From Chryseobacterium indologenes (GTDB taxonomy: Bacteria > Bacteroidota > Bacteroidia > Flavobacteriales > Weeksellaceae): a stretch of 64,000 nucleotides of DNA. The notes beneath the pieces are model-generated. The model was given only the letters and a program-made list of their open reading frames with translations, had not been told where the DNA came from and did not search any database. Location: contig CP065590.1 of the NCBI GenBank assembly GCA_016025055.1, positions 1,488,001-1,552,000 on the forward strand, read 5' to 3'. Shown here in pieces: positions 1 to 64,000 of the stretch; the first letter of the stretch is position 1; every line of letters starts with the position of its first letter. The translations under genes were made by a program, and so were the position numbers.

Positions 1-159
1 GATTCCCACGTTATCACCTGGGTGGTGCTGAGTACCTCTTTGTCTAACAATAATATTTCCGGCAATAGCTGCTTGTCCTCCGAAAATCTTCACACCTAAT
101 CTTTTAGAGTGAGACTCTCTACCGTTCTTGGAACTACCGACTCCTTTCTTGTGTGCCAT
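1..159 (-). CDS. rpmA: 50S ribosomal protein L27 (3' end outside window)
   Basis: The first 53 residues of L27, a component of the large ribosomal subunit near the peptidyl-transferase centre. The sequence begins [16 protein letters not shown], the usual bacterial N-terminus without the Firmicutes-type cleaved extension, followed by [11 protein letters not shown] and the conserved [11 protein letters not shown] region. The gene reads leftward and its C-terminal third lies beyond base 1. It starts 12 bases after the rplU stop, so the two form the usual rplU-rpmA operon, most likely transcribed from the promoter upstream of rplU. Confidence 0.97.
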
Positions 160-171
160 TTTATTACTGGA

Positions 172-747
172 TTATTTATTAAGTGCTTTAAATTGATCGA
201 TATTCTTAATGATTGCAGCATCTACTTCCTCATGAGTAAGAATATTCTTTTCTAATTCAACTTTAACCGCTTTACCTAAAGTAATTAAAGTTTCTCTGTT
301 CTCTTTAGACTGAGACAAATTGTTTTTCTTTAAGTGATAGTTCAACTCGTGATCTTCACTAAAGTTAACAGTTGCGTTGTCAGAAAGAACTTCACCTTTC
401 ACAGTTTCTTTTTTAGCAGCTTTTTTAGCTCCTCCTTCAAAACCTGTAATACCAGTGATTACGATTTGAGTTAAAGATTGTCTGTGACCATTTTTCACTT
501 GGTAACCTTTTCTTCTTTTCTTTTTGAAAACGATTACTTTATCAGCTTTAACGTGGTCAAGAATCTCTGCTTCTACAGTGATCCCACTTACAGCTGGGGC
601 GCCTACAGTGATTGCTCCGTTTACAGTAAGAAGAACTTTGTCGAAAGAAACTTTTCCTCCTTTATCTCCTTTTAAACGGTTCACAAACAACTTTTGGTCT
701 TGCTCAACTTTATATTGAAGCCCTGCTATTTCTACAATTGCAAACAT
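172..747 (-). CDS. rplU: 50S ribosomal protein L21 with long C-terminal extension
   Basis: L21 binds 23S rRNA in the large subunit. Residues 1 to about 103 form the L21 domain (start MFAIVEIAGLQYKV, basic stretch VIVFKKKRRKGYQVKNGHRQ, end LTQIVITGI). The family is usually about 103 residues long; this protein has 191. The extra part begins with an Ala/Lys-rich linker (GGAKKAAKKETVKGE) and continues with a charged, probably helical region of about 75 residues that I do not recognise as a named domain. Long L21 proteins are, as far as I recall, common in Flavobacteriia. The reading frame is continuous, so the extension is not a frameshift artefact. Confidence 0.96.
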   Translation of the reverse strand: MFAIVEIAGLQYKVEQDQKLFVNRLKGDKGGKVSFDKVLLTVNGAITVGAPAVSGITVEAEILDHVKADKVIVFKKKRRKGYQVKNGHRQSLTQIVITGITGFEGGAKKAAKKETVKGEVLSDNATVNFSEDHELNYHLKKNNLSQSKENRETLITLGKAVKVELEKNILTHEEVDAAIIKNIDQFKALNK

Positions 748-777
748 TGTTTATAAATTTTTAGTTATTTCGAGGTG

Positions 778-811
778 CAAATATAAGAATTATTTTATAA
801 ATAGCTTACAA
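778..811 (-). promoter_or_regulatory. Promoter of rplU-rpmA
   Basis: On the minus strand TATATTTG (785 to 778) matches the Bacteroidota -7 element TAnnTTTG exactly. A TTG (811 to 809) lies 23 bases upstream of it, within the 17-23 spacing described for the -33 element. The rplU start is 30 bases downstream. Confidence 0.65.
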
Positions 812-929
812 TCAAACTAATGTTTTTTTGATTTTTTTCTATTCACTCCATTTTGAATAATTTTAACAATAATATATTCACACGTATGAGAATATTTATT
901 AACTTCGTTTCACCAAAATTGAATTTAAT

Positions 930-1814
930 ATGAAAAAATTTAATCTCTGCTTACTAGCAGGCGTTGTTGCTGCAACATTCCTTACAGCATGTAGCGATGA
1001 CAAAATGGACGAAGCTGTCCCATCACAACAAGAAACTCTGAGCGCAAAAATTGAACAACCCACAGATCGTGAAAAATCCTGTGCTTATGTAGACAACAAC
1101 TGGAGTTCATCAGCTGTATTGCTGACCGGGCTACAGAATTCTACAGACACCAGTTTTATGAACGGTCAGATGACTAAAATTGCCAGCATGTGGGGTAGAA
1201 GCAATCCTACTTTGAGGTTTGTAAATGATCCTTCCAATTACAATTCCACCTATAATGCGATCTCCTACTCTACAGGAAAGATCTATTATGGTTATGCAAT
1301 CTATTATGATGCTAAAGCAAAAGGAGGAGACATCGTAAACGCCATGATCCTTGCTCATGAGTACGGACACCAGCTGCAGTACATCTTCGGGCTTCCTTCG
1401 GTAAATGAAAATACCGCAAGACCAAATGAGCTTGAAGCAGACGGGTTTGCAGGATATTATTTAAGAAGACCAAACGGTTACAACAAAACGAACTTCTCTG
1501 AAATTGCTGCCGCTTACGAATTTGCACAAAGCATCGGAGATTATCAGACCACAAGCCCCGGGCACCACGGAACACCCGCACAAAGAAGATCGGCGGTTCG
1601 CTTAGGATTCCTTCTTGGTCAGTACGATCTTAATGCTTCGAATTTTGATTATAACTTCTTCTATTATTATCAAGGTGTTTTAAATGGCACCTACAAAATG
1701 GCAAAAAACACTGTTAATCCAGAGATTGATGCTTATATGAGCAAATATATAGATGAGTTGCGAAAAATTCAAACCGGAGAAATTTCTGCGGAAGAATTTA
1801 AAAACCTTAAATAG
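930..1814 (+). CDS. Putative zinc metallopeptidase lipoprotein
   Basis: A 294-residue exported protein. The N-terminus is a lipoprotein signal with lipobox L-T-A-C and the acylated Cys at residue 21, followed by SDD. It carries HEYGH at residues 143-147, the HExxH zinc/catalytic motif, and NELEADGFAGYYL starting at residue 166, with an acidic residue as likely third ligand. This pair of motifs resembles the putative neutral zinc metallopeptidase family (YpfJ type, PF04228), where HEYGHH.Q is followed by ELQAD. It is therefore probably a lipid-anchored metallopeptidase of the cell envelope. The substrate is unknown and activity is inferred from motifs only. It stands alone, followed by a strong terminator. 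Confidence 0.75.
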   Translation: MKKFNLCLLAGVVAATFLTACSDDKMDEAVPSQQETLSAKIEQPTDREKSCAYVDNNWSSSAVLLTGLQNSTDTSFMNGQMTKIASMWGRSNPTLRFVNDPSNYNSTYNAISYSTGKIYYGYAIYYDAKAKGGDIVNAMILAHEYGHQLQYIFGLPSVNENTARPNELEADGFAGYYLRRPNGYNKTNFSEIAAAYEFAQSIGDYQTTSPGHHGTPAQRRSAVRLGFLLGQYDLNASNFDYNFFYYYQGVLNGTYKMAKNTVNPEIDAYMSKYIDELRKIQTGEISAEEFKNLK

Positions 1815-1816
1815 AC

Positions 1817-1855
1817 AACACATTCATTTTTAGCATATTTAAGAAAGGAGGCAGA
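1817..1855 (+). repeat. Direct repeat, copy 1 (with terminator)
   Basis: A 39-base sequence just after the metallopeptidase stop reappears at 2088-2125 with only one T fewer. Copy 1 runs into an intact terminator hairpin. Confidence 0.8.
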
Positions 1856-1874
1856 CATTAAGTCTGCCTTTTTT
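1849..1874 (+). terminator. Terminator after metallopeptidase gene
   Basis: Perfect stem AGGCAGAC / GTCTGCCT with a five-base loop, followed by a run of six T. Confidence 0.85.
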
Positions 1875-2087
1875 ATTGATTTTATTAGCATATTATTGCC
1901 TATATTAGCAGCCTTATTATGCTGTGAATAATTTTTAATAATAAAAAACTCACACTTAATTGAATATTTCATATATTCGTTGTACACAAAACATAACATG
2001 ATAAAAAAATCATAAATCCCTATTTATCAGCAGTTGTGGTTGAAAAATTCATAAAGCACACTGTCTGATAAAAATTTTACATAACCG

Positions 2088-2125
2088 AACACATTCATTT
2101 TAGCATATTTAAGAAAGGAGGCAGA
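2088..2125 (+). repeat. Direct repeat, copy 2 (decayed terminator)
   Basis: Copy of 1817-1855, ending in the same GGAGGCAGA. The right arm of the hairpin is degraded (TTTTGTCTC instead of GTCTGCC). Confidence 0.8.
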
Positions 2126-2152
2126 ATTTAGTTTTGTCTCTTTTTTATGGTC

Positions 2153-2184
2153 TTGGGAAAATAGCGAAACTTTATTTACTTTTG
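2153..2184 (+). promoter_or_regulatory. Promoter of acyltransferase gene
   Basis: TTG at 2153-2155, a 21-base spacer, and TACTTTTG at 2177-2184 match the Bacteroidota TTG/TAnnTTTG promoter. The ATG is 16 bases downstream. Confidence 0.65.
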
Positions 2185-2200
2185 ATCCATATCTACTATT

Positions 2201-3288
2201 ATGAACAGAGATCTCTATATTGATTTTGCCAAAGGGCTGGCTACCTTATCTATTATATTCATCCACACTGCTTTCTGGTCGGGCCAATTTTATATTCCTG
2301 CAGAAGTGAGGGTATTTTCTCTGGTTTTTGATGTCGCTCTTTTTTATGCCTTAAGCGGCATTACTTCCGGATCCAATATTGAGAAAACTTTTTACAGATT
2401 ATTAAAATTACAGATCACTTATATGATCTTTGTAACCTTTTATTTTTTCTGGATTATTTTTTCAAAGTTTTTGGCTTAACATTCTTTTCAATGGATTGGC
2501 TACAGCATTTTTACTCAACCTTTGGATCCAAATATGCAACAACCAGCATTTCAACATCTCCTCAATGGCAGAATTTAGGCAACTGGTACCTTCATCAATA
2601 TACCAATGCAGATACTTTCCCGGTTGTCATGGGCAGTTTTTGGTACTTGAAGGTCTATTTTGTCCTGACCGTCTTTGGAGTATTAATTTTAAAATTCTTT
2701 CCGAAACACATCAATTGGTTTATCGGGGTTTGTGCAGTCCTTACTCTCCTATTCAATATTTTTCCGGAATATTATCCAACCGGACAGGTGGGTTATGTGG
2801 CATTTTATCTTGCCGTATTTTTAATAGGAAACAGAATGCGGGGGAAAAAAATTCCTGCCAAAACAATTCCTGTACTGTATGCTGCTGTCGCCGGAATATT
2901 GGTTTGGATGTTCTGGTATTACGGAAACGATATCTTTTATAAAATCAATAAAAATAAATTTCCACCTAAAATCCCTTACATTATCTGGGCTCAATTCTCT
3001 CTTGTGACCTTATTTGTTCTTTATAACAGATTAAAAATCACCAAGGAAAATTGTATAACCTATATTGGGAAAAATGCTATTTTCTTTTATTTCGCACAGG
3101 GAATCAGTTCTTCGCTGATCTATTTTCTGGTGGTTCCCTTGAAAGAAAATATGCCCTGGTGGGCTTTGATGATCATTATTTATGTCATCAATATCATTTT
3201 GGCATTCATCATCTCCGCAGGGTTGAAAAAAATAGATTCTCTGGGTTGGAATATTTTGGAATTCCTAAGAAGAAAAACGAGTTTTTAA
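2201..3288 (+). CDS. Membrane acyltransferase family 3 protein, reading frame broken once
   Basis: An integral membrane protein of the acyltransferase-3 type, which O-acylates sugars or other envelope molecules. The start MNRDLYIDFAKGLATLSI and an early FIHTAFW resemble the opening D.lRg.a...V...H region of that family. Many hydrophobic segments follow. The first frame stops at 2479, and the rest (from SKF-FGLTFFSMDW on, ending 3288) continues in the -1 frame. Adding one T to the T run at 2468-2472 joins the halves into about 362 residues without other defects, so a sequencing error or recent mutation is more likely than an old pseudogene. The acceptor is unknown. Confidence 0.7.
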
Positions 3289-3362
3289 TACTTTATCGAT
3301 CAAATTGAAATAAACTCAGCATTCTTACTTCAATTTGTTTAAATTTACAAAAAATTTACAAC

Positions 3363-3944
3363 ATGTTTAAGTTGAAACTACCTACCGACCCAAGGTGGGC
3401 AAATATTGCAGAAGGAAACATTGAAGAAATTTTAACGGATCATGCCTGGTGTGAACAAAAAGCGGCAACCAATGCGATTACATTAATCACCATGCTGCCT
3501 GAATATCCGGAAATTGTCACAGAACTTCTCGCTATTGCTCAGGAAGAGCTGGATCATTTCCAGCAGGTACATGAGATCATTAAGAAAAGAGGCTATACCT
3601 TCGGAAGAGCAAGAAAAGATGATTATGTCAATCAGTTGGCTAAGTTTATCATCCAGGGAAGCCGGGAAGATCTGATTGTAGATAAAATGCTTTTCGCCGC
3701 AATGATTGAAGCCAGAAGCTGTGAAAGATTTAAAGTCCTTACTGAAAACATTAAAGATGAAGAATTAAAGGTTTTCTACAGAGAATTAATGATTTCCGAG
3801 GCCAATCATTATACGACCTTCATCGGGTTTGCCAGAGATCTGGGAGAAAATCCCGAAAAAGTAAATAAACGTTGGGAAGAGTGGCTGGACTACGAAGCCA
3901 GCATTATCAAATCCTTTGGAAACAAAGAAACCATTCATGGATAA
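3363..3944 (+). CDS. miaE: tRNA-(ms2io6A) hydroxylase MiaE
   Basis: A 193-residue ferritin-like di-iron monooxygenase that hydroxylates the isopentenyl side chain of 2-methylthio-N6-isopentenyladenosine at position 37 of tRNA. Family features visible are DHAWCEQKAATNAI near residue 27, the iron-ligand pattern QEELDHFQQVH near residue 60, IEARSCERF in the middle, and SEANHY as the last ligand cluster. Length fits the family. The next gene starts 24 bases after the stop, so the two may be co-transcribed. Confidence 0.93.
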   Translation: MFKLKLPTDPRWANIAEGNIEEILTDHAWCEQKAATNAITLITMLPEYPEIVTELLAIAQEELDHFQQVHEIIKKRGYTFGRARKDDYVNQLAKFIIQGSREDLIVDKMLFAAMIEARSCERFKVLTENIKDEELKVFYRELMISEANHYTTFIGFARDLGENPEKVNKRWEEWLDYEASIIKSFGNKETIHG

Positions 3945-3967
3945 TAGATAACGGTAAAGAATATACA

Positions 3968-4585
3968 TTGAAGAAATCAAGCTTTGAACATATAGCCAAT
4001 TTATTTCTGAAAAACTTTTTTCAGGGATTGCTTATTATTGGACCTATAGGACTTACCATTTTTGTGATCTGGTATATTGTAAGCGCAATTGATAATCTTA
4101 TCCCTTCGCTTGCCCATCAGATTCCGGGGCTTGTTTTTGTATCAATAATATTATTTACAGCTATTTTAGGATATTTGGGAAATAAATTTGTGGTAGGAAG
4201 ATTCTTTTTCGACACCATGGACAGTCTCCTGGAAAAAACGCCCGGTGTAAAACATATTTACACCCCCACCAAAGACGTCATGTCTTCATTTGTGGGAGAT
4301 AAGAAAAAATTCAACGATCCTGTATGGGTAAAAACCAATGAGAATCCGGAAATCTGGAGAATCGGCTTTTTAACCCAAAAAGAAATGTCAGACGTTGACA
4401 AGCATAATTATGTTGCAGTATATTTACCCCATTCCTATGCTATTTCAGGGTGGGTAATTGTTACTGAAGAAAAAAACATCAAACCTGTAGTGGGGATGAC
4501 TGCAGCTTCGGCTATGAAGTTTGCAGTAAGCGGCGGTGTAGCCGGATTTCATTCTGACGAAAACATCTTTAAGGCTCCGGAGTAA
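3968..4585 (+). CDS. DUF502 family membrane protein
   Basis: About 205 residues with two membrane segments near the N-terminus (NFFQGLLIIGPIGLTIFVIW and the region around LVFVSIILFTAILGYLG), then a soluble part with FFDTMDSLLEKTPGVKHIY and a late GMTAASAMKFAVSGG. This is the DUF502 pattern; function unknown. The frame is open back to 3872 inside miaE, but the homologous region begins at KKSSFEHIANLFLKNFF and no ATG precedes it, so a TTG at 3968 is the likely start. Confidence 0.8.
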   Translation: MKKSSFEHIANLFLKNFFQGLLIIGPIGLTIFVIWYIVSAIDNLIPSLAHQIPGLVFVSIILFTAILGYLGNKFVVGRFFFDTMDSLLEKTPGVKHIYTPTKDVMSSFVGDKKKFNDPVWVKTNENPEIWRIGFLTQKEMSDVDKHNYVAVYLPHSYAISGWVIVTEEKNIKPVVGMTAASAMKFAVSGGVAGFHSDENIFKAPE

Positions 4586-4677
4586 TCCTCTCCTCTTTCC
4601 TTACCGTACATTGATGAATTTGAAATTATTTTCAGACAGATTTTCTTTACAAACAATTTAAAAACATACTTTAACAC

Positions 4678-6054
4678 ATGAATTTACCGTACGCGGAACC
4701 TTTCCGCATCAAAATGGTGGAAGAAATCCGCCAATCTACAAGAGAAGAAAGAGAACAATGGCTTAAAGATGCCAATTACAACCTTTTCAATCTAAAATCT
4801 TCTCAGGTTTTTATCGATCTTTTAACGGATTCAGGAACAGGAGCTATGTCTGACAGACAATGGGCTGCGTTGATGACCGGAGATGAAAGCTATGCAGGAT
4901 CCCGTTCTTTTGAACAGCTTCAAAATACAGTGGAAAGAATTACCGGTTTCAAATATTTATTACCCACTCACCAGGGAAGAGCAGCAGAAAATGTTCTATT
5001 CTCTGTATTAGTCAAAGAAGGTGATGTAGTTCCCGGTAACTCTCACTTTGATACCACCAAAGGACATATTGAATTCAGAAAGGCCCATGCGATCGATTGT
5101 ACGATTGACGAAGCTTTTGATATCAATGACCTTCATCCATTCAAAGGAAATATTAACCTTGAAAAACTGGAAGCAGTTTATAAAAGTCATCCCAAAGAAA
5201 ACATCCCTTTCTGCCTTATTACTATTACCTGCAACTCTTCAGGAGGACAACCTGTTTCTCTTGAAAACATGAAGGCTGTAAAAAAACTTTCCGATCAATA
5301 TGGAATCCCTGTATTTTTTGATTCGGCAAGATTTGCAGAAAATGCATATTTCATCAAAAAAAGAGAACAAGGTCAGGAAAACAGAAGCATCAAAGAAATC
5401 TGTAAAGAAATATTCTCGTATGGCGACGGAATGACCATGAGTTCTAAAAAAGACGGACTTGTAAACATAGGAGGGTTTATTGCTTTAAATAGTGAGGAAA
5501 TCTTTAGAAAAGCATCCAATTTCACGATTATATATGAAGGGTTTATCACCTATGGAGGAATGGCCGGAAGAGATATGGCTGCGCTGGCTGTAGGCCTTGA
5601 TGAAGCAACGGAATTCCCTTATCTTGAAAGCAGAATCTCACAGGTTGAATACCTTGGAAATAAACTGATTGAGTATGGAATCCCTGTTCAGAAACCGATT
5701 GGGGGCCATGCCGTATTTATTGATTCTCTAAATTTCCTTCCCAATGTTTCCCGTGAAGAATATCCTGCACAGACGTTAGGACTTGAAATTTATAAAGAAG
5801 CTGGAATCAGAACGGTAGAAATCGGAACCCTATTGGCAGACAGGGACCCTGAAACAAGACAAAACCGTTATCCCAAACTGGAACTGGTACGTCTGGCAAT
5901 TCCGCGAAGAACATATACTAATAACCATATGGATTATATTGCTGCAGCAATAAAAAATGTATATGAAAGACGCGAAGAGGTAGCAAAAGGATATAAAATC
6001 ACCTGGGAACCTGAAATATTAAGACACTTTACCGTACAGCTTGAAAAAGCTTAA
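4678..6054 (+). CDS. tnaA: Tryptophanase (L-tryptophan indole-lyase)
   Basis: A 458-residue fold-type I PLP enzyme of the beta-eliminating lyase family that splits tryptophan into indole, pyruvate and ammonia. It has FIDLLTDSGTGAMSD, PTHQGR, DSARFAENAYFIK, and the PLP lysine in MSSKKDG (second Lys, residue 258). Tyrosine phenol-lyase is the close alternative and the overall length is nearer to it. However, where tyrosine phenol-lyase has SMERG with the phenol-binding Arg, this protein has AGIRTVEIG as in tryptophanase, so indole production is the better call. It is monocistronic with its own terminator. I see no TnaC-type leader peptide upstream. Confidence 0.88.
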   Translation: MNLPYAEPFRIKMVEEIRQSTREEREQWLKDANYNLFNLKSSQVFIDLLTDSGTGAMSDRQWAALMTGDESYAGSRSFEQLQNTVERITGFKYLLPTHQGRAAENVLFSVLVKEGDVVPGNSHFDTTKGHIEFRKAHAIDCTIDEAFDINDLHPFKGNINLEKLEAVYKSHPKENIPFCLITITCNSSGGQPVSLENMKAVKKLSDQYGIPVFFDSARFAENAYFIKKREQGQENRSIKEICKEIFSYGDGMTMSSKKDGLVNIGGFIALNSEEIFRKASNFTIIYEGFITYGGMAGRDMAALAVGLDEATEFPYLESRISQVEYLGNKLIEYGIPVQKPIGGHAVFIDSLNFLPNVSREEYPAQTLGLEIYKEAGIRTVEIGTLLADRDPETRQNRYPKLELVRLAIPRRTYTNNHMDYIAAAIKNVYERREEVAKGYKITWEPEILRHFTVQLEKA

Positions 6055-6060
6055 CATATA

Positions 6061-6085
6061 AACCGGACTTAGTTCCGGTTTTTTT
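6061..6085 (+). terminator. Terminator of tnaA
   Basis: Stem AACCGGA / TCCGGTT followed by a T run, seven bases after the tnaA stop. Confidence 0.8.
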
Positions 6086-6284
6086 ACGACTACGCATATC
6101 CGGAAATTTAAAAGAAAGACCTCAGCTGAAAATATCTAACCCATTGTGATTACTATAGTTCTCACCTATAATTTTTTTAACATTCCGATTGTATGGTCCT
6201 TAAAATCCTATGCTCTTCATTTAAATTATTAAAAATCAGCAAACAAATTAATTTATTTTTTAAGAATAGTGAATGTTTTTAATT

Positions 6285-6292
6285 TATTTTTG
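6285..6292 (+). promoter_or_regulatory. -7 promoter element for the FAD/PLP gene pair
   Basis: TATTTTTG fits TAnnTTTG and lies 65 bases before the ATG at 6358. No clear -33 TTG at the right distance. Confidence 0.45.
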
Positions 6293-6357
6293 CACCAGTC
6301 TAATCAATAGGCAAAATATTTTAAACACTAACCTGAAAAAATCCTTTTATTCCGAAA

Positions 6358-7434
6358 ATGAACAAAATTGCTGTCGTAGGCGCCGGTATTTCCGGCTTAA
6401 GCATAGCGAATTACCTGGAAAAACACAAAATAAACTATCATATTTATGAAAGAAGACAAAAAGAAGACCTGGCAGGTCATGGTTTCCTTATTCCACAAGA
6501 GGGAATCGAATACCTGAGTCAGATCATTGATCCGTCTTTGCTGTTTAAACATGGCAGTTTTTTAAAAAAATACACCCAATATTCTCATCAAGGAAAAGTA
6601 CTTGGCGAAAAGGACCTCAACAACGTTTTTGCTATTTGCAGATCTTCACTGATAAGGCTGTTATCTCAACATATATCTCCGGAAAAGATAAGCTACGGAG
6701 AAACACTTGGTTTTGACAGTACAGATAAAGGAAAACTTATATCCAGTGAGGGAACTGAGATTACTGCAGATGTTATTATTGTTTCCGACGGTTCAAAAAG
6801 CCGTATCAGAAGAGAAATTTTCAAGAATGAGAAAATGAGGGCCGTCAGGGAGAATGAAGTAGTCAATATCATTACAAACCGGCAAATTGCAGATAGCATT
6901 GATCATGACTTTATGAAATTCCATCATGAAGACGGCGGATTAACTTTTGGCATTCTTAAACTTTCAACGGACACCATTCTCTGGTATTCACAATTTGATA
7001 ATGAAAAATACCGGATCGATGAATGTTCTCCTGACCATTTAAAAAAATATATGCTTGAAGTCTTTGATGAATGGCATCCTCTGGTGGTATCGATCGTCAG
7101 AAAATCAGATTATGAGAACGTTCATTTATGGAGAGTTTATGAATTGGAAGAACTCAATCCGTTTTATAAAAATAATGTTGTTTTTATAGGAGATGCAGCT
7201 CATCCCCTCATTCCTTTTACAAGCCAGGGCGTTACCTCCGCACTGAAAGATTCTTTTATTTTAACTAAACATCTCGTTGAAGAAAGCAATTTACAGGAAG
7301 CCTTCAGAAAATATGAATCGGATAGAAAACATGAAGTTGAAACCCATATCCAAAACGGAAGAACGCTGTTGGATCAGTTTCTCCTTCCAACAAGCCAACA
7401 GACAGAAAATATTTTACCCATTTCTTATAAATAA
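6358..7434 (+). CDS. FAD-dependent aromatic-type monooxygenase
   Basis: A 358-residue class A flavoprotein. The N-terminus has the dinucleotide-binding VVGAGISGLSIANYLE (GxGxxG at residues 8-13) followed by YERR for the ribose contact. Near residue 274 it has VVFIGDAAHPLIPFTSQGV, the GD motif that contacts FAD, typical of NAD(P)H-dependent aromatic hydroxylases related to PHBH. No signal peptide, so cytosolic. It is six bases upstream of a PLP enzyme and clearly in an operon with it. The substrate is unknown; aromatic amino acid metabolism is possible given tnaA next door, but that is inference. Confidence 0.75.
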   Translation: MNKIAVVGAGISGLSIANYLEKHKINYHIYERRQKEDLAGHGFLIPQEGIEYLSQIIDPSLLFKHGSFLKKYTQYSHQGKVLGEKDLNNVFAICRSSLIRLLSQHISPEKISYGETLGFDSTDKGKLISSEGTEITADVIIVSDGSKSRIRREIFKNEKMRAVRENEVVNIITNRQIADSIDHDFMKFHHEDGGLTFGILKLSTDTILWYSQFDNEKYRIDECSPDHLKKYMLEVFDEWHPLVVSIVRKSDYENVHLWRVYELEELNPFYKNNVVFIGDAAHPLIPFTSQGVTSALKDSFILTKHLVEESNLQEAFRKYESDRKHEVETHIQNGRTLLDQFLLPTSQQTENILPISYK

Positions 7435-7440
7435 AAAAAT

Positions 7441-8598
7441 ATGTTTACCAACAACGATATCAACTTTGAAGCATTAAAAAGAAAGGCCTATAACGGAAGA
7501 TGGGCAACACTGGATGACGGAATTATTCCTTTAACGGCTGCTGATCCGGATTTCAGGACGGCCCCGGAAATTGAGCAGGGAATTATTGAATATATTAAGG
7601 ATGGCTATTTGAGTTATGGTCCGTTCTCTGGACTTCCTGAGTTTAAAAAAAGCGTTGCGGATCATTTTAATACAGAAAAGCACGGTTCGTTTACTCCCGA
7701 AAACGTACTGGCGGTCAATAGTGCAGCGCAAGGAATGTACCTGGTTGCCTCGTATGTCCTGAAGCCGGAGGACGAAGCTATCATTTTGGATCCGGTAGAT
7801 TTTTTGTTTAAAAAGTCCGTGGAAGCTGCCGGCGGAAAGGTAAAACTTTGTCCTGTAAATACCACAACCGGGGTCATCGATTTTGAAAAATTATCAACAT
7901 TGATCACCCCGAAGACCAAACTTATCAGCATATGCAATCCTCATAATCCATTAGGAAAAGTCTATTCTAAAGAAACATTAAAAAAGATTTCAGAAATTGC
8001 ATCTGCGCATGATTTGTGGGTGATGAGCGATGAAATCTGGAGCGATATCATCTATGACAACAAAGAATTCTACACCTACTCTTCCGTTTCTGAAGAAGCA
8101 AAGAGGAAGAGCTTTACGGTCTATGGGTTTTCGAAGTCATTTGGAATAGCTGGATTAAGAATTGGTGCTGTTTTATGCAATGATCAGGAAATTCTGGAGG
8201 ATTTTACGGAAAAATCAAATTTCAATTCCACTATAGAAGGGGTTTCCACCTTATCACAGATTGCCGGAAGTGTAGCATTGGAAAGAGCAAAGCCATGGTA
8301 TAAAGAATTTCTGGCCCATATACAGCACAACCGAGATTTCGCCTATAATATCATAAATCAATCTGAGATCTTTACAGCAGATCTTCCTGAAGCTACTTTT
8401 GTCGTATTTCCAAAAATAAAAAATGGAATGACCAGTGAAGAATTTGCCAAACATGCCCTCCAACAGGGCAAAGTAGCAATTGTTCCCGGCTCGGAAAGGT
8501 GGTTCGGAAAAGGGGCTGAAGGACACGTTAGGATCTGCTTCTCAACCTCTCAGGAAATCCTGGAGGAAGGACTTCACCGAATTATCTCTAGCTTTTAA
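7441..8598 (+). CDS. PLP-dependent aminotransferase / C-S lyase-like (MalY/PatB type)
   Basis: A 385-residue fold-type I PLP enzyme. The N-terminal NGRWATLDDGIIPLTAADPDF and the SICNPHNPLGKVYS segment are typical of the MalY/PatB branch of class I/II aminotransferases, which includes cystathionine beta-lyases. MSDEIWSDIIYD carries the Asp that pairs with the PLP nitrogen, and YGFSKSFGIAGLRIG holds the Schiff-base Lys. The final phosphate/carboxylate Arg is in GHVRICFS. It follows the flavin monooxygenase by six bases. Whether it acts as aminotransferase or beta-lyase cannot be decided from sequence alone. Confidence 0.8.
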   Translation: MFTNNDINFEALKRKAYNGRWATLDDGIIPLTAADPDFRTAPEIEQGIIEYIKDGYLSYGPFSGLPEFKKSVADHFNTEKHGSFTPENVLAVNSAAQGMYLVASYVLKPEDEAIILDPVDFLFKKSVEAAGGKVKLCPVNTTTGVIDFEKLSTLITPKTKLISICNPHNPLGKVYSKETLKKISEIASAHDLWVMSDEIWSDIIYDNKEFYTYSSVSEEAKRKSFTVYGFSKSFGIAGLRIGAVLCNDQEILEDFTEKSNFNSTIEGVSTLSQIAGSVALERAKPWYKEFLAHIQHNRDFAYNIINQSEIFTADLPEATFVVFPKIKNGMTSEEFAKHALQQGKVAIVPGSERWFGKGAEGHVRICFSTSQEILEEGLHRIISSF

Positions 8599-8758
8599 TA
8601 TTAAAATTTTTCACTAAAATTCATTAAAAAGTTATTTTTATACTAGATTTTATTATTAACAATAAAATTTTAAAAATTTCATAACAAATAAATATTTTCA
8701 ATGATATTTTAAATAATTATTGATATTTTTGAATTAACCACTATTCAAAACCCTCAAT

Positions 8759-11196
8759 ATGAAAATAAAATACATCAGCATTATTTTTCTTGGTGTCTCT
8801 TCACTATCATATGCCCAACAGGTACAGGATACCATAAAAGAATCAAAGATAGATGAAGTAGCCATCACCGGAAGCCGGAATAAAAAAGAACTGTCATCAA
8901 TACTCCTGTCCCTATTGACATCATTGATATCAAGCAGGTCAGCCAGTCGACAGGCCAGGTGGAAGTGAATCAGCTCCTGCAGTTTGCCGCCCCGTCTTTT
9001 AACTCCAATAAACAATCGGGTTCCGATGGTGCTGATGCAGTAGATCCGGCGACTTTACGAGGTCTCGGACCCGACCAGACTTTGCTTCTATTGAATGGAA
9101 AAAGATATCATCAGTCTTCTCTGATTAATCTTTTCGGGACTAAAGGGCGAGGAAATACGGGATACGATATGAACACCATTCCCATCGGTGCTATAAAAAG
9201 AGTGGAAGTTCTGCGCGACGGAGCTTCAGCTCAATATGGGTCAGATGCGATTGCAGGGGTAATCAACGTCATTCTGAATGATCGTAATAAAGGCTTTGAG
9301 GGAAATGCATTCTATGGGATGAATCTTTTTAAAAGCCCCGGAAACAATGATGTGGTTTCGGATCACAAAATCGATGGAATAACATTTAATTTTAACGGAA
9401 ACCTGGGAACTCAGATAGGATCTAAAGGTGGATTCGGAAATTTCACTGCAGAATTCAGCACCAAGGATTATGCGATAAGAAACGCAAATCCGGAAATCTA
9501 TAACGATCCTGATCCTGCCCCCAGACAACGTTTCGGAGATGCCAAAGCGCAAAATGTATATTTCTTTGGCAATATTGAACTTCCTCTGTCTGACGGTCTT
9601 AAGTTTTATTCCCGTCAGGGGTTTTCACATAGAAATACAAAAGCTTATGCATGGACCAGAACAGCGGCTGCCGATGGAAACATACCCGGGATCTATCCGA
9701 ACGGATTTAATCCCATTGAAAACACAAGTATCACCGACTTCACTTTTGACAATGGTTTAAAATTTAAAGTAGCTGACTGGGAGGTAGATTTTTATAATGC
9801 ATTTGGAAACAACAGGTTTACTTATGAAATTGATGATACCGTCAATGCTACTTTAGGATTAAAATCTCCTACCAGCTTCAATGCAGGCGGACACTCTTTA
9901 CTCCAAAATACTACCGGATTTAATGCCGTCAGACAGTTCAAAGTACTGGAAGGGTTAAACATTGCCTTCGGATCAGAGTTCCGATATGAAAAGTTCAATA
10001 TTATCAAAGGAGAAGAGGCTTCTTATACCATGTATGATATTAACGGAAATATCGTAACCCGTGATACTCCGACAAATCTACTGGTAACCAACCCGATAAG
10101 CGGAGCTGTAAGACCGGGCGGCTCCCAGGGCTTTCCTGGATATTCCACCGATATTGGAAAAAGCAGGAATAATTTTGCAGCGTATGTAGATACTGAACTT
10201 GACATTACAAAAAAATGGATGATAAGTCTGGCGGGAAGATTTGAGAATTATAACGACTTCGGAAGTACTTTGAATGGAAAGTTTGCCACAAGATATGCCT
10301 TTACTCCCCAGTTTGCTTTCCGGGGATCTTTTTCTACGGGCTTCAGAGCTCCTTCATTGGCACAGAAATATTACAGTCAGCAATTCACCAATTTCCAGGG
10401 AGGAAAATTGGTAACCATTCAATTGGCCTCTAATGACAGTGACCTGGCTACAAGGGTAGGCATCTCTCAGCTTAAGCAGGAAACCTCGGTAAATGGGAGT
10501 GCCGGATTTACTTTTAATACCGGAAAATTTACAGCAACGGTGGACGGGTATTATATCAATGTTAAAAACAGGATTGTTCTTACAGGGAACTTTTCAAGGA
10601 GTGACCTTCCTACAGATGTTCAGACCGATTACCCATATATAGATCAGGCGCAGTTTTTTTCCAATGCAATCAACACCCGTACTAAAGGAATTGATGTTAT
10701 TCTAAGTTACAATGAAAATATCGGATCAGGAAAGTTAACCGCAACTCTTGCCGGAAATTACAATGATATGGAAATAACAAAAGTTAACACTTCTGACCGG
10801 CTGGCCGGCAAGGAAGACATTTACTTAAGTCCGCGGGAAAGAGCTTTTATCCTTGCATCTGCTCCGAAAACGAAAGTTAACCTAAACCTTAATTACAAAA
10901 TCAGCAAGTTCAATGTTAATCTGCAAATGGTAAGATTTGATAAAGTTACACTGATTGGATATGATAACGCAGAACAGGTATACAACCCAAAGGTAACAAC
11001 GGATTTATCTTTTGGTTATGAATTCTCCCAAAGCCTGAATCTGACGCTGGGAAGTAAAAATATATTTAACCGATACCCTACATTACAAAGTGCTCATGTA
11101 ACAACCGGAAATACAGAAGCAGGAGGTATTTTTGACCCTGTACAAATGGGATTTGCCGGACGACAGGTTTTTGCCAGATTGAACTTTAAATTTTAG
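8759..11196 (+). CDS. TonB-dependent receptor, frame broken near the N-terminus
   Basis: An outer-membrane active transporter. A signal peptide ending in SYAQQ is followed by a TonB-box-like KIDEVAITGSR. The plug (TLRGLGPDQTLLLLNGKRYH, then VEVLRDGASAQYGSDAIAG) and a long beta-barrel ending in VFARLNFKF follow. The opening frame stops at 8968. Adding one A to the run at 8882-8887 restores NKKRTVINTPVPIDIIDIKQ, a normal start of the plug, and joins it to the frame ending at 11196, giving about 812 residues. No SusD partner is nearby. The 'VDPATLRGLGPDQTL' type plug is common in receptors of unknown substrate, so no ligand is assigned. Confidence 0.85.
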
Positions 11197-11257
11197 AATA
11201 TCCGGAAGCCGGAAGAACGAGGTAAGATGTATCTCTTCATGCCTCCAGCTTCATTAC

Positions 11258-11294
11258 AAAAATGTCCGGTTGATTTTTTCAACCGGACATTTTT
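11258..11294. terminator. Bidirectional terminator between receptor and sugar dehydrogenase genes
   Basis: Sixteen-base perfect stem around ATGTCCGGTT / AACCGGACAT with A and T runs on both sides. It serves the converging genes on both strands and touches the stop codon of the minus-strand gene. Confidence 0.9.
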
Positions 11295-12511
11295 CATTTT
11301 TTTGAAATCCTATACAGTTTCCCGCTATCGGTGACCGCATAAAGATTACCGTCGCTTCCGTTCAGTACATCTCTGAAACGCTCTTTCTGATCTGCAAGAA
11401 GACGCTCTTCTCCTACTACTTTATTATCTTTCATTACAATTCTGTCAATATGCTCACCACTCAGACATCCAATGATCAGGTTTCCTTTCCATTCCTCAAT
11501 ATTTCCGGTGTAGAAAGTGATTCCGCTGGGAGAAATAACCGGATCCCAATAATAAACGGGCTGTACGGTACCTTCTTTCCGGGTAATGCCCTGCCCCACT
11601 TTATCTCCGGAATATTCAATACCATAGGTGACGTCGCCCCAGCCATAATTTTTCCCGGGTTCAATAAGATTAATTTCATCACCTCCTCTTGGTCCCATTT
11701 CCACATCCCAGATATTTCCGTTTGGATCTATGGCAAGCCCTTGCGGATTTCTTACCCCATAGGCATAGATTTCAGGTTTGTAGCCTTCTTTTCCGATAAA
11801 TGGATTTCCGGGAGCAGGTTGACCTTCTTTTGTAATTTTTAAGATCTTCCCTAAGTAATTATCTGTTTTTTGAGCATAAGCCCTGGTTACTTTATCAGAC
11901 CGTTCTCCCGTACTCACAAATAAATTCCCGTCTTTATCAAAAGCCAGTCGGCTTCCATAATGCTTATCGCCGTCATAAGAAGGTTCTGCACGAAAAATAA
12001 CCTTAATATCTGATATCTTTTTAAGATCCGTAGATAGCTTACCTTTACCTACAGAAGTAAGATTTCCTTTTCCGAAAGGTTCTGAAAAGCTAAAATAGAT
12101 CACATTATTAGTTTTAAAATCAGGATCAAGAGCCACATCCAGCATTCCGCCCTGCCCTTTAGAGTCCACTTTTGGAAACCCTTCTATTTTTGAAACCTGT
12201 TTTCCATCCTTTGAAACCACATTCATATAACCTCTTTTATCCGTAATGAGAAAACTTCCGTCCGGTAAATTGATAATTCCCCATGGCTTCCCAAGGTCTT
12301 TATTCAGAATTTCCACAGCATAAGAAGTCTTTGTTTTCACTGCTTTGATCCTTGTCTGGCCCTTGAATGCAGGTTGATACTCAGAATTGGGTCTTTCAGT
12401 TTCCACACTTCCGTCATTTCCGGTTTGTTGTGCACTGATCTGATTCTCCTTACACGAAGACAGCATAAGAAAAACACTGATTAATGGAACATAAAATTTA
12501 CTGATTTTCAT
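11294..12511 (-). CDS. PQQ-dependent sugar dehydrogenase-type lipoprotein (GdhB family)
   Basis: About 405 residues. The start at 12511 gives MKISKFYVPLISVF and a lipobox MLSSC, so it is an exported lipoprotein; an upstream in-frame ATG would bury that signal. The body is the soluble glucose dehydrogenase / sorbosone dehydrogenase six-bladed propeller: KPWGIINLPDGSFLITD, GGMLDVALDPDF, HYGSRLAFDKDGNLFVSTGE with the likely catalytic His, YGVRNPQGLA, and MGPRGGDEINLIEPGKNYGW. It probably oxidises aldose-type substrates with PQQ. No PQQ biosynthesis gene is in the window, so the cofactor would have to come from elsewhere. Confidence 0.85.
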   Translation of the reverse strand: MKISKFYVPLISVFLMLSSCKENQISAQQTGNDGSVETERPNSEYQPAFKGQTRIKAVKTKTSYAVEILNKDLGKPWGIINLPDGSFLITDKRGYMNVVSKDGKQVSKIEGFPKVDSKGQGGMLDVALDPDFKTNNVIYFSFSEPFGKGNLTSVGKGKLSTDLKKISDIKVIFRAEPSYDGDKHYGSRLAFDKDGNLFVSTGERSDKVTRAYAQKTDNYLGKILKITKEGQPAPGNPFIGKEGYKPEIYAYGVRNPQGLAIDPNGNIWDVEMGPRGGDEINLIEPGKNYGWGDVTYGIEYSGDKVGQGITRKEGTVQPVYYWDPVISPSGITFYTGNIEEWKGNLIIGCLSGEHIDRIVMKDNKVVGEERLLADQKERFRDVLNGSDGNLYAVTDSGKLYRISKK

Positions 12512-12584
12512 AACGTTATGATTTGATGGTGTAAAATGAATGGAAAAATAATGCCATAAAATTTGCGTATCAATAACGATCAAG

Positions 12585-12991
12585 ATGAAAAGTTTACTAT
12601 CTTTTTTGCAATCAAAAATTTAGACGGAAAAAAAATTACTTATCAGAATTGTAATGTACTTCTTACAAAGAATGATCTTGCGCCATTTAGCTTCTGGAAT
12701 ATATGGGAGACAGCTATGCAAATGACGGCAATATTGACCCTAGAATTTACAGCTGCTAATATTTCCGCACAAAAAGGGATTATAAAATCTGTAGCTTACA
12801 TTCATATTGATACCACCGGAAAAACAACGGACATCCAAGTCTCAGGGGAAAATGAAACTTTTAACAAAGAGCTTCTCCAGACAGTCACCGGGATAAGCAA
12901 TGAAACCATGTGGATACCTGCAACAGAAAATGGTAAAGCCGCCGCCGCAGTATTAAAACTGCCGGCAACGATGTCCTTCGGTCACCAGTAG
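12585..12991 (+). CDS. Small protein with TonB C-terminal-like domain, N-terminal frame probably broken
   Basis: The open frame ending at 12991 has no ATG until 12717. An ATG at 12585 (MKSLLSFLQSK) runs into a stop after 12 codons; adding one A to the run at 12614-12618 joins it to the long frame as SKNLDGKKITYQNCN, giving about 135 residues. The middle has a hydrophobic stretch ending ANISAQ that may be a signal or anchor. The end, with SVAYIHIDTTGKTTDIQV, a W near the end of a helix, PATENGKAAAAVLKLPATM, resembles the TonB C-terminal fold seen in many flavobacterial periplasmic proteins. Function unknown; the restored start is inference. Confidence 0.55.
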
Positions 12992-12994
12992 AAG

Positions 12995-13018
12995 AAAAGC
13001 ACCTTTTGGCGCTTTTTT
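12995..13018 (+). terminator. Probable terminator after TonB_C-like gene
   Basis: AGCACC / GGCGCT stem with one mismatch, TTTT loop and a following T run. Confidence 0.5.
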
Positions 13019-13148
13019 ATTATCCCTTTTTCAAGCTATCTATTCGGATAATAAAATGAATAATAAAATACACTCCCAAAATGCGTTAAATTTTCCGGGA
13101 ACAAAAGATTCAGCTTCAAAACTTTATCAAGCCTAATAATATCTTTCG

Positions 13149-13156
13149 TATTTTTG
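13149..13156 (+). promoter_or_regulatory. -7 promoter element of uvrB
   Basis: TATTTTTG matches TAnnTTTG, 19 bases before the uvrB ATG. No LexA-type box recognised. Confidence 0.5.
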
Positions 13157-13175
13157 TTGTATACATTCTCTTTCT

Positions 13176-15167
13176 ATGAATTTTAAGCTTCAATCTGAAT
13201 ATAAACCTACCGGAGATCAACCTCAAGCCATCGAAAAACTGACCGAAGGAATAGAGATTGGTGAGAAATACCAGACTTTGCTTGGGGTAACGGGTTCCGG
13301 AAAAACATTTACCGTGGCTAATGTTGTACAAAATGTTCAACGACCAACTTTGGTTTTAGCCCACAACAAAACTTTAGCGGCCCAGCTTTTTATGGAATTT
13401 AAAGAATTCTTTCCTGAAAATGCTGTGGAATATTTTGTCAGTTATTATGATTACTATCAACCCGAAGCCTATATCGCAACAACGGGAACTTATATTGAAA
13501 AGGACCTGAGCATTAATGAAGAGGTTGAGAAGCTGCGTCTTTCCGCAACGGCAAGCCTTCTTTCCGGAAGAAGGGACGTTTTGATTGTGGCTTCTGTTTC
13601 CTGCATTTATGGTATCGGAAACCCCACAGAATTTCACAAATCATTAATTTCAATAGCAATTGGAGAGAAAGTCACCAGAACAGCACTCCTGCACTCTTTA
13701 GTAAATGCACTCTATGCCAGAACACTCAATGAATTCCAAAGAGGAACATTCCGTGTAAAAGGAGATGTGATTGATGTTTTTCCCGCCTACGCAGATAACG
13801 CGATAAGAATTCAGTTTTTTGGAGATGAAATTGAAAAAATACAAAGCTTTAATCCCGTAAGTGGGAATGTGGAAGCCAATTTTGACCAGATCCAGATTTA
13901 TCCTGCCAACCTGTTTGTCACCTCAAAAGAAACCCTTAATGGTGCTATCCGAGAGATCCAGGACGATATGGTAAAGCAGGTAGATTTCTTTAACTCCATT
14001 GAAAAGCCTTTGGAAGCCAAAAGACTTCAGGAAAGGACAGAACTCGATCTGGAAATGATCAAAGAATTAGGATATTGCTCCGGAATTGAGAACTATTCAA
14101 GATACCTTGACGGCAGACTGCCTGGAACAAGACCTTTCTGTCTGATAGATTACTTCCCAAAAGATTTTTTGATGGTGATCGATGAAAGCCACGTGACAGT
14201 TCCTCAGGTGCATGCCATGTATGGTGGTGACCGTAGTAGAAAGGAATCATTGGTAGAATTCGGATTCAGATTGCCGGCTGCAATGGATAACAGACCTTTA
14301 AAGTTTGAAGAGTTTGAAGCCATGCAGAACCAGGTAATTTATGTTTCCGCAACTCCGGCAGATTATGAGCTGGAAAAAACAGGAGGTGCTTATATTGAGC
14401 AAATCATCAGGCCGACAGGGCTTTTAGATCCAATTATTGAGGTAAGGCCGAGCTTAAATCAGATTGATGATTTAATGGAAGAAATCCAAAAGAGAGCTGA
14501 TGCTGACGAAAGGGTTCTGGTAACGACCTTAACGAAGAAAATGGCGGAAGAACTTACCAAATATTTTACAAAATTCGGGATCAGAACAAGATATATTCAC
14601 TCTGATGTTGAAACGCTTGAACGCATTCAGATTATGCAGGACTTGCGTTTAGGCCTTTTTGACGTTTTAATCGGAGTAAATCTATTGAGGGAAGGTCTGG
14701 ATTTACCGGAAGTTTCACTGGTTGCTATTTTAGATGCTGACAAGGAAGGGATGCTAAGAAGCAGAAGATCAATGATCCAGACGGTAGGGCGTGCGGCCAG
14801 AAATATCAACGGAAAGGCCATCATGTATGCGGATAAGATCACCAAATCTATGCAGGCAACATTAGATGAAACTGAATACCGCCGTGCAAAACAGATGCAG
14901 TACAATGAGGATAACGGCCTGGTACCAAAGGCTCTTAACAAAAAGATTTCTGAAAATCTGGTGGGAAGAAGCAAAGACTTCCCAGATGAAAAATATACCC
15001 AGAAAGAGATCTTACAGAAGGTTGCCGAAGTTAAGGCCACCTATGCCAGCGAAGATGTCGAAAAAATAATTGAACAAAAGCAGAAAGAGATGGAAGCAGC
15101 AGCCAAGAATCTTGATTTTATCAAAGCTGCTAAACTAAGGGATGAAATTGCTGCCCTGAAGAATTAA
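13176..15167 (+). CDS. uvrB: Excinuclease ABC subunit B
   Basis: A 663-residue damage-recognition helicase-like subunit of nucleotide excision repair that loads UvrC at lesions. Visible are the Walker A GVTGSGKT (around residue 39), the beta-hairpin region YYDYYQPEAYI, DESHVTVPQVHAMYGGD (helicase motif II region), YVSATPADYE, ILDADKEGMLRS, and QTVGRAARN (motif VI). The C-terminal UVR domain, which contacts UvrC, begins near KQKEMEAAAKNLDF. Full length for the family. Monocistronic, ended by a strong bidirectional hairpin. Confidence 0.98.
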   Translation: MNFKLQSEYKPTGDQPQAIEKLTEGIEIGEKYQTLLGVTGSGKTFTVANVVQNVQRPTLVLAHNKTLAAQLFMEFKEFFPENAVEYFVSYYDYYQPEAYIATTGTYIEKDLSINEEVEKLRLSATASLLSGRRDVLIVASVSCIYGIGNPTEFHKSLISIAIGEKVTRTALLHSLVNALYARTLNEFQRGTFRVKGDVIDVFPAYADNAIRIQFFGDEIEKIQSFNPVSGNVEANFDQIQIYPANLFVTSKETLNGAIREIQDDMVKQVDFFNSIEKPLEAKRLQERTELDLEMIKELGYCSGIENYSRYLDGRLPGTRPFCLIDYFPKDFLMVIDESHVTVPQVHAMYGGDRSRKESLVEFGFRLPAAMDNRPLKFEEFEAMQNQVIYVSATPADYELEKTGGAYIEQIIRPTGLLDPIIEVRPSLNQIDDLMEEIQKRADADERVLVTTLTKKMAEELTKYFTKFGIRTRYIHSDVETLERIQIMQDLRLGLFDVLIGVNLLREGLDLPEVSLVAILDADKEGMLRSRRSMIQTVGRAARNINGKAIMYADKITKSMQATLDETEYRRAKQMQYNEDNGLVPKALNKKISENLVGRSKDFPDEKYTQKEILQKVAEVKATYASEDVEKIIEQKQKEMEAAAKNLDFIKAAKLRDEIAALKN

Positions 15168-15233
15168 TTAAGGATGAACGGAAGAGGATTTATTCTCTTC
15201 TAACCTCTTTGACTTATTAATCATTCTATCTAT

Positions 15234-15272
15234 AAAATTTAGGGCGGCATCTTCGATGCCGCCCTAAATTTT
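15234..15272. terminator. Bidirectional terminator between uvrB and DUF3820 gene
   Basis: Perfect long stem with GGGCGGCAT / ATGCCGCCC core, extended by A/T pairs, and a CTTCG loop; T runs on both strands. Confidence 0.9.
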
Positions 15273-15289
15273 ATGTTATCCCCATTTTC

Positions 15290-15526
15290 TTATTTCCCAG
15301 TTTTTACCGATGCTCTGATCGGTATCAGCAGATCCATCAATCCGTTCAGCTTTATTTCATACACTGTTGACAGCTGCATTCCCAATTTTCCTTTAGGCAT
15401 TCCTGTCCGGTTAAACCATTCAAGGTAACTTACCGGAAGATCGGCAAGAATGGTACCTTCATATTTTCCAAAAGGCATTTTCATAATGCAGATTTCCTTT
15501 AATATTTCTGTATTGAGTCCTTCCAC
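15290..15526 (-). CDS. DUF3820 family protein
   Basis: A 78-residue protein with KMPFGKYEGTILADLPVSYL and a following WF, the signature of DUF3820 (putative quorum-sensing-regulated virulence factor family; role not established). It follows the AI-2E transporter gene by ten bases and is probably the last gene of that minus-strand operon. The first 15 residues before MKMPFG may not be translated, since an internal ATG is available. Confidence 0.75.
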   Translation of the reverse strand: MEGLNTEILKEICIMKMPFGKYEGTILADLPVSYLEWFNRTGMPKGKLGMQLSTVYEIKLNGLMDLLIPIRASVKTGK

Positions 15527-15536
15527 TTTTATATCA

Positions 15537-16613
15537 TTAAATCAGTTTATTTTCCGGATCGTTACCATTGGGTAATTCAAGATCAGGAGGTGCATTTTCG
15601 TCTGCAAATTCATTCCGGTATACCTGTATCAGGAGTAAGGTAAGTGAAATTAAGATAGGACCAAAAATAAGGCCCATAAATCCAAATAAATTCATCCCCA
15701 TAATAATACCAAATACAGTATTGAGCGGGTGAATATTCTCCAGTTTCTTCAGCAGGGTAAAGCGAAGTAAATTATCCGTAAGACCTACGACAACAACACA
15801 GTAAGCCGCCAGACCTAATCCCGGACCGGTATTTCCCTCAGCAATCATAAAAATACAAACCGGAACATAGACTATTGCTGTTCCTACAACCGGAATGACA
15901 GACGACGCTGCTGTAAGGGCAAAAAGCAGTACAGGCCCCGGAGCCCCGAATATAAGATATCCTATCAGAGATACAATACCCTGACCTATAGCTACCACAG
16001 GTATCCCTATTGCATTCGCCATGATCAGCTTTCTCATTTTATCGCCGATCAAAGATACATTTGATCTCTTCAGTGGTGCGGAAGAGGTAAGAATCTTCTC
16101 AAATAGCCTTGGTTTTTCCAACATGAAATACAAGATAAAGTACATCGACATGATCACTGTAAGGGTATTGAAAGTGCCACTCAATGCTGACGTAGAAAAC
16201 TTACCTACAAAATTCTTCAGCTTGTTCATATTTTCTGCACTGAGAATATCAAAACCAACTTTGGAATAAATATAGGAATGTATTTTGTCTAAAAATACAT
16301 TGAATTTTGTCATGTAGGCCTGTGCATTCCCGAGTTTATCAATAAGCAGGTCAGCGATGAAGTAAATCGGTAAAATCAGTACAATAAGGCTGGCAAACAT
16401 TAAAAGAAAAGCGGCCAGTGATGGTTTCCATTTTTTTTCTTCCTGAAGATAAAAATTATACTTTCTACAAACGACATAGATCGTTATTGCCCCCAAAACA
16501 GAAGGGATAAACAATGCAAGGTTAAAACAGATCAACCCGGCCAGCACCAAAATAATGGCCAGCAATAATATCTGTTTAATGGCTACACTACTGATCTGTT
16601 TTTCCTTGTCCAT
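15537..16613 (-). CDS. AI-2E family transporter
   Basis: A 358-residue membrane protein with about eight hydrophobic segments in the arrangement of the AI-2E / UPF0118 family (PF01594). Recognisable parts are SVIPVVGTAIVYVPVCIFMI, LRFTLLKKLENIHPLNTVFGI and MGLIFGPILISLTLLLI near the C-terminus. Members export autoinducer-2 or act as ion antiporters; the substrate here is unknown. It is first of a tight group with the DUF3820 gene, and 12 bases downstream of another membrane gene. Confidence 0.88.
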   Translation of the reverse strand: MDKEKQISSVAIKQILLLAIILVLAGLICFNLALFIPSVLGAITIYVVCRKYNFYLQEEKKWKPSLAAFLLMFASLIVLILPIYFIADLLIDKLGNAQAYMTKFNVFLDKIHSYIYSKVGFDILSAENMNKLKNFVGKFSTSALSGTFNTLTVIMSMYFILYFMLEKPRLFEKILTSSAPLKRSNVSLIGDKMRKLIMANAIGIPVVAIGQGIVSLIGYLIFGAPGPVLLFALTAASSVIPVVGTAIVYVPVCIFMIAEGNTGPGLGLAAYCVVVVGLTDNLLRFTLLKKLENIHPLNTVFGIIMGMNLFGFMGLIFGPILISLTLLLIQVYRNEFADENAPPDLELPNGNDPENKLI

Positions 16614-16625
16614 TATATATTTTTA

Positions 16626-17354
16626 TTATTTGTTGTACATTATTTGTCTTGGTTTTCCCAGAAAAGCACAATAGGTTGAATACATGACAACCATCATGAA
16701 CGGTGCTGTCAGAATAATTCCTATTCCGCATAGAATAACCCCGGCTAAAGATATTAATGCTCCAAGAAAACCTGTTAATAAGAAAACACCATAATTCTCT
16801 TTTGCAATATTGAAAGACTTGCTTAATGCCTCTGTAGCTGAAGCGTTTTCAAACAGTAGAATCGGGTATCCTATTAAAAGAAACGGATATACAAAAATAA
16901 CCGGGAAAAAGCACAATGCTGCTGCCACAGTAGAGATAAGCCCGGAGAGGAAGCTATATATCAGAATATTCACAAAATTCTGACGATATCCAATAAAAAG
17001 ATCGGAAAACTCAACCGGATTTTTCGTGTTATACTTATTAACCATATAGATCAATCCTACATACAGAGGAGCCAATAAAAGTCCGAAAAGGCTGGAAGCA
17101 CCCATATACAAAGAGAACCCCGGAGCATTCCAGTAATTAAAATCTCCACCTGAAGATTTCATCTCTTCCAACATATTTGCAGAATTAAATCCTGTAACAC
17201 TCTGGATCACAACACCTCCTATCAGATAAATGATCATCGCCACGATACCGTAGCCAAAAACTCCTTTGTACATTTCAAAGGCGTGCGAAATAATTGATCC
17301 CGTATCTCTATTGGGAACAGAACCCTGCTGGTCAAATTCGTTAAATTCAGACAT
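16626..17354 (-). CDS. Multi-pass membrane protein, unknown function
   Basis: 242 residues with about five hydrophobic segments (for example VAMIIYLIGGVVI, the block around PFLLIGYPILLF, and GFLGALISLAGVILCGIGII). It shares the segment EFSDLFIGY and a matching layout with the next minus-strand gene (ELSDLFVGY), so the two are distant paralogues. The first residues before the membrane part are hydrophilic and there is no cleavable signal. I do not recognise a characterised family. Confidence 0.7.
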   Translation of the reverse strand: MSEFNEFDQQGSVPNRDTGSIISHAFEMYKGVFGYGIVAMIIYLIGGVVIQSVTGFNSANMLEEMKSSGGDFNYWNAPGFSLYMGASSLFGLLLAPLYVGLIYMVNKYNTKNPVEFSDLFIGYRQNFVNILIYSFLSGLISTVAAALCFFPVIFVYPFLLIGYPILLFENASATEALSKSFNIAKENYGVFLLTGFLGALISLAGVILCGIGIILTAPFMMVVMYSTYCAFLGKPRQIMYNK

Positions 17355-17425
17355 AGTTTAATATTTAATGATTTTATCAAAAATAGCTTTTTTTAGCAAA
17401 AAATCATATTAAACAGAGGTGAATT

Positions 17426-18166
17426 TTAACCTTTTTCTGAAAAGACCGTTTTATATAATGAATAGATCATGGCATTCCAAAAAGGAAATGTAAAAAGCCC
17501 GCCCACTAAAAACAGGGTAAATCCAAGATATTTAAACAATACTGCCACAATCACACACACGATAATCTCAACAAAAAACATTCTAAGCGCTTTGAGGTTT
17601 AAAGAAATAGCCTCAAATATCCTTTTATTGGTAAAAAACATCAGCGGTGCAACAAATATTGTCATAGCGACCCAGATTACTGCCAGGAAAATCGTAGGAA
17701 TAGTAAACCTGTAGATCAGAAACCAAAAAATATAATACCCCAGATATTTAAAAAAATTAAGTCCATTGTAGCCTACAAAAAGGTCACTCAATTCAATTTT
17801 TTCTTTTAGATCAAGCTTTCTGAAAATCTGGAACATTCCAAGATTCAATGGATATAGAAATGCCATGGTTGCCCAAATAGCAAGGGTAAACATCTGATAA
17901 TTTTCAGTAGCACTCAGTTCCGCAATTTTTTCCATGTAAACTTTTGTTCCCTGTTTAAAAGCTTCTGCCAACATCTGATTCTGCTCTAATATCCCATATC
18001 TTTCACCGAAGAAAAATAATGAGGTAAGGAAGATTCCGAAGAAAATCATTGAAAACATCAACTGATAAACCAGTGTTTTATTCCAGTAAAAAAAAGCCTG
18101 CTTCAGTATAAAATCCAGTCCCGGTTTCTGAGGATATTTTGTCTGCATCATAAAAATTTTATGCAA
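17426..18166 (-). CDS. Multi-pass membrane protein, paralogue of the neighbouring gene
   Basis: 246 residues, four or five hydrophobic segments (MFSMIFFGIFLTSLFFF, FWFLIYRFTIPTIFLAVIW, FFVEIIVCVIVAVLF). ELSDLFVGYNGLNFFKY aligns with EFSDLFIGYRQNFVNIL of the 16626-17354 product, which suggests a tandem duplication followed by divergence. The start could also be one of the two ATG codons at 18151 or 18148. Function unknown. Confidence 0.68.
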   Translation of the reverse strand: MHKIFMMQTKYPQKPGLDFILKQAFFYWNKTLVYQLMFSMIFFGIFLTSLFFFGERYGILEQNQMLAEAFKQGTKVYMEKIAELSATENYQMFTLAIWATMAFLYPLNLGMFQIFRKLDLKEKIELSDLFVGYNGLNFFKYLGYYIFWFLIYRFTIPTIFLAVIWVAMTIFVAPLMFFTNKRIFEAISLNLKALRMFFVEIIVCVIVAVLFKYLGFTLFLVGGLFTFPFWNAMIYSLYKTVFSEKG

Positions 18167-18183
18167 AAGTAAACATCAATAAG

Positions 18184-18191
18184 TATTTTTG
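18184..18191 (+). promoter_or_regulatory. -7 promoter element of pabB-pabC
   Basis: TATTTTTG ends only four bases before the first ATG of pabB, so the mRNA would start at or very near that ATG, or translation begins at one of the ATGs at 18223 or 18229. Confidence 0.5.
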
Positions 18192-18195
18192 CCGA

Positions 18196-19173
18196 ATGTT
18201 TTCAGTGAATCATCAAAAATTTATGGAGATGGACGAACTTTCCCTTCAGAAAGTTCCCTATTTTTTCGTCATCGACTTTCTGGCAGAGAATGTTGAGATA
18301 TATCCGGAAAGTGAAATTGAAAAATCAGGCTTAATAATTGATTTTCATAACTTTTCAACCATAAAAAACAAACATACATTAGATAAAAAAATAGAATGGA
18401 AAGCATTTCCCGAACCTATGGAAAGCTTTCAGAAAGGCTTTGAGCAGGTTCAAAAAAATATTCACCTCGGAAATTCCTATCTGGTAAATTATACGAGAAA
18501 AACTGAAATTGAGACCAATTTAAGCCTTGAAGAAATTTTTTATCACTCGAATGCGAAGTATAAGGTATTTTATAAAGATTTTTTTGTATTTTTTTTCTCC
18601 TGAAACTTTTGTGAAGATCTTGGACGGTAAAATTTTAACCTATCCCATGAAAGGAACAATAGATGCTTCTATCGAAAATGCAGCAGAAATTCTGAAGAAC
18701 GATAAAAAGAAAAAGCAGAACATTATACTGTAGTAGATCTGCTTCGTAATGATCTGAGCATGGTGGCAGAAGAGGTAAAAGTGGATGATTTTCAACATAT
18801 TGACTTAATAAAAACCCAGCAAAAGGATCTCTATGCCATGAGCTCTGAAATTTCAGGAATAGTAAAGCCTGAGTTCAAGGGAAAAGTTGGAAGTATCATG
18901 AAAAAGCTGCTGCCTGCCGGTTCAATTTTAGGAGCGCCAAAACCTAAGACGCTGGAGATCATCCGGGAGGCTGAAGGATATGAAAGAGGCTATTACACGG
19001 GAGTATGCGGCTGGTTCGATGGTGAAAATGTAGACAGTTGCGTGATGATACGCTTTATAGAAAAAGAGGGCGAAAAACTCTATTTCAAAAGCGGAGGTGG
19101 TATTACCCACATGAGTAAATTAGAAGACGAATATCAGGAAATGAAAAATAAAATCTATGTCCCAATTCATTGA
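18196..19173 (+). CDS. pabB: Aminodeoxychorismate synthase component I, frame broken twice
   Basis: A chorismate-binding enzyme of about 325 residues that aminates chorismate on the way to p-aminobenzoate and folate. The motif YPMKGT matches the PIKGT of PabB, with the Lys that distinguishes it from TrpE (PIAGT). Further family motifs are DLLRNDL, LLPAGSILGAPKPKT, RGYYTGVCGWFDG and SGGGITHMS. The frame shifts at the eight-T run at 18589-18596 (one T too many) and shifts back at the A runs at 18704-18714 (one A too few); with both corrected the protein reads through. It overlaps pabC by 17 bases. No glutaminase (pabA) gene is adjacent. Confidence 0.85.
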
Positions 19174-19783
19174 AAGCATTAAAGTAGAGGATCAGGAGAT
19201 TTATCTATTGGAACTACATCAGAAACGTGTCAATCAAACATTTTCCCACTTCGGGAAAGAAGATTCGATTGATCTGGCTAAAATTTATAAAAATCTCGAC
19301 CATGATGAAGACGGGCTTTTCAAACTAAGAATTGCTTATGACCTGGATAAAAGAATCAGAACTCAGATGATTCCTTACGCTATTCCTGAAATACAGGATT
19401 TCCAGCTTGTAGAAAACAACAGCTACGACTATTCATTTAAATTTGAGGACCGTAAGGAGCTTGACAAAATGAAAATGAAATCTAAAGCAGAAGAAATCAT
19501 CATTGTCAGAAATAATCATATTACAGACACTTCTTTTTCCAATCTTTTATTTTTAAAAGGGAAAGACTGGTTTACCCCTACAACCTATCTTCTTAATGGA
19601 GTACAAAGACAATATCTTTTAAAACATAAAAAAATAAAAGAGGCTGAAATTACCTTACAGAATATAAAGCAATTCAGCCACTTTCAAATTATCAATGCCT
19701 TAAATGACTTTGATGATATGTTTATCTATCCGATTGACAGAATTATGAATTTGCCTGGAAATGAAGAGTATCTGGATCTTTAA
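19157..19783 (+). CDS. pabC: Aminotransferase class IV, probable aminodeoxychorismate lyase
   Basis: A 208-residue PLP enzyme of the branched-chain aminotransferase / ADC lyase fold, short for the family (often 250-290). The likely PLP Lys lies in YSFKFEDRKELDKM, and ITDTSFSNLLF corresponds to the conserved E-T..SN.F loop. Starting inside the 3' end of pabB, it completes a two-gene p-aminobenzoate module: PabB makes aminodeoxychorismate and this enzyme releases pyruvate. The assignment rests on the fold and on the coupling to pabB. Its stop overlaps the end of the converging menD gene by four bases. Confidence 0.8.
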   Translation: MSQFIESIKVEDQEIYLLELHQKRVNQTFSHFGKEDSIDLAKIYKNLDHDEDGLFKLRIAYDLDKRIRTQMIPYAIPEIQDFQLVENNSYDYSFKFEDRKELDKMKMKSKAEEIIIVRNNHITDTSFSNLLFLKGKDWFTPTTYLLNGVQRQYLLKHKKIKEAEITLQNIKQFSHFQIINALNDFDDMFIYPIDRIMNLPGNEEYLDL

Positions 19784-21456
19784 TTCTCTTTCATAAAGTT
19801 AAAATATGCTTTTTGCACATCTGCACTATTTTTTCCATAGGTATTTACTTCCAGGATTTTTGGCTGTGCATCAGGCTTGAAGAAATTCTCCAACACCCTG
19901 TCTAATGTAAGCTCATCCTCAACTTTGATATAAGAAAAACCGAAATGCTTGGCCAGATGCTCAGCATTTTTTTTATGTTTAGTAGCAATAAATTCGTCCA
20001 GTGTGTTCGGATTAGCGTTTCCTGGCCCCGGAATGATTTTAAAAATATTCCCTTCACCATTATTAAAGATCATAATCCTTACAAACGGGGGAATATATTG
20101 ATTCCAAAGACCATTGATATCATAAAAGAAACTTAAATCTCCGGTGATCAACAAGGTAGGATTAGCATTCTTGATAGCAAATCCCATGGCTGTAGAAGTG
20201 GAACCATCAATTCCACTAGTTCCCCGGTTACAATACATTCTTCTCTTGCCAAAATCAAACAGCTGTGCATACCGGATCGCTGAAGAATTGGCAAAGTGAA
20301 TATTATAGTTTTCAGGAACGGTCTGTGCCGCTTTATTAAAGAAATAGAAGTCCGAAAACTCAACTGTATTTAAAAACTGCTGGTGCTTTGCATCCTTCTT
20401 ATCCCTTAAAACATCCCAAAGGTTGTAGTAAGGTCTCGGTTCTAAATTAATGTATTTCGATAATTTAGAAAAGAAAACTTCAGGTTTCACCTCTATTTTC
20501 TCTGTCAGGGAATAATAAGTATCTGGCTGCCAGATTTCATCCAGATGCCAGTGCTGCTTCGGACGCGCATTTCTCAGGAATTGTTTTACTTTTTTGGAAA
20601 CTACGTTTTGTCCCACTGTAATTAATAAATCAGGAGCATATGTCTTGTAATCTTCTTCCGTGAAATTGAAAATATAACGGTCTATATGTCGGAAGAATTT
20701 CTCATGATACAGATTGGAGTTTGCTTCACTCAACACAATGACAGAATGGTTTTTAACCAATTGTGTAAGTTGATTTTCTAACTCAGGACTGTAATCTCTT
20801 GTTCCGACCAGGATCATAATTCTCTGGGAAGTATGCCAGTCAGCAATCAGATTGGAAGGAATTTCATACTCTTTATGCCTGATGGTTTTTTCAACCGTAG
20901 GAAAAGTGGGAAGCTCAGAAACCAGTTCATAAAGTGGTTCTTCCAAAGGTATATTGATATGTACCGGCCCTTGTTTTTCAAAACAAAGCTCGATTGCTTT
21001 TTTTATCGTGTCAAAATTAATTTCTTCTGCGTGCTCTTTGGTGTCTTCCAACAGCTGAAAGTCACCATAAGAGTGTTGATGAAAAACATCCTTCTGTCTG
21101 ATGGTTTGCCCATCAAAAATATCAACAAAGTCCGTAGGTCTGTCTGCCGTAAGCACCAAAAGCGGAATATTCTGATAAAAAGCTTCCGTAATGGCAGGAT
21201 AGTAATTAACCACAGCAGATCCGCTTGTGCAGGTAACAGCCACAGGCTTCTTCTCACTTTTCGCCATTCCCATGGCCACAAAAGCGGCACTTCTCTCATC
21301 CACAATGCTGAAACAATTAAAACTATCTACTTCAGAAAAGTGAATCGCCAAAGGAGCATTTCTTGATCCCGGGGAGATTACCACGTCTGCAATTCCGTAC
21401 TGTTGAAGAAGATGTGCAAGTATTTGGATACTTCTCTTGGAAGAATATTTTTTCAT
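19780..21456 (-). CDS. menD: Menaquinone biosynthesis SEPHCHC synthase
   Basis: A 558-residue thiamine-diphosphate enzyme that joins 2-oxoglutarate to isochorismate in menaquinone synthesis. N-terminal DVVISPGSRNAPLAIHF and DERSAAFVAMGMAKSEKKPV, plus TCTSGSAVVNYYPA, are the hallmark of MenD; GDLSFFYDINGLW near residue 440 is the ThDP/Mg-binding GD...N motif. Menaquinone is the main respiratory quinone in this group. The -7 element lies only four bases before the ATG. Confidence 0.97.
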   Translation of the reverse strand: MKKYSSKRSIQILAHLLQQYGIADVVISPGSRNAPLAIHFSEVDSFNCFSIVDERSAAFVAMGMAKSEKKPVAVTCTSGSAVVNYYPAITEAFYQNIPLLVLTADRPTDFVDIFDGQTIRQKDVFHQHSYGDFQLLEDTKEHAEEINFDTIKKAIELCFEKQGPVHINIPLEEPLYELVSELPTFPTVEKTIRHKEYEIPSNLIADWHTSQRIMILVGTRDYSPELENQLTQLVKNHSVIVLSEANSNLYHEKFFRHIDRYIFNFTEEDYKTYAPDLLITVGQNVVSKKVKQFLRNARPKQHWHLDEIWQPDTYYSLTEKIEVKPEVFFSKLSKYINLEPRPYYNLWDVLRDKKDAKHQQFLNTVEFSDFYFFNKAAQTVPENYNIHFANSSAIRYAQLFDFGKRRMYCNRGTSGIDGSTSTAMGFAIKNANPTLLITGDLSFFYDINGLWNQYIPPFVRIMIFNNGEGNIFKIIPGPGNANPNTLDEFIATKHKKNAEHLAKHFGFSYIKVEDELTLDRVLENFFKPDAQPKILEVNTYGKNSADVQKAYFNFMKEN

Positions 21457-21460
21457 ACAG

Positions 21461-21468
21461 CAAATTTA
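21461..21468 (-). promoter_or_regulatory. -7 promoter element of menD (near-leaderless)
   Basis: On the minus strand TAAATTTG, exact TAnnTTTG, followed by CTGT and then the menD ATG. Confidence 0.5.
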
Positions 21469-21511
21469 ACTTATAAATAATGATTTTAAAATCATTTAAA
21501 TTAAAAAAATG

Positions 21512-21519
21512 TAATTTTG
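21512..21519 (+). promoter_or_regulatory. -7 promoter element of the 2OG-Fe(II) oxygenase gene
   Basis: TAATTTTG, exact TAnnTTTG, 20 bases before the chosen ATG at 21540; this also argues against the upstream in-frame ATG at 21480. Confidence 0.55.
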
Positions 21520-21539
21520 CTGTTCGTAAATTTCTAAAA

Positions 21540-22490
21540 ATGGATAAAATACCTAGTGTAGACCTGCGTGATTTCCTTTCGGGCAACCCGGAACGCAAAC
21601 AGAAATTTGTAAATGAAATCGGAAAAGCTTATGAAGAAATTGGTTTTGTTGCCTTAAAAGGCCACTTTCTTGATGACAACCTTGTAGATGATTTGTATGG
21701 AGAGGTAAAAAACTTTTTTGAGCTGCCAGTGGAAACGAAAAAGAAGTATGAAATTCCCGGAATAGGCGGTCAGAGAGGGTATGTAGGATTTGGTAAAGAA
21801 ACTGCAAAAGGTTTCAAAAAAGGAGACTTAAAAGAATTTTGGCATTTCGGACAATATGTGTCTGACGATTCAAAATACAAAAAAGAGTACCCTGACAATG
21901 TAATCGTTGATGAACTTCCGAAATTCAACGAAGTAGGTAAAGAAGCTTTCCAGATGCTTGAAAAGACAGGACAGTATGTTTTAAGAGCTTTAGCCCTTCA
22001 CCTTGGCTTAGATGAGTTTTATTTTGATGACAAGATCGCAGAAGGAAATTCTATCTTAAGACCTATTCATTATCCTCCAATCACTGAAGAGCCGGATGAT
22101 GCGGTACGAGCAGCAGCACACGGAGACATCAACCTTATTACCCTGCTTATGGGAGCTCAAGGTAAAGGTCTTCAGGTTCAGAATCACAAGGGTGAATGGA
22201 TCGATGCTATTGCAGAGCCGGATGAATTGATGATCAACGTTGGAGATATGTTATCAAGACATACCAACAACAAATTGAAATCCACTATTCACAGGGTTGT
22301 AAACCCACCAAGAGAAATGTGGAGTACTTCAAGATACTCAATTCCCTTCTTTATGCACCCGGTGAGCGGAATGTCTTTAAATGCTCTCGACAACTGTGTG
22401 GATGAAAACAATCCAAAATTGTATGAAGATACCACAGCAGGAGAGTTCTTACATGAAAGACTTGTAGAGCTGGGATTAATTAAAATATAA
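21540..22490 (+). CDS. 2-oxoglutarate/Fe(II)-dependent oxygenase, isopenicillin N synthase-like
   Basis: 316 residues. N-terminal DIOX_N-type part (IPSVDLRDFL.., GFVALKGH) and a C-terminal jelly-roll with the iron triad HGD at AAHGDINLITLL and the distal His in STIHRVVNPP; the cosubstrate-binding R-x-S is in STSRYSIPFF. This is the standard arrangement of isopenicillin N synthase-like dioxygenases. Start placed at 21540 because the family's SVDL opening follows directly and the promoter element lies between this ATG and the earlier one. The substrate is unknown; it stands alone, ending in a terminator shared with the next gene. Confidence 0.85.
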   Translation: MDKIPSVDLRDFLSGNPERKQKFVNEIGKAYEEIGFVALKGHFLDDNLVDDLYGEVKNFFELPVETKKKYEIPGIGGQRGYVGFGKETAKGFKKGDLKEFWHFGQYVSDDSKYKKEYPDNVIVDELPKFNEVGKEAFQMLEKTGQYVLRALALHLGLDEFYFDDKIAEGNSILRPIHYPPITEEPDDAVRAAAHGDINLITLLMGAQGKGLQVQNHKGEWIDAIAEPDELMINVGDMLSRHTNNKLKSTIHRVVNPPREMWSTSRYSIPFFMHPVSGMSLNALDNCVDENNPKLYEDTTAGEFLHERLVELGLIKI

Positions 22491-22496
22491 TCATAG

Positions 22497-22533
22497 TAAT
22501 AGTCAGTAATTTCAATTACTGACTATTATTTTT
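22497..22533. terminator. Bidirectional terminator
   Basis: Long stem TAATAGTCAGTAAT / ATTACTGACTATTA between the oxygenase gene and the converging peptide gene, with a T run after it on the plus strand. Confidence 0.85.
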
Positions 22534-22806
22534 CTAGCCTGTTATACAATAAAATTCAGGACAGGGAGTAGACTGGGTAAAAGTTCCCCACGGACAAATA
22601 CAGGTGTAAATATCACCTCCGCCACCGCCCGGGCCATCGCCGCCGCCTGGATTTATATAAGGTACACATTGGCCGCCTGAACAAATGTATCCTGCAGCAC
22701 AACCACCGGTCCCCGGCACCTCACCATCAAAACAGTAGGCAGGCCCTATATCACCCGCAACCATACTTTTTTGTTCCTCTCTGGAAAGTTTTTTGAAATT
22801 TTTCAT
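22534..22806 (-). CDS. Cys-rich bacteriocin-like precursor peptide (leader degenerate)
   Basis: 90 residues. The N-terminus MKNFKKLSREEQKSMVAGD resembles the Chryseobacterium leader MKNLKKL..xxLKxIxGG, but Gly-Asp replaces the usual Gly-Gly. The remainder has eight Cys and a glycine run (GGGDGPGGGGGD) that splits it into two Cys-rich halves. Such peptides are annotated as bacteriocin-like in this genus. I recall that some related leaders direct ribosomally made, modified peptides, but no modifying enzyme or exporter is next to it. Function not known. Confidence 0.7.
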   Translation of the reverse strand: MKNFKKLSREEQKSMVAGDIGPAYCFDGEVPGTGGCAAGYICSGGQCVPYINPGGGDGPGGGGGDIYTCICPWGTFTQSTPCPEFYCITG

Positions 22807-22987
22807 AGTTTTTGAAATTTTAGTTTTTCCTACTCTATAAGCTTTTCGGATCTCGCTTTTTTCTAAAATTAGAACTTATTTATCTATTATTCAAATATTT
22901 ACAGTAAAAAATACACCAGTGTTATTTTTTTTTGAATAAATTTATTTTTTTTCATACCTTATTTTATTTAATTAAAAATATTTTATT

Positions 22988-22995
22988 TAATTTTG
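22988..22995 (+). promoter_or_regulatory. -7 promoter element of second peptide gene
   Basis: TAATTTTG, exact TAnnTTTG, 30 bases before the ATG at 23026. Confidence 0.5.
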
Positions 22996-23025
22996 ATTTA
23001 CTATCAAATTTTTAATTAAAACCAT

Positions 23026-23187
23026 ATGAAAAATTTAAAAAAACTTAGAAAAGACCAATTAAAAGGAATATCTGGAGGAGCTCATCTTCCTGAACCTGAA
23101 TTCTGCATGTACTATTGCAATGGCACTGTGATTTGTGCAAGCTGTAGTGATGATTTTAAATGTCCGGTGACAAACAACGATATGTAA
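23026..23187 (+). CDS. Cys-rich Gly-Gly leader peptide
   Basis: 53 residues, found by reading the sequence directly. The leader MKNLKKLRKDQLKGISGG ends in a double glycine, which suggests cleavage by a peptidase-containing ABC transporter. The core of 35 residues holds five Cys, opening with a C-x3-C pair (CMYYC) and later CASC. It has its own promoter element and a strong terminator, so it is expressed as a single gene. No transporter or modification gene is in the window. Confidence 0.75.
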   Translation: MKNLKKLRKDQLKGISGGAHLPEPEFCMYYCNGTVICASCSDDFKCPVTNNDM

Positions 23188-23209
23188 GATTGAGTATCAA
23201 AATGTAATA

Positions 23210-23242
23210 AAAAAAGACCGTTTCCTATAAAACGGTCTTTTT
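23210..23242 (+). terminator. Terminator of second peptide gene
   Basis: Stem AAAAAGACCGTTT / AAACGGTCTTTTT with a six-base loop. Confidence 0.85.
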
Positions 23243-23346
23243 GATGCTTTCCCTTTTAAGATGGCCGTTATTTATTTCCAATATACAGCTGGTATACAAT
23301 CACTTATTTTTTTCAGTATCTTTAAGACATCTCAAATTAAAAAAAT

Positions 23347-23517
23347 ATGAAAAATCTAAAAAAGTTAAACAAAAACAAGCTAAAGGAAATTTCCGGAGGA
23401 ATAAGCTATCCATACCCGGGAGAATGTTTTTATGTATGCAGTGATGGTATTCAATACCGGGAATTATGCAGGGTTGAATTTATTTGCCCTGACGGAGAAC
23501 AACCCATTATTTATTAA
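23347..23517 (+). CDS. Cys-rich Gly-Gly leader peptide
   Basis: 56 residues, closely matching the previous gene in the leader (MKNLKKLNKNKLKEISGG) but not in the core, which is rich in Tyr and has four Cys, again opening with C-x3-C (CFYVC). The conserved leader with a variable core is the pattern of precursor families that share one processing system while products diversify. It has its own terminator. Confidence 0.75.
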   Translation: MKNLKKLNKNKLKEISGGISYPYPGECFYVCSDGIQYRELCRVEFICPDGEQPIIY

Positions 23518-23540
23518 AATAATCTCAATTTTGAAACAAG

Positions 23541-23567
23541 ACCCGTTCTTTGTAAGAGCGGGTTTTT
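23541..23567 (+). terminator. Terminator of third peptide gene
   Basis: ACCCGTTCT / AGAGCGGGT stem (one G-U pair) followed by a T run. Confidence 0.8.
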
Positions 23568-23703
23568 TATGATCAGAGTTAATCTCATTCTATAAAAAAA
23601 TAATCGATTTATATTAAAAAATCAATAATTGAGTACAAATTAAATCAAAAAAAAAACACATCATAAAATCAATTATATCCAACATTCTCTTCACAATTAA
23701 TCA

Positions 23704-23711
23704 TATATTTG
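23704..23711 (+). promoter_or_regulatory. -7 promoter element of secreted protein gene
   Basis: TATATTTG, exact TAnnTTTG, 29 bases before the ATG at 23741. Confidence 0.5.
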
Positions 23712-23740
23712 TTAAGAAACCAACAAAAAAAACAATTATT

Positions 23741-24502
23741 ATGAAAAGAACATTTCGATTCACAGCAGGGATTATTGTGTTTAATTTCTTGACAATTAGC
23801 GCCCAAGTAGGGATTAGTACTACTTCACCCAGAACTACGTTAGACATCATCGCAAAAATTCCAACAGGAACAGCAACCCCACAAGTAAAAGACGGGCTTA
23901 TCATTCCCAATGTAGACAGAGCACGGGCTCAGGCGATGGGAGATAATACCACCACATCAACTCCATTTTCCACTTTAATCTTTGTCAATAATGTGACAAC
24001 CGGAACAGCTGCCGGATCCGCTGTCAATATAACAGCTCCGGGTTTTTACTATTTTGATACTACGTCCCTTCCTGCACCTGGTTTATGGCAATCCATAAGA
24101 CCCACAAATGTGGATTTGTACGGAGCACAGCTGAGAATACCACCACATAATCAATACACTGCAGATTTTACAAACCATTCCAATACAGGATATGACAGTG
24201 ATAATTGGTGGGTTATTTCGAAGTCATCCGTAAACTCTACAACAAATCAGACGGCAAGAATGACGATCGTATATGAGTATCAGGGCACACCTTTCAACAT
24301 CAATAATTTATATCCTCAGTTAACTGCCGGAAACAATTCAGGATTTCCGGATATTTATACAGCTAATGTTGTCGCATTAGCCAATAATGGAACAGCCGGC
24401 AGAACCAGACTTACAGTATCAGTAGGAAGGGTTGATTCTTCAGCAAGTAACTGGCAGGGTACTTTCTTCCTCAATGTTCTCCTCGCTAGAAAATTAAATT
24501 AA
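23741..24502 (+). CDS. Secreted protein of unknown function
   Basis: 253 residues with a signal peptide ending at ISAQ. The mature start VGISTTSPRTTLDI is a motif very common in flavobacterial surface proteins (VGIGTT.P...LD), some with tail-fibre-like or trimeric folds. The rest is Thr/Asn/Gly-rich and looks beta-structured. No enzyme motif is visible. It could be a surface or extracellular protein; the function is unknown. Confidence 0.65.
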   Translation: MKRTFRFTAGIIVFNFLTISAQVGISTTSPRTTLDIIAKIPTGTATPQVKDGLIIPNVDRARAQAMGDNTTTSTPFSTLIFVNNVTTGTAAGSAVNITAPGFYYFDTTSLPAPGLWQSIRPTNVDLYGAQLRIPPHNQYTADFTNHSNTGYDSDNWWVISKSSVNSTTNQTARMTIVYEYQGTPFNINNLYPQLTAGNNSGFPDIYTANVVALANNGTAGRTRLTVSVGRVDSSASNWQGTFFLNVLLARKLN

Positions 24503-24558
24503 AAGCTATGAAACATCATTCCTGAGTACTAGTAGACTTGAAACTAAACGATAAGAAG

Positions 24559-24590
24559 TAAGCATTTATTTATATAGATGCTTATTTTTT
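24559..24590 (+). terminator. Terminator after secreted protein gene
   Basis: TAAGCAT / ATGCTTA stem with a T run. Confidence 0.65.
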
Positions 24591-24595
24591 GACAA

Positions 24596-25642
24596 TTAAT
24601 CAAACAGCCTTAATTGCTGGTCCTTGCTTCCTGTAAAATTAGACGTCGAAAGTTTGGGAAATTCCTTTCCTTCAAAAAATTTTTTCCTGCCGACTTTAAA
24701 AGTTGTATGAATCATTTCTGCAATATTCCCTTCGCCTTTTTGTCTCTCGAAATACCTTTTGTCTCCAAGTTTCCCTCCCCGCATGGAACGTATCAAGTTC
24801 AAAACTTTCCGGGCACGGTCAGGAAAATGTGCTTCAATCCATTTGACAAATACTGGTTCCACGGTTTCATTTAACCTTACTAAAGTATATCCAAATCCCT
24901 GCGCTCCGGCATCAGAAATAGCTTTTAATATAGTAAGCGGCTCGTCACTATTCAACCCCGGAATAATAGGGGCAACCATGACATGAACGGGAATATTATT
25001 TTCAGAAAGTACTTCTATGGCCTTCAATTTATTAGCCGCCGAACTGGTTCTTGGTTCCATTTTTCTTCTCAACTCTTCATTAATTGTCGGAATACTTAAT
25101 GAAACAGAAACCAGGTTCTGTTCTGCCATCGGTTTCAAAATATCAATATCCCTCAGTACAAGAGCGTTCTTTGTCAGAACATTCACGGGATGCCTGTACT
25201 CAAGACATACCTGCAGAAGTTTCCGGGTAATTTCAAATTGTCTTTCAGCAGGCTGATAGCAATCTGTATTTCCGGAAAGTAAAATGGGAGCAGCCTGATA
25301 TCCTCTTTTTTGAAAAAATTTTTCCAGCAGCTCCGGAGCATTCTTTTTAACCATGATTTTTCTTTCAAAATCAATTCCTGCACTATAGCCCCAATACTCA
25401 TGAGTAGGTCTTGCAAAGCAATAAGCACAACCATGTTCACATCCCTGATAAGGATTCATAGAATACTCCATCGGAAGATCTGCACTCTTTACCTGATTGA
25501 CAATTGTTTTAGGAAAAACTTCTGTGAAAGAAGTCTTTATGGTTTCGAAATCTTCATCATCAGGTTCATAGGTATACCTGTCGAAACGGTTGATAACGTT
25601 TCGCTGAGCTCCCTGACCTTTTATGAAATTTTCGTTTGACAT
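24596..25642 (-). CDS. PA0069-type radical SAM protein
   Basis: 348 residues. MEYSMNPYQGCEHGCAYCF carries the CxxxCxxC cluster (about residue 67) that binds the 4Fe-4S cluster and S-adenosylmethionine, in the setting found in PA0069/SplB-like radical SAM proteins. The barrel continues with LLSGNTDCYQPAE, VLTKNALVLRDIDIL and PGLNSDEPLTIL. Members are related to spore photoproduct lyase but their reaction is not established. It ends close to the secreted protein gene on the other strand. Although it lies near Cys-rich peptide genes, it lacks the SPASM or precursor-binding features expected of a peptide-modifying enzyme. Confidence 0.85.
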   Translation of the reverse strand: MSNENFIKGQGAQRNVINRFDRYTYEPDDEDFETIKTSFTEVFPKTIVNQVKSADLPMEYSMNPYQGCEHGCAYCFARPTHEYWGYSAGIDFERKIMVKKNAPELLEKFFQKRGYQAAPILLSGNTDCYQPAERQFEITRKLLQVCLEYRHPVNVLTKNALVLRDIDILKPMAEQNLVSVSLSIPTINEELRRKMEPRTSSAANKLKAIEVLSENNIPVHVMVAPIIPGLNSDEPLTILKAISDAGAQGFGYTLVRLNETVEPVFVKWIEAHFPDRARKVLNLIRSMRGGKLGDKRYFERQKGEGNIAEMIHTTFKVGRKKFFEGKEFPKLSTSNFTGSKDQQLRLFD

Positions 25643-25703
25643 TCTGATGTAAAATTATAATGCTTTTTTCATAAAGTAATGATTTTTAACACTAAAGTTT
25701 TCC

Positions 25704-25741
25704 CAAAAAAAAAATCCAACACTTTCAAAAGTGCCGGATTT
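25704..25741 (-). terminator. Terminator of the small membrane protein gene
   Basis: Hairpin AAATCC..CACTT / AAGTG..GGATTT, followed on the minus strand by a U run encoded by the A run at 25704-25714. Confidence 0.7.
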
Positions 25742-25771
25742 AAACATAATTAAATATATTTTTTTACTACT

Positions 25772-25960
25772 TCACTGCGTATAGTTCCACTCCGTGAAAT
25801 TCTTCGTCGTGGCCTTTTTCATCAAAGTGTCTGTGATAATCCGCGTAGGTATCACTGTATTTTTTATCTTTTTTGTCAATATTTTCTTGATACTAATTAA
25901 ACTTAATACTGCCAAAAGACCAACTCCTCCTGCCAGTAAAACTCCAACTTCTTTTTTCAT
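25772..25960 (-). CDS. Small membrane protein, unknown
   Basis: 62 residues: MKKEVGVLLAGGVGLLAVLS forms one hydrophobic segment, followed by a lysine-rich stretch (IKKILTKKIKNT) that would stay cytosolic. An opposing frame on the plus strand covers the same bases; the minus-strand frame is preferred because it begins with a typical MKKE membrane start and is followed by a terminator in its own direction. Confidence 0.5.
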   Translation of the reverse strand: MKKEVGVLLAGGVGLLAVLSLISIKKILTKKIKNTVIPTRIITDTLMKKATTKNFTEWNYTQ

Positions 25961-26134
25961 ATTTTCTTTGATTTATTATTGATACCATTGCAAAAAGCAT
26001 ACCTATTTTGCTTTTGCCGATTATAAATTTTGTTAACATTAAAGTTTATTTTTAAGAAAATTATAATCCGTTATTTTTCTTATATTTAGAAATGTAATGG
26101 TTTAATTATTGTACTAATAAAGAAAAATATTATT

Positions 26135-26485
26135 ATGGAAAATCCAGAAAACATCGACAGAATGACCACCTTAAGCCAGGTAATGAAAACACTTTCTGAA
26201 AGAGGAATTCACAGGGAATTCAGGATGAACGACAATTGTGAAATGAAGTTTGAAAACTCTGAAAAAATTTACCAGCCTTCTGAACTTACCATTTTAAAAA
26301 CCTACCGCTTTGAAGGAGACAGCAATCCTGATGATAATGCTGTATTATATGTAGTAAAAGACGATGCAGGAAACCGTGGGATGATCATCGATTCTTATGG
26401 AGCAGACAGCAATTATCCGGGACAGGAATTTGATGAATTTTTAAGAAAGATTCCTATTTTGGAAAGTGACGAATTTAATTTTTAA
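26135..26485 (+). CDS. Conserved flavobacterial protein, unknown
   Basis: 116 residues, soluble. MTTLSQVMKTLSERGIHREF, KIYQPSELTILKTYRFEGDS and a late MIIDSYGADS resemble short Bacteroidota proteins often labelled phosphoribosylpyrophosphate synthetase. No PRPP-synthetase motif is present, so that label should not be used. Function unknown. It is monocistronic. Confidence 0.65.
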   Translation: MENPENIDRMTTLSQVMKTLSERGIHREFRMNDNCEMKFENSEKIYQPSELTILKTYRFEGDSNPDDNAVLYVVKDDAGNRGMIIDSYGADSNYPGQEFDEFLRKIPILESDEFNF

Positions 26486-26606
26486 TTCCACCCTATTCAA
26501 TATTAATTTTTTAAACCATTAAGGTTGTTTTAATTAAAATTAAATTTTAGTTTCCCGCTATTGACCAAACTTATGGATAGCAATCGCATCCTGATGGTTT
26601 AAAAGA

Positions 26607-29256
26607 TTATTCTGCTTCAGAATTTTCTTTCTTTTTGAAAATCCCTTTCAGAAATCCCTTCTTTTCATTTTGGGTTCTTTCTGTTTAGACTGTGTCTTAT
26701 TTTTGATTTCCTGTTTTACTTCTTTCACAGATTGCTTCATTTCTTTCACGGAGGAAACGGCGTTCTTTACTTGTTGTTCTGTCTTTTCTACATTTTTACC
26801 GATTAACGTTTTCTTTAACCCTTGTTCAATTCCTTTCCAGAAAAGATTAAAGAATGACTTTGTAGGATCACGCTCCACGTTCTCCACGGTAACCGATTCC
26901 GGGAAACGCCCCGAATCTGATTTCAGGAAAATATTGGCAACGGCGGTCAAAAATCCTTTCTTCTCATGATTTTCTTTATTTAAAACCGCAATTTTTAAAT
27001 CTTTATGCTTCAAATTAAATGTTCCATTCAATCCTGCAGGATTTCCTTTAAAATTGAAAAGCATCTCCTGAATGGTTCCCGCTGTAGCAGTAACATGAAG
27101 GTAAGGCCTGATAAACGGATTGATGCCACTGGCAGGAAGATTCTGTGTTTTTCCGGAAATACTAAAAGCATCCCTATGATCTGCCACATCAAAATTCCAG
27201 TTCACGGATAATGGAGCCAAATTCATAAATGAGCAGTTGATTTTAATATCAACCTTTGTTGGTTTTCCTTTTTCTTTCGCAGAATTCAGATTTTGTACAT
27301 TCATATTGAAATTACTGAATATCAGCTTCCCGGGACCCATACTTTCCGGGGTATCTTCTTCGTAAACCAACACCGAATTTTTAATATCCATATTCGATAC
27401 AGTCATCGGAATTTTAATGGACCGCAGCATCTTTGAGTACAAAGCTTTTATTTTTGGATCATCTTTAGGGATTTTACTTCTGAAAATATTGGCGTCCGCA
27501 GATTGGATGGTGACATGGGATGCATTCACAGACTTATTTTTAGAAAAAAGATCCCACACTCCCTCCGCTGTTATCTGACCAGCCTTCAGATCATACAGAT
27601 CCCTTTCAACAGGTATCATTTTGATAAACTGAGCTCTCGAAACGAGAGGTTTCATGGCAAAATTATTAATCTGAATTTTATTTTTATTCAGCTTTAAAAG
27701 ACCAAGGCTAAGATTATAAAATTGAGTCTTATAGGCAAAGTTTCTGGTGGTCAGGAAATAATCCTTCACCTCAAAGGATAATCCCTGATTATGAGGATCA
27801 GGCGCCAGTTTAATGTCATTTACAGTGGCATTCAGGTCACGAAAAGATAAAGGCTGCTTTCCTTTATTATAGGTAATATTGGAATTTTTCAAAGAAACTT
27901 TCCGGATAATCATTGAATGGATGAATCCCGGACCCTTTTTTTTAGTGGATTTATGATCCCCGGCTTTTACCGTTCCATTAACATTTTCAACAAGAACATC
28001 CTTGACGTCCAGCACCAGTTTTTTATCGACAAAAGCAAGTTTATTGATATGAAAAGCAATATGACTGGTTTTCATATCCATTATGGTTTTTCCTTCAGAA
28101 ATAACACCGGGTGAGAATGAAATATCGTTGATCTCTCCGCCGGCAGGCTGTAAGGCAATACTTCTTATATGTACATTCTGATGGTCAGAATACTCGATAT
28201 TCTTCCCTGAAAAAGTAAAATCTTTATATCCGACCGGAATCATCTGCTCCGAAGTTTCTTTATTAAACAATAAAGTATTGATATTCAAATTCAGATTTCC
28301 GGCAGACAAGAGTTTGTTTCCATCCGGTTTATTAATCTGAATGACCGCATTATTAAGTTTAATTTTTTCTAAATTAACTTCAAAGTTGGATTTTTTCTCG
28401 CTTTTTTGTGCCTTTACTCCTGTCTTATAAACGGTAAGGACAGGATTTTGAAAATCAGCGTTCGCCAGAGAAACTTTATTTTTATGAAGAACCACATCTT
28501 TGAAATCCATTTTGGGAATGGTGAATTCAAATAATTGAGTTTTCTTCGGATAATATTTTTTAAACTGAGCAAAGGACAAAAGCGGAATCAACCTGAACTG
28601 ATTCATAGACATTTGTCCGTTGGCTGTATTCATTGAGTTAATCGTAATGGCATACACATTGTCCGGACGAAAAAGAAGTGTTGCCCTTTGATGCTGTAGC
28701 GATCAAAAACCACCGGCAGTTTATCTTCAACAGATTCTTCCGTCATTTGCAGATTTTCTACAAATAAATCCAGTTGTCTTACGGATAAAAACTTTTGTTT
28801 GGTATGCCTGAAAATCGTAACAGATCCATCATTAATCCTTATATTATCAAATAAAACAGGATTTCTTTTCTTACCTGTTTTCTGGTCAATCGGTTTGGCC
28901 AGAATTACATTAAGGTTAGGTTTTGACAACAGCAGATCTGAAGAACTTATCGTCTTGTTAAAGATCGCGTCATAAATATCAAATCGACTTATTTTTAAGG
29001 TATCAATAGTTCCTTGCAGGCCAATAACATTGGTATTTTGCGGATCCTTATTATTCACAGAAATGCCTGTAGCAAGGATATTTCCTGTTCCAAGATCCAC
29101 ATCCAGTGTTTTATAAGAAACCTTATAATCGGTTTTGTTTTTGATGTAATCAGGAAGTTGGGTTTTAAGCCAGATATTCAGTCCGAAATTTACAACCAGA
29201 ACAAGCCCAGCCATAACGCCGAAACTAATTAACAGTCTTTTTACCCATTTTTTCAT
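26607..29256 (-). CDS. Large AsmA/DUF748-like envelope protein, frame broken twice
   Basis: One N-terminal membrane segment (LLISFGVMAGLVLVVNFGL) then a long beta-rich periplasmic body with repeated basic and hydrophobic strands, as in AsmA/DUF748 proteins that bridge the envelope. The first frame (208 codons) ends early; one more T in the coding run at 28674-28670 restores HFFFRPDNVYAITIN and joins the next frame. At the other end the frame stops at 26648 just after EPKMK. One more base at the run 26671-26668 would instead give KNEKKGFLKGIFKKKEN and a stop at 26607, a typical basic tail. Restored length is about 883 residues. Function inferred from family only. Confidence 0.65.
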
Positions 29257-29286
29257 ATTGTGATTTGGTTTACTACAGGTGAAGGA

Positions 29287-30084
29287 TTAATTTTTTATTC
29301 CCAATTCAATTACATATCCCTCATGCCCTCTGACATTAATAAAATTTCCTCCTTCAAATCCCAGGTACTGCCCTTTAATCCCCGTAAGTCTTCCTGTAAA
29401 CTCCGGCTTTTTATCTAAAGTAAATGATGAAACTTTTTCCGGTTTTTCAAAAGGATAATCAAACATCCATAGTTCTTCTCCTTCACTGTAGAACTTTTGA
29501 AAGTCTTCCGGAAAGTATTCTTTAATTTTCTGTCTGAAATCAGCAAGATCAATTTCTCCTTCAAAATCATCCTGAAGCATTTTTCTCCAATTGGTTTTGT
29601 CGGGAAGATGGTCTTTTAAGGCAACTTCTATCATTCCGGCTTCGTAACGATTTTCTGTTCTGGCAATAGGCAAGGCAAACGTAGCACCCTGATCGATCCA
29701 TCTTGTGGGAATCTGGGTATTTCTTGTAACGCCCACTTTCACATCTCCTGTATAGGCAAGATAAACCGTATGAGGCTGAAGCTGAATTTCTTTTTCCACT
29801 TCAAGGTCACGTTCCGCTACTCCCAGATGCGCTGTAGAGAGCTCAGGACGAATAATTGTATCACTTGCATAAGGACTTTCAAAAAAACAATTCTTACAAA
29901 AACCCATTCTGTAAACAGGCTTATCTTCCCCACAGTTTACACATTGAAACCCTACATGTTTTATGCTTAATTCCTTTCCAAACAGCTCATTCAAATGGAT
30001 CAGGTCCCCTGAAAGATTGAGATAGTATTGAACCGGTTTTGCATCATAGCTCGTCATTTTTAAAATTTGCCCTTGAAACTGCAT
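29287..30084 (-). CDS. DUF2797 family protein
   Basis: 265 residues, no membrane segment. Near residue 48 a CVNCGED...GFCKNCF arrangement (two CxxC pairs) probably binds zinc. This is followed by HTVYLAYTGDVKVGVTRN and RWIDQGATFA, the signature of DUF2797. The family is conserved in Bacteroidota and some other bacteria, function unknown. It ends 30 bases before the AsmA-like gene on the same strand and may share its transcript. Confidence 0.82.
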   Translation of the reverse strand: MQFQGQILKMTSYDAKPVQYYLNLSGDLIHLNELFGKELSIKHVGFQCVNCGEDKPVYRMGFCKNCFFESPYASDTIIRPELSTAHLGVAERDLEVEKEIQLQPHTVYLAYTGDVKVGVTRNTQIPTRWIDQGATFALPIARTENRYEAGMIEVALKDHLPDKTNWRKMLQDDFEGEIDLADFRQKIKEYFPEDFQKFYSEGEELWMFDYPFEKPEKVSSFTLDKKPEFTGRLTGIKGQYLGFEGGNFINVRGHEGYVIELGIKN

Positions 30085-30147
30085 ATTATATTTATATTAC
30101 TTTTTTAAGTAAATTTAATGATTATATTTTTCAAATAGTAAAATTTA

Positions 30148-30155
30148 TATTTTTG
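30148..30155 (+). promoter_or_regulatory. -7 promoter element of the epimerase gene
   Basis: TATTTTTG, exact TAnnTTTG, 19 bases before the ATG. Confidence 0.5.
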
Positions 30156-30174
30156 TATTCATAAAAAACCACAG

Positions 30175-31203
30175 ATGATTTATCTTGTAACAGGCGGCAG
30201 CGGTTTTATCGGTTCCCATTTGATTGAACAATTATTAAGAAATGGACATTCTGTCATAAACATTGACAATTTTGATGATTTCTACGGGTATCAGATAAAA
30301 ATTAAAAATACTTTAGAGTCAATTGATAAAAATTCGGATTTTGAGTTTTCTGATAAAGTGGCTGATATCCAGCGTTTAATTTCCCTCACTCAATCTGCTC
30401 AATATTCTCTTTATTATCAGGATATCAGGGATAAAAAAGGACTTGAGAACATTTTTAAGCACCACTCCATTGATATGATCATCCACCTTGCCGCATTGGC
30501 AGGTGTACGTCCGTCTATTGAAAGCCCCTTGGAATACGAAGAAGTAAATGTTCGTGGTACGATGAATCTTTGGGAACTGTGCAAAGAATATGGTATTAAA
30601 AAATTCATTTGTGCCTCTTCGTCAAGCGTTTACGGAAATAATGAAAAAACTCCTTTTGCAGAGACTGACAATGTAGACAATCCTATTTCGCCTTATGCCG
30701 CTACTAAAAAATGTGGAGAAATTTTAGGACACGTCTACCATCAACTCTATGGTATTGATATGATTCAGCTTAGATTTTTTACCGTTTACGGACCCAGACA
30801 GCGCCCGGACCTTGCCATACACAAGTTTACGAAACTGATCTCAGACCGACAGGAAATTCCTTTTTATGGTGACGGAAATACTGCCAGAGATTACACTTAT
30901 ATTGATGACATCATTGACGGAATTCTAAAATCTGTTACCTATCTGGAGAATCACACTCAGGTCTATGAAATCCTTAATTTAGGAGAAAATGAGGTCGTTA
31001 CTTTATCTGAGATGGTCGCCACCATCGAAAATGCATTACAAATAACTGCCACCAAAAAAAATCTGCCAATGCAACCGGGTGATGTCACAAAAACCAATGC
31101 CGATATCACAAAAGCAAAGACATTAATAGGGTACAAACCAGACACAGACTTCCAAAATGGCATAAAAAAATTTGTGGAATGGTTTTTGAGAAAACGACAA
31201 TAA
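30175..31203 (+). CDS. NAD-dependent nucleotide-sugar epimerase (UDP-glucuronate 4-epimerase-like)
   Basis: 342 residues of the extended short-chain dehydrogenase family. VTGGSGFIGSHLIEQLL at the N-terminus is the NAD-binding GxxGxxG; SSSSVYGNN holds the catalytic Ser, and SPYAATKKCGE the YxxxK pair. FTVYGPRQRPDLAI is typical of UDP-glucuronate/UDP-galacturonate 4-epimerases of the CapI/LpsL kind. It probably supplies a uronic acid for envelope polysaccharide, but no glycan cluster is adjacent, so the exact sugar is not settled. Confidence 0.85.
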   Translation: MIYLVTGGSGFIGSHLIEQLLRNGHSVINIDNFDDFYGYQIKIKNTLESIDKNSDFEFSDKVADIQRLISLTQSAQYSLYYQDIRDKKGLENIFKHHSIDMIIHLAALAGVRPSIESPLEYEEVNVRGTMNLWELCKEYGIKKFICASSSSVYGNNEKTPFAETDNVDNPISPYAATKKCGEILGHVYHQLYGIDMIQLRFFTVYGPRQRPDLAIHKFTKLISDRQEIPFYGDGNTARDYTYIDDIIDGILKSVTYLENHTQVYEILNLGENEVVTLSEMVATIENALQITATKKNLPMQPGDVTKTNADITKAKTLIGYKPDTDFQNGIKKFVEWFLRKRQ

Positions 31204-31314
31204 GTAAATTACTGACAGTGCTGCCATGCAGTTGATGACAGACATTTACAAGAAAAAATTATAAAAAGAATTGAAAATCAAGTATAAAAAAGTTTATTAT
31301 ACAACCTATTTTTA

Positions 31315-31322
31315 TACTTTTG
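31315..31322 (+). promoter_or_regulatory. -7 promoter element of DUF2795 gene
   Basis: TACTTTTG, exact TAnnTTTG, 17 bases before the ATG. Confidence 0.5.
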
Positions 31323-31339
31323 CAAAAAATTAGAAAATT

Positions 31340-31561
31340 ATGTACTGGACATTAGAATTAGCATCCTATCTAAGTGACGCACCTTGGCCAATGACAAAAG
31401 CAGAGCTTATTGACTACGCAATCAGAACTGGTGCACCTATGGAAGTAGTAGAAAACCTTCAGGCAATTGAAGATGAAGGAGAGATTTATGAATCGATTGA
31501 GGAAGTTTGGAGTGACTACCCGACAGACGAAGATTTCCTTTGGAACGAGGACGAATATTAA
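31340..31561 (+). CDS. DUF2795 family protein
   Basis: 73 residues, very acidic at the C-terminus. LELASYLSDAPWPMTKAELI and ENLQAIEDEGEIYESIEEVW match DUF2795, a short conserved family usually adopting a helical fold, function unknown. It precedes secA by 125 bases and could be on the same transcript, although it has its own promoter element. Confidence 0.8.
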   Translation: MYWTLELASYLSDAPWPMTKAELIDYAIRTGAPMEVVENLQAIEDEGEIYESIEEVWSDYPTDEDFLWNEDEY

Positions 31562-31686
31562 TAAAGCGATAAGCTTTAGGCCGCACGCTTAGAGCTTTTT
31601 TGCCCTTTTTATATATTAACTTACACGATAAGCGTGTCATTTAAAACGCTTAAAGCATCTTGCATTAAGCATAAAGCAAAAAATTT

Positions 31687-34761
<3,075 letters not shown>

Positions 34762-34784
34762 GAAATAATTAACAATATGATACG

Positions 34785-34819
34785 AAAACCGTTCTGGCAT
34801 TAGCCGGAACGGTTTTTTA
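34785..34819 (+). terminator. Terminator of secA
   Basis: AAACCGTTCTGGC / GCCGGAACGGTTT stem (one G-U pair) and T run. Confidence 0.85.
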
Positions 34820-34887
34820 TTATGTATTGTATCATAATTTTATGATAAATGTCAATATTATTATTTATTTAGAATATTTAAAAATAA

Positions 34888-34895
34888 TATATTTG
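34888..34895 (+). promoter_or_regulatory. -7 promoter element of the iron-uptake island
   Basis: TATATTTG, exact TAnnTTTG, 17 bases before the ATG at 34913. The AT-rich flank could hold a Fur site but no clear palindrome is recognised. Confidence 0.45.
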
Positions 34896-34912
34896 CATAA
34901 AATTTGACTTTC

Positions 34913-37102
34913 ATGAAAAATGTACTGATCTGTGCCTCAATGTTAGGTTCTATGGTAACTTTTGCCCAGAAAAATGATTCAGCCAACACCAAAAGCATTG
35001 ATGAAGTAGTACTGATTAATACCTATATCAAAAAAGATAGTGAATATTCAAACAAGATGCCGCTAAAGGCTATTGAAAATCCGCAAGTATATTCAAGTAT
35101 TGATAAAGTCATTTTAGAAAATCAGGGACTTTATACCGTAGATGATGCTCTAAAAAACATCCCGGGATTACAACCGATGTGGACTTCAAATGGAAGAGCA
35201 GGTGATGGAGGAGCCTATGTAAGTTTAAGAGGTTTTGTATCAGCAAATTCTTTGCGAAACGGAGTACTGGGCGCTGTAACTGGAACTATTGATGCCATAA
35301 ACCTTGAAAAAGTAGAGGTGCTGAAAGGTCCGTCAGGAACATTATTCGGAAGTTTATTGTCAAGTTACGGAGGAGTAATCAATAGAGTTACTAAAAAACC
35401 TTACGAAAAATTTGGAGGAAATATCAGCCTTGCCGGTGGCAGCTATAATACATACAGAGCCGCAGTGGATATCAACACTCCCCTTACCCAGGACAAAAAG
35501 CTCTTATTCCGTTTAAACTCAGCTTATACGAATGAAGGTACTTTCCAATCAGAAGGATTCAGAAGAAATCTTGCCATTGCTCCTAGTTTAAGCTATAAAC
35601 CTAATGACCGATTAAGCATCAACCTTGACATGGAGCTGTTTCAGATGAAGAATATGACTGACCAGACCTTTTTCTTCTACTCAGGTAAATACCTCCAAAA
35701 AGTAAATAGCATCAAAGATCTTAACCTCGATTATAGAAATTCATATCTGGGAAAAGACCTTACCAATACAGGAAGAAGTATTAACTTCTTTGGACAGGTA
35801 AATTATAAAATTTCAAATTCAATAACTTCAAATACGAATTTCAGTACATCGTCCAGCTATTCTAACGGATTTATGCCTTATTTATATTTTATGGGCGATA
35901 GTGCAGACAATATGTATAGAAGTGACCAATCTACGAGAGATAGTAGAAAAAGATCTCTCAATTTTCAACAAAACTTTAATGGCGATTTCAAAATCGGAAA
36001 TTTAAGAAACAGAGTTGTTTTAGGTTTCGATTATTTGAGGGTAAATAACAATCAGAACTTCTACGATGTGAATGGCTTTGATAAGGATGAAAAAGGAAAC
36101 TCAATCCCTGTTCCTTTACATCAGCCTGGTTTTGATTATACAAATTTTAATGGGACAAGTCTTCAGTCTCAATACAATGCTTTAGCCGGAAAGGAATCTC
36201 CCTATTTAATAAAAGGAATTCAGGAAAACTACGCTGTATACCTTTCAAACGTGCTCAATATTACCGACAATCTTAATGTACTCATGGCCTTAAGAGTGGA
36301 TAATTTCACCAATAAACCGGAGAGTTCAGGGGAAAATAAAAAACTTGACCAGACATTTTTCTCTCCAAAAGTAGGTATTGTTTATGAGCTTATAAAAGAC
36401 AAGGTTTCTGTTTTTGGAAATTATCAAAACAGTTTTAAGAACCTTAATTATTATCTGAACGCTTCAGGAGCAACTGTAACGCCTGTTCCGGAACAGGCCA
36501 ACCAAATGGAAGGAGGAATCAAAACCAACCTATTTAATGGTAAAGTATCTTCTACATTCAGCTATTACAACATCAAAGTAAAAGATGTTTTGAGAAATGC
36601 AATTGGCGCTGCAGACCCACGAGCTCAGGTACAGGACGGAACTATTATAAGCCGTGGTGTCGAGTTGGAAATCAATGCATATTTACTAAAAGGTTTTACC
36701 GCTATTGCCGGATTCAGCTACAATGATTCAAAATACACTCAATCTGATGAGTCTGTGCTCAATAGAAGACCAAATACTGCAGGTTCACCTTATCTTGCAA
36801 ATCTTTACGCCAGCTATCAATTTTTAGATGGCAAACTGAAAGGTTTAGGATTCGGAATTGGAGGAAATTATGCCAGTGAAAATAAAATTGTCAATAACTT
36901 CAATACAACAGACCAAACAAACGAAGTATTTACTTTGCCTTCTTACGTTGTCCTTAATGCCAGTGCTTATTATGATGCTAAAAAATTCAGAATTGGGGTA
37001 AAAGTAGACAACTTTACCAATCAACATTACTGGATCGGATATACCACAGCCAATCCACAAAGGTTAATTAACGCCGTAGGAACTTTCACTTATAAATTCT
37101 AA
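34913..37102 (+). CDS. TonB-dependent siderophore receptor
   Basis: About 729 residues. Signal MKNVLICASMLGSMVTFAQ, short TonB-box region (SIDEVVLIN), plug domain with LKNIPGLQPMW, SLRGFVSANSLRNGV, LEKVEVLKGPSGTLFGS, then a 22-strand type barrel ending in VGTFTYKF. The plug wording is that of the siderophore-receptor subfamily. The start at 34913 is taken rather than the TTG at 34904, because the signal peptide begins there. First of five genes in what looks like a co-regulated iron-uptake island. Confidence 0.9.
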   Translation: MKNVLICASMLGSMVTFAQKNDSANTKSIDEVVLINTYIKKDSEYSNKMPLKAIENPQVYSSIDKVILENQGLYTVDDALKNIPGLQPMWTSNGRAGDGGAYVSLRGFVSANSLRNGVLGAVTGTIDAINLEKVEVLKGPSGTLFGSLLSSYGGVINRVTKKPYEKFGGNISLAGGSYNTYRAAVDINTPLTQDKKLLFRLNSAYTNEGTFQSEGFRRNLAIAPSLSYKPNDRLSINLDMELFQMKNMTDQTFFFYSGKYLQKVNSIKDLNLDYRNSYLGKDLTNTGRSINFFGQVNYKISNSITSNTNFSTSSSYSNGFMPYLYFMGDSADNMYRSDQSTRDSRKRSLNFQQNFNGDFKIGNLRNRVVLGFDYLRVNNNQNFYDVNGFDKDEKGNSIPVPLHQPGFDYTNFNGTSLQSQYNALAGKESPYLIKGIQENYAVYLSNVLNITDNLNVLMALRVDNFTNKPESSGENKKLDQTFFSPKVGIVYELIKDKVSVFGNYQNSFKNLNYYLNASGATVTPVPEQANQMEGGIKTNLFNGKVSSTFSYYNIKVKDVLRNAIGAADPRAQVQDGTIISRGVELEINAYLLKGFTAIAGFSYNDSKYTQSDESVLNRRPNTAGSPYLANLYASYQFLDGKLKGLGFGIGGNYASENKIVNNFNTTDQTNEVFTLPSYVVLNASAYYDAKKFRIGVKVDNFTNQHYWIGYTTANPQRLINAVGTFTYKF

Positions 37103-37144
37103 ACTGTTACAATAAAATAAATTATTTCTCACCCTTATAAAACA

Positions 37145-39301
37145 ATGAAAAAACTGACGATTGGAGCAGCAGTATTAACTTCGATGTTAACGCTCGCACA
37201 GGAAAAAGACACCATTAAATCTAATAATATTGAAGAAGTTGTTGTCAACGGAAGATACTACCAAAAATATAAACTTAATGAAGTTTCCGGTTCACTAAGA
37301 ATCCAGACTCCTATTCTTGAACTTCCACAGAATGTACAGTCTGTAAGTTCTCAGGTTCTTGCTGATCAAATCACATTGAACATGTCCGAAGGAATTGTCC
37401 GAAACGTAAGTGGTGCCAGAAAAGTTGAACACTGGGACAATGTATACTCAAATGTATTTATGAGAGGAGCAGGGATCGCTACCTTCATGAACGGAATGAA
37501 TGTTTCTTCAACATGGGGACCCATTAATCCTGATGCAGCTATCATTGACAGGATTGAATTTGTAAAAGGACCAGCAGGTTTCATGGGTTCAATGGGTGAT
37601 CCAGCAGGATTTTATAATGTTGTAACGAAAAAACCAACCGGAAAGTTTGCCAATAGCGTAAGATTTACCACAGGAAGCTATAACCTTTTCAGAGGAGAAG
37701 CTGATTTAGACGGAGTTCTTGTTAAAGACGGGGTTTTAGATTACCGCATCAACTTAATGGGGAGTTCTAATAAATCCTGGGTAGAAAATGATAAGACAAG
37801 CAAAATTATTGTTGCACCATCCATCACTTTCAGACCAACAAAATCAACTACCTTTACGGCACAATATAACTATCAGTATTTAAAATTCAATCAACCCGGA
37901 GCTTATCTGATGTCTAACGATGGATATGCTTCACTAAATGTACATACAAACTTTAATGATCCCAACTTTAAACAAACTGAAGTAAAAGATCAGAGCTTAT
38001 TTTTAAGCTTAGATCAGAAATTATTCAAAGATTGGGTGTGGAGCACACAGTACGCTTATATGGATCTGAATTATGACGGTGGTTCATGGTGGGGAACATT
38101 TGATTCAAACAATAAAAATATTTTAAACAGAACAGTAAGTAACTGGCAAGCAAAAGGAAAAAACCACATTTTCCAGACTTATGTAAGAGGAACACTTAAT
38201 ACGGGGAATATTGTTCATAAAATTATTGCAGGATTTGATTACGGAGACAGAAAATACAATGCTGACTTTTCATCTTTTGCAGGTGGCCCATTCCCTATCG
38301 ATATTTATAATGTGAATTATGGTGTAGATCCTACAAAACTACCTTCTTCTGACTTTTATACGCTAAACCCTTCTGCTCCTTTTTATGATGATGAAGGTGT
38401 AAAATATACTTCATATTATGCTCAGGATCAGATTGAAATGTTTAACAACAAAGTAAGATTAACATTAGCAGGAAGATACACCAGTGGTACTACTTATGCA
38501 GGGTATCCCTATTATTCGCCAGGAAATGTTGTTCCAAGAAATAAGGCAGGAGAATTTACACCACGAGTAGGAATTAGTTATTCAATCATGGACGATTTCT
38601 CTGTTTACGGTATTTATGACAAAACCTTCGTGCCACAATCCGGAACAGGAATCAATTCTACTTCAATTACAGATCCTTTCAAAGGGCAGAATATTGAATT
38701 CGGATTGAAGAAAGACTGGTTCGGAGGGAAATGGAACTCTACTTTTGCCGTTTACGAAATCAGAAGACAAAATATTCTTGTTGCAGGACCTAAAGAACAA
38801 AACGGAGGAGTTCCTTTTCAGATTGCTTCAGGGGAACAGAGAGCAAGAGGTTTTGAAACTGATATCAAAGGAGAAATTGTAAAAGGACTGAATATTATCA
38901 TCAACTACGCCTATACTGATGCTAAAACAATTAAAGATACAGAACCTGCCAATATAGGAGTTCAATCTCCCGGAAATGCTAAAAATGTTCAAAATACATG
39001 GATCAGCTATAGATTCGAAAATGGCATTATGAAAGGTTTTGGAATCTCAGCAGGATATCAGTATCAGGGAGGAAGACAATCATGGTTTGGGGTCAATGCG
39101 AAAAAGGATCAACGCCTTCCGGACTATTTTGACACCAATTTCGGAATTTCCTACGTAGCCAAAAAATTTGATGTGAACCTACTGCTAAACAATGTCCTTA
39201 ACAAAAAGCTTTACAGTGGTTATAGAGGCGATGCAGGTGAATATGCTTGGATCTACAACGCGCCGCGCAACTGGAGATTATCAATCGGATACAAATTTTA
39301 A
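37145..39301 (+). CDS. TonB-dependent siderophore receptor
   Basis: 718 residues, signal peptide ending LTLAQ, then NIEEVVVNGRYYQKYK and a plug with LPQNVQSVSSQVLAD, VEHWDNVYSNVFMRG, IEFVKGPAGFMGSMGDPAGFYNVVTKKP. The LPQNVQ...VFMRG form is typical of siderophore receptors of the FpvA/FhuE-like group. The barrel ends in WRLSIGYKF. It lies 42 bases after the preceding receptor gene, hence probably the same operon. Confidence 0.9.
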   Translation: MKKLTIGAAVLTSMLTLAQEKDTIKSNNIEEVVVNGRYYQKYKLNEVSGSLRIQTPILELPQNVQSVSSQVLADQITLNMSEGIVRNVSGARKVEHWDNVYSNVFMRGAGIATFMNGMNVSSTWGPINPDAAIIDRIEFVKGPAGFMGSMGDPAGFYNVVTKKPTGKFANSVRFTTGSYNLFRGEADLDGVLVKDGVLDYRINLMGSSNKSWVENDKTSKIIVAPSITFRPTKSTTFTAQYNYQYLKFNQPGAYLMSNDGYASLNVHTNFNDPNFKQTEVKDQSLFLSLDQKLFKDWVWSTQYAYMDLNYDGGSWWGTFDSNNKNILNRTVSNWQAKGKNHIFQTYVRGTLNTGNIVHKIIAGFDYGDRKYNADFSSFAGGPFPIDIYNVNYGVDPTKLPSSDFYTLNPSAPFYDDEGVKYTSYYAQDQIEMFNNKVRLTLAGRYTSGTTYAGYPYYSPGNVVPRNKAGEFTPRVGISYSIMDDFSVYGIYDKTFVPQSGTGINSTSITDPFKGQNIEFGLKKDWFGGKWNSTFAVYEIRRQNILVAGPKEQNGGVPFQIASGEQRARGFETDIKGEIVKGLNIIINYAYTDAKTIKDTEPANIGVQSPGNAKNVQNTWISYRFENGIMKGFGISAGYQYQGGRQSWFGVNAKKDQRLPDYFDTNFGISYVAKKFDVNLLLNNVLNKKLYSGYRGDAGEYAWIYNAPRNWRLSIGYKF

Positions 39302-39344
39302 CACTATATAAAGGTTAACCCCCAATTGGGGTTAACTTTTTGCT

Positions 39345-40547
39345 ATGAGAAAAAAGCATCACCATAAAAAGAAAGTTTCTGCTACAAAGAAATGGTCTGC
39401 CAAACTGCATTTGTGGTTTGGTTTATCGGTTGGTATCATTATTTTCATTATCTCTCTTTCAGGGACTTTGTACATTTTTAAGGATGAAGTACAAAATAGT
39501 CTTCGGAAAGATGCTATTTATGTAAAGCAAAATGAGGTCAATTTAAAACCTTTATCGATCAATCTTCTTCGTGAGAAAGTAAGTCTGGAACTTAATGAAC
39601 AATATCCGATAAGCTCAGTTGAGATCTCTCTGGATAAAAATAAATCCTATCGTTTCCTTTACTATGAAAAGAGTAAAAAGGGATGGAATTATTTCCAGCA
39701 GGTTCTCATCAACAAGCAGGTGTATGTCAATCAGTATACCGGAGAAATTCTTGCCATTTACAATGAAAAATATGATGTATTTAATATCCTTAAATATATC
39801 CACTGGGGACTTTTATTCAATTCTGAGTGGGGACCGTACATCACAGGAATTCCTACCGTATTGTTTATCATCATGCTGATCACAGGAATCATTTTATGGT
39901 GGCCTAAAAATAAAAACGCCCGCAAAGGAAGATTCTGGTTCAACTGGGAAAATGTAAAAAACTGGAAGCGTAAAAACTATGACCTTCACAATATCTTAGG
40001 ATTTTATGCCTCTTTTATTGCGTTAATCATGTGTGTTACTGGAATTTACTTCGCTTATCCCTATGTAAAGAACACTTTTAACCTCGCACTTTCAGGTTCC
40101 TGGGAACTTCCAAAAGATAAGGAAATCAAATCCCTGGATTCTTTGGTAGTCAGGAAAGATGCGGTTTTTGATATAGCAGCGATGCAGGCAGAAAAGCTAT
40201 ACTCAGGATCATCCAGTTTCAGGATCACTTTAAACGGCAAAAATAAAAAAGGAAAGGAGCTCAAAAACCTTCCCGTTACCGTGTATGGAAAGGATGGAAG
40301 GTTTAGTGAAAGAAACCTGCTTACCTTCGATAAATATTCGGGAAAACTACTCAACAATAAACCTCATCACAAACTCAATACTGCAGAGAAGTACTCAAAT
40401 GCCAATTACGACATCCATACCGGATCTTATTTCGGACTGTTTGGAAAAATCATTTGGTTCATCGCAGGCCTAGTCTGCACCTCACTCCCCATTACCGGAT
40501 TTCTGGTCTGGTGGGGAAAAAGAAAAAAACAAGGAAAGAAAATATAA
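39345..40547 (+). CDS. PepSY-associated membrane protein (iron-uptake partner)
   Basis: 400 residues with the PepSY_TM architecture: a His/Lys-rich cytosolic start (MRKKHHHKKK), WSAKLHLWFGLSVG and a first membrane helix with FIISLSGTLYIFKDE, later ITGIILWWPKNKNARKG, and a last helix near LPITGFLVWWGKRKK. Family members are often found with ferric-siderophore receptors and are suspected inner-membrane siderophore reductases. It is 43 bases after the second receptor; its stop (TAA) overlaps the start of the third by one base (TAATG), which suggests coupled translation. Confidence 0.85.
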   Translation: MRKKHHHKKKVSATKKWSAKLHLWFGLSVGIIIFIISLSGTLYIFKDEVQNSLRKDAIYVKQNEVNLKPLSINLLREKVSLELNEQYPISSVEISLDKNKSYRFLYYEKSKKGWNYFQQVLINKQVYVNQYTGEILAIYNEKYDVFNILKYIHWGLLFNSEWGPYITGIPTVLFIIMLITGIILWWPKNKNARKGRFWFNWENVKNWKRKNYDLHNILGFYASFIALIMCVTGIYFAYPYVKNTFNLALSGSWELPKDKEIKSLDSLVVRKDAVFDIAAMQAEKLYSGSSSFRITLNGKNKKGKELKNLPVTVYGKDGRFSERNLLTFDKYSGKLLNNKPHHKLNTAEKYSNANYDIHTGSYFGLFGKIIWFIAGLVCTSLPITGFLVWWGKRKKQGKKI

Positions 40548-42661
40548 TGAAAAAAGCGATTTTATCAGCTGCCTGTTTAGGAACAACAATGGCTTTTGCG
40601 CAAGTCAAAGATTCTTTACAGACAAACAATGTGGATGAGGTGGTGATGACTGCATCCAGAAAAAAAGAGAACATTAAAGAAGTTCCCAGCTCCATCACCG
40701 TGGTAGGAGAAAAGCAGATTCAGTCTCAGCTGACGGTCAATTCAGATATTACAAGCATCCTGCAGTATACCGTTCCCAGTTTAGGAACGAATTCCGGGCA
40801 AACTTCAAATACCGGACAGACCTTAAGAGGTCGCCAGGTACTGGTCTTGATTGACGGGATTCCCCAGTCTACGCCGCTAAGAAACGGAGCCAGAGATTTA
40901 AGATCCATTGACCCTTCTGCAATTGAAAGAGTTGAAGTGATTAAAGGAGCTTCTTCTATCTACGGAAACGGAGCAGATGGTGGAATTATCAATTACATTA
41001 CAAAAAGAAATAAAACAGACAGGAAGATTTCCGGAATATCACAGATCGGCTTTACAGGACAGCCTTACGGAGGTACTCTCGGAATAAGAGCCAGCCAGCT
41101 TCTCTCCGGAAAAGTCAACAAATTTGACTATACCCTTTCATTGGCCTATGAAAGAACAGGGTATATGAAAGATGCCGACGGTGTTTATCTGAGTCCTACT
41201 TACAGCACTGCTAAAATGGACAATTACAACGGACTTTTGAAATTGGGATATACCATTAATGATAACCAGAGAATTGAAGCTTCCTATATTGGCTATTCTT
41301 CAAGATCTGATCTTAATTTAGGTCTAAGTACCGGAAAATATGGAAGCAAGCCTACAATTGGTGAAGGGTTGGGAAAAGGACTGGAAACAACACCACAGGG
41401 AACTCCGAAAAACCATAATATCAGACTGAGCTATGACAATAAAAACCTGTTTGCAGGAACGTCATTGAATATTAATCTTTATTATCAGGATTTTAAAACC
41501 GTTTACGGATACAGCGACACGTTTTTCAATGGTGGCCAATCTAATGTGATCTCTAAAAAAGCCGGCGCGAGATTCAATTTTGACACCCAGCTATGGAATT
41601 CTGCCAACTCTCAGGGAGAGATTATCTACGGTGCCGATATTCTGAATGATGAAACCGTACAAAAACTGGAAGACGGAAGATTCTGGACCCCTAATATGAG
41701 CATGACGAATATTGCTCCGTTCCTGTTAGCTAAAATTGATCTGTTCAAAAAACTAACGATTAAAGCAGGAGTCCGTTATGAAAACATTAAAGTTAATGTA
41801 GATGACTTCAACACCCTTTCTGTCCTTAAAACTGATGGAACTTTTACCAAAAGTATTCCTGTAGCAGGAGGAAAACTTAACTACAATGCTTTGGTAGGAA
41901 ACATCGGATTGCGTTACAATATTGAGCCTTATATCAATCTTTTTGCAAGCTTCTCACAGGCCTATTCTATCAATGAACTCGGAAGAATTTTAAGAACCTC
42001 AAATTCGGAAACGATAAAAAACCTTGAAACCAAACCTATCATTGTCAATAATTACGAATTGGGAGCAACAGGACAGCTTTCCAGCTGGCTTACTTATGAG
42101 TTGACTTCTTATGTAAGTACATCAAAATTAGGAGCTTCATTTGTACAAAGCCCGGACAGAGCCCTGATGATCCAGAGATCTCCGGAAATAGTATACGGTG
42201 TGGAAGGTTTCCTACACTTTAGTCCTGTAAAATGGGTCCAGTTCGGAGGAAGCTACAGCTGGATGGAAGGAATTACATCTGTAAAAGATGACGGAGACTA
42301 TTCCACGAAGATCAATAATAGTAGGATTTCTGCGCCAAAAGTGCTGGCTTATGTTCAGGCAAAGCCCATTCCGGCTTTATCTGTAGGAGTGGATATGCTT
42401 CATTCATTCACTCAAAACAGGTTTGATCCAAACTCCAAAACAGGGCTATATGCCTATGGTGAAGGATATGTCCCTGAATATACCGTCTTCAATTTCAAAT
42501 CAAGTTACGAAGTAACTACCAACTGGAGATTGTCTCTGGGAGTTGAGAATGTATTCAATAAAAAATACCAGCCTGCTATTGCATGGTGGACTGCCAGAGA
42601 CAATGAATTCGTCAATTCATTGGGTATGAGAGGAACCTTTATGATTGAATATAAATTTTAA
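40547..42661 (+). CDS. TonB-dependent receptor (siderophore type)
   Basis: About 704 residues. Signal peptide MKKAILSAACLGTTMAFAQ, TonB box NVDEVVMTASRKKE, plug with VPSSITVVGEKQI, TLRGRQVLVLIDGIPQS, IERVEVIKGASSIYGNGADGGIINYITK, barrel ending in GTFMIEYKF. Starting at 40547 with the TAATG overlap gives a clean signal peptide, whereas an upstream frame extension lies inside the preceding gene. It is closer to IutA/catecholate-type receptors than the two receptors before it, but the ligand is not assigned. Confidence 0.88.
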   Translation: MKKAILSAACLGTTMAFAQVKDSLQTNNVDEVVMTASRKKENIKEVPSSITVVGEKQIQSQLTVNSDITSILQYTVPSLGTNSGQTSNTGQTLRGRQVLVLIDGIPQSTPLRNGARDLRSIDPSAIERVEVIKGASSIYGNGADGGIINYITKRNKTDRKISGISQIGFTGQPYGGTLGIRASQLLSGKVNKFDYTLSLAYERTGYMKDADGVYLSPTYSTAKMDNYNGLLKLGYTINDNQRIEASYIGYSSRSDLNLGLSTGKYGSKPTIGEGLGKGLETTPQGTPKNHNIRLSYDNKNLFAGTSLNINLYYQDFKTVYGYSDTFFNGGQSNVISKKAGARFNFDTQLWNSANSQGEIIYGADILNDETVQKLEDGRFWTPNMSMTNIAPFLLAKIDLFKKLTIKAGVRYENIKVNVDDFNTLSVLKTDGTFTKSIPVAGGKLNYNALVGNIGLRYNIEPYINLFASFSQAYSINELGRILRTSNSETIKNLETKPIIVNNYELGATGQLSSWLTYELTSYVSTSKLGASFVQSPDRALMIQRSPEIVYGVEGFLHFSPVKWVQFGGSYSWMEGITSVKDDGDYSTKINNSRISAPKVLAYVQAKPIPALSVGVDMLHSFTQNRFDPNSKTGLYAYGEGYVPEYTVFNFKSSYEVTTNWRLSLGVENVFNKKYQPAIAWWTARDNEFVNSLGMRGTFMIEYKF

Positions 42662-42685
42662 TTAATCTAAATAAAAAGTAAAGTT

Positions 42686-42693
42686 TATCTTTG
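42686..42693 (+). promoter_or_regulatory. -7 promoter element of second PepSY gene
   Basis: TATCTTTG, exact TAnnTTTG, 18 bases before the ATG at 42712; this gene may be expressed separately from the receptor genes. Confidence 0.45.
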
Positions 42694-42711
42694 CAGTACT
42701 TTACGACTGAC

Positions 42712-43923
42712 ATGAGGAAAAAGCATCATCATAAAAATAAGCCGGGATTTTTTAAGAAATGGTCTGCCAAACTACATTTATGGTTTGGGTTGGGAATCGG
42801 TTTTTTAATCTTTATCATTTCCATTACCGGTGCGCTGTATGTCTTTAAAGATGAGGTAGAAAACTTTACCCGCAAAGATGTCATTTACCACAACGAGCAA
42901 AATATTGAACAAAAGCAGATCCTTCCTATCCGTGTGATGGAAAAAGCTGTTGCAGAGCAGGTCAAAGAAAAATATCCTATTCACTGGGTCAATATTCCTG
43001 TTGACAGGAAAATGTCGTATATGTTCTTCTGGTATGAGCATAATACCAAAGGATGGAACTACTTTGAGGAGTTTCCGGTCTATAAACAAGCTTATGTAAA
43101 CCCTTATACAGGAAAAGTACTGAGAGTCTACGATGAGAAAAACGGATTCTTTAATATCGTAAAAATGATCCACTGGAGCTTCCTTCTGAAGCAGGACTGG
43201 GGAACTTATGTGGTAGGAATTCCTGTTATTATTTTCATCATTATGCTGATCAGCGGAATTATCTTATGGTGGCCTAAAAATAAGGCAGCAAGGAAACAGC
43301 GTTTTGCCTTCAAATGGAAAAATATCAAAAGCTGGAAAAGAAAAAACTATGACCTTCATAATGTATTAGGCTTTTACGCCTCTGTTTTCGCTTTAATCTT
43401 CTCTATCACCGGGCTGTTTTATGCTTTCTTTGTAGTACAGGCAATGATCTATGTGATTTTTTCGGGTGGAGAAACAAAATACCCGGATTTCTCTCACATT
43501 AAGACCAAAGCCCCTATCGAACTGAGAACAGAAGGTACGTTAGACAAAATTATTAATACGGTAAAAGAAAAATATCCGGATTCATACGGCTTTGCAATAG
43601 ATCTTGGACATGAGCATATGGATGATCACGAACATCCGAACTTTGAGGTCTATGTAAAACATTTGTCTTACTCTTATCATAAAAGCAGCAGCCTTATTTT
43701 TGATGAAAATTCAGGTGAGCTTCTCCACACTCACGATCCTAAAGACAAAAACTTTGGTGAAAAAGTAGTAAATGCCAATTATGATATTCACGTGGGAGCT
43801 ATTTTAGGCCTTCCGACAAAGATCATTGCTTTTATTGTGAGTCTTATCTGTGCTTCACTTCCGGTAACCGGATTTATGATCTGGTGGGGCAGAAAAAAGA
43901 AAAAAGTGATAAAAACTGCTTAA
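42712..43923 (+). CDS. PepSY-associated membrane protein, paralogue of 39345-40547
   Basis: About 403 residues, paralogous throughout to the other PepSY protein (same MRKKHHHK start, KWSAKLHLWFGLGIG, ISGIILWWPKNKAARKQ, LPVTGFMIWWGRKKK). It differs by a His-rich periplasmic-side segment LGHEHMDDHEHPNFEVY that the paralogue lacks. Such a cluster could bind metal; that is inference. The start is taken at the ATG matching the paralogue. Confidence 0.85.
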   Translation: MRKKHHHKNKPGFFKKWSAKLHLWFGLGIGFLIFIISITGALYVFKDEVENFTRKDVIYHNEQNIEQKQILPIRVMEKAVAEQVKEKYPIHWVNIPVDRKMSYMFFWYEHNTKGWNYFEEFPVYKQAYVNPYTGKVLRVYDEKNGFFNIVKMIHWSFLLKQDWGTYVVGIPVIIFIIMLISGIILWWPKNKAARKQRFAFKWKNIKSWKRKNYDLHNVLGFYASVFALIFSITGLFYAFFVVQAMIYVIFSGGETKYPDFSHIKTKAPIELRTEGTLDKIINTVKEKYPDSYGFAIDLGHEHMDDHEHPNFEVYVKHLSYSYHKSSSLIFDENSGELLHTHDPKDKNFGEKVVNANYDIHVGAILGLPTKIIAFIVSLICASLPVTGFMIWWGRKKKKVIKTA

Positions 43924-44002
43924 AATATTAAATTATATTGGGTTGAGCATCTATTAATACAATCTTTTTTATAATTTTAGAGCCTAGAATTTAATCATAG
44001 AA

Positions 44003-44971
44003 ATGTCGTTAATAGATTTATCAAAACAAGTTGCCCTGGGAGTTGACATCGGTGGTACCAATACCAAATTCGGAATCGTAAACCATCGCGGAGAAGTTCT
44101 GGATAAGGGAAACCTGAAAACCGATGCATACGAAAAAATTGAAGATTTCATCGATGCTTTATATGAACATGTGTCTCCTTTAATGGAAAAACACGGTACT
44201 GAAAAACACTTCGACGGAATCGGAGTAGGTGCTCCCAATGCCAACTATTACAAGGGAACAATAGAGCTGGCTCCTAATCTGCCCTGGAAAGGTGTTATTC
44301 CTTTTGCAGAGCTGATGAAAGCTAAATTCAATTTACCTTGTACGGTAACCAATGATGCCAACGCGGCTGCTCTAGGAGAAATGCTTTTCGGTGCAGCAAG
44401 AGGAATGAAAGATTTTATCATGATTACCTTGGGAACAGGCGTGGGAAGCGGAATTATTGCCAATGGAAACTTAATCTACGGACATGACGGTTTTGCAGGA
44501 GAACTGGGACATACGATTGTAAAGCCCGGTGGAAGAAAACACTGGAGTACCGGCTCTGAAGGGAGTCTTGAAGCGTACGCCTCTGCAACAGGAATTACAA
44601 TTACGGCAAAAAAAATGAGAGCCGAGTTCCCAGAATCTATGCTGAATCAGTATCCTGAAGACGCCATAAATTCTAAAACGGTCTATGAATGCGCTATGAA
44701 AGAAGATCCTATCGCCATTGAAGTCTTCAGATATACCGGACAAAAACTTGGAGAGGCATTAGCGAATTTTGTCATGTTCTCTTCACCGGAAGCAATCCTT
44801 TTATTCGGAGGAGTGATCAAAGCCGGAGACTTTATTTTAAAGCCTGCAAAACTTCATATGGAAAGAAATCTACTTCCTATATTCAGAAACAAAGTAAAAC
44901 TGGTATTCAGTGAGCTTAACGAAGCCGATGCTGCTATTTTAGGAGCAAGTGCCTTAGTTTGGAAAAAATAA
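44003..44971 (+). CDS. ROK family sugar kinase, lacking the zinc-site cysteines
   Basis: 322 residues. N-terminal VALGVDIGGTNTKFGIV is the phosphate-binding ASKHA motif, TNDANAAALGEMLFGAA the catalytic-base region, and ITLGTGVGSGII the second phosphate loop, so it is a ROK kinase, probably a glucokinase. The family's CxCGxxGCxE zinc motif is replaced by WSTGSEGSLE, with Trp, Thr and Ser in place of the three Cys; the GHT His before it remains. A zinc-free ROK branch is likely. It has its own terminator; substrate specificity is not certain. Confidence 0.85.
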   Translation: MSLIDLSKQVALGVDIGGTNTKFGIVNHRGEVLDKGNLKTDAYEKIEDFIDALYEHVSPLMEKHGTEKHFDGIGVGAPNANYYKGTIELAPNLPWKGVIPFAELMKAKFNLPCTVTNDANAAALGEMLFGAARGMKDFIMITLGTGVGSGIIANGNLIYGHDGFAGELGHTIVKPGGRKHWSTGSEGSLEAYASATGITITAKKMRAEFPESMLNQYPEDAINSKTVYECAMKEDPIAIEVFRYTGQKLGEALANFVMFSSPEAILLFGGVIKAGDFILKPAKLHMERNLLPIFRNKVKLVFSELNEADAAILGASALVWKK

Positions 44972-44995
44972 CTGAATATCTCTGTAAATAATATG

Positions 44996-45020
44996 AAGCA
45001 TCCTTTGAGGGTGCTTTTTT
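44996..45020 (+). terminator. Terminator of ROK kinase gene
   Basis: AAGCA.CC / GG.TGCTT stem and T run. Confidence 0.7.
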
Positions 45021-45126
45021 ATTTCCCGCAGATTCGCAGAATTTCTACTGAGAAATCATTCGTCCCATCTATCAGAGCAATTGAAGCTAAGCTTTTAAAA
45101 TTATGCTGAAATGAAAACTTTTTTCA

Positions 45127-45134
45127 TATTTTTG
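45127..45134 (+). promoter_or_regulatory. -7 promoter element of msrA
   Basis: TATTTTTG, exact TAnnTTTG, 63 bases before the ATG. Confidence 0.4.
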
Positions 45135-45197
45135 ATAGGCTTTTCCGAAACATCTTTAGGTGGAAGAAAAGATCATTAAATAGAATAATTACTAAAA

Positions 45198-45752
45198 ATG
45201 GATAACAATAATTTAGAGCAAATCACTTTCGGAGGCGGTTGTTTCTGGTGCGTAGAAAGCTGTTTCAATATGTTGAAAGGTGTACAATCAGCCATCTCAG
45301 GATATTCCGGAGGGCATAAGGACAATCCCACGTATCAGGAAGTATGCACCGGTGAAACCGGCCATGCAGAAGTAGTACAGATCACTTATGATCCGGCAGT
45401 TATTTCTTATGAACAGCTGATGGATGTGTTTTTCTTTCTTCACGATCCTACTCAGCTCAACAGACAGGGGAATGATATCGGAACCCAATACCGTTCCGTT
45501 ATTTATTATAAAGACGATGCAGAAAAGGTAAAGGCCGAAGAAGCCATTAAAGTTTCTCAGGAATCAGGAAGATGGGCAGGAACTTATGTGACAGAATTAA
45601 CAAAGTTCGACAAATTCTGGCCTGCAGAACAATATCATCAGGGATACTATAATGAAAATCCTACACAGCCTTATTGCAGCGCTGTCGTGGGACCAAAAAT
45701 TCAGAAATTCAAAAAGCATTACGGAGAAATGGGAATGCTGAATGCAGAATAA
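45198..45752 (+). CDS. msrA: Peptide-methionine (S)-S-oxide reductase
   Basis: 184 residues. The catalytic Cys is in FGGGCFWCVE (residue 15). SGYSGGHKDNPTYQEVCTGETGHAEVV is the family core (shortened: GYSGG and TGHAE). FFFLHDPTQLNRQGNDIGTQYRS follows. It reduces methionine S-sulfoxide in oxidised proteins. No signal peptide, so cytosolic. No msrB is nearby. It ends in its own terminator, converging with a minus-strand gene. Confidence 0.96.
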   Translation: MDNNNLEQITFGGGCFWCVESCFNMLKGVQSAISGYSGGHKDNPTYQEVCTGETGHAEVVQITYDPAVISYEQLMDVFFFLHDPTQLNRQGNDIGTQYRSVIYYKDDAEKVKAEEAIKVSQESGRWAGTYVTELTKFDKFWPAEQYHQGYYNENPTQPYCSAVVGPKIQKFKKHYGEMGMLNAE

Positions 45753-45757
45753 TACGG

Positions 45758-45783
45758 AGCGGAGAGAAATCTTCGCTTTTTTT
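45758..45783 (+). terminator. Terminator of msrA
   Basis: AGCGGAGA / TCTTCGCT stem with one mismatch, GAAA loop and T run. Confidence 0.7.
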
Positions 45784-45821
45784 ATGGCTGAAGGTTTGAA
45801 AAAAAGTAATGAGCGAAAACA

Positions 45822-46673
45822 TCATTCAAGCTCTATCGTGTCTTTCTGTTTGCCAGCATATTTAAAGATAATAAGAGAGGTTGATTTTCTCAATTCTCTT
45901 CCATTATCAGGATCTATTCCATCGTCTGTAAAAAATTCTACTTCATTATTATACTTTGAATACCATGTTTTTCCCACTGCATTTAAATCAGTCAAGGTAT
46001 CTTTTCTCATAATCTTTTTAAAGTATTGAAATTTATGTTCATTCATGGCTACAATATCAATCCCCGGATTAATGTAGCTACTATCTGTAGCAATATATCT
46101 CTCGCCATTCCAATACATATATTTCTTTTCAATATTAGGTTTCATCTCAGACATAAAGCTTAAAGCAGAATACTGATTATGATTAACCTTTTTATTATTG
46201 GAAAAAAGAACATTCCCTGTGACAAGGCATATAAGAAAAGTAATTTCCATAATCCCCAAGCCATTTTGTTTAATAAATTCGGGCATTTTAAAATGTTGTT
46301 CATTCGTAATATTAATAATCAACTTTGAAAACTTTTCTGATATAGACTCCTCATCTTCATCAACAGTTATTTTAACCGTTGTTTTATTACTATCATCTTC
46401 CTTCTTGACAAAAGTTCGTGAAAACTCGGCAAAGTCTTTATAACCAAGATAACGGCTCATTACATTCAGCCTATCAGGTTGAATATTAATATCCCCTTGA
46501 TCTTTAATAAAAGCGTCATAATATCTCCCAAAACTCTTATCGTTGATATCAAAGCCTAAATCTTCTTTAAAATAAAGCCATAAATAAGACGAAAGGCCAT
46601 TCTTAGTATCCCTTTGAGAATCCTCCCTTGCCTTATTGAACACCTCATGAATTAGTAGTTTTTTCTTGGACAT
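45822..46673 (-). CDS. Putative membrane-tethered regulator-like protein, flavobacterial
   Basis: 283 residues. The first 90 residues (SSYLWLYFKEDLGFDINDKS, then DRLNVMSRYLGYKDFAEFSR) resemble a short helical domain that opens many Flavobacteriia proteins and is suspected to bind DNA. An acidic linker (TVDEDEESISEKFSK) and one membrane segment (IMEITFLICLVTGNVLF, about residue 145) follow. The remaining 115 residues lie beyond the membrane, with MYWNGERYIA and KTWYSKYNNEVEF. The layout, cytosolic helical domain, one helix and outer domain, suggests a one-component sensor, but this is inference. Confidence 0.6.
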   Translation of the reverse strand: MSKKKLLIHEVFNKAREDSQRDTKNGLSSYLWLYFKEDLGFDINDKSFGRYYDAFIKDQGDINIQPDRLNVMSRYLGYKDFAEFSRTFVKKEDDSNKTTVKITVDEDEESISEKFSKLIINITNEQHFKMPEFIKQNGLGIMEITFLICLVTGNVLFSNNKKVNHNQYSALSFMSEMKPNIEKKYMYWNGERYIATDSSYINPGIDIVAMNEHKFQYFKKIMRKDTLTDLNAVGKTWYSKYNNEVEFFTDDGIDPDNGRELRKSTSLIIFKYAGKQKDTIELE

Positions 46674-47054
46674 ATATCGTTTTTTGAGTATTTACAAAAT
46701 AGATGATTCTCACTCATACCACATTACGGATTACCGTAATACAATCCCTGTCCATTTTCTGTCTATCGATGTCTATCCTTTGTCTAACTAATGCGTCACA
46801 TCTTGTCGCATCTTTGTCATAAGAAAATCAGTGATAAACAAAACATTACAAAAACAAATTTACAAAACTGATTTTATAATCACCTGATAAAACGGAGGAA
46901 AACTCCGGGTTGGGAAGCAGATGTTTCTCCTCCGTTTTTGAAGGTTCACTTCCCAAAAATTTAGAAGCGCTTCAAATTTTTTACTCGTGTAGCTCTACCT
47001 GTGATCGGTTTCACTGGCAACTACAGAAATGCTCAAATTTTAAATTGTAAGGAA
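46674..47054. other. Intergenic stretch with structured element
   Basis: 381 bases without a gene. The left part should hold the promoter of the minus-strand gene, though no exact TAnnTTTG was found. The 46730-46830 part contains short repeats of TCTATC and TCTTTGTC. Bases 46889-46956 form the structured element described separately, and the remainder leads into the small peptide gene at 47055. Confidence 0.5.
46889..46956 (+). ncRNA. Candidate pseudoknot/structured RNA element
   Basis: Stem A pairs 46889-46899 with 46928-46938 (11 perfect pairs, AAAACGGAGGA/TCCTCCGTTTT) and is followed by T. Stem B pairs TTGGGAAG (46910-46917, in the loop of A) with CTTCCCAA (46949-46956), giving an A-B-A'-B' order, i.e. 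a pseudoknot. A small rival hairpin CGGAG/CTCCG (46893-46907) would sequester the left arm of A. It could be a leader switch or a small RNA; I match no named family. Confidence 0.4.
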
Positions 47055-47216
47055 ATGATCCAGTTTATATTAATGCTATTAGGTTTAGCATTCCCAAATA
47101 ATAACGCGAATACAACAACAGATAACAATCCGGCTCCGGTAACAGTACATGCATCTGTTGAATTAGGAGAAGATACTGGAGGTGAGACCGCACCCACTCT
47201 TCCACCTAAAAAGTAA
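47055..47216 (+). CDS. Small protein of unknown function
   Basis: 53 residues. MIQFILMLLGLAF is a short hydrophobic start, followed by an Asn/Thr/Pro-rich tail ending GGETAPTLPPKK with no cysteine. The start at 47055 follows an AAGGAA sequence; a longer frame to 47001 runs through the structured intergenic sequence and is less likely. A strong terminator follows. It could be a small secreted or membrane peptide. Confidence 0.45.
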   Translation: MIQFILMLLGLAFPNNNANTTTDNNPAPVTVHASVELGEDTGGETAPTLPPKK

Positions 47217-47220
47217 AGAC

Positions 47221-47248
47221 AAACCACTCTTCATGAGTGGTTTTTTTA
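47221..47248 (+). terminator. Terminator of small protein gene
   Basis: AAACCACTC / GAGTGGTTT stem with a long T run. Confidence 0.85.
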
Positions 47249-47260
47249 TATTTTAGTACC

Positions 47261-48918
47261 ATGATGAAATATTTACCTTTTTTGTTGTTATTCCTTTTTT
47301 CATGTCAGGAAAAAATTGTCGAAGATCAAAGTAGTATTGAGGGAAATAGCCTCTATGATCAAGGCATTGGATTATTGCTTAAAGATGATGTTACAGCGTA
47401 CTCAAAGTTTCAACAAGCAATAAATTATTTTGCTAAGCAAAAAGACTCATCTAATATATCGAAAAGCTTAATTTGCCAAGCCATTGCACAAAAAAGCAGC
47501 GGAGATATATTAGGTGCAGAAGCAACATTAGTGGAGGCATTAAAAATGATGAAAGAAAATGATGAAAGTTTTTTTTCCGTTTATGATACGATGGCCAATC
47601 TAAAATTAGATCAAAAAGAATATAATGATGCTATCAATTGGTATAATAAAGCACTCTCTGAAAAAATTCCAACCGAAGAAAGCAGGATTAATATTTTATG
47701 CAACAAATCAGTCGCTGAATTTAAAACAGGAAAACACTACGAAGCCTTAAAAATATTATATTCTATCAATCTATCAAAAATTAATAATCAGAATTTGGTT
47801 AACAGAATTAAAGACCTTATTGAATATGTAAAATGGTTGGACAACAAAACCTATCCAGCAACAGAAAAAATAGAACTTATATTAAAAGATAAATTAAAAA
47901 ATGAGGATTTTTGGGGAGCTAATTCTTGCTACTCTCATTTAGCAGAAATAAATCAAAATCTAGAGCCAACGAAGTCTCTGCACTATGCACAGCAAATGTA
48001 TGATAATGCTATTAAAATAAAAAGCCCGGATGATAGGCTACAAGCTCTAGAGCGAATAATTCTAGTGGATGATCCGTCCCATTCCAAACAAAACTTTAAA
48101 GAATATAAAATTCTTTCAGATAGCATTGAAGCCAGCAGAAATAATTATCGAAAACGTTTTGCTTTCATTAAATACGACAGTGAAAAGAAAGAAACAGAAA
48201 ACCAAAGATTAAAAGCAAAAGATGCAGAGAACAAAATTGAAATCTTACAGAGAAATATCGGAATAACTACCCTACTCGTTCTGTTAACAGTGGGATATTT
48301 CTGGTATAGAAGGAGAAAAAAACGTCTTCAACAGGAAAAAGAACTCGAGGTAAAGAACACTGAACTCAAATATTCTAAAAAAGTACATGACAAAGTGGCC
48401 AATAAAGTCTACCATGTCATGTCCGAAGTAGAAAATATTCCTGTTATTGACAAAAACGAATTGCTGGATAAGCTGGAAAGTATTTATCATATTTCCCGTG
48501 ATATTTCCTATGATGACAAAGACCTGGTTCTGGAAAAAGATTTTTCAAAGCAACTATCAAAAATGTTGAAATCGTATTCTTCGGATACCATTAAAGTTCC
48601 TATTATTGGCAATGAAGAGGATATTTGGAGTGGAGTCTCAGATACTGCTAAAAGCGAAATCTTCTATATTATGCAGGAATTGATGACCAATATGAGAAAA
48701 CACAGTAAAGCAGATCGTGTGATGATTGATTTTGAAAGAGAAAATAACCTTATTATCATTTTATATTCAGATAACGGAGTGGGAATTCAGGAACACATTC
48801 CCAGAAATGGCTTGAAAAATACGGAATCCCGTATAAATTCTATAAACGGAACAATTAATTTTGAAACGCAAACAGAAAAGGGATTAAAATAAACCTTTCA
48901 TTTCCAGTCAAAAAATAA
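47261..48918 (+). CDS. TPR-containing sensor histidine kinase, C-terminal frame broken
   Basis: About 552 residues if corrected. Lipoprotein signal with FLFSC near residue 17, about 300 residues of helical TPR-like repeats (for example ESFFSVYDTMANLKLDQKEY, DAINWYNKALSE), a membrane helix (ITTLLVLLTVGYFWYRRRKK), then a coiled linker, a phosphoacceptor region KYSKKVHDKVANKVYHV, and an ATPase with MQELMTNMRKHSKAD (N box) and SDNGVGI (G1). The open frame stops at GLK; one more A or G at 48876-48882 would give GIKINLSFPVKK and a stop at 48916-48918, the usual end of this kinase type, only four bases from the response regulator. Confidence 0.8.
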
Positions 48919-48922
48919 AATT

Positions 48923-49588
48923 ATGTTTAAAAAAGTACTAATAGCCGAAGATTTTGAAAGTTTTAATATTTCCGTCCAAAAAGCCGTTGAAGAACTGAAA
49001 ATTGAAACTGTAGACAATGTACATTATTGTGATGATGCATGGATGAAGGTAAAAAAAAGTATACGGGAGAAAAGCCCTTATGATTTATTAATTACTGATT
49101 TATCCTTTGATACAGACCATAGAGAGCAAACTTTAAAAAACGGGAAAGAACTTGTGGATGCCATTAAAGAAGAGGCACCCCCTATTAAAATCATTGTTTT
49201 TTCCATTGAAAACAGGCCGGAAATAGTCGAAAATCTTTTTACGACCCATCATATCAATGGATTTGTTTCCAAGGGACGGGAAGATATCAAAGAATTGAAA
49301 CGGGCCATAAAAGCCGTTCACAATAATGAAAAATACATTTCTTCGAATGTAAAAGACTCTATCAAGAATAAGAATTCCTACGATTTTACAAAGTTTGATA
49401 AGATCCTCGTCAAACTCCTTTCTGAAGGAATGATTCAAAAAAATATACCCGATTATTTAAAAGAAAATAATATCAGACCATCCAGTCTAAGCAGTGTTGA
49501 AAAATCACTCAACAACCTTAAAGAATCCCTGGGAGTACTTAATAATGAGCAACTCATCGCACTTTGTAAAGATTGGGGTATTATCTAA
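48923..49588 (+). CDS. Response regulator with LuxR-like output
   Basis: 221 residues. Receiver with AEDFE acidic pair, phosphoacceptor Asp59 (LLITDLSFD), Ser in VFSIENR and Lys in GFVSKGRED. The C-terminal part (ILVKLLSEGMIQKNIPDYL, SLSSVEKSLNNLKESLGV) resembles the LuxR-type helix-turn-helix used by flavobacterial regulators of this family. It is in a tight operon with the TPR kinase, so the two form a two-component system with a periplasmic TPR sensor. Target genes are unknown. Confidence 0.82.
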   Translation: MFKKVLIAEDFESFNISVQKAVEELKIETVDNVHYCDDAWMKVKKSIREKSPYDLLITDLSFDTDHREQTLKNGKELVDAIKEEAPPIKIIVFSIENRPEIVENLFTTHHINGFVSKGREDIKELKRAIKAVHNNEKYISSNVKDSIKNKNSYDFTKFDKILVKLLSEGMIQKNIPDYLKENNIRPSSLSSVEKSLNNLKESLGVLNNEQLIALCKDWGII

Positions 49589-49605
49589 CCCAGCTATCAA
49601 AATAC

Positions 49606-49634
49606 AAACCTTTCACTTTCTGAAAGGTTTTTTT
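49606..49634 (+). terminator. Terminator of kinase/regulator operon
   Basis: AAACCTTTCA / TGAAAGGTTT perfect stem, five-base loop, T run. Confidence 0.9.
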
Positions 49635-49675
49635 GTTTTTACGGTTAACCGTAAGGATTGGCTGTTTAAGAGTTA

Positions 49676-49683
49676 TATTTTTG
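49676..49683 (+). promoter_or_regulatory. -7 promoter element of the small-protein operon
   Basis: TATTTTTG, exact TAnnTTTG, 20 bases before the ATG at 49704; a TTG at 49658 is at 15 bases spacing. Confidence 0.45.
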
Positions 49684-49703
49684 GATCATAAAATAAAATA
49701 TTG

Positions 49704-49967
49704 ATGGAATACAAAGTAATACCATTTGTTGCAACTGCAAACCAACAAAATATGAGTTCAAAAAATATTGCAGAACAACTGGATAATTTAATAAAAGTTC
49801 ATACCAATGATGATTGGGAGTATATAAGACTGGAAAGTGTCTCTACATATATACAACCTGTTGAAGGTTGTTTTGGAAATACAGTTAAGTCAGGTTATAT
49901 GACTTCTTATCAAATGGTCGTTTTTGCAAAAATGAAAAATGAAAAAATTAATTACTCTACCCATTAA
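49704..49967 (+). CDS. Small protein, DUF4177-like
   Basis: 87 residues. MEYKVIPFVATANQQNM, an amphipathic helix with IAEQLDNLIKVHTNDDWEYI, and a beta strand LESVSTYIQPVEG resemble the DUF4177 type of short proteins, function unknown. The next gene starts inside its 3' end. Confidence 0.55.
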   Translation: MEYKVIPFVATANQQNMSSKNIAEQLDNLIKVHTNDDWEYIRLESVSTYIQPVEGCFGNTVKSGYMTSYQMVVFAKMKNEKINYSTH

Positions 49968-50223
49968 ATTATACTGGTGGGCTATTCCACCGCATAAAAG
50001 AAGAAAATGCTTATTCAAAACCAGCTGTTCAAAACATGTTTACATTCAGACAACTACCGAAGGCTTTTTTTCAGGGTTAAAAGCGTTGCACTACAGATAT
50101 TATAATTGTAGATCAGGAGCTATGGTCATCAAAAACCCTTTAACTGGAAAATTACAAATCATTCTGCCTAACAATCATGTTCTGAATGAACAAGAAATCT
50201 CAGATAGATTTATCAACCAATAA
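49939..50223 (+). CDS. YidD-like membrane insertion efficiency factor
   Basis: 94 residues. The segment around residue 20, RRKCLFKTSCSKHVYIQTTT and the following EGFFSGLKALHYRYYNCRSG, matches the YidD pattern (C..P.CS.Y, G...G, R...C), although several consensus residues (Pro in C-x-F-x-P) are changed. YidD helps membrane protein insertion near YidC. The N-terminus (MKKLITLPIKLYWWAIPP) is amphipathic. It starts 29 bases before the end of the previous gene. Divergence from the core family leaves some doubt about function. Confidence 0.6.
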   Translation: MKKLITLPIKLYWWAIPPHKRRKCLFKTSCSKHVYIQTTTEGFFSGLKALHYRYYNCRSGAMVIKNPLTGKLQIILPNNHVLNEQEISDRFINQ

Positions 50224-50236
50224 AAAACAAATCATC

Positions 50237-50539
50237 ATGAAAAAACTACTTTTCACCAGCCTTTTAGGCCTTGGACTATTGTTACCGGCTAATTTTTCTG
50301 CCACCACAAACACCGTTACCTCCGCTAAGGAATTAACCGCTAAAAAACCAAAAAAGAGCAAAAGCAACAAAAAAAGTAAATATACAACCTCAAGATCATC
50401 ACGATCTTACTCAAAAAACAGTGGAGGATGTACCTACAATGGAAATCAACTCTATGTAGGATCAAGAGGCGGATGCTATTACTACTCGGGGAGCAGTAAA
50501 CAATATGTAGACAGATCTTATTGCTCCGGATGCAATTAA
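50237..50539 (+). CDS. Small secreted Cys-rich protein, PBCV basic adaptor-like
   Basis: 100 residues. Signal peptide (MKKLLFTSLLGLGLLLPANF), a highly basic Lys/Ser stretch (KKPKKSKSNKKSK), and a C-terminal part with GGCTYNGNQLYVGSRGGCYY, a Ser/Gly linker and YVDRSYC. The G-x-RGG-x-YY...YVDR layout resembles the PBCV-specific basic adaptor domain, in bacteria often paired with Cys. Its role is unknown; the positive charge suggests it binds nucleic acid or polysaccharide outside the cell, which is inference. Start at 50237 follows the signal peptide. Confidence 0.6.
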   Translation: MKKLLFTSLLGLGLLLPANFSATTNTVTSAKELTAKKPKKSKSNKKSKYTTSRSSRSYSKNSGGCTYNGNQLYVGSRGGCYYYSGSSKQYVDRSYCSGCN

Positions 50540-50560
50540 AATACAGGACTAATAACCATG

Positions 50561-50590
50561 AAAAAGGTATCCTTGCGGGGATACCTTTTA
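50561..50590. terminator. Bidirectional terminator
   Basis: AAAAGGTATCC / GGATACCTTTT stem between converging genes. Confidence 0.85.
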
Positions 50591-50592
50591 TT

Positions 50593-51042
50593 TTATTTCC
50601 TGATCATTTCCGTATGCGGAATATCATCTTCCAGGTATTTGTTTCCCGTGTCTACAAAACCGAAATCACTGTAAAATTTCAACAGATAATCCTGTGCTGA
50701 AATTTTAATTTCAGAAGTATGAAAACGATTTTCTATAGTTTCCACGGCATAATTGATTAATAGTTTTCCCAAGCTCTTTCCTCTGGCCTGCACTGTAGTC
50801 AACACTCTGCCGAATGAAGTTTCATCATATTTTATCCCTTTGTCAAAAACCCTGCAATAAGCAAGCACCTGCCCATCCTCCTCGGCCCAGATATGAACCG
50901 CTTTCTGATCATAATCATCCAGATCGGGATAAGGACAGTTCTGCTCAATGACAAAGACATCTATACGCGCTTTCAATACTGCATAAAGCTCCGGAACGGT
51001 AAATTCGTCAAATGTTTTAATTTTCCAGATCATATTACTCAT
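50593..51042 (-). CDS. elaA: GNAT acetyltransferase, ElaA family
   Basis: 149 residues. [21 protein letters not shown] is the ElaA signature region, [20 protein letters not shown] is the acetyl-CoA-binding Q/R-x-x-G-x-G/A segment, and [21 protein letters not shown] the C-terminal part. It probably acetylates a small molecule or peptide; no substrate is known. The start codon overlaps the end of engB by eight bases; a second ATG nine bases further in (MIWKI) is an equal candidate start. Confidence 0.82.
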
Positions 51043-51658
51043 CGAAACTTACATTATTGTTCTTTAAGAAATCATTGGTCTTTTCTATAAACTTCAAAAT
51101 CTCGTCTCCTCCTTCTTTCTTTTCAGCTGAAGTAACATATAACTCGGGAAGGTCTTCCCAGGTTTTATGAAGCTCGGTTTTATAATCTTCAACATTTTTA
51201 ATGACAGCATTAGGCTTGAGCTTGTCAGATTTCGTAAAGACGATTGAAAAAGGGACACCACTTTCACCACACCATTGGATGAATTCCAGGTCAATTTTCT
51301 GAGGATTATGTCTGGAATCTACCAATACAAACAAATTGACAAGGTTCCTTCTGTTCAGAATATAATTGGTGATCAGCTTTTCAAAATCTTTTCGCTGAAC
51401 TTTTGAAACCTTTGCATATCCGTACCCCGGCAAATCGGTAAGATACCAGTTTTCATTTACCAAAAAATGATTGATCAGCTGTGTCTTTCCGGGTGTTTGC
51501 GAAGTTTTAGCTAAATCTTTATGATTCATCATCGCATTGATCAATGACGATTTTCCTACATTAGATCTTCCGATAAAAGCATACTCAGGAATATTAGGTT
51601 CAGGACACTCCTGCCATTTTCCACTACTCTTTACAAACTCTGCTGTCTTAATAACCAT
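51035..51658 (-). CDS. engB: Ribosome biogenesis GTPase YsxC/EngB
   Basis: 207 residues. G1 [13 protein letters not shown] near residue 34, G2 [12 protein letters not shown]3 [11 protein letters not shown]4 TKSDKLKP near residue 142, and [13 protein letters not shown] as G5. It supports large-subunit assembly. The start at 51658 is chosen because the family begins just ahead of [14 protein letters not shown]; an in-frame ATG 30 bases upstream adds a stretch not seen in the family. The order elaA-engB-hydrolase stands just before the dcw cluster, on the other strand. Confidence 0.95.
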
Positions 51659-51721
51659 TTTTGAATGTATTTTAGAAAAATAAACCACTAAGAAAAGCTC
51701 TTAATGGTTATAATATTTATT

Positions 51722-52482
51722 TTAAACTTTATCTTTTATCCAGTTGAACAGGATCTCATTGAATTCATCTGGTTTTTCCATCATCGCTGCGTGGCCACAA
51801 TGGTCTATCCAGAATAAATCCGAATTCGGAATAAATTTATGCATATCTTCCGCAACTTCCGGAGGAGTTACATTATCCTGTTTTCCCCAGATTAAACAAG
51901 TTGGGGTTGTAATCTTAGGAAGATCATTCAACATATTGTGTTTGATGGCACTTCTGGCCAGCATCACCGTTTTTATTCCTTTCATACGGTCATTTACCAC
52001 TCCGAAAACTTCATCTACAAGATCTTCTGTAGCTACCTTAGGATCATAAAACACTTCTTCCGTCTTCTTTCTGATGTAAGATCTGTCGTTCTTTCTCGGA
52101 AAACTATCCCCGAAAGTTCTTTCATATAATCCTGAGCTTCCCGTTAAAACAAGAGTTTTTACAAGATCCGGTCTTGCCAAGGTTAATATAAGCCCTATAT
52201 GCCCTCCCATTGAGTTTCCTACAATAGAAACAGGTCCGGAAATATGACTTTCTATAAACTTGATAATATATTTTGCTAAAGTGGTAAGATTCGTATTGAG
52301 TACCGGCAGATCGTAAATAGGCAGCTGAGGAACATATACCTTATATCCTCTTTCCGAAAAAAATCTACCATTTTATCGAAATTACTCAAACCACCCATTA
52401 ACCCGTGCAACAGCACTAATGGATGTCCTTCTCCCGCTTCTACATAGGAATATTTCTTTTCTTTTTTTGTACTAAATATCAT
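51722..52482 (-). CDS. Alpha/beta hydrolase, frame broken once
   Basis: Restored length about 253 residues. YVEAGEGHPLVLLHGLMGG contains the oxyanion HG; the nucleophile Ser is in VGNSMGGHIGL, the Asp in WGKQDNVTPPEVAEDM, and the His in DHCGHAAMMEKP. The frame from the start (ATG at 52482) breaks in the A run at 52357-52363 (coding T run); adding one base gives VDFFSERGYKVYVPQLP and continues into the frame ending at 51722. A typical serine hydrolase of unknown substrate. Upstream in-frame sequence to 52527 is not needed. Confidence 0.78.
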
Positions 52483-52705
52483 AAGTCGCCTTAATAAAGC
52501 CCTGCAAAAATACAAATTAAACCTCAAAAATATTTTGATTATCCTAATTTAAGATAAAAATAATACAATATTCTCCTTTTTAACTTTTTTTTTGAAAACC
52601 TCTTTACTATGGCTTAAATAACACTTTTATCAACTGACAACATATCAGTATTTTACGTTCTTGAAATTAAATCTTTGATAAAACTTATTAACATTGAGTC
52701 AAAAA

Positions 52706-52731
52706 GTGGGAAAAAGTGGGAAATTTTGGAA
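52706..52731 (+). promoter_or_regulatory. MraZ operator
   Basis: Three repeats at exact 10-base steps, TGGGA (52707), TGGGA (52717), TGGAA (52727), match the known TGGGN operator of MraZ, which represses its own operon. They end ten bases before the -7 element. Confidence 0.75.
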
Positions 52732-52740
52732 ATTATTATA

Positions 52741-52748
52741 TAAATTTG
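52741..52748 (+). promoter_or_regulatory. -7 promoter element of the dcw cluster
   Basis: TAAATTTG, exact TAnnTTTG, ending six bases before the mraZ ATG at 52755, so the transcript would start at or just before the ATG. Confidence 0.55.
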
Positions 52749-52754
52749 TCCCAA

Positions 52755-53212
52755 ATGAAAAATTTCATTGGGACATATGAGTGTAAAATTGACGACAAAG
52801 GCCGCTTAAAAGTTCCTTCATCTTTAATCAAACAGATGGAAAACTTCGACGATAAGGCGTTTGTAGTCAAAAGATCTGTGTTCCAACCTTGTCTGGAAGT
52901 TTATCCTATGAATGCATGGGACAAACTGATGGGCAAAATTAATAAACTGAACAGGTTCATAAAAAGAATGCTGATTTCATACGAATGTTTACCGCAGGAG
53001 TAAAAACAGTAGAATTGGACAATGCCGGAAGACTGCAGATTTCCAAAGACCTGACGCTTTTTGCAAATCTTCAGAAAGATATTGTGATCACCAGCGCAGG
53101 AGAACTCTTTGAAATTTGGGATAAAGAAGCCTACGAAAAGGTAATTGCCACCAATGAAACCGATTTTGCAAGCCTTGCTGAAGATGTGATGGGCTCTTTT
53201 GATGAAGATTAA
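52755..53212 (+). CDS. mraZ: Transcriptional regulator MraZ, frame broken once
   Basis: About 152 residues. Two SpoVT/AbrB-like halves: MKNFIGTYECKIDDKGRL...SLIKQM and TVELDNAGRLQISKDLTLF, the DxxGR signature appearing twice (DDKGR, DNAGR). MraZ binds the operator upstream and represses dcw transcription. The first frame ends at 53003 after RFIKRM; adding one A to the run at 52961-52965 gives RFIKKNADFIRMFTAG, the normal continuation to 53212. Given the intact operator, the gene is probably functional and the break an error. The ATG at 52755 matches the family start. Confidence 0.88.
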
Positions 53213-53263
53213 CTGTTTATAGCTATTAATAAAATATTTATTTAATAAAAAACACAACTAAGC

Positions 53264-54157
53264 ATGTACCATAACCCCGTTTTGCTGAAACAGAGTGTTG
53301 ATGATTTGGTGACGAATCCTGACGGAATATACGTGGATTGCACCTTTGGTGGCGGTGGTCACTCAAGGGAAATTCTGAGCAGACTTTCCGAAAAAGGGAA
53401 ATTGTTCAGTTTTGACCAAGACCTGGATGCGCTTAAAAATACAATTGATGACCCGAGATTTACACTAGTTAACCAGAATTTCAGATTTCTTGAAAATGCG
53501 TTGTTAATGTACGGGATTTCTCAGGTTGATGGGATTTTGGCAGACTTAGGAGTGTCTTCACACCAGTTTGATGAAGCAGACAGAGGTTTTTCTACCAGAA
53601 GCAATGCTCCGTTAGACATGAGAATGAATGTGATGCAGGGGCTTGATGCCAAAAGAGTCATCAATGATTATGAAGAGGAGCAGCTTGCAGATATTTTTTA
53701 TTATTACGGTGAATTAAGAGAGGCAAGAAAGCTGGCAAGGGAAATTGTTCATCAAAGAAAGACCAAAAGTATAGAAACGACAGAGGATTTGAAAAAGCTG
53801 TTCAGCTACATTCCTCCTCATAAGGTCAATAAATTCTATGCTCAGCTGTTTCAGGCCATAAGAATAGAAGTAAACCAGGAACTTGAAGTATTAAAAGAAA
53901 TGCTCGTTCAGGCGTACAACATTTTAAAACCGGAAGGAAGATTAGTCGTTATTTCTTACCACTCTTTAGAAGACCGTTTGGTAAAGAGATTCCTGAAAAA
54001 CGGAATGTTTGAAGGAGAACCGGAAAGAGATATCTACGGAAACTATAAAAAAGCATTTGACCTGCTGAAGAGCAAAGCGATCGTTCCTGATGACAAGGAA
54101 ATCGAAGAAAACTCTAGAGCAAGAAGTGCAAAAATGAGAACAGGAATTAAAATATAA
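53264..54157 (+). CDS. rsmH: 16S rRNA (cytosine-1402 N4) methyltransferase
   Basis: 297 residues (also MraW). The motif CTFGGGGHSREIL is the SAM-binding loop. DGILADLGVSSHQFDEADRGFS and APLDMRMN are diagnostic. The end VISYHSLEDRLVKRFLK contains the catalytic motif. It methylates C1402 of 16S rRNA near the P site. Second gene of the dcw cluster, 51 bases after mraZ. Confidence 0.97.
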   Translation: MYHNPVLLKQSVDDLVTNPDGIYVDCTFGGGGHSREILSRLSEKGKLFSFDQDLDALKNTIDDPRFTLVNQNFRFLENALLMYGISQVDGILADLGVSSHQFDEADRGFSTRSNAPLDMRMNVMQGLDAKRVINDYEEEQLADIFYYYGELREARKLAREIVHQRKTKSIETTEDLKKLFSYIPPHKVNKFYAQLFQAIRIEVNQELEVLKEMLVQAYNILKPEGRLVVISYHSLEDRLVKRFLKNGMFEGEPERDIYGNYKKAFDLLKSKAIVPDDKEIEENSRARSAKMRTGIKI

Positions 54158-54241
54158 AGGTGAATCACCGAATGGTCAATCTCAAATTTTGAAACTAAGA
54201 CCGACAAGGAAATTCACCGCGAAGCAAATTGACATTATAAA

Positions 54242-54607
54242 TTGGCAAAAAGAACAACAAATCGCCCACAGAAGAGACTCACTTTTATAGACATTATAAA
54301 AGGGAATTTCCTCAACCGCGATGAGATCAAAATACATTACAAGTATTTCCTCCTGTTGTTTATCCTGATGATGGCTATGATTTACAGTAACCATCTCGTC
54401 AACAAGAAAATTAAAATTGTCAATGCTCTAAAAGAAGAAACTGAAGAATATAAATCGAGAAATGCTTACGCACAAAGTAAGCTGATCAAAGTAAAAATGG
54501 AATCAGAGTTGGGGAAAGAAGTAGCACGGGACTCATTAATGACCCTTGAAAACCATCCTCATAAATTGCTAATAAAACTGGACAGTACAGATGCAAAAGC
54601 AAAATGA
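54242..54607 (+). CDS. ftsL: Division protein FtsL-like
   Basis: 121 residues: a short basic cytosolic start, one membrane helix (YFLLLFILMMAMIYS around residue 35) and a coiled-coil outer part (VNALKEETEEYKSRN, LIKVKMESELGKEV). This fits the bitopic FtsL of the divisome, and the position before ftsI is the standard dcw place. The start codon is TTG, as no ATG is available before MAKRTTNR. Identification is from position and topology rather than strong sequence motif. It overlaps ftsI by 17 bases. Confidence 0.75.
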   Translation: MAKRTTNRPQKRLTFIDIIKGNFLNRDEIKIHYKYFLLLFILMMAMIYSNHLVNKKIKIVNALKEETEEYKSRNAYAQSKLIKVKMESELGKEVARDSLMTLENHPHKLLIKLDSTDAKAK

Positions 54608-56582
54608 ATACGACAATAAACGTAAAAAAACGTTAAGATGGGGCTACCTCTTCGCAGTGGTGGCTTTGTGCGTGTTTGTAATGTTCTTGGCAAGGATCGT
54701 AATCCTTCAAAATACTAATGTTCAGGAAATTAAAGACGATTACATTAATAAAAACTATCGTGAAGCCACTCTGAAAGCTGCCCGCGGAAACCTCTTCGCT
54801 TCCGACGGATCTATTCTCGCAACTACTGTAATGCGCTATGACATCTATCTTGACTTTAAAACAATGAAAGATACGGTCTATAGCAACAATATCGGAGCGT
54901 TGACGGATTCTTTAAGTAAAATGTTCGGAAAGTCAAGAGGAGAATTCAGACAAAAATTTGACGAACAAAAAAAGAAGAAAAACCAGTATTATACTTTGGT
55001 AAAAGGGCTTGATTTTGACGAATATGACAGAATCAGACAATTCCCGATCTTTAAAAGAGGTAAAAATAAAGGAGGTTTCATCGTTGACAGAAACTATAAA
55101 AGAGAATTGGCAACTTCAGAAATCGGAGCCGGAACCATCGGTATGGATAACGGTGAGCTAAAATCCGGACTTGAAGGGGCTTTCTCAAAGTACCTGACAG
55201 GAACCGACGGTAAGAGACTGGAACAAAGAATCAATTCTTCACAATGGAAACCGATTGACTTCTGGAAGGTTCAGGAACCCATTGACGGAGAAGACGTTTA
55301 TACTACTTTAGACCTTAGAATTCAGGACATTGCGCACTCCGCACTGGAGAAGCAATTGATCCATTATGAGGCAAAACACGGCACCGTGATCGTGATGGAA
55401 GTTGAAACCGGAAAAGTTCGTGCATTGGTAAACCTGAGAAGAACAGAATCAGGAGATTACGAAGATTCTTACAACTATGCCCTGAAAGATAATATCGAAC
55501 CCGGATCTACCTTTAAAACCATTTCTCTTTTAGCAGCAATGGATGACGGATTCATCGATGAAAATACAACGGTAAACGTTGGAAACGGTGTCTGGACCTA
55601 CGCAAAACAAAGAATATCAGATGGTCACGGCGGAGGAACTTATGACATCAGTGACGTATTAGCAAAATCCAGTAATGTTGGAACGGCAAAACTGATCACA
55701 AAATATTATGCCGAAAAACCCCAGATCTTCCTTGATCACCTGAAACGTTGGAAGCTTTTTGATAAAATGGACATCGAACTTCCGGGAATCACAAAACCGA
55801 AGATCCTAACACCACAAAACAAAAGATGGAACGCTGCCACACTGGCTTCTATTTCATTCGGATACTCATCCAATGTCAATCTGCTTCAGCTGGCCACCTT
55901 CTATAACGGGGTAGCCAATGGTGGTAAAATGCTTAAGCCCCTGTTCATCGATAAGATCATGAAAGACGGAAAAGTAATGTACAATTCCAAACCGGAAGTA
56001 ATGGTTAATAAAATGGCTTCAGAAAAGGCCATAAAAATGATGACCAATGCCCTGACAAAGGCTGTTGAAAAAGGAACCGGACGAAGTATTTTCACGCCCA
56101 ATCTTAAAATGGCGGGAAAAACAGGGACTGCAAGATTTGAATACTGGCTTCCCGGCCCGATGAAATACCGCGCATCATTTGCAGGCTTTTATCCGGCAGA
56201 TGCCCCAAAATATACCTGCTATGTCATGGTAAGTGAGCCTAATACAGCTATAGGATTCTACGGAGGTCCGGTTGCTGCACCGGTGTTTAAGGAAATTGCA
56301 GGAAAAACATTCCTGAAAACACCTCAGAATATCGAAAAAGAAATGCTGGTAGACAAGAAAGTAAATCTGAGCAAAATGGTGGAGCCGAATGTCAAAGTAG
56401 CAGTCAATGATAAGCAAATGCCTAATGTTGTAGGATTAATCGGTAAAAATGTAATCCCACAATTAGAAAACTTAGGATACCGTGTCGACTACAAAGGTGT
56501 TGGAAGAATTAAAGAACAATTCCCTTTAGAAGGGACAACGATCAGTAAGAACCAGAGAATTTATTTGTCTCTGCAAAATTAG
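54591..56582 (+). CDS. ftsI: Division transpeptidase FtsI/PBP with PASTA domain
   Basis: 663 residues. N-terminal membrane helix (YLFAVVALCVFVMFLARIV), a dimerisation domain with ARGNLFASDGSILATT, then the transpeptidase: catalytic SxxK at residues 306-309 (GSTFK), SSN in KSSNVGTAK, KTGT in MAGKTGTARF. The C-terminal part beginning MPNVVGLIGKNVIPQLE is a PASTA domain, which is uncommon in proteobacterial FtsI but known in Bacteroidota. It makes septal cross-links and should work with FtsW. Confidence 0.92.
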   Translation: MQKQNEYDNKRKKTLRWGYLFAVVALCVFVMFLARIVILQNTNVQEIKDDYINKNYREATLKAARGNLFASDGSILATTVMRYDIYLDFKTMKDTVYSNNIGALTDSLSKMFGKSRGEFRQKFDEQKKKKNQYYTLVKGLDFDEYDRIRQFPIFKRGKNKGGFIVDRNYKRELATSEIGAGTIGMDNGELKSGLEGAFSKYLTGTDGKRLEQRINSSQWKPIDFWKVQEPIDGEDVYTTLDLRIQDIAHSALEKQLIHYEAKHGTVIVMEVETGKVRALVNLRRTESGDYEDSYNYALKDNIEPGSTFKTISLLAAMDDGFIDENTTVNVGNGVWTYAKQRISDGHGGGTYDISDVLAKSSNVGTAKLITKYYAEKPQIFLDHLKRWKLFDKMDIELPGITKPKILTPQNKRWNAATLASISFGYSSNVNLLQLATFYNGVANGGKMLKPLFIDKIMKDGKVMYNSKPEVMVNKMASEKAIKMMTNALTKAVEKGTGRSIFTPNLKMAGKTGTARFEYWLPGPMKYRASFAGFYPADAPKYTCYVMVSEPNTAIGFYGGPVAAPVFKEIAGKTFLKTPQNIEKEMLVDKKVNLSKMVEPNVKVAVNDKQMPNVVGLIGKNVIPQLENLGYRVDYKGVGRIKEQFPLEGTTISKNQRIYLSLQN

Positions 56583-56640
56583 AAAACAGAGTCCGAAGGG
56601 ACGATTTAACAAAAAATAGGATAAAGTCCTGTTGATAAAA

Positions 56641-58100
56641 ATGACAGTAACAGAATTAGTAAACAGAATTCCGGTAGTAGAAATTCACGGTGATAGCAAC
56701 CGTGAGGTATCTGAACTGGTGATCGACAGCAGAAAGGTTACAGCGAACTCTCTTTACATTGCAATGAGAGGTACAGTGGTGGACGGACATTCGTTCATTG
56801 CTTCCGCTATTGAAAAAGGAGCAACAACGATCGTTTGCGAACAATTACCTGAAGGACCGGATGAAAATATCACTTATGTGGTGGTAAAAGATTCTTCAAA
56901 GACTTTAGGACACCTTGCATCCAATTTCTTTGGAAACCCGTCTCAAAAGCTGAAACTGATCGGCGTTACCGGAACCAATGGTAAAACCTCAGTTTCTACC
57001 CTTCTTTTGATGTGTTCAGAAATTTAGGATATGATTCTGCTTTACTATCCACTGTTGAGATCAGAATTGGTGCAGAAGTCATTCCGGCAACCCATACCAC
57101 TCCGGATGTGATTACCATCAACAGGATTTTAGCAGAAGCTGTTGAAAAAGGATGTGAGTATGCTTTCATGGAAGTAAGTTCCCACGGAATTGCCCAAAAC
57201 AGAATTGAAGGATTGCACTTCAAAGTGGCAGGATTTACAAACCTTACCCATGATCATTTAGATTATCATAAAACGTTTGAAGAATACCTGAAAACAAAGA
57301 AAAGATTCTTCGACGGACTTGAAGATACCGCTATTGCCATCACCAATGCAGATGACAAAAACGGAAAGGTAATGCTTCAGAACACAAAGGCAAAAAAGAA
57401 GTCTTATGCGCTGAAAACAATGGCAGATTACCACGGAAAATTGCTGGAGGTTGATTTCAACGGGATGCTGTTGAACTTCAACGGAAAAGAATTCTGGACG
57501 ACACTGACCGGTAAATTCAATGTGTACAATTTATTACTTGTATTCGGAATTGCAGAAGAACTCGGTTTTGAACAGGATGAAATTCTACAGGCCATCAGCA
57601 AATTAAAAAGAGTTTCCGGAAGATTTGAAACGTTCAAATCCGATGGAGGAATATTCTTTATCGTAGATTATGCCCACACTCCGGATGCCCTGGAGAATAT
57701 TCTGGACAGCATCAATGATATCAGAACAAAGAATGAAAGATTAATCACTGTTTTCGGTTGCGGAGGCGACAGGGATCACTCCAAAAGACCTGAAATGGGA
57801 AATATTGCCACCAAAAAATCAACACTGGCAATCATCACTTCAGACAACCCGAGAACAGAAGATCCTGCACAGATCATCAAGGAAATTGAAGCAGGCGTTG
57901 AACCTCAGAACTTCAGCAAATACACTTCAATTCCGGACAGAAAAGAAGCCATCAAAATGGCTATAAAGTTTGCAGAACCTAAAGATATTGTTTTGGTAGC
58001 CGGAAAAGGACACGAAAACTATCAGGAGATAAATGGTGTCAAACATCATTTTGATGACAAAGAAGTAATCAATGAGCTTTGGAAATTAATGAGTAAATAA
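56641..58100 (+). CDS. murE: UDP-MurNAc-L-Ala-D-Glu:meso-DAP ligase, frame broken once
   Basis: About 487 residues after correction. Mur ligase that adds meso-diaminopimelate. LIGVTGTNGKTSVSTLL is the P-loop; HTPDALENIL, GCGGDRDHSKRPEMG, and the DAP-specifying DNPR in TSDNPRTEDP are visible. The first frame ends at 57027 after TLLLMCSEI; adding one T to the run at 57005-57008 restores TLLFDVFRNLGYDSA and the downstream frame to 58100. Being essential, murE cannot be truly broken in a living strain. The ATG at 56641 (MTVTELVNRI) is preferred over a TTG nine bases upstream. Confidence 0.93.
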
Positions 58101-58133
58101 TATTGAAAGATTAATTTAAATTAAAAAAGAAAC

Positions 58134-59374
58134 ATGCTATACTATCTATACGAATATTTAACCAACCATGGAATCCATGTTCCGGGATTAGGAATGTTGA
58201 AATACATTTCCTTCCGTGCCGGAATGGCGGTATTGCTCTCTCTGATCATTGCTCTTGTCTACGGAAAAAGAGTCATCAACTATCTGAGATCAAAACAAAT
58301 GGGAGAACTGGTGCGTGACCTTGGTCTGGACGGGCAAAAACAGAAAGAAGGAACCCCTACCATGGGAGGACTGATCATCATTTTGGCCACCATTATTCCT
58401 GTACTGTTATTTACAAGAATCACCAATGTTTATATTGTATTATTGCTGGTTTCAATGTTGTGGATGGGGGCTATTGGCTTCGTAGATGATTATTTGAAGA
58501 AAATCAAAAAAAACAAAGATGGTCTTAGTGGCAAATTTAAAGTAGTAGGACAGGTCGGATTAGGGTTAATTGTCGGAGTTACAATGTATTTCCACCCCGA
58601 CATTACCGTTAAAAGAAAATATGCCGATGCAAAAGTGGTGAACAGAAACAACGTAGAGCAGAACTTTATGCCTACCGAAAAAATCACCGTTTCTACTGTG
58701 CCTTTTGCAAAAAACAACGAGTTTGACTACAGCGGAATTTTGTTTTGGATGAATGATAAAGATGCCCACGAATGGGCATGGGTTGTCTTTATCCCTATCG
58801 TTATATTCATCGTAACGGCTGTTTCAAACGGTGCCAACATCACCGATGGGATTGATGGTCTCGCAGCAGGTACAAGTGCCATTATTCTACTTACACTGGC
58901 TCTTTTCGCCTACCTTTCAGGGAACATCATCTTTGCAGACTACCTCAATATCATGTTCCTTCCCAATATGGGGGAAACGACCATTTTGCCGTAGCAATGG
59001 TAGGTGCTGTGATTGGATTCTTTTGGTACAATACCTATCCGGCCCAGGTTTTCATGGGAGACACAGGAAGTTTGATGCTGGGAGGAGTAATTGCTGTTTT
59101 AGCCATTATTTTAAGAAAAGAATTACTGATCCCTGTATTATGCGGAATCTTCTTAATCGAAAACCTTTCCGTAATGCTTCAGGTCATCGTTTTCAAATAC
59201 AGAAAAAGAAAATATGGGTTAGAATATGCCCAAAACAATAGATTGTTTAAAATGTCACCGGTACACCACCACTATCAGAAGGTAGGATTCCACGAAAGTA
59301 AAATCGTGAACAGGATGATCATCATCGGTGTTGTATTGGCTATCATATGTTTAATCACATTAAAAATGAGATAG
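58134..59374 (+). CDS. mraY: Phospho-MurNAc-pentapeptide transferase, frame broken once
   Basis: About 413 residues. Polytopic enzyme that moves phospho-MurNAc-pentapeptide to undecaprenyl phosphate, forming lipid [26 protein letters not shown] with the catalytic [18 protein letters not shown], and [13 protein letters not shown] in the second half are family motifs; the loop between ([14 protein letters not shown] etc.) is the enlarged Bacteroidota insertion. The frame stops at 58994 after ETTILP; one more T at 58984-58987 restores [15 protein letters not shown] and reads to 59374. Essential, so the break should be an error. Confidence 0.93.
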
Positions 59375-59458
59375 ATGTACGTCCACGTAGAAAGTCTTGA
59401 TTAGAAATCCAAATTACACAAGTACTTTTTACCAGTTACATCTTATAAAGAAAAGAAT

Positions 59459-60784
59459 ATGAAAATAGTTGTTTTAGGAGGAGGAGAAAGCGGATGCGGA
59501 GCTGCATATTTGGCAAAAAAGAAAGGCCTGGAAGTATTTCTTTCAGACAAGGGAGCCATTAAAGATAATTACAAGCAGTTTCTTACCGAAAATGAGATTG
59601 AATTTGAAGAAGGAAACCACGATGAAGAAAGAATCTTAAATGCAGATTGGATTGTAAAGAGCCCGGGAATTCCGAAAAAGGCAGAGATGATCACTAAAAT
59701 TCACGAGAAAGGAATAAGATTATCTTCAGAAATTGAATTCGCCTCTGAATTTACCGATGCAAAAATCATTGCCATCACCGGAAGCAACGGAAAAACAACC
59801 ACCACTTCCCTGATCTATTATATCCTGAAAAATGACGGATTAAATGTGGGATTAGGAGGAAATATAGGCTACAGTTTTGCAAAACAGGTAGCTGATGAAA
59901 ACCACGAATATTATGTGCTGGAGGTAAGCTCTTTCCAACTTGATGATATTCAGAATTTCAGACCCTATATCTCATTATTGTTGAATTTATCAAAAGATCA
60001 CCTGGATCAGTACAATTACAATTACGAAGAATATGCACTGGCAAAATTCAGGATCACTGAAAATCAGGAAAACGACAATTTCTTTATCTATAATAAAGAT
60101 GACGAAATGAGCAAAAATCTCCTTGAAAAACTGGAGATCAAAGCTAAAATGATTCCTTTCTCAACAAATGAAAAGCTGTCTGAAGGAGGATTTATTGAAA
60201 ATGATAAAATGGTGGTAAAAATGAAAGACGAATTCTCAATGAAACTTGATGAATTATCTCTCCTTGGAAACCACAATGTTGCCAACAGCCTTGCCGCTTC
60301 CATAGCAGGTAAAATACTGGCAATCAATAACGAAAGCATCAGGCATTCATTGATGACCTTCCAGGCTGTAGAACACAGACTGGAGTTTGTAACTGAGATT
60401 GAAGGCGTTAAGTACATCAACGACAGTAAAGCAACCAATGTAAATGCTACCTATTATGCCCTGGAAAGCATGAAAACCCCAACCGTTTGGATTGTTGGTG
60501 GTCTTGATAAAGGAAATGACTATACTGAAATTGAAGATTTAGTCAAAAGAAAAGTAAAAGCAATTGTCTGCTTAGGCATTGATAATCAGAAGATCATAGA
60601 TTTCTTTAAAGATAAAAAAGAATTCATTTATGATACTTCCAGCATGGAAGAAGCAGTGAAAATATCAAAATCACTCGCTAAAAACGGAGATACCGTTCTG
60701 CTTTCCCCTTGTTGCGCAAGCTTTGACTTATTCAACAGCTATGAAGACAGAGGAAGACAGTTTAAGGAGCAGGTATTAAAGTAA
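59459..60784 (+). CDS. murD: UDP-MurNAc-L-alanine:D-glutamate ligase
   Basis: 441 residues. Start MKIVVLGGGESGCGAAYLAK (nucleotide-binding domain), P-loop ITGSNGKTTTTSLI near residue 103, HRLEFVTEIEGVKYINDSKATN, and the end LLSPCCASFDLFNSYEDRG, all typical of MurD. It adds D-glutamate to UDP-MurNAc-L-Ala. The frame is intact. Confidence 0.97.
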   Translation: MKIVVLGGGESGCGAAYLAKKKGLEVFLSDKGAIKDNYKQFLTENEIEFEEGNHDEERILNADWIVKSPGIPKKAEMITKIHEKGIRLSSEIEFASEFTDAKIIAITGSNGKTTTTSLIYYILKNDGLNVGLGGNIGYSFAKQVADENHEYYVLEVSSFQLDDIQNFRPYISLLLNLSKDHLDQYNYNYEEYALAKFRITENQENDNFFIYNKDDEMSKNLLEKLEIKAKMIPFSTNEKLSEGGFIENDKMVVKMKDEFSMKLDELSLLGNHNVANSLAASIAGKILAINNESIRHSLMTFQAVEHRLEFVTEIEGVKYINDSKATNVNATYYALESMKTPTVWIVGGLDKGNDYTEIEDLVKRKVKAIVCLGIDNQKIIDFFKDKKEFIYDTSSMEEAVKISKSLAKNGDTVLLSPCCASFDLFNSYEDRGRQFKEQVLK

Positions 60785-60862
60785 ATGTAAAAAGTATAAT
60801 GTATTACGTATTAATGACCGTAAAACTCATCAATACATTTTACAGACATACATGAATACAAT
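60785..60862 (+). repeat. Intergenic repeat murD-ftsW, shared with murG-murC
   Basis: ATGTAAAAAGTAT at 60785-60797 and CATGAATACAAT at 60851-60862 recur in the murG-murC gap (63257-63269 and 63310-63321). An inverted repeat TGTAAAA / TTTTACA (60786-60792, 60838-60844) lies between. Confidence 0.7.
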
Positions 60863-60866
60863 CAAT

Positions 60867-62105
60867 ATGGACGAACAGAACACAGAAAGCAGATTTGAAT
60901 TTCTAAAGGGCGATAAAGTACTTTGGATGGTCATTCTTGTGATCTCCATTTTCTCTATTTTCCCTGTTTATTCTGCAAGTTCAAATCTCGAATATATCGT
61001 TAATAACGGGACTACTACAGGTCACGTTATCAAACATATGTTCTTTGTAGTTTTAGGCTTGGCCATTATGAGACTGGTGGGAACGATAAAATATGAATAC
61101 ATCGGAAAGCTCAGCAGCATATTGCTGGGTCTCATGATTGTCTTATTGATCGTCACCATGTTTACAGGACAGACTATTGATGGAGCCAGTGCTTCCAGAT
61201 GGTTGAAAATCCCGGGGACCCCGATCTCATTCCAGCCGTCATCCTTTGCTTTCTTAATGCTGATCATCTATCTGTGCAGATATCTAACCAAAAAGATCAC
61301 GAGAGAAAGGCTTCCGATAGAAAATATCATGTATATCTTCGGGCCTATCCTTCTTGTTTTTGTGCTGGTTGCCAAAGATAACGGGTCCACAGCGTTGATG
61401 ATTCTAATGGTATCCGTAGTCGTTCTGGTGATAGGGCAGCTTCACTGGAAGTACATTGCAGGCTTTATCTCAGCATCATTTGTAGCCATCGTGTTCTTCC
61501 TGCTAATTGCGTTAAATACCAATATGATCGGAGGAAACCGTGTTCACACATGGATGAGCCGTATTGAAACATTTACATCAAGCAAGGCCAAAACAGCTGA
61601 TACCGATGATGAAAGTGTAAAAGCAAAAAATTATCAGGTAATGCAGGCCAAAGCAGCCATCGTACACGGTGGTATTACAGGAATGGGACCAGGGAAAAGT
61701 GCATTGAAACAGATGCTACCACAGTCTGCGTCCGACTTTATTTTTGCCGTCATTGTAGAAGAGTACGGAGTAATCGGAGCAGCCTTTCTGATCAGTCTCT
61801 ATCTGATAATGATGATCAGGATTGTCATGATAGCCAGTAAAATGCCGGCATTCTTCGGATCTTTACTGGTACTCAGCCTCGGAGTGATGATTTTTATACA
61901 ACTTGCTGTAAATATTGCAGTTGCCATCAATCTCATCCCGGTAACAGGACAGCCACTGCCCCTCATAAGTTACGGAGGTACTTCCATGTTGGTCACCTAC
62001 TTACAGTTGGGAATTATCTTAAATATAAGCTCAAGAATCCAGATCTATGATGAAGAAGGAATGGGCAAAAAACAAAGCATAGCAGAAATAAACGATATAG
62101 CTTAA
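60867..62105 (+). CDS. ftsW: Lipid II polymerase FtsW (SEDS family)
   Basis: 412 residues, about ten membrane segments. Visible SEDS motifs include WLKIPGTPISFQPS after the second loop, the AKDNGSTALMILM block, GITGMGPGKSALKQMLPQSASDFIFAVI and the late PVTGQPLPLISYGGTSML. It polymerises lipid II at the septum with FtsI. An ATG at 60852 is 15 bases upstream in frame but belongs to a repeated intergenic element, so the ATG at 60867 (MDEQNTESRFEF) is more likely the start. Confidence 0.94.
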   Translation: MDEQNTESRFEFLKGDKVLWMVILVISIFSIFPVYSASSNLEYIVNNGTTTGHVIKHMFFVVLGLAIMRLVGTIKYEYIGKLSSILLGLMIVLLIVTMFTGQTIDGASASRWLKIPGTPISFQPSSFAFLMLIIYLCRYLTKKITRERLPIENIMYIFGPILLVFVLVAKDNGSTALMILMVSVVVLVIGQLHWKYIAGFISASFVAIVFFLLIALNTNMIGGNRVHTWMSRIETFTSSKAKTADTDDESVKAKNYQVMQAKAAIVHGGITGMGPGKSALKQMLPQSASDFIFAVIVEEYGVIGAAFLISLYLIMMIRIVMIASKMPAFFGSLLVLSLGVMIFIQLAVNIAVAINLIPVTGQPLPLISYGGTSMLVTYLQLGIILNISSRIQIYDEEGMGKKQSIAEINDIA

Positions 62106-62136
62106 GTCATTGCAAGGAATGAAATGACGAAGCAAC
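62106..62136 (+). repeat. Degenerate copy of the TCATTGCGAGG-type intergenic repeat
   Basis: GTCATTGCAAGGAATGAAAT and the following GACGAAGCAAC resemble a repeat family seen in many Bacteroidota and other genomes (GTCATTGCGAGG...GAAGCAAT). It lies between ftsW and murG. Confidence 0.5.
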
Positions 62137-62164
62137 TTAAAACAAAATTGGACAGTCCTATTAT

Positions 62165-63262
62165 ATGAACAAAAAACTAAAAATAATACTATCAGGCGGA
62201 GGAACAGGAGGACACATCTTCCCTGCCATCGCCATCGCTGACGAAATCAAAAAAAGATTTCCGGATGCAGAATTTTTGTTCATCGGAGCCAATGGAAAAA
62301 TGGAAATGGAAAAAGTTCCGCAGGCCGGCTATAAAATTGAAGGAATTGATATTGCGGGAATTGACAGAGGAAACATGCTATCCAATTTAGGCCTGCCTTT
62401 CAAAATTCTGAAAAGCTTATCCAGATCTAAAAAGATCATTAAAAACTTTGCTCCGGATTTCGCTGTAGGAACAGGTGGCTTTGCAAGCGGACCGGCTTTG
62501 TATGAAGCCAGCAAACTGGGAATTCCGATTTTCATTCAGGAACAAAATGCCCACGCAGGAGTTACCAACAAAATCCTGAGTAAGAAGGCCCGGGCAGTAT
62601 TTACAGCCTATCCTCAGGTAGAAGGTTTTCCAGCTGAAAAAATAAAATTCCTGGGTAATCCGATCCGCTCCACAATTGTTTCAGGAATGCAGGAAACAGC
62701 AGCAGCGAAAGAAAAAATGGGATTAAATAAAGATAAGCTTACCATCTTATCGGTAGGAGGATCTTTAGGGTCCAGAACATTAAATAATGCCTGGAAATCC
62801 CACTTAAACGAAATTGTAAATAAAGATTATCAGCTGATCTGGCAAACCGGAAAGCTCGATTACAAAGATATTTTAGAAGAAACAAAGGGAGTTGACACGA
62901 AAAACATTCAGATCCTTGAATTTATCAAAGATATGGAACTGGCATATTCTGCAGCAGATGTTATTGTTTCAAGAGCCGGAGCCATTGCCATTTCAGAGCT
63001 GGCAGTAGCACAGAAACCGGTGCTTCTGGTGCCTTTCCCTTTTGCAGCGGAAGATCATCAGACCAAAAATGCCATGAATCTGGTTGACAAAAATGCGGCA
63101 AGAATGGTAAAAGACTCTGAAACGCAGGAAAAATTCTGGAATACATTATCAGAAATCTGCGAAAATGAAAATATAAGAAAAGAAATGTCTGCCAATCTCA
63201 GATATTTTGCCAAGCCGGACGCTGCAAAAGAGATTGTAGATGAGATATTTAAATTAATGTAA
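62165..63262 (+). CDS. murG: Undecaprenyl-PP-MurNAc-pentapeptide GlcNAc transferase
   Basis: 365 residues. LSGGGTGGHIFPAIAIAD is the glycine-rich N-terminal loop, GTGGFASGPALYEASKLGIP the family block near residue 100, QEQNAHAGVTNKIL the acceptor region, VGGSLGSRTLN the C-domain loop and VIVSRAGAIAISELAV the donor-binding region. It makes lipid II from lipid I at the cytosolic face. Intact. Confidence 0.98.
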   Translation: MNKKLKIILSGGGTGGHIFPAIAIADEIKKRFPDAEFLFIGANGKMEMEKVPQAGYKIEGIDIAGIDRGNMLSNLGLPFKILKSLSRSKKIIKNFAPDFAVGTGGFASGPALYEASKLGIPIFIQEQNAHAGVTNKILSKKARAVFTAYPQVEGFPAEKIKFLGNPIRSTIVSGMQETAAAKEKMGLNKDKLTILSVGGSLGSRTLNNAWKSHLNEIVNKDYQLIWQTGKLDYKDILEETKGVDTKNIQILEFIKDMELAYSAADVIVSRAGAIAISELAVAQKPVLLVPFPFAAEDHQTKNAMNLVDKNAARMVKDSETQEKFWNTLSEICENENIRKEMSANLRYFAKPDAAKEIVDEIFKLM

Positions 63263-63321
63263 AAAGTATCAGTGTAAAATGCATCAACGAAAATCATTGC
63301 GCCATTTTACATGAATACAAT
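63257..63321 (+). repeat. Intergenic repeat murG-murC
   Basis: Same ATGTAAAAAGTAT and CATGAATACAAT blocks as in the murD-ftsW gap, with a perfect inverted repeat GTAAAATG / CATTTTAC (63274-63281, 63303-63310). Confidence 0.7.
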
Positions 63322-63337
63322 AATACAAAATAAAGAA

Positions 63338-64000
63338 ATGAACAATTTAGAAACATATCAAACTTTTTACTTCGTTGGAATCGGAGGTATCGGAATGAGT
63401 GCTTTGGCTCGCTATTTCAATGCTTCCGGGAAAAAAGTATTGGGTTATGACAAAACCAATACAAAACTGACACAAAACCTGATGAACGAAGGAATTGATA
63501 TCGTTTTTGAAGATATTATTGATGAAAGGATTACTTCCCTTCACAAAGAGAATACCCTGGTCATTTATACGCCGGCAATCAAAACGCTTGGAATACTGGA
63601 TTATTTCAACCAAAATCAGTTTGAAGTCTTAAAACGTGCAAAAGTTTTAGGGCTGATTACCGAAAATACAGATTGTATCGCCGTAGCAGGAACTCACGGA
63701 AAAACCACAACCTCTACCCTGGTTTCTCACTTATGCAAAGAAGCAGACTTACCTTTCTCATGCTTTTTGGGAGGTATCTCTGAAAACTTTAAATCCAACT
63801 TCCTGTACAACGGGTCAACGTACTCTGTAGTGGAAGCAGATGAATACGATAGAAGTTTCCTTAATCTTTCCCCGGATTGGGCTGTGATCACATCTACAGA
63901 TGCTGATCACCTGGACATTTACGGGGATAAAAGCCATATAGAAGAAGGTTTCAGACAATTTGCTGCCCTGGTACCTGAAGACAAAAAGTTGTTTGTCAGA
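63338..64000 (+). CDS. murC: UDP-MurNAc:L-alanine ligase MurC (3' end outside window)
   Basis: The first 221 residues of MurC. FYFVGIGGIGMSALARYF is the N-terminal domain opening, VAGTHGKTTTSTLVS the P-loop, VVEADEYDRSFLNLSPD the Mg-binding region and TSTDADHLDIYGD the next block. It adds L-alanine to UDP-MurNAc. Another in-frame ATG at 63311 comes from the intergenic repeat and is unlikely to be used. No frame break is seen up to the window edge. Confidence 0.96.
   Translation, partial: MNNLETYQTFYFVGIGGIGMSALARYFNASGKKVLGYDKTNTKLTQNLMNEGIDIVFEDIIDERITSLHKENTLVIYTPAIKTLGILDYFNQNQFEVLKRAKVLGLITENTDCIAVAGTHGKTTTSTLVSHLCKEADLPFSCFLGGISENFKSNFLYNGSTYSVVEADEYDRSFLNLSPDWAVITSTDADHLDIYGDKSHIEEGFRQFAALVPEDKKLFVR

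Follow-up and report, generated by a model that had tools for sequence, protein, structure and literature searches.

One-base frame breaks at A/T runs in a Chryseobacterium indologenes genome: very probably errors of the sequence record

The window, i.e. the whole stretch of 64,000 nucleotides that was analysed, comprises bases 1,488,001–1,552,000 of a single-contig genome of 4,920,726 bases. It carries genes for an acyltransferase, a TonB-dependent receptor, an AsmA/DUF748-like protein, a TPR kinase and an alpha/beta hydrolase, together with pabB, mraZ, murE and mraY (Table 1). The names mraZ and kinase were taken over as given from the first-pass annotation, which had been made from the letters alone; the kinase domains scored below the Pfam cut-offs. 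Loci matching the ftsI-like protein of the window were nearly all titled Chryseobacterium, and 80 of 150 were kept. Among these 80 named loci, L005 was the nearest by DNA (88.5% identity). The AsmA-like protein was 97.4% identical over 883 aa to P0001, a protein labelled Chryseobacterium indologenes, and its region was matched in 24 of 39 genomes, own included, the best other genome reaching 77% DNA identity. The genome holds six 16S copies of equal length throughout. Its completeness was 97.24% (CheckM-type), compared with 98–100% in 55 of 59 other genus genomes; the four remaining genomes of this draw showed values of 95, 95, 90, and 87.

Table 1. Frame breaks and the remnant gene in the window (window positions; support is the share of relatives or alignments that agree).
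Feature	Position	Strand	Change	Support
Acyltransferase gene (PF01757; about 2201–3288)	2438–2448	+	net loss	both references
TonB-dependent receptor gene (about 8759–11196), near gene start	8882–8887	+	net loss	2/2 relatives
TonB_C-like gene of the first-pass annotation	12603–12991	+	remnant with multi-base deletions	
pabB (18196–19173), first break	18589–18596	+	net gain	31/31 relatives
pabB, second break	18704–18714	+	net loss	31/31 relatives
AsmA/DUF748-like gene (about 26607–29256), near 3' end	26667–26671	-	net loss	
AsmA/DUF748-like gene, other break	28667–28674	-	net loss	2/2 relatives (28670–28674, DNA)
TPR kinase gene (starts 47237), near 3' end	48885–48891	+	net loss	
Alpha/beta hydrolase gene (51722–52527)	52355–52364	-	net loss	81/82 DNA, 79/79 protein alignment
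mraZ (52716–53212)	52960–52965	+	net loss	81/82 DNA, 79/79 protein alignment
murE (about 56641–58100)	57005–57008	+	net loss	82/82 DNA, 79/79 protein alignment
mraY (58134–59374)	58984–58987	+	net loss	81/82 DNA, 79/79 protein alignment

The DNA of each site was aligned with the 80 named loci, 29 pabB loci, and 400-kb stretches of two relatives, G025 and G007. A tblastn-only scan overlooks breaks near gene ends; therefore, frameshift-aware protein-to-DNA alignment was used instead. A frame break supported by both G025 and G007 is called a both-reference break. The count over 79 loci omits the locus L018, because L018 is itself full of breaks.

The first-pass annotation had listed twelve one-base homopolymer breaks in ten genes, eleven of them losses and one a gain. 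Eleven of the twelve were frame breaks against intact relatives and nine of the ten genes were confirmed as broken, with ten net losses and one net gain of one base compared with the relatives. The comparison with the same loci of Chryseobacterium relatives, which it had proposed as a check, gave one-base net differences at most of the listed runs. The acyltransferase and kinase breaks had been misplaced by roughly 10–30 bases, and the site at 12614–12618 was dropped, since no break was found there. For the acyltransferase, the T run at 2468–2472 was net zero in 2/2 relatives by DNA alignment; the frameshift-aware alignment placed the break at 2442 with both references, and the DNA alignment placed the gap at 2440–2441. 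For the kinase, the break fell a few bases beyond the run at 48876–48882, with support from one reference in the both-reference scan, two DNA alignments at 48888, and 3/6 covering loci. The extra base claimed at the first pabB site was borne out by DNA alignment with every relative (31/31). At the second pabB site the exact lost base is not resolvable inside an A/G stretch. The site at 26668–26671 was ambiguous by DNA (net +2 in 2/2 relatives), and both references backed the frameshift-aware break; past the 26668 break, 20/20 residues of P0001 were identical to the AsmA-like protein.

Two further events were left out of the count, one at 54235–54238 found with 6/79 loci by frameshift-aware alignment and one at 45183–45194 found with one reference. 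To gauge the chance level, the tblastn scan was run on the relative loci, 20 of the 80 serving as references; a supported break appeared in 3/80 relative loci, and 13/15 of the events in this chance scan fell in L018 alone. L018 belongs to Chryseobacterium sp. E1 (CP078104.1), likewise a complete-genome record, in which 22 kb of this gene cluster contain 13 supported breaks. In its dcw region the breaks are far denser than in the genome of the window, and it stands there as a second, more error-rich complete genome record of Chryseobacterium.

The TonB_C-like gene was of a different kind. The first-pass annotation had placed a one-base break in its run at 12614–12618, but two relatives aligned without a gap from 12603 on, through this run. 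A 7-base gap was observed near 12700 against one relative, and about 240 residues were missing by a large internal deletion, so that residues 111–140, 143–159, and 399–473 of the 476-aa G025 homologue were left. The region was matched in 24/118 genus genomes, own included, and a Pfam search with its 142-aa ORF matched no family. As far as sequence can tell, this is probably a truly decayed gene, a true pseudogene among artefacts.

We extended the break scan to 1.3–1.7 Mb (first stretch) and 1.7–2.1 Mb (second stretch) of the chromosome. These two adjoining stretches include the window and cover 800 kb, 16% of the genome, and the both-reference scan covers genes common to this genome and both relatives. 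The scan detected 77 both-reference breaks (44 in the first and 33 in the second stretch), of which 61 were losses (35/44 and 26/33, respectively). When the relatives were taken as target, G025 and G007 showed 0 and 1 such breaks in the first stretch against 44 here, and 0 and 5 in the second against 33. Of the relatives' proteins with a match in this genome, 42/225 and 58/273 met a break in the first stretch and 37/239 and 43/270 in the second. The control of relative against relative gave 5/225 and 5/228 for the first stretch and 6/248 and 6/245 for the second. In this genome, roughly every sixth shared gene is broken. With its own ORFs as queries, breaks appeared in the relatives for 20/239 and 28/291; these counts are not controls, as breaks are expected there from broken queries. 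By proportion, the scan suggests about 470 breaks genome-wide, a floor because the count was limited to genes common to both relatives.

The density along the first stretch was uneven, with 0, 3, 8, 11, 9, 7, 5, and 1 breaks per 50 kb and 23–41 kb of matched coding sequence in each bin. The outer bins, C1:1300001–1350000 and C1:1650001–1700000, showed 0 and 1 breaks against 3–11 in the six bins between; our guess is that uneven read depth lies behind the low-break bins. Two of the 44 first-stretch events (window 2191–2194 and 13172) lie upstream of ORF starts; they are probably start-region mismatches and were retained in the 44. Some breaks were real multi-base deletions, namely the one near 12700 and a net -7 event.

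The identity of the broken genes bears on whether the organism could carry such changes. The genes serS, murE, and mraY are essential and single-copy, and a viable cell cannot lose all three together. The proteins of intact relatives scored as murE, mraY, and serS above curated cut-offs, and serS had one genome match above cut-off with one stop inside. Relatives of FolD, MiaB, and RecN were also among the broken genes, FolD and RecN below the strict cut-offs. The broken genes were as well conserved as the intact ones in two comparisons (39/211 broken, p = 0.93; 32/224 broken, counted with G025 alone, p = 0.32), and their divergence was no different either (p = 0.52). Nonsense codons were not in excess, with 2 and 5 in-frame stops here against 4 and 2 in the relative-against-relative comparison. 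The breaks were therefore indifferent to gene importance and conservation, as is expected of homopolymer error.

These results bear on two readings in which the changes are real. The first is a decaying genome whose breaks are ordinary pseudogenes. The remnant at 12603–12991 is one gene of this kind, but the nonsense codons are not in excess, the broken genes are neither more divergent nor less conserved, and essential genes are among them. Genome decay was rejected for want of a nonsense excess and of raised divergence in broken genes, and we consider it very improbable. The second is a mutator isolate with hundreds of recent true one-base slippage mutations. Replication slippage also climbs with run length, and very recent mutations would show no relaxed selection yet. 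However, the mismatch-repair genes mutS and mutL showed no loss: mutS is open over 869 aa and mutL over 619 aa, both with no internal stops. In addition, serS, murE, and mraY cannot all be lost in a viable cell. With mutS and mutL open and serS among the broken genes the mutator was rejected as well, and very little credence, as small as for decay, is left to it. A second MutS-family gene at C1:341876–342846 was observed as two abutting pieces in different frames, perhaps one more break.

Run length was analysed at sites where both relatives agree on the length. The A/T runs of this genome were one base short in 2/371, 3/159, 5/61, 0/13, and 3/5 cases at lengths 4, 5, 6, 7, and 8–9, respectively. 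In the controls, 1/370, 1/158, 0/57, 1/14, and 0/2 runs of G025 and 0/366, 1/158, 0/57, 0/14, and 0/2 runs of G007 were short at lengths 4–8. The shortening rate in this genome climbed with run length, with length 7 (0/13) as the exception. Simply tallying the run lengths gave no clear separation between the window and the relatives.

The base next to the shortened run gave a further signal. In the first stretch, a G directly after the A-run was observed in 24/32 shortened runs, where 10.1 were expected. This bias was spotted after the fact, and the second stretch alone is its test; there the bias, predicted before scoring, was found in 14/22 (p = 0.002). The pooled value was 38/52 against 17.3 expected from the relatives' coding runs. 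The pooled set was obtained from the 61 both-reference losses, of which 54 had an A/T run of at least 4 at the break and 52 a recorded length of 4–7. The excess was present at coding A-runs (28, expected 13.5) and at coding T-runs (10, expected 3.7). Single-reference losses showed a weaker bias, with a G after the A-run in 6/16 of the first and 8/14 of the second stretch. In a run-level count, 18/242 runs followed by G were shortened, compared with 7/196 followed by C and 12/368 followed by T. This context rule is blind to the coding strand, which speaks for an origin in the reading of double-stranded DNA, such as occurs in sequencing. A mutational process acting on DNA would also be strand-blind, and the joint loss of several essential genes argues against it.

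The same bias bears on the alternative raised by the first-pass annotation, in which the frameshifts are real and the proteins are rescued at A/T runs, either by slippage of RNA polymerase or by -1 frameshifting on the ribosome. The slippery site of dnaX is A AAA AAG, and the enrichment of A-runs followed by G is reminiscent of it. The predominance of losses (35/44 and 26/33) would also suit such a mechanism, and slippage rescue has been proposed for endosymbiont genes in the cited part of the Blochmannia work (PMC3017870). However, the ribosome and RNA polymerase follow the coding strand, so a strand-blind G bias argues against frameshifting by either: a mechanism that reads mRNA predicts otherwise than the like bias found at coding T-runs. 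The runs here are mostly 4–7 bases, compared with tracts of at least 9 in the Blochmannia genes as there described (PMC3017870). At four sites 79/79 relatives are uninterrupted and the shift site is not conserved. In the portion of a transcriptome study available, no transcription error was seen to restore a frame (PMC5574713). Corrective frameshifting was rejected, as the G excess is present whether the coding strand carries an A-run or a T-run; strand symmetry and short runs speak against the slippage and programmed frameshifting that had been suggested, and its probability appears close to nil. The DNA being as recorded, with hundreds of one-base indels, most often at A-runs followed by G, in genes including serS, murE, and mraY, and a general frame correction at coding A- and T-runs, is just as exceedingly improbable.

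Known systems were compared on the basis of parts of the published accounts. According to the Homopolish account, the errors left uncorrected in nanopore assemblies are mostly frame-shifting indels in homopolymers, with 151–5298 pseudogenes in Racon-Medaka R9.4 assemblies (PMC8011154). Those nanopore assemblies resemble the present genome in that one-base homopolymer indels shift frames and inflate pseudogene counts; the A-run-then-G bias of this genome was not met in the cited part of that paper (PMC8011154). In one example of the Kastor account, errors in <0.05% of the genome led to 23.3% pseudogenes (PMC12007338). There, as here, deletions after homopolymers predominate, but the species are other ones and the described insertion contexts are unlike the few gains here (PMC12007338). 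From these extracts, this genome fits published long-read error patterns (PMC8011154, PMC12007338). The Blochmannia case, in the excerpt cited, is alike in showing single-base indels within A/T tracts, in genes that are otherwise free of degradation; it concerns eight genes with long tracts and a proposed slippage rescue, compared with 77 breaks in 800 kb, mostly short runs, and a context bias blind to the coding strand in this genome (PMC3017870).

Taken from sequence comparison, the breaks are very probably systematic homopolymer-length errors in the assembly consensus and not changes in the organism. The first-pass annotation had favoured this explanation, and it is now backed by the density over 800 kb, the breaks in essential genes, the indifference to gene conservation, the lack of a nonsense excess, run length, and the strand-blind context; the completeness of 97.24%, below that of most genus genomes, also fits it. 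As the error reading expects, breaks are spread across the sampled 16% of the genome and nearly absent from the relatives. The uneven density, the 0/13 at length 7, the unclear run count, the 5 breaks of G007, and the few real multi-base deletions were counted against it. The cause would lie in sequencing or assembly, probably in long reads without accurate polishing, and nanopore is the likeliest platform, although the sequence names none. A base caller or polisher would under-count A/T runs, mostly of lengths 4–7, and leave them one base short. Under-counting would be commonest where an A-run is followed by G, with over-counting rarer. Every miscount would shift one reading frame, and about one shared gene in six would seem broken.

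The finding is very probably an ordinary artefact and no real feature. Were the breaks real, the organism would be a bacterium with wholesale frame correction, for which there is no support here. In comparable assemblies, error sites might be flagged with the aid of the A-run-then-G rule. Gene counts, pseudogene claims, and completeness scores taken from this assembly will be wrong, and apparent pathway gaps, such as those at pabB, murE, and mraY, will likewise be wrong.
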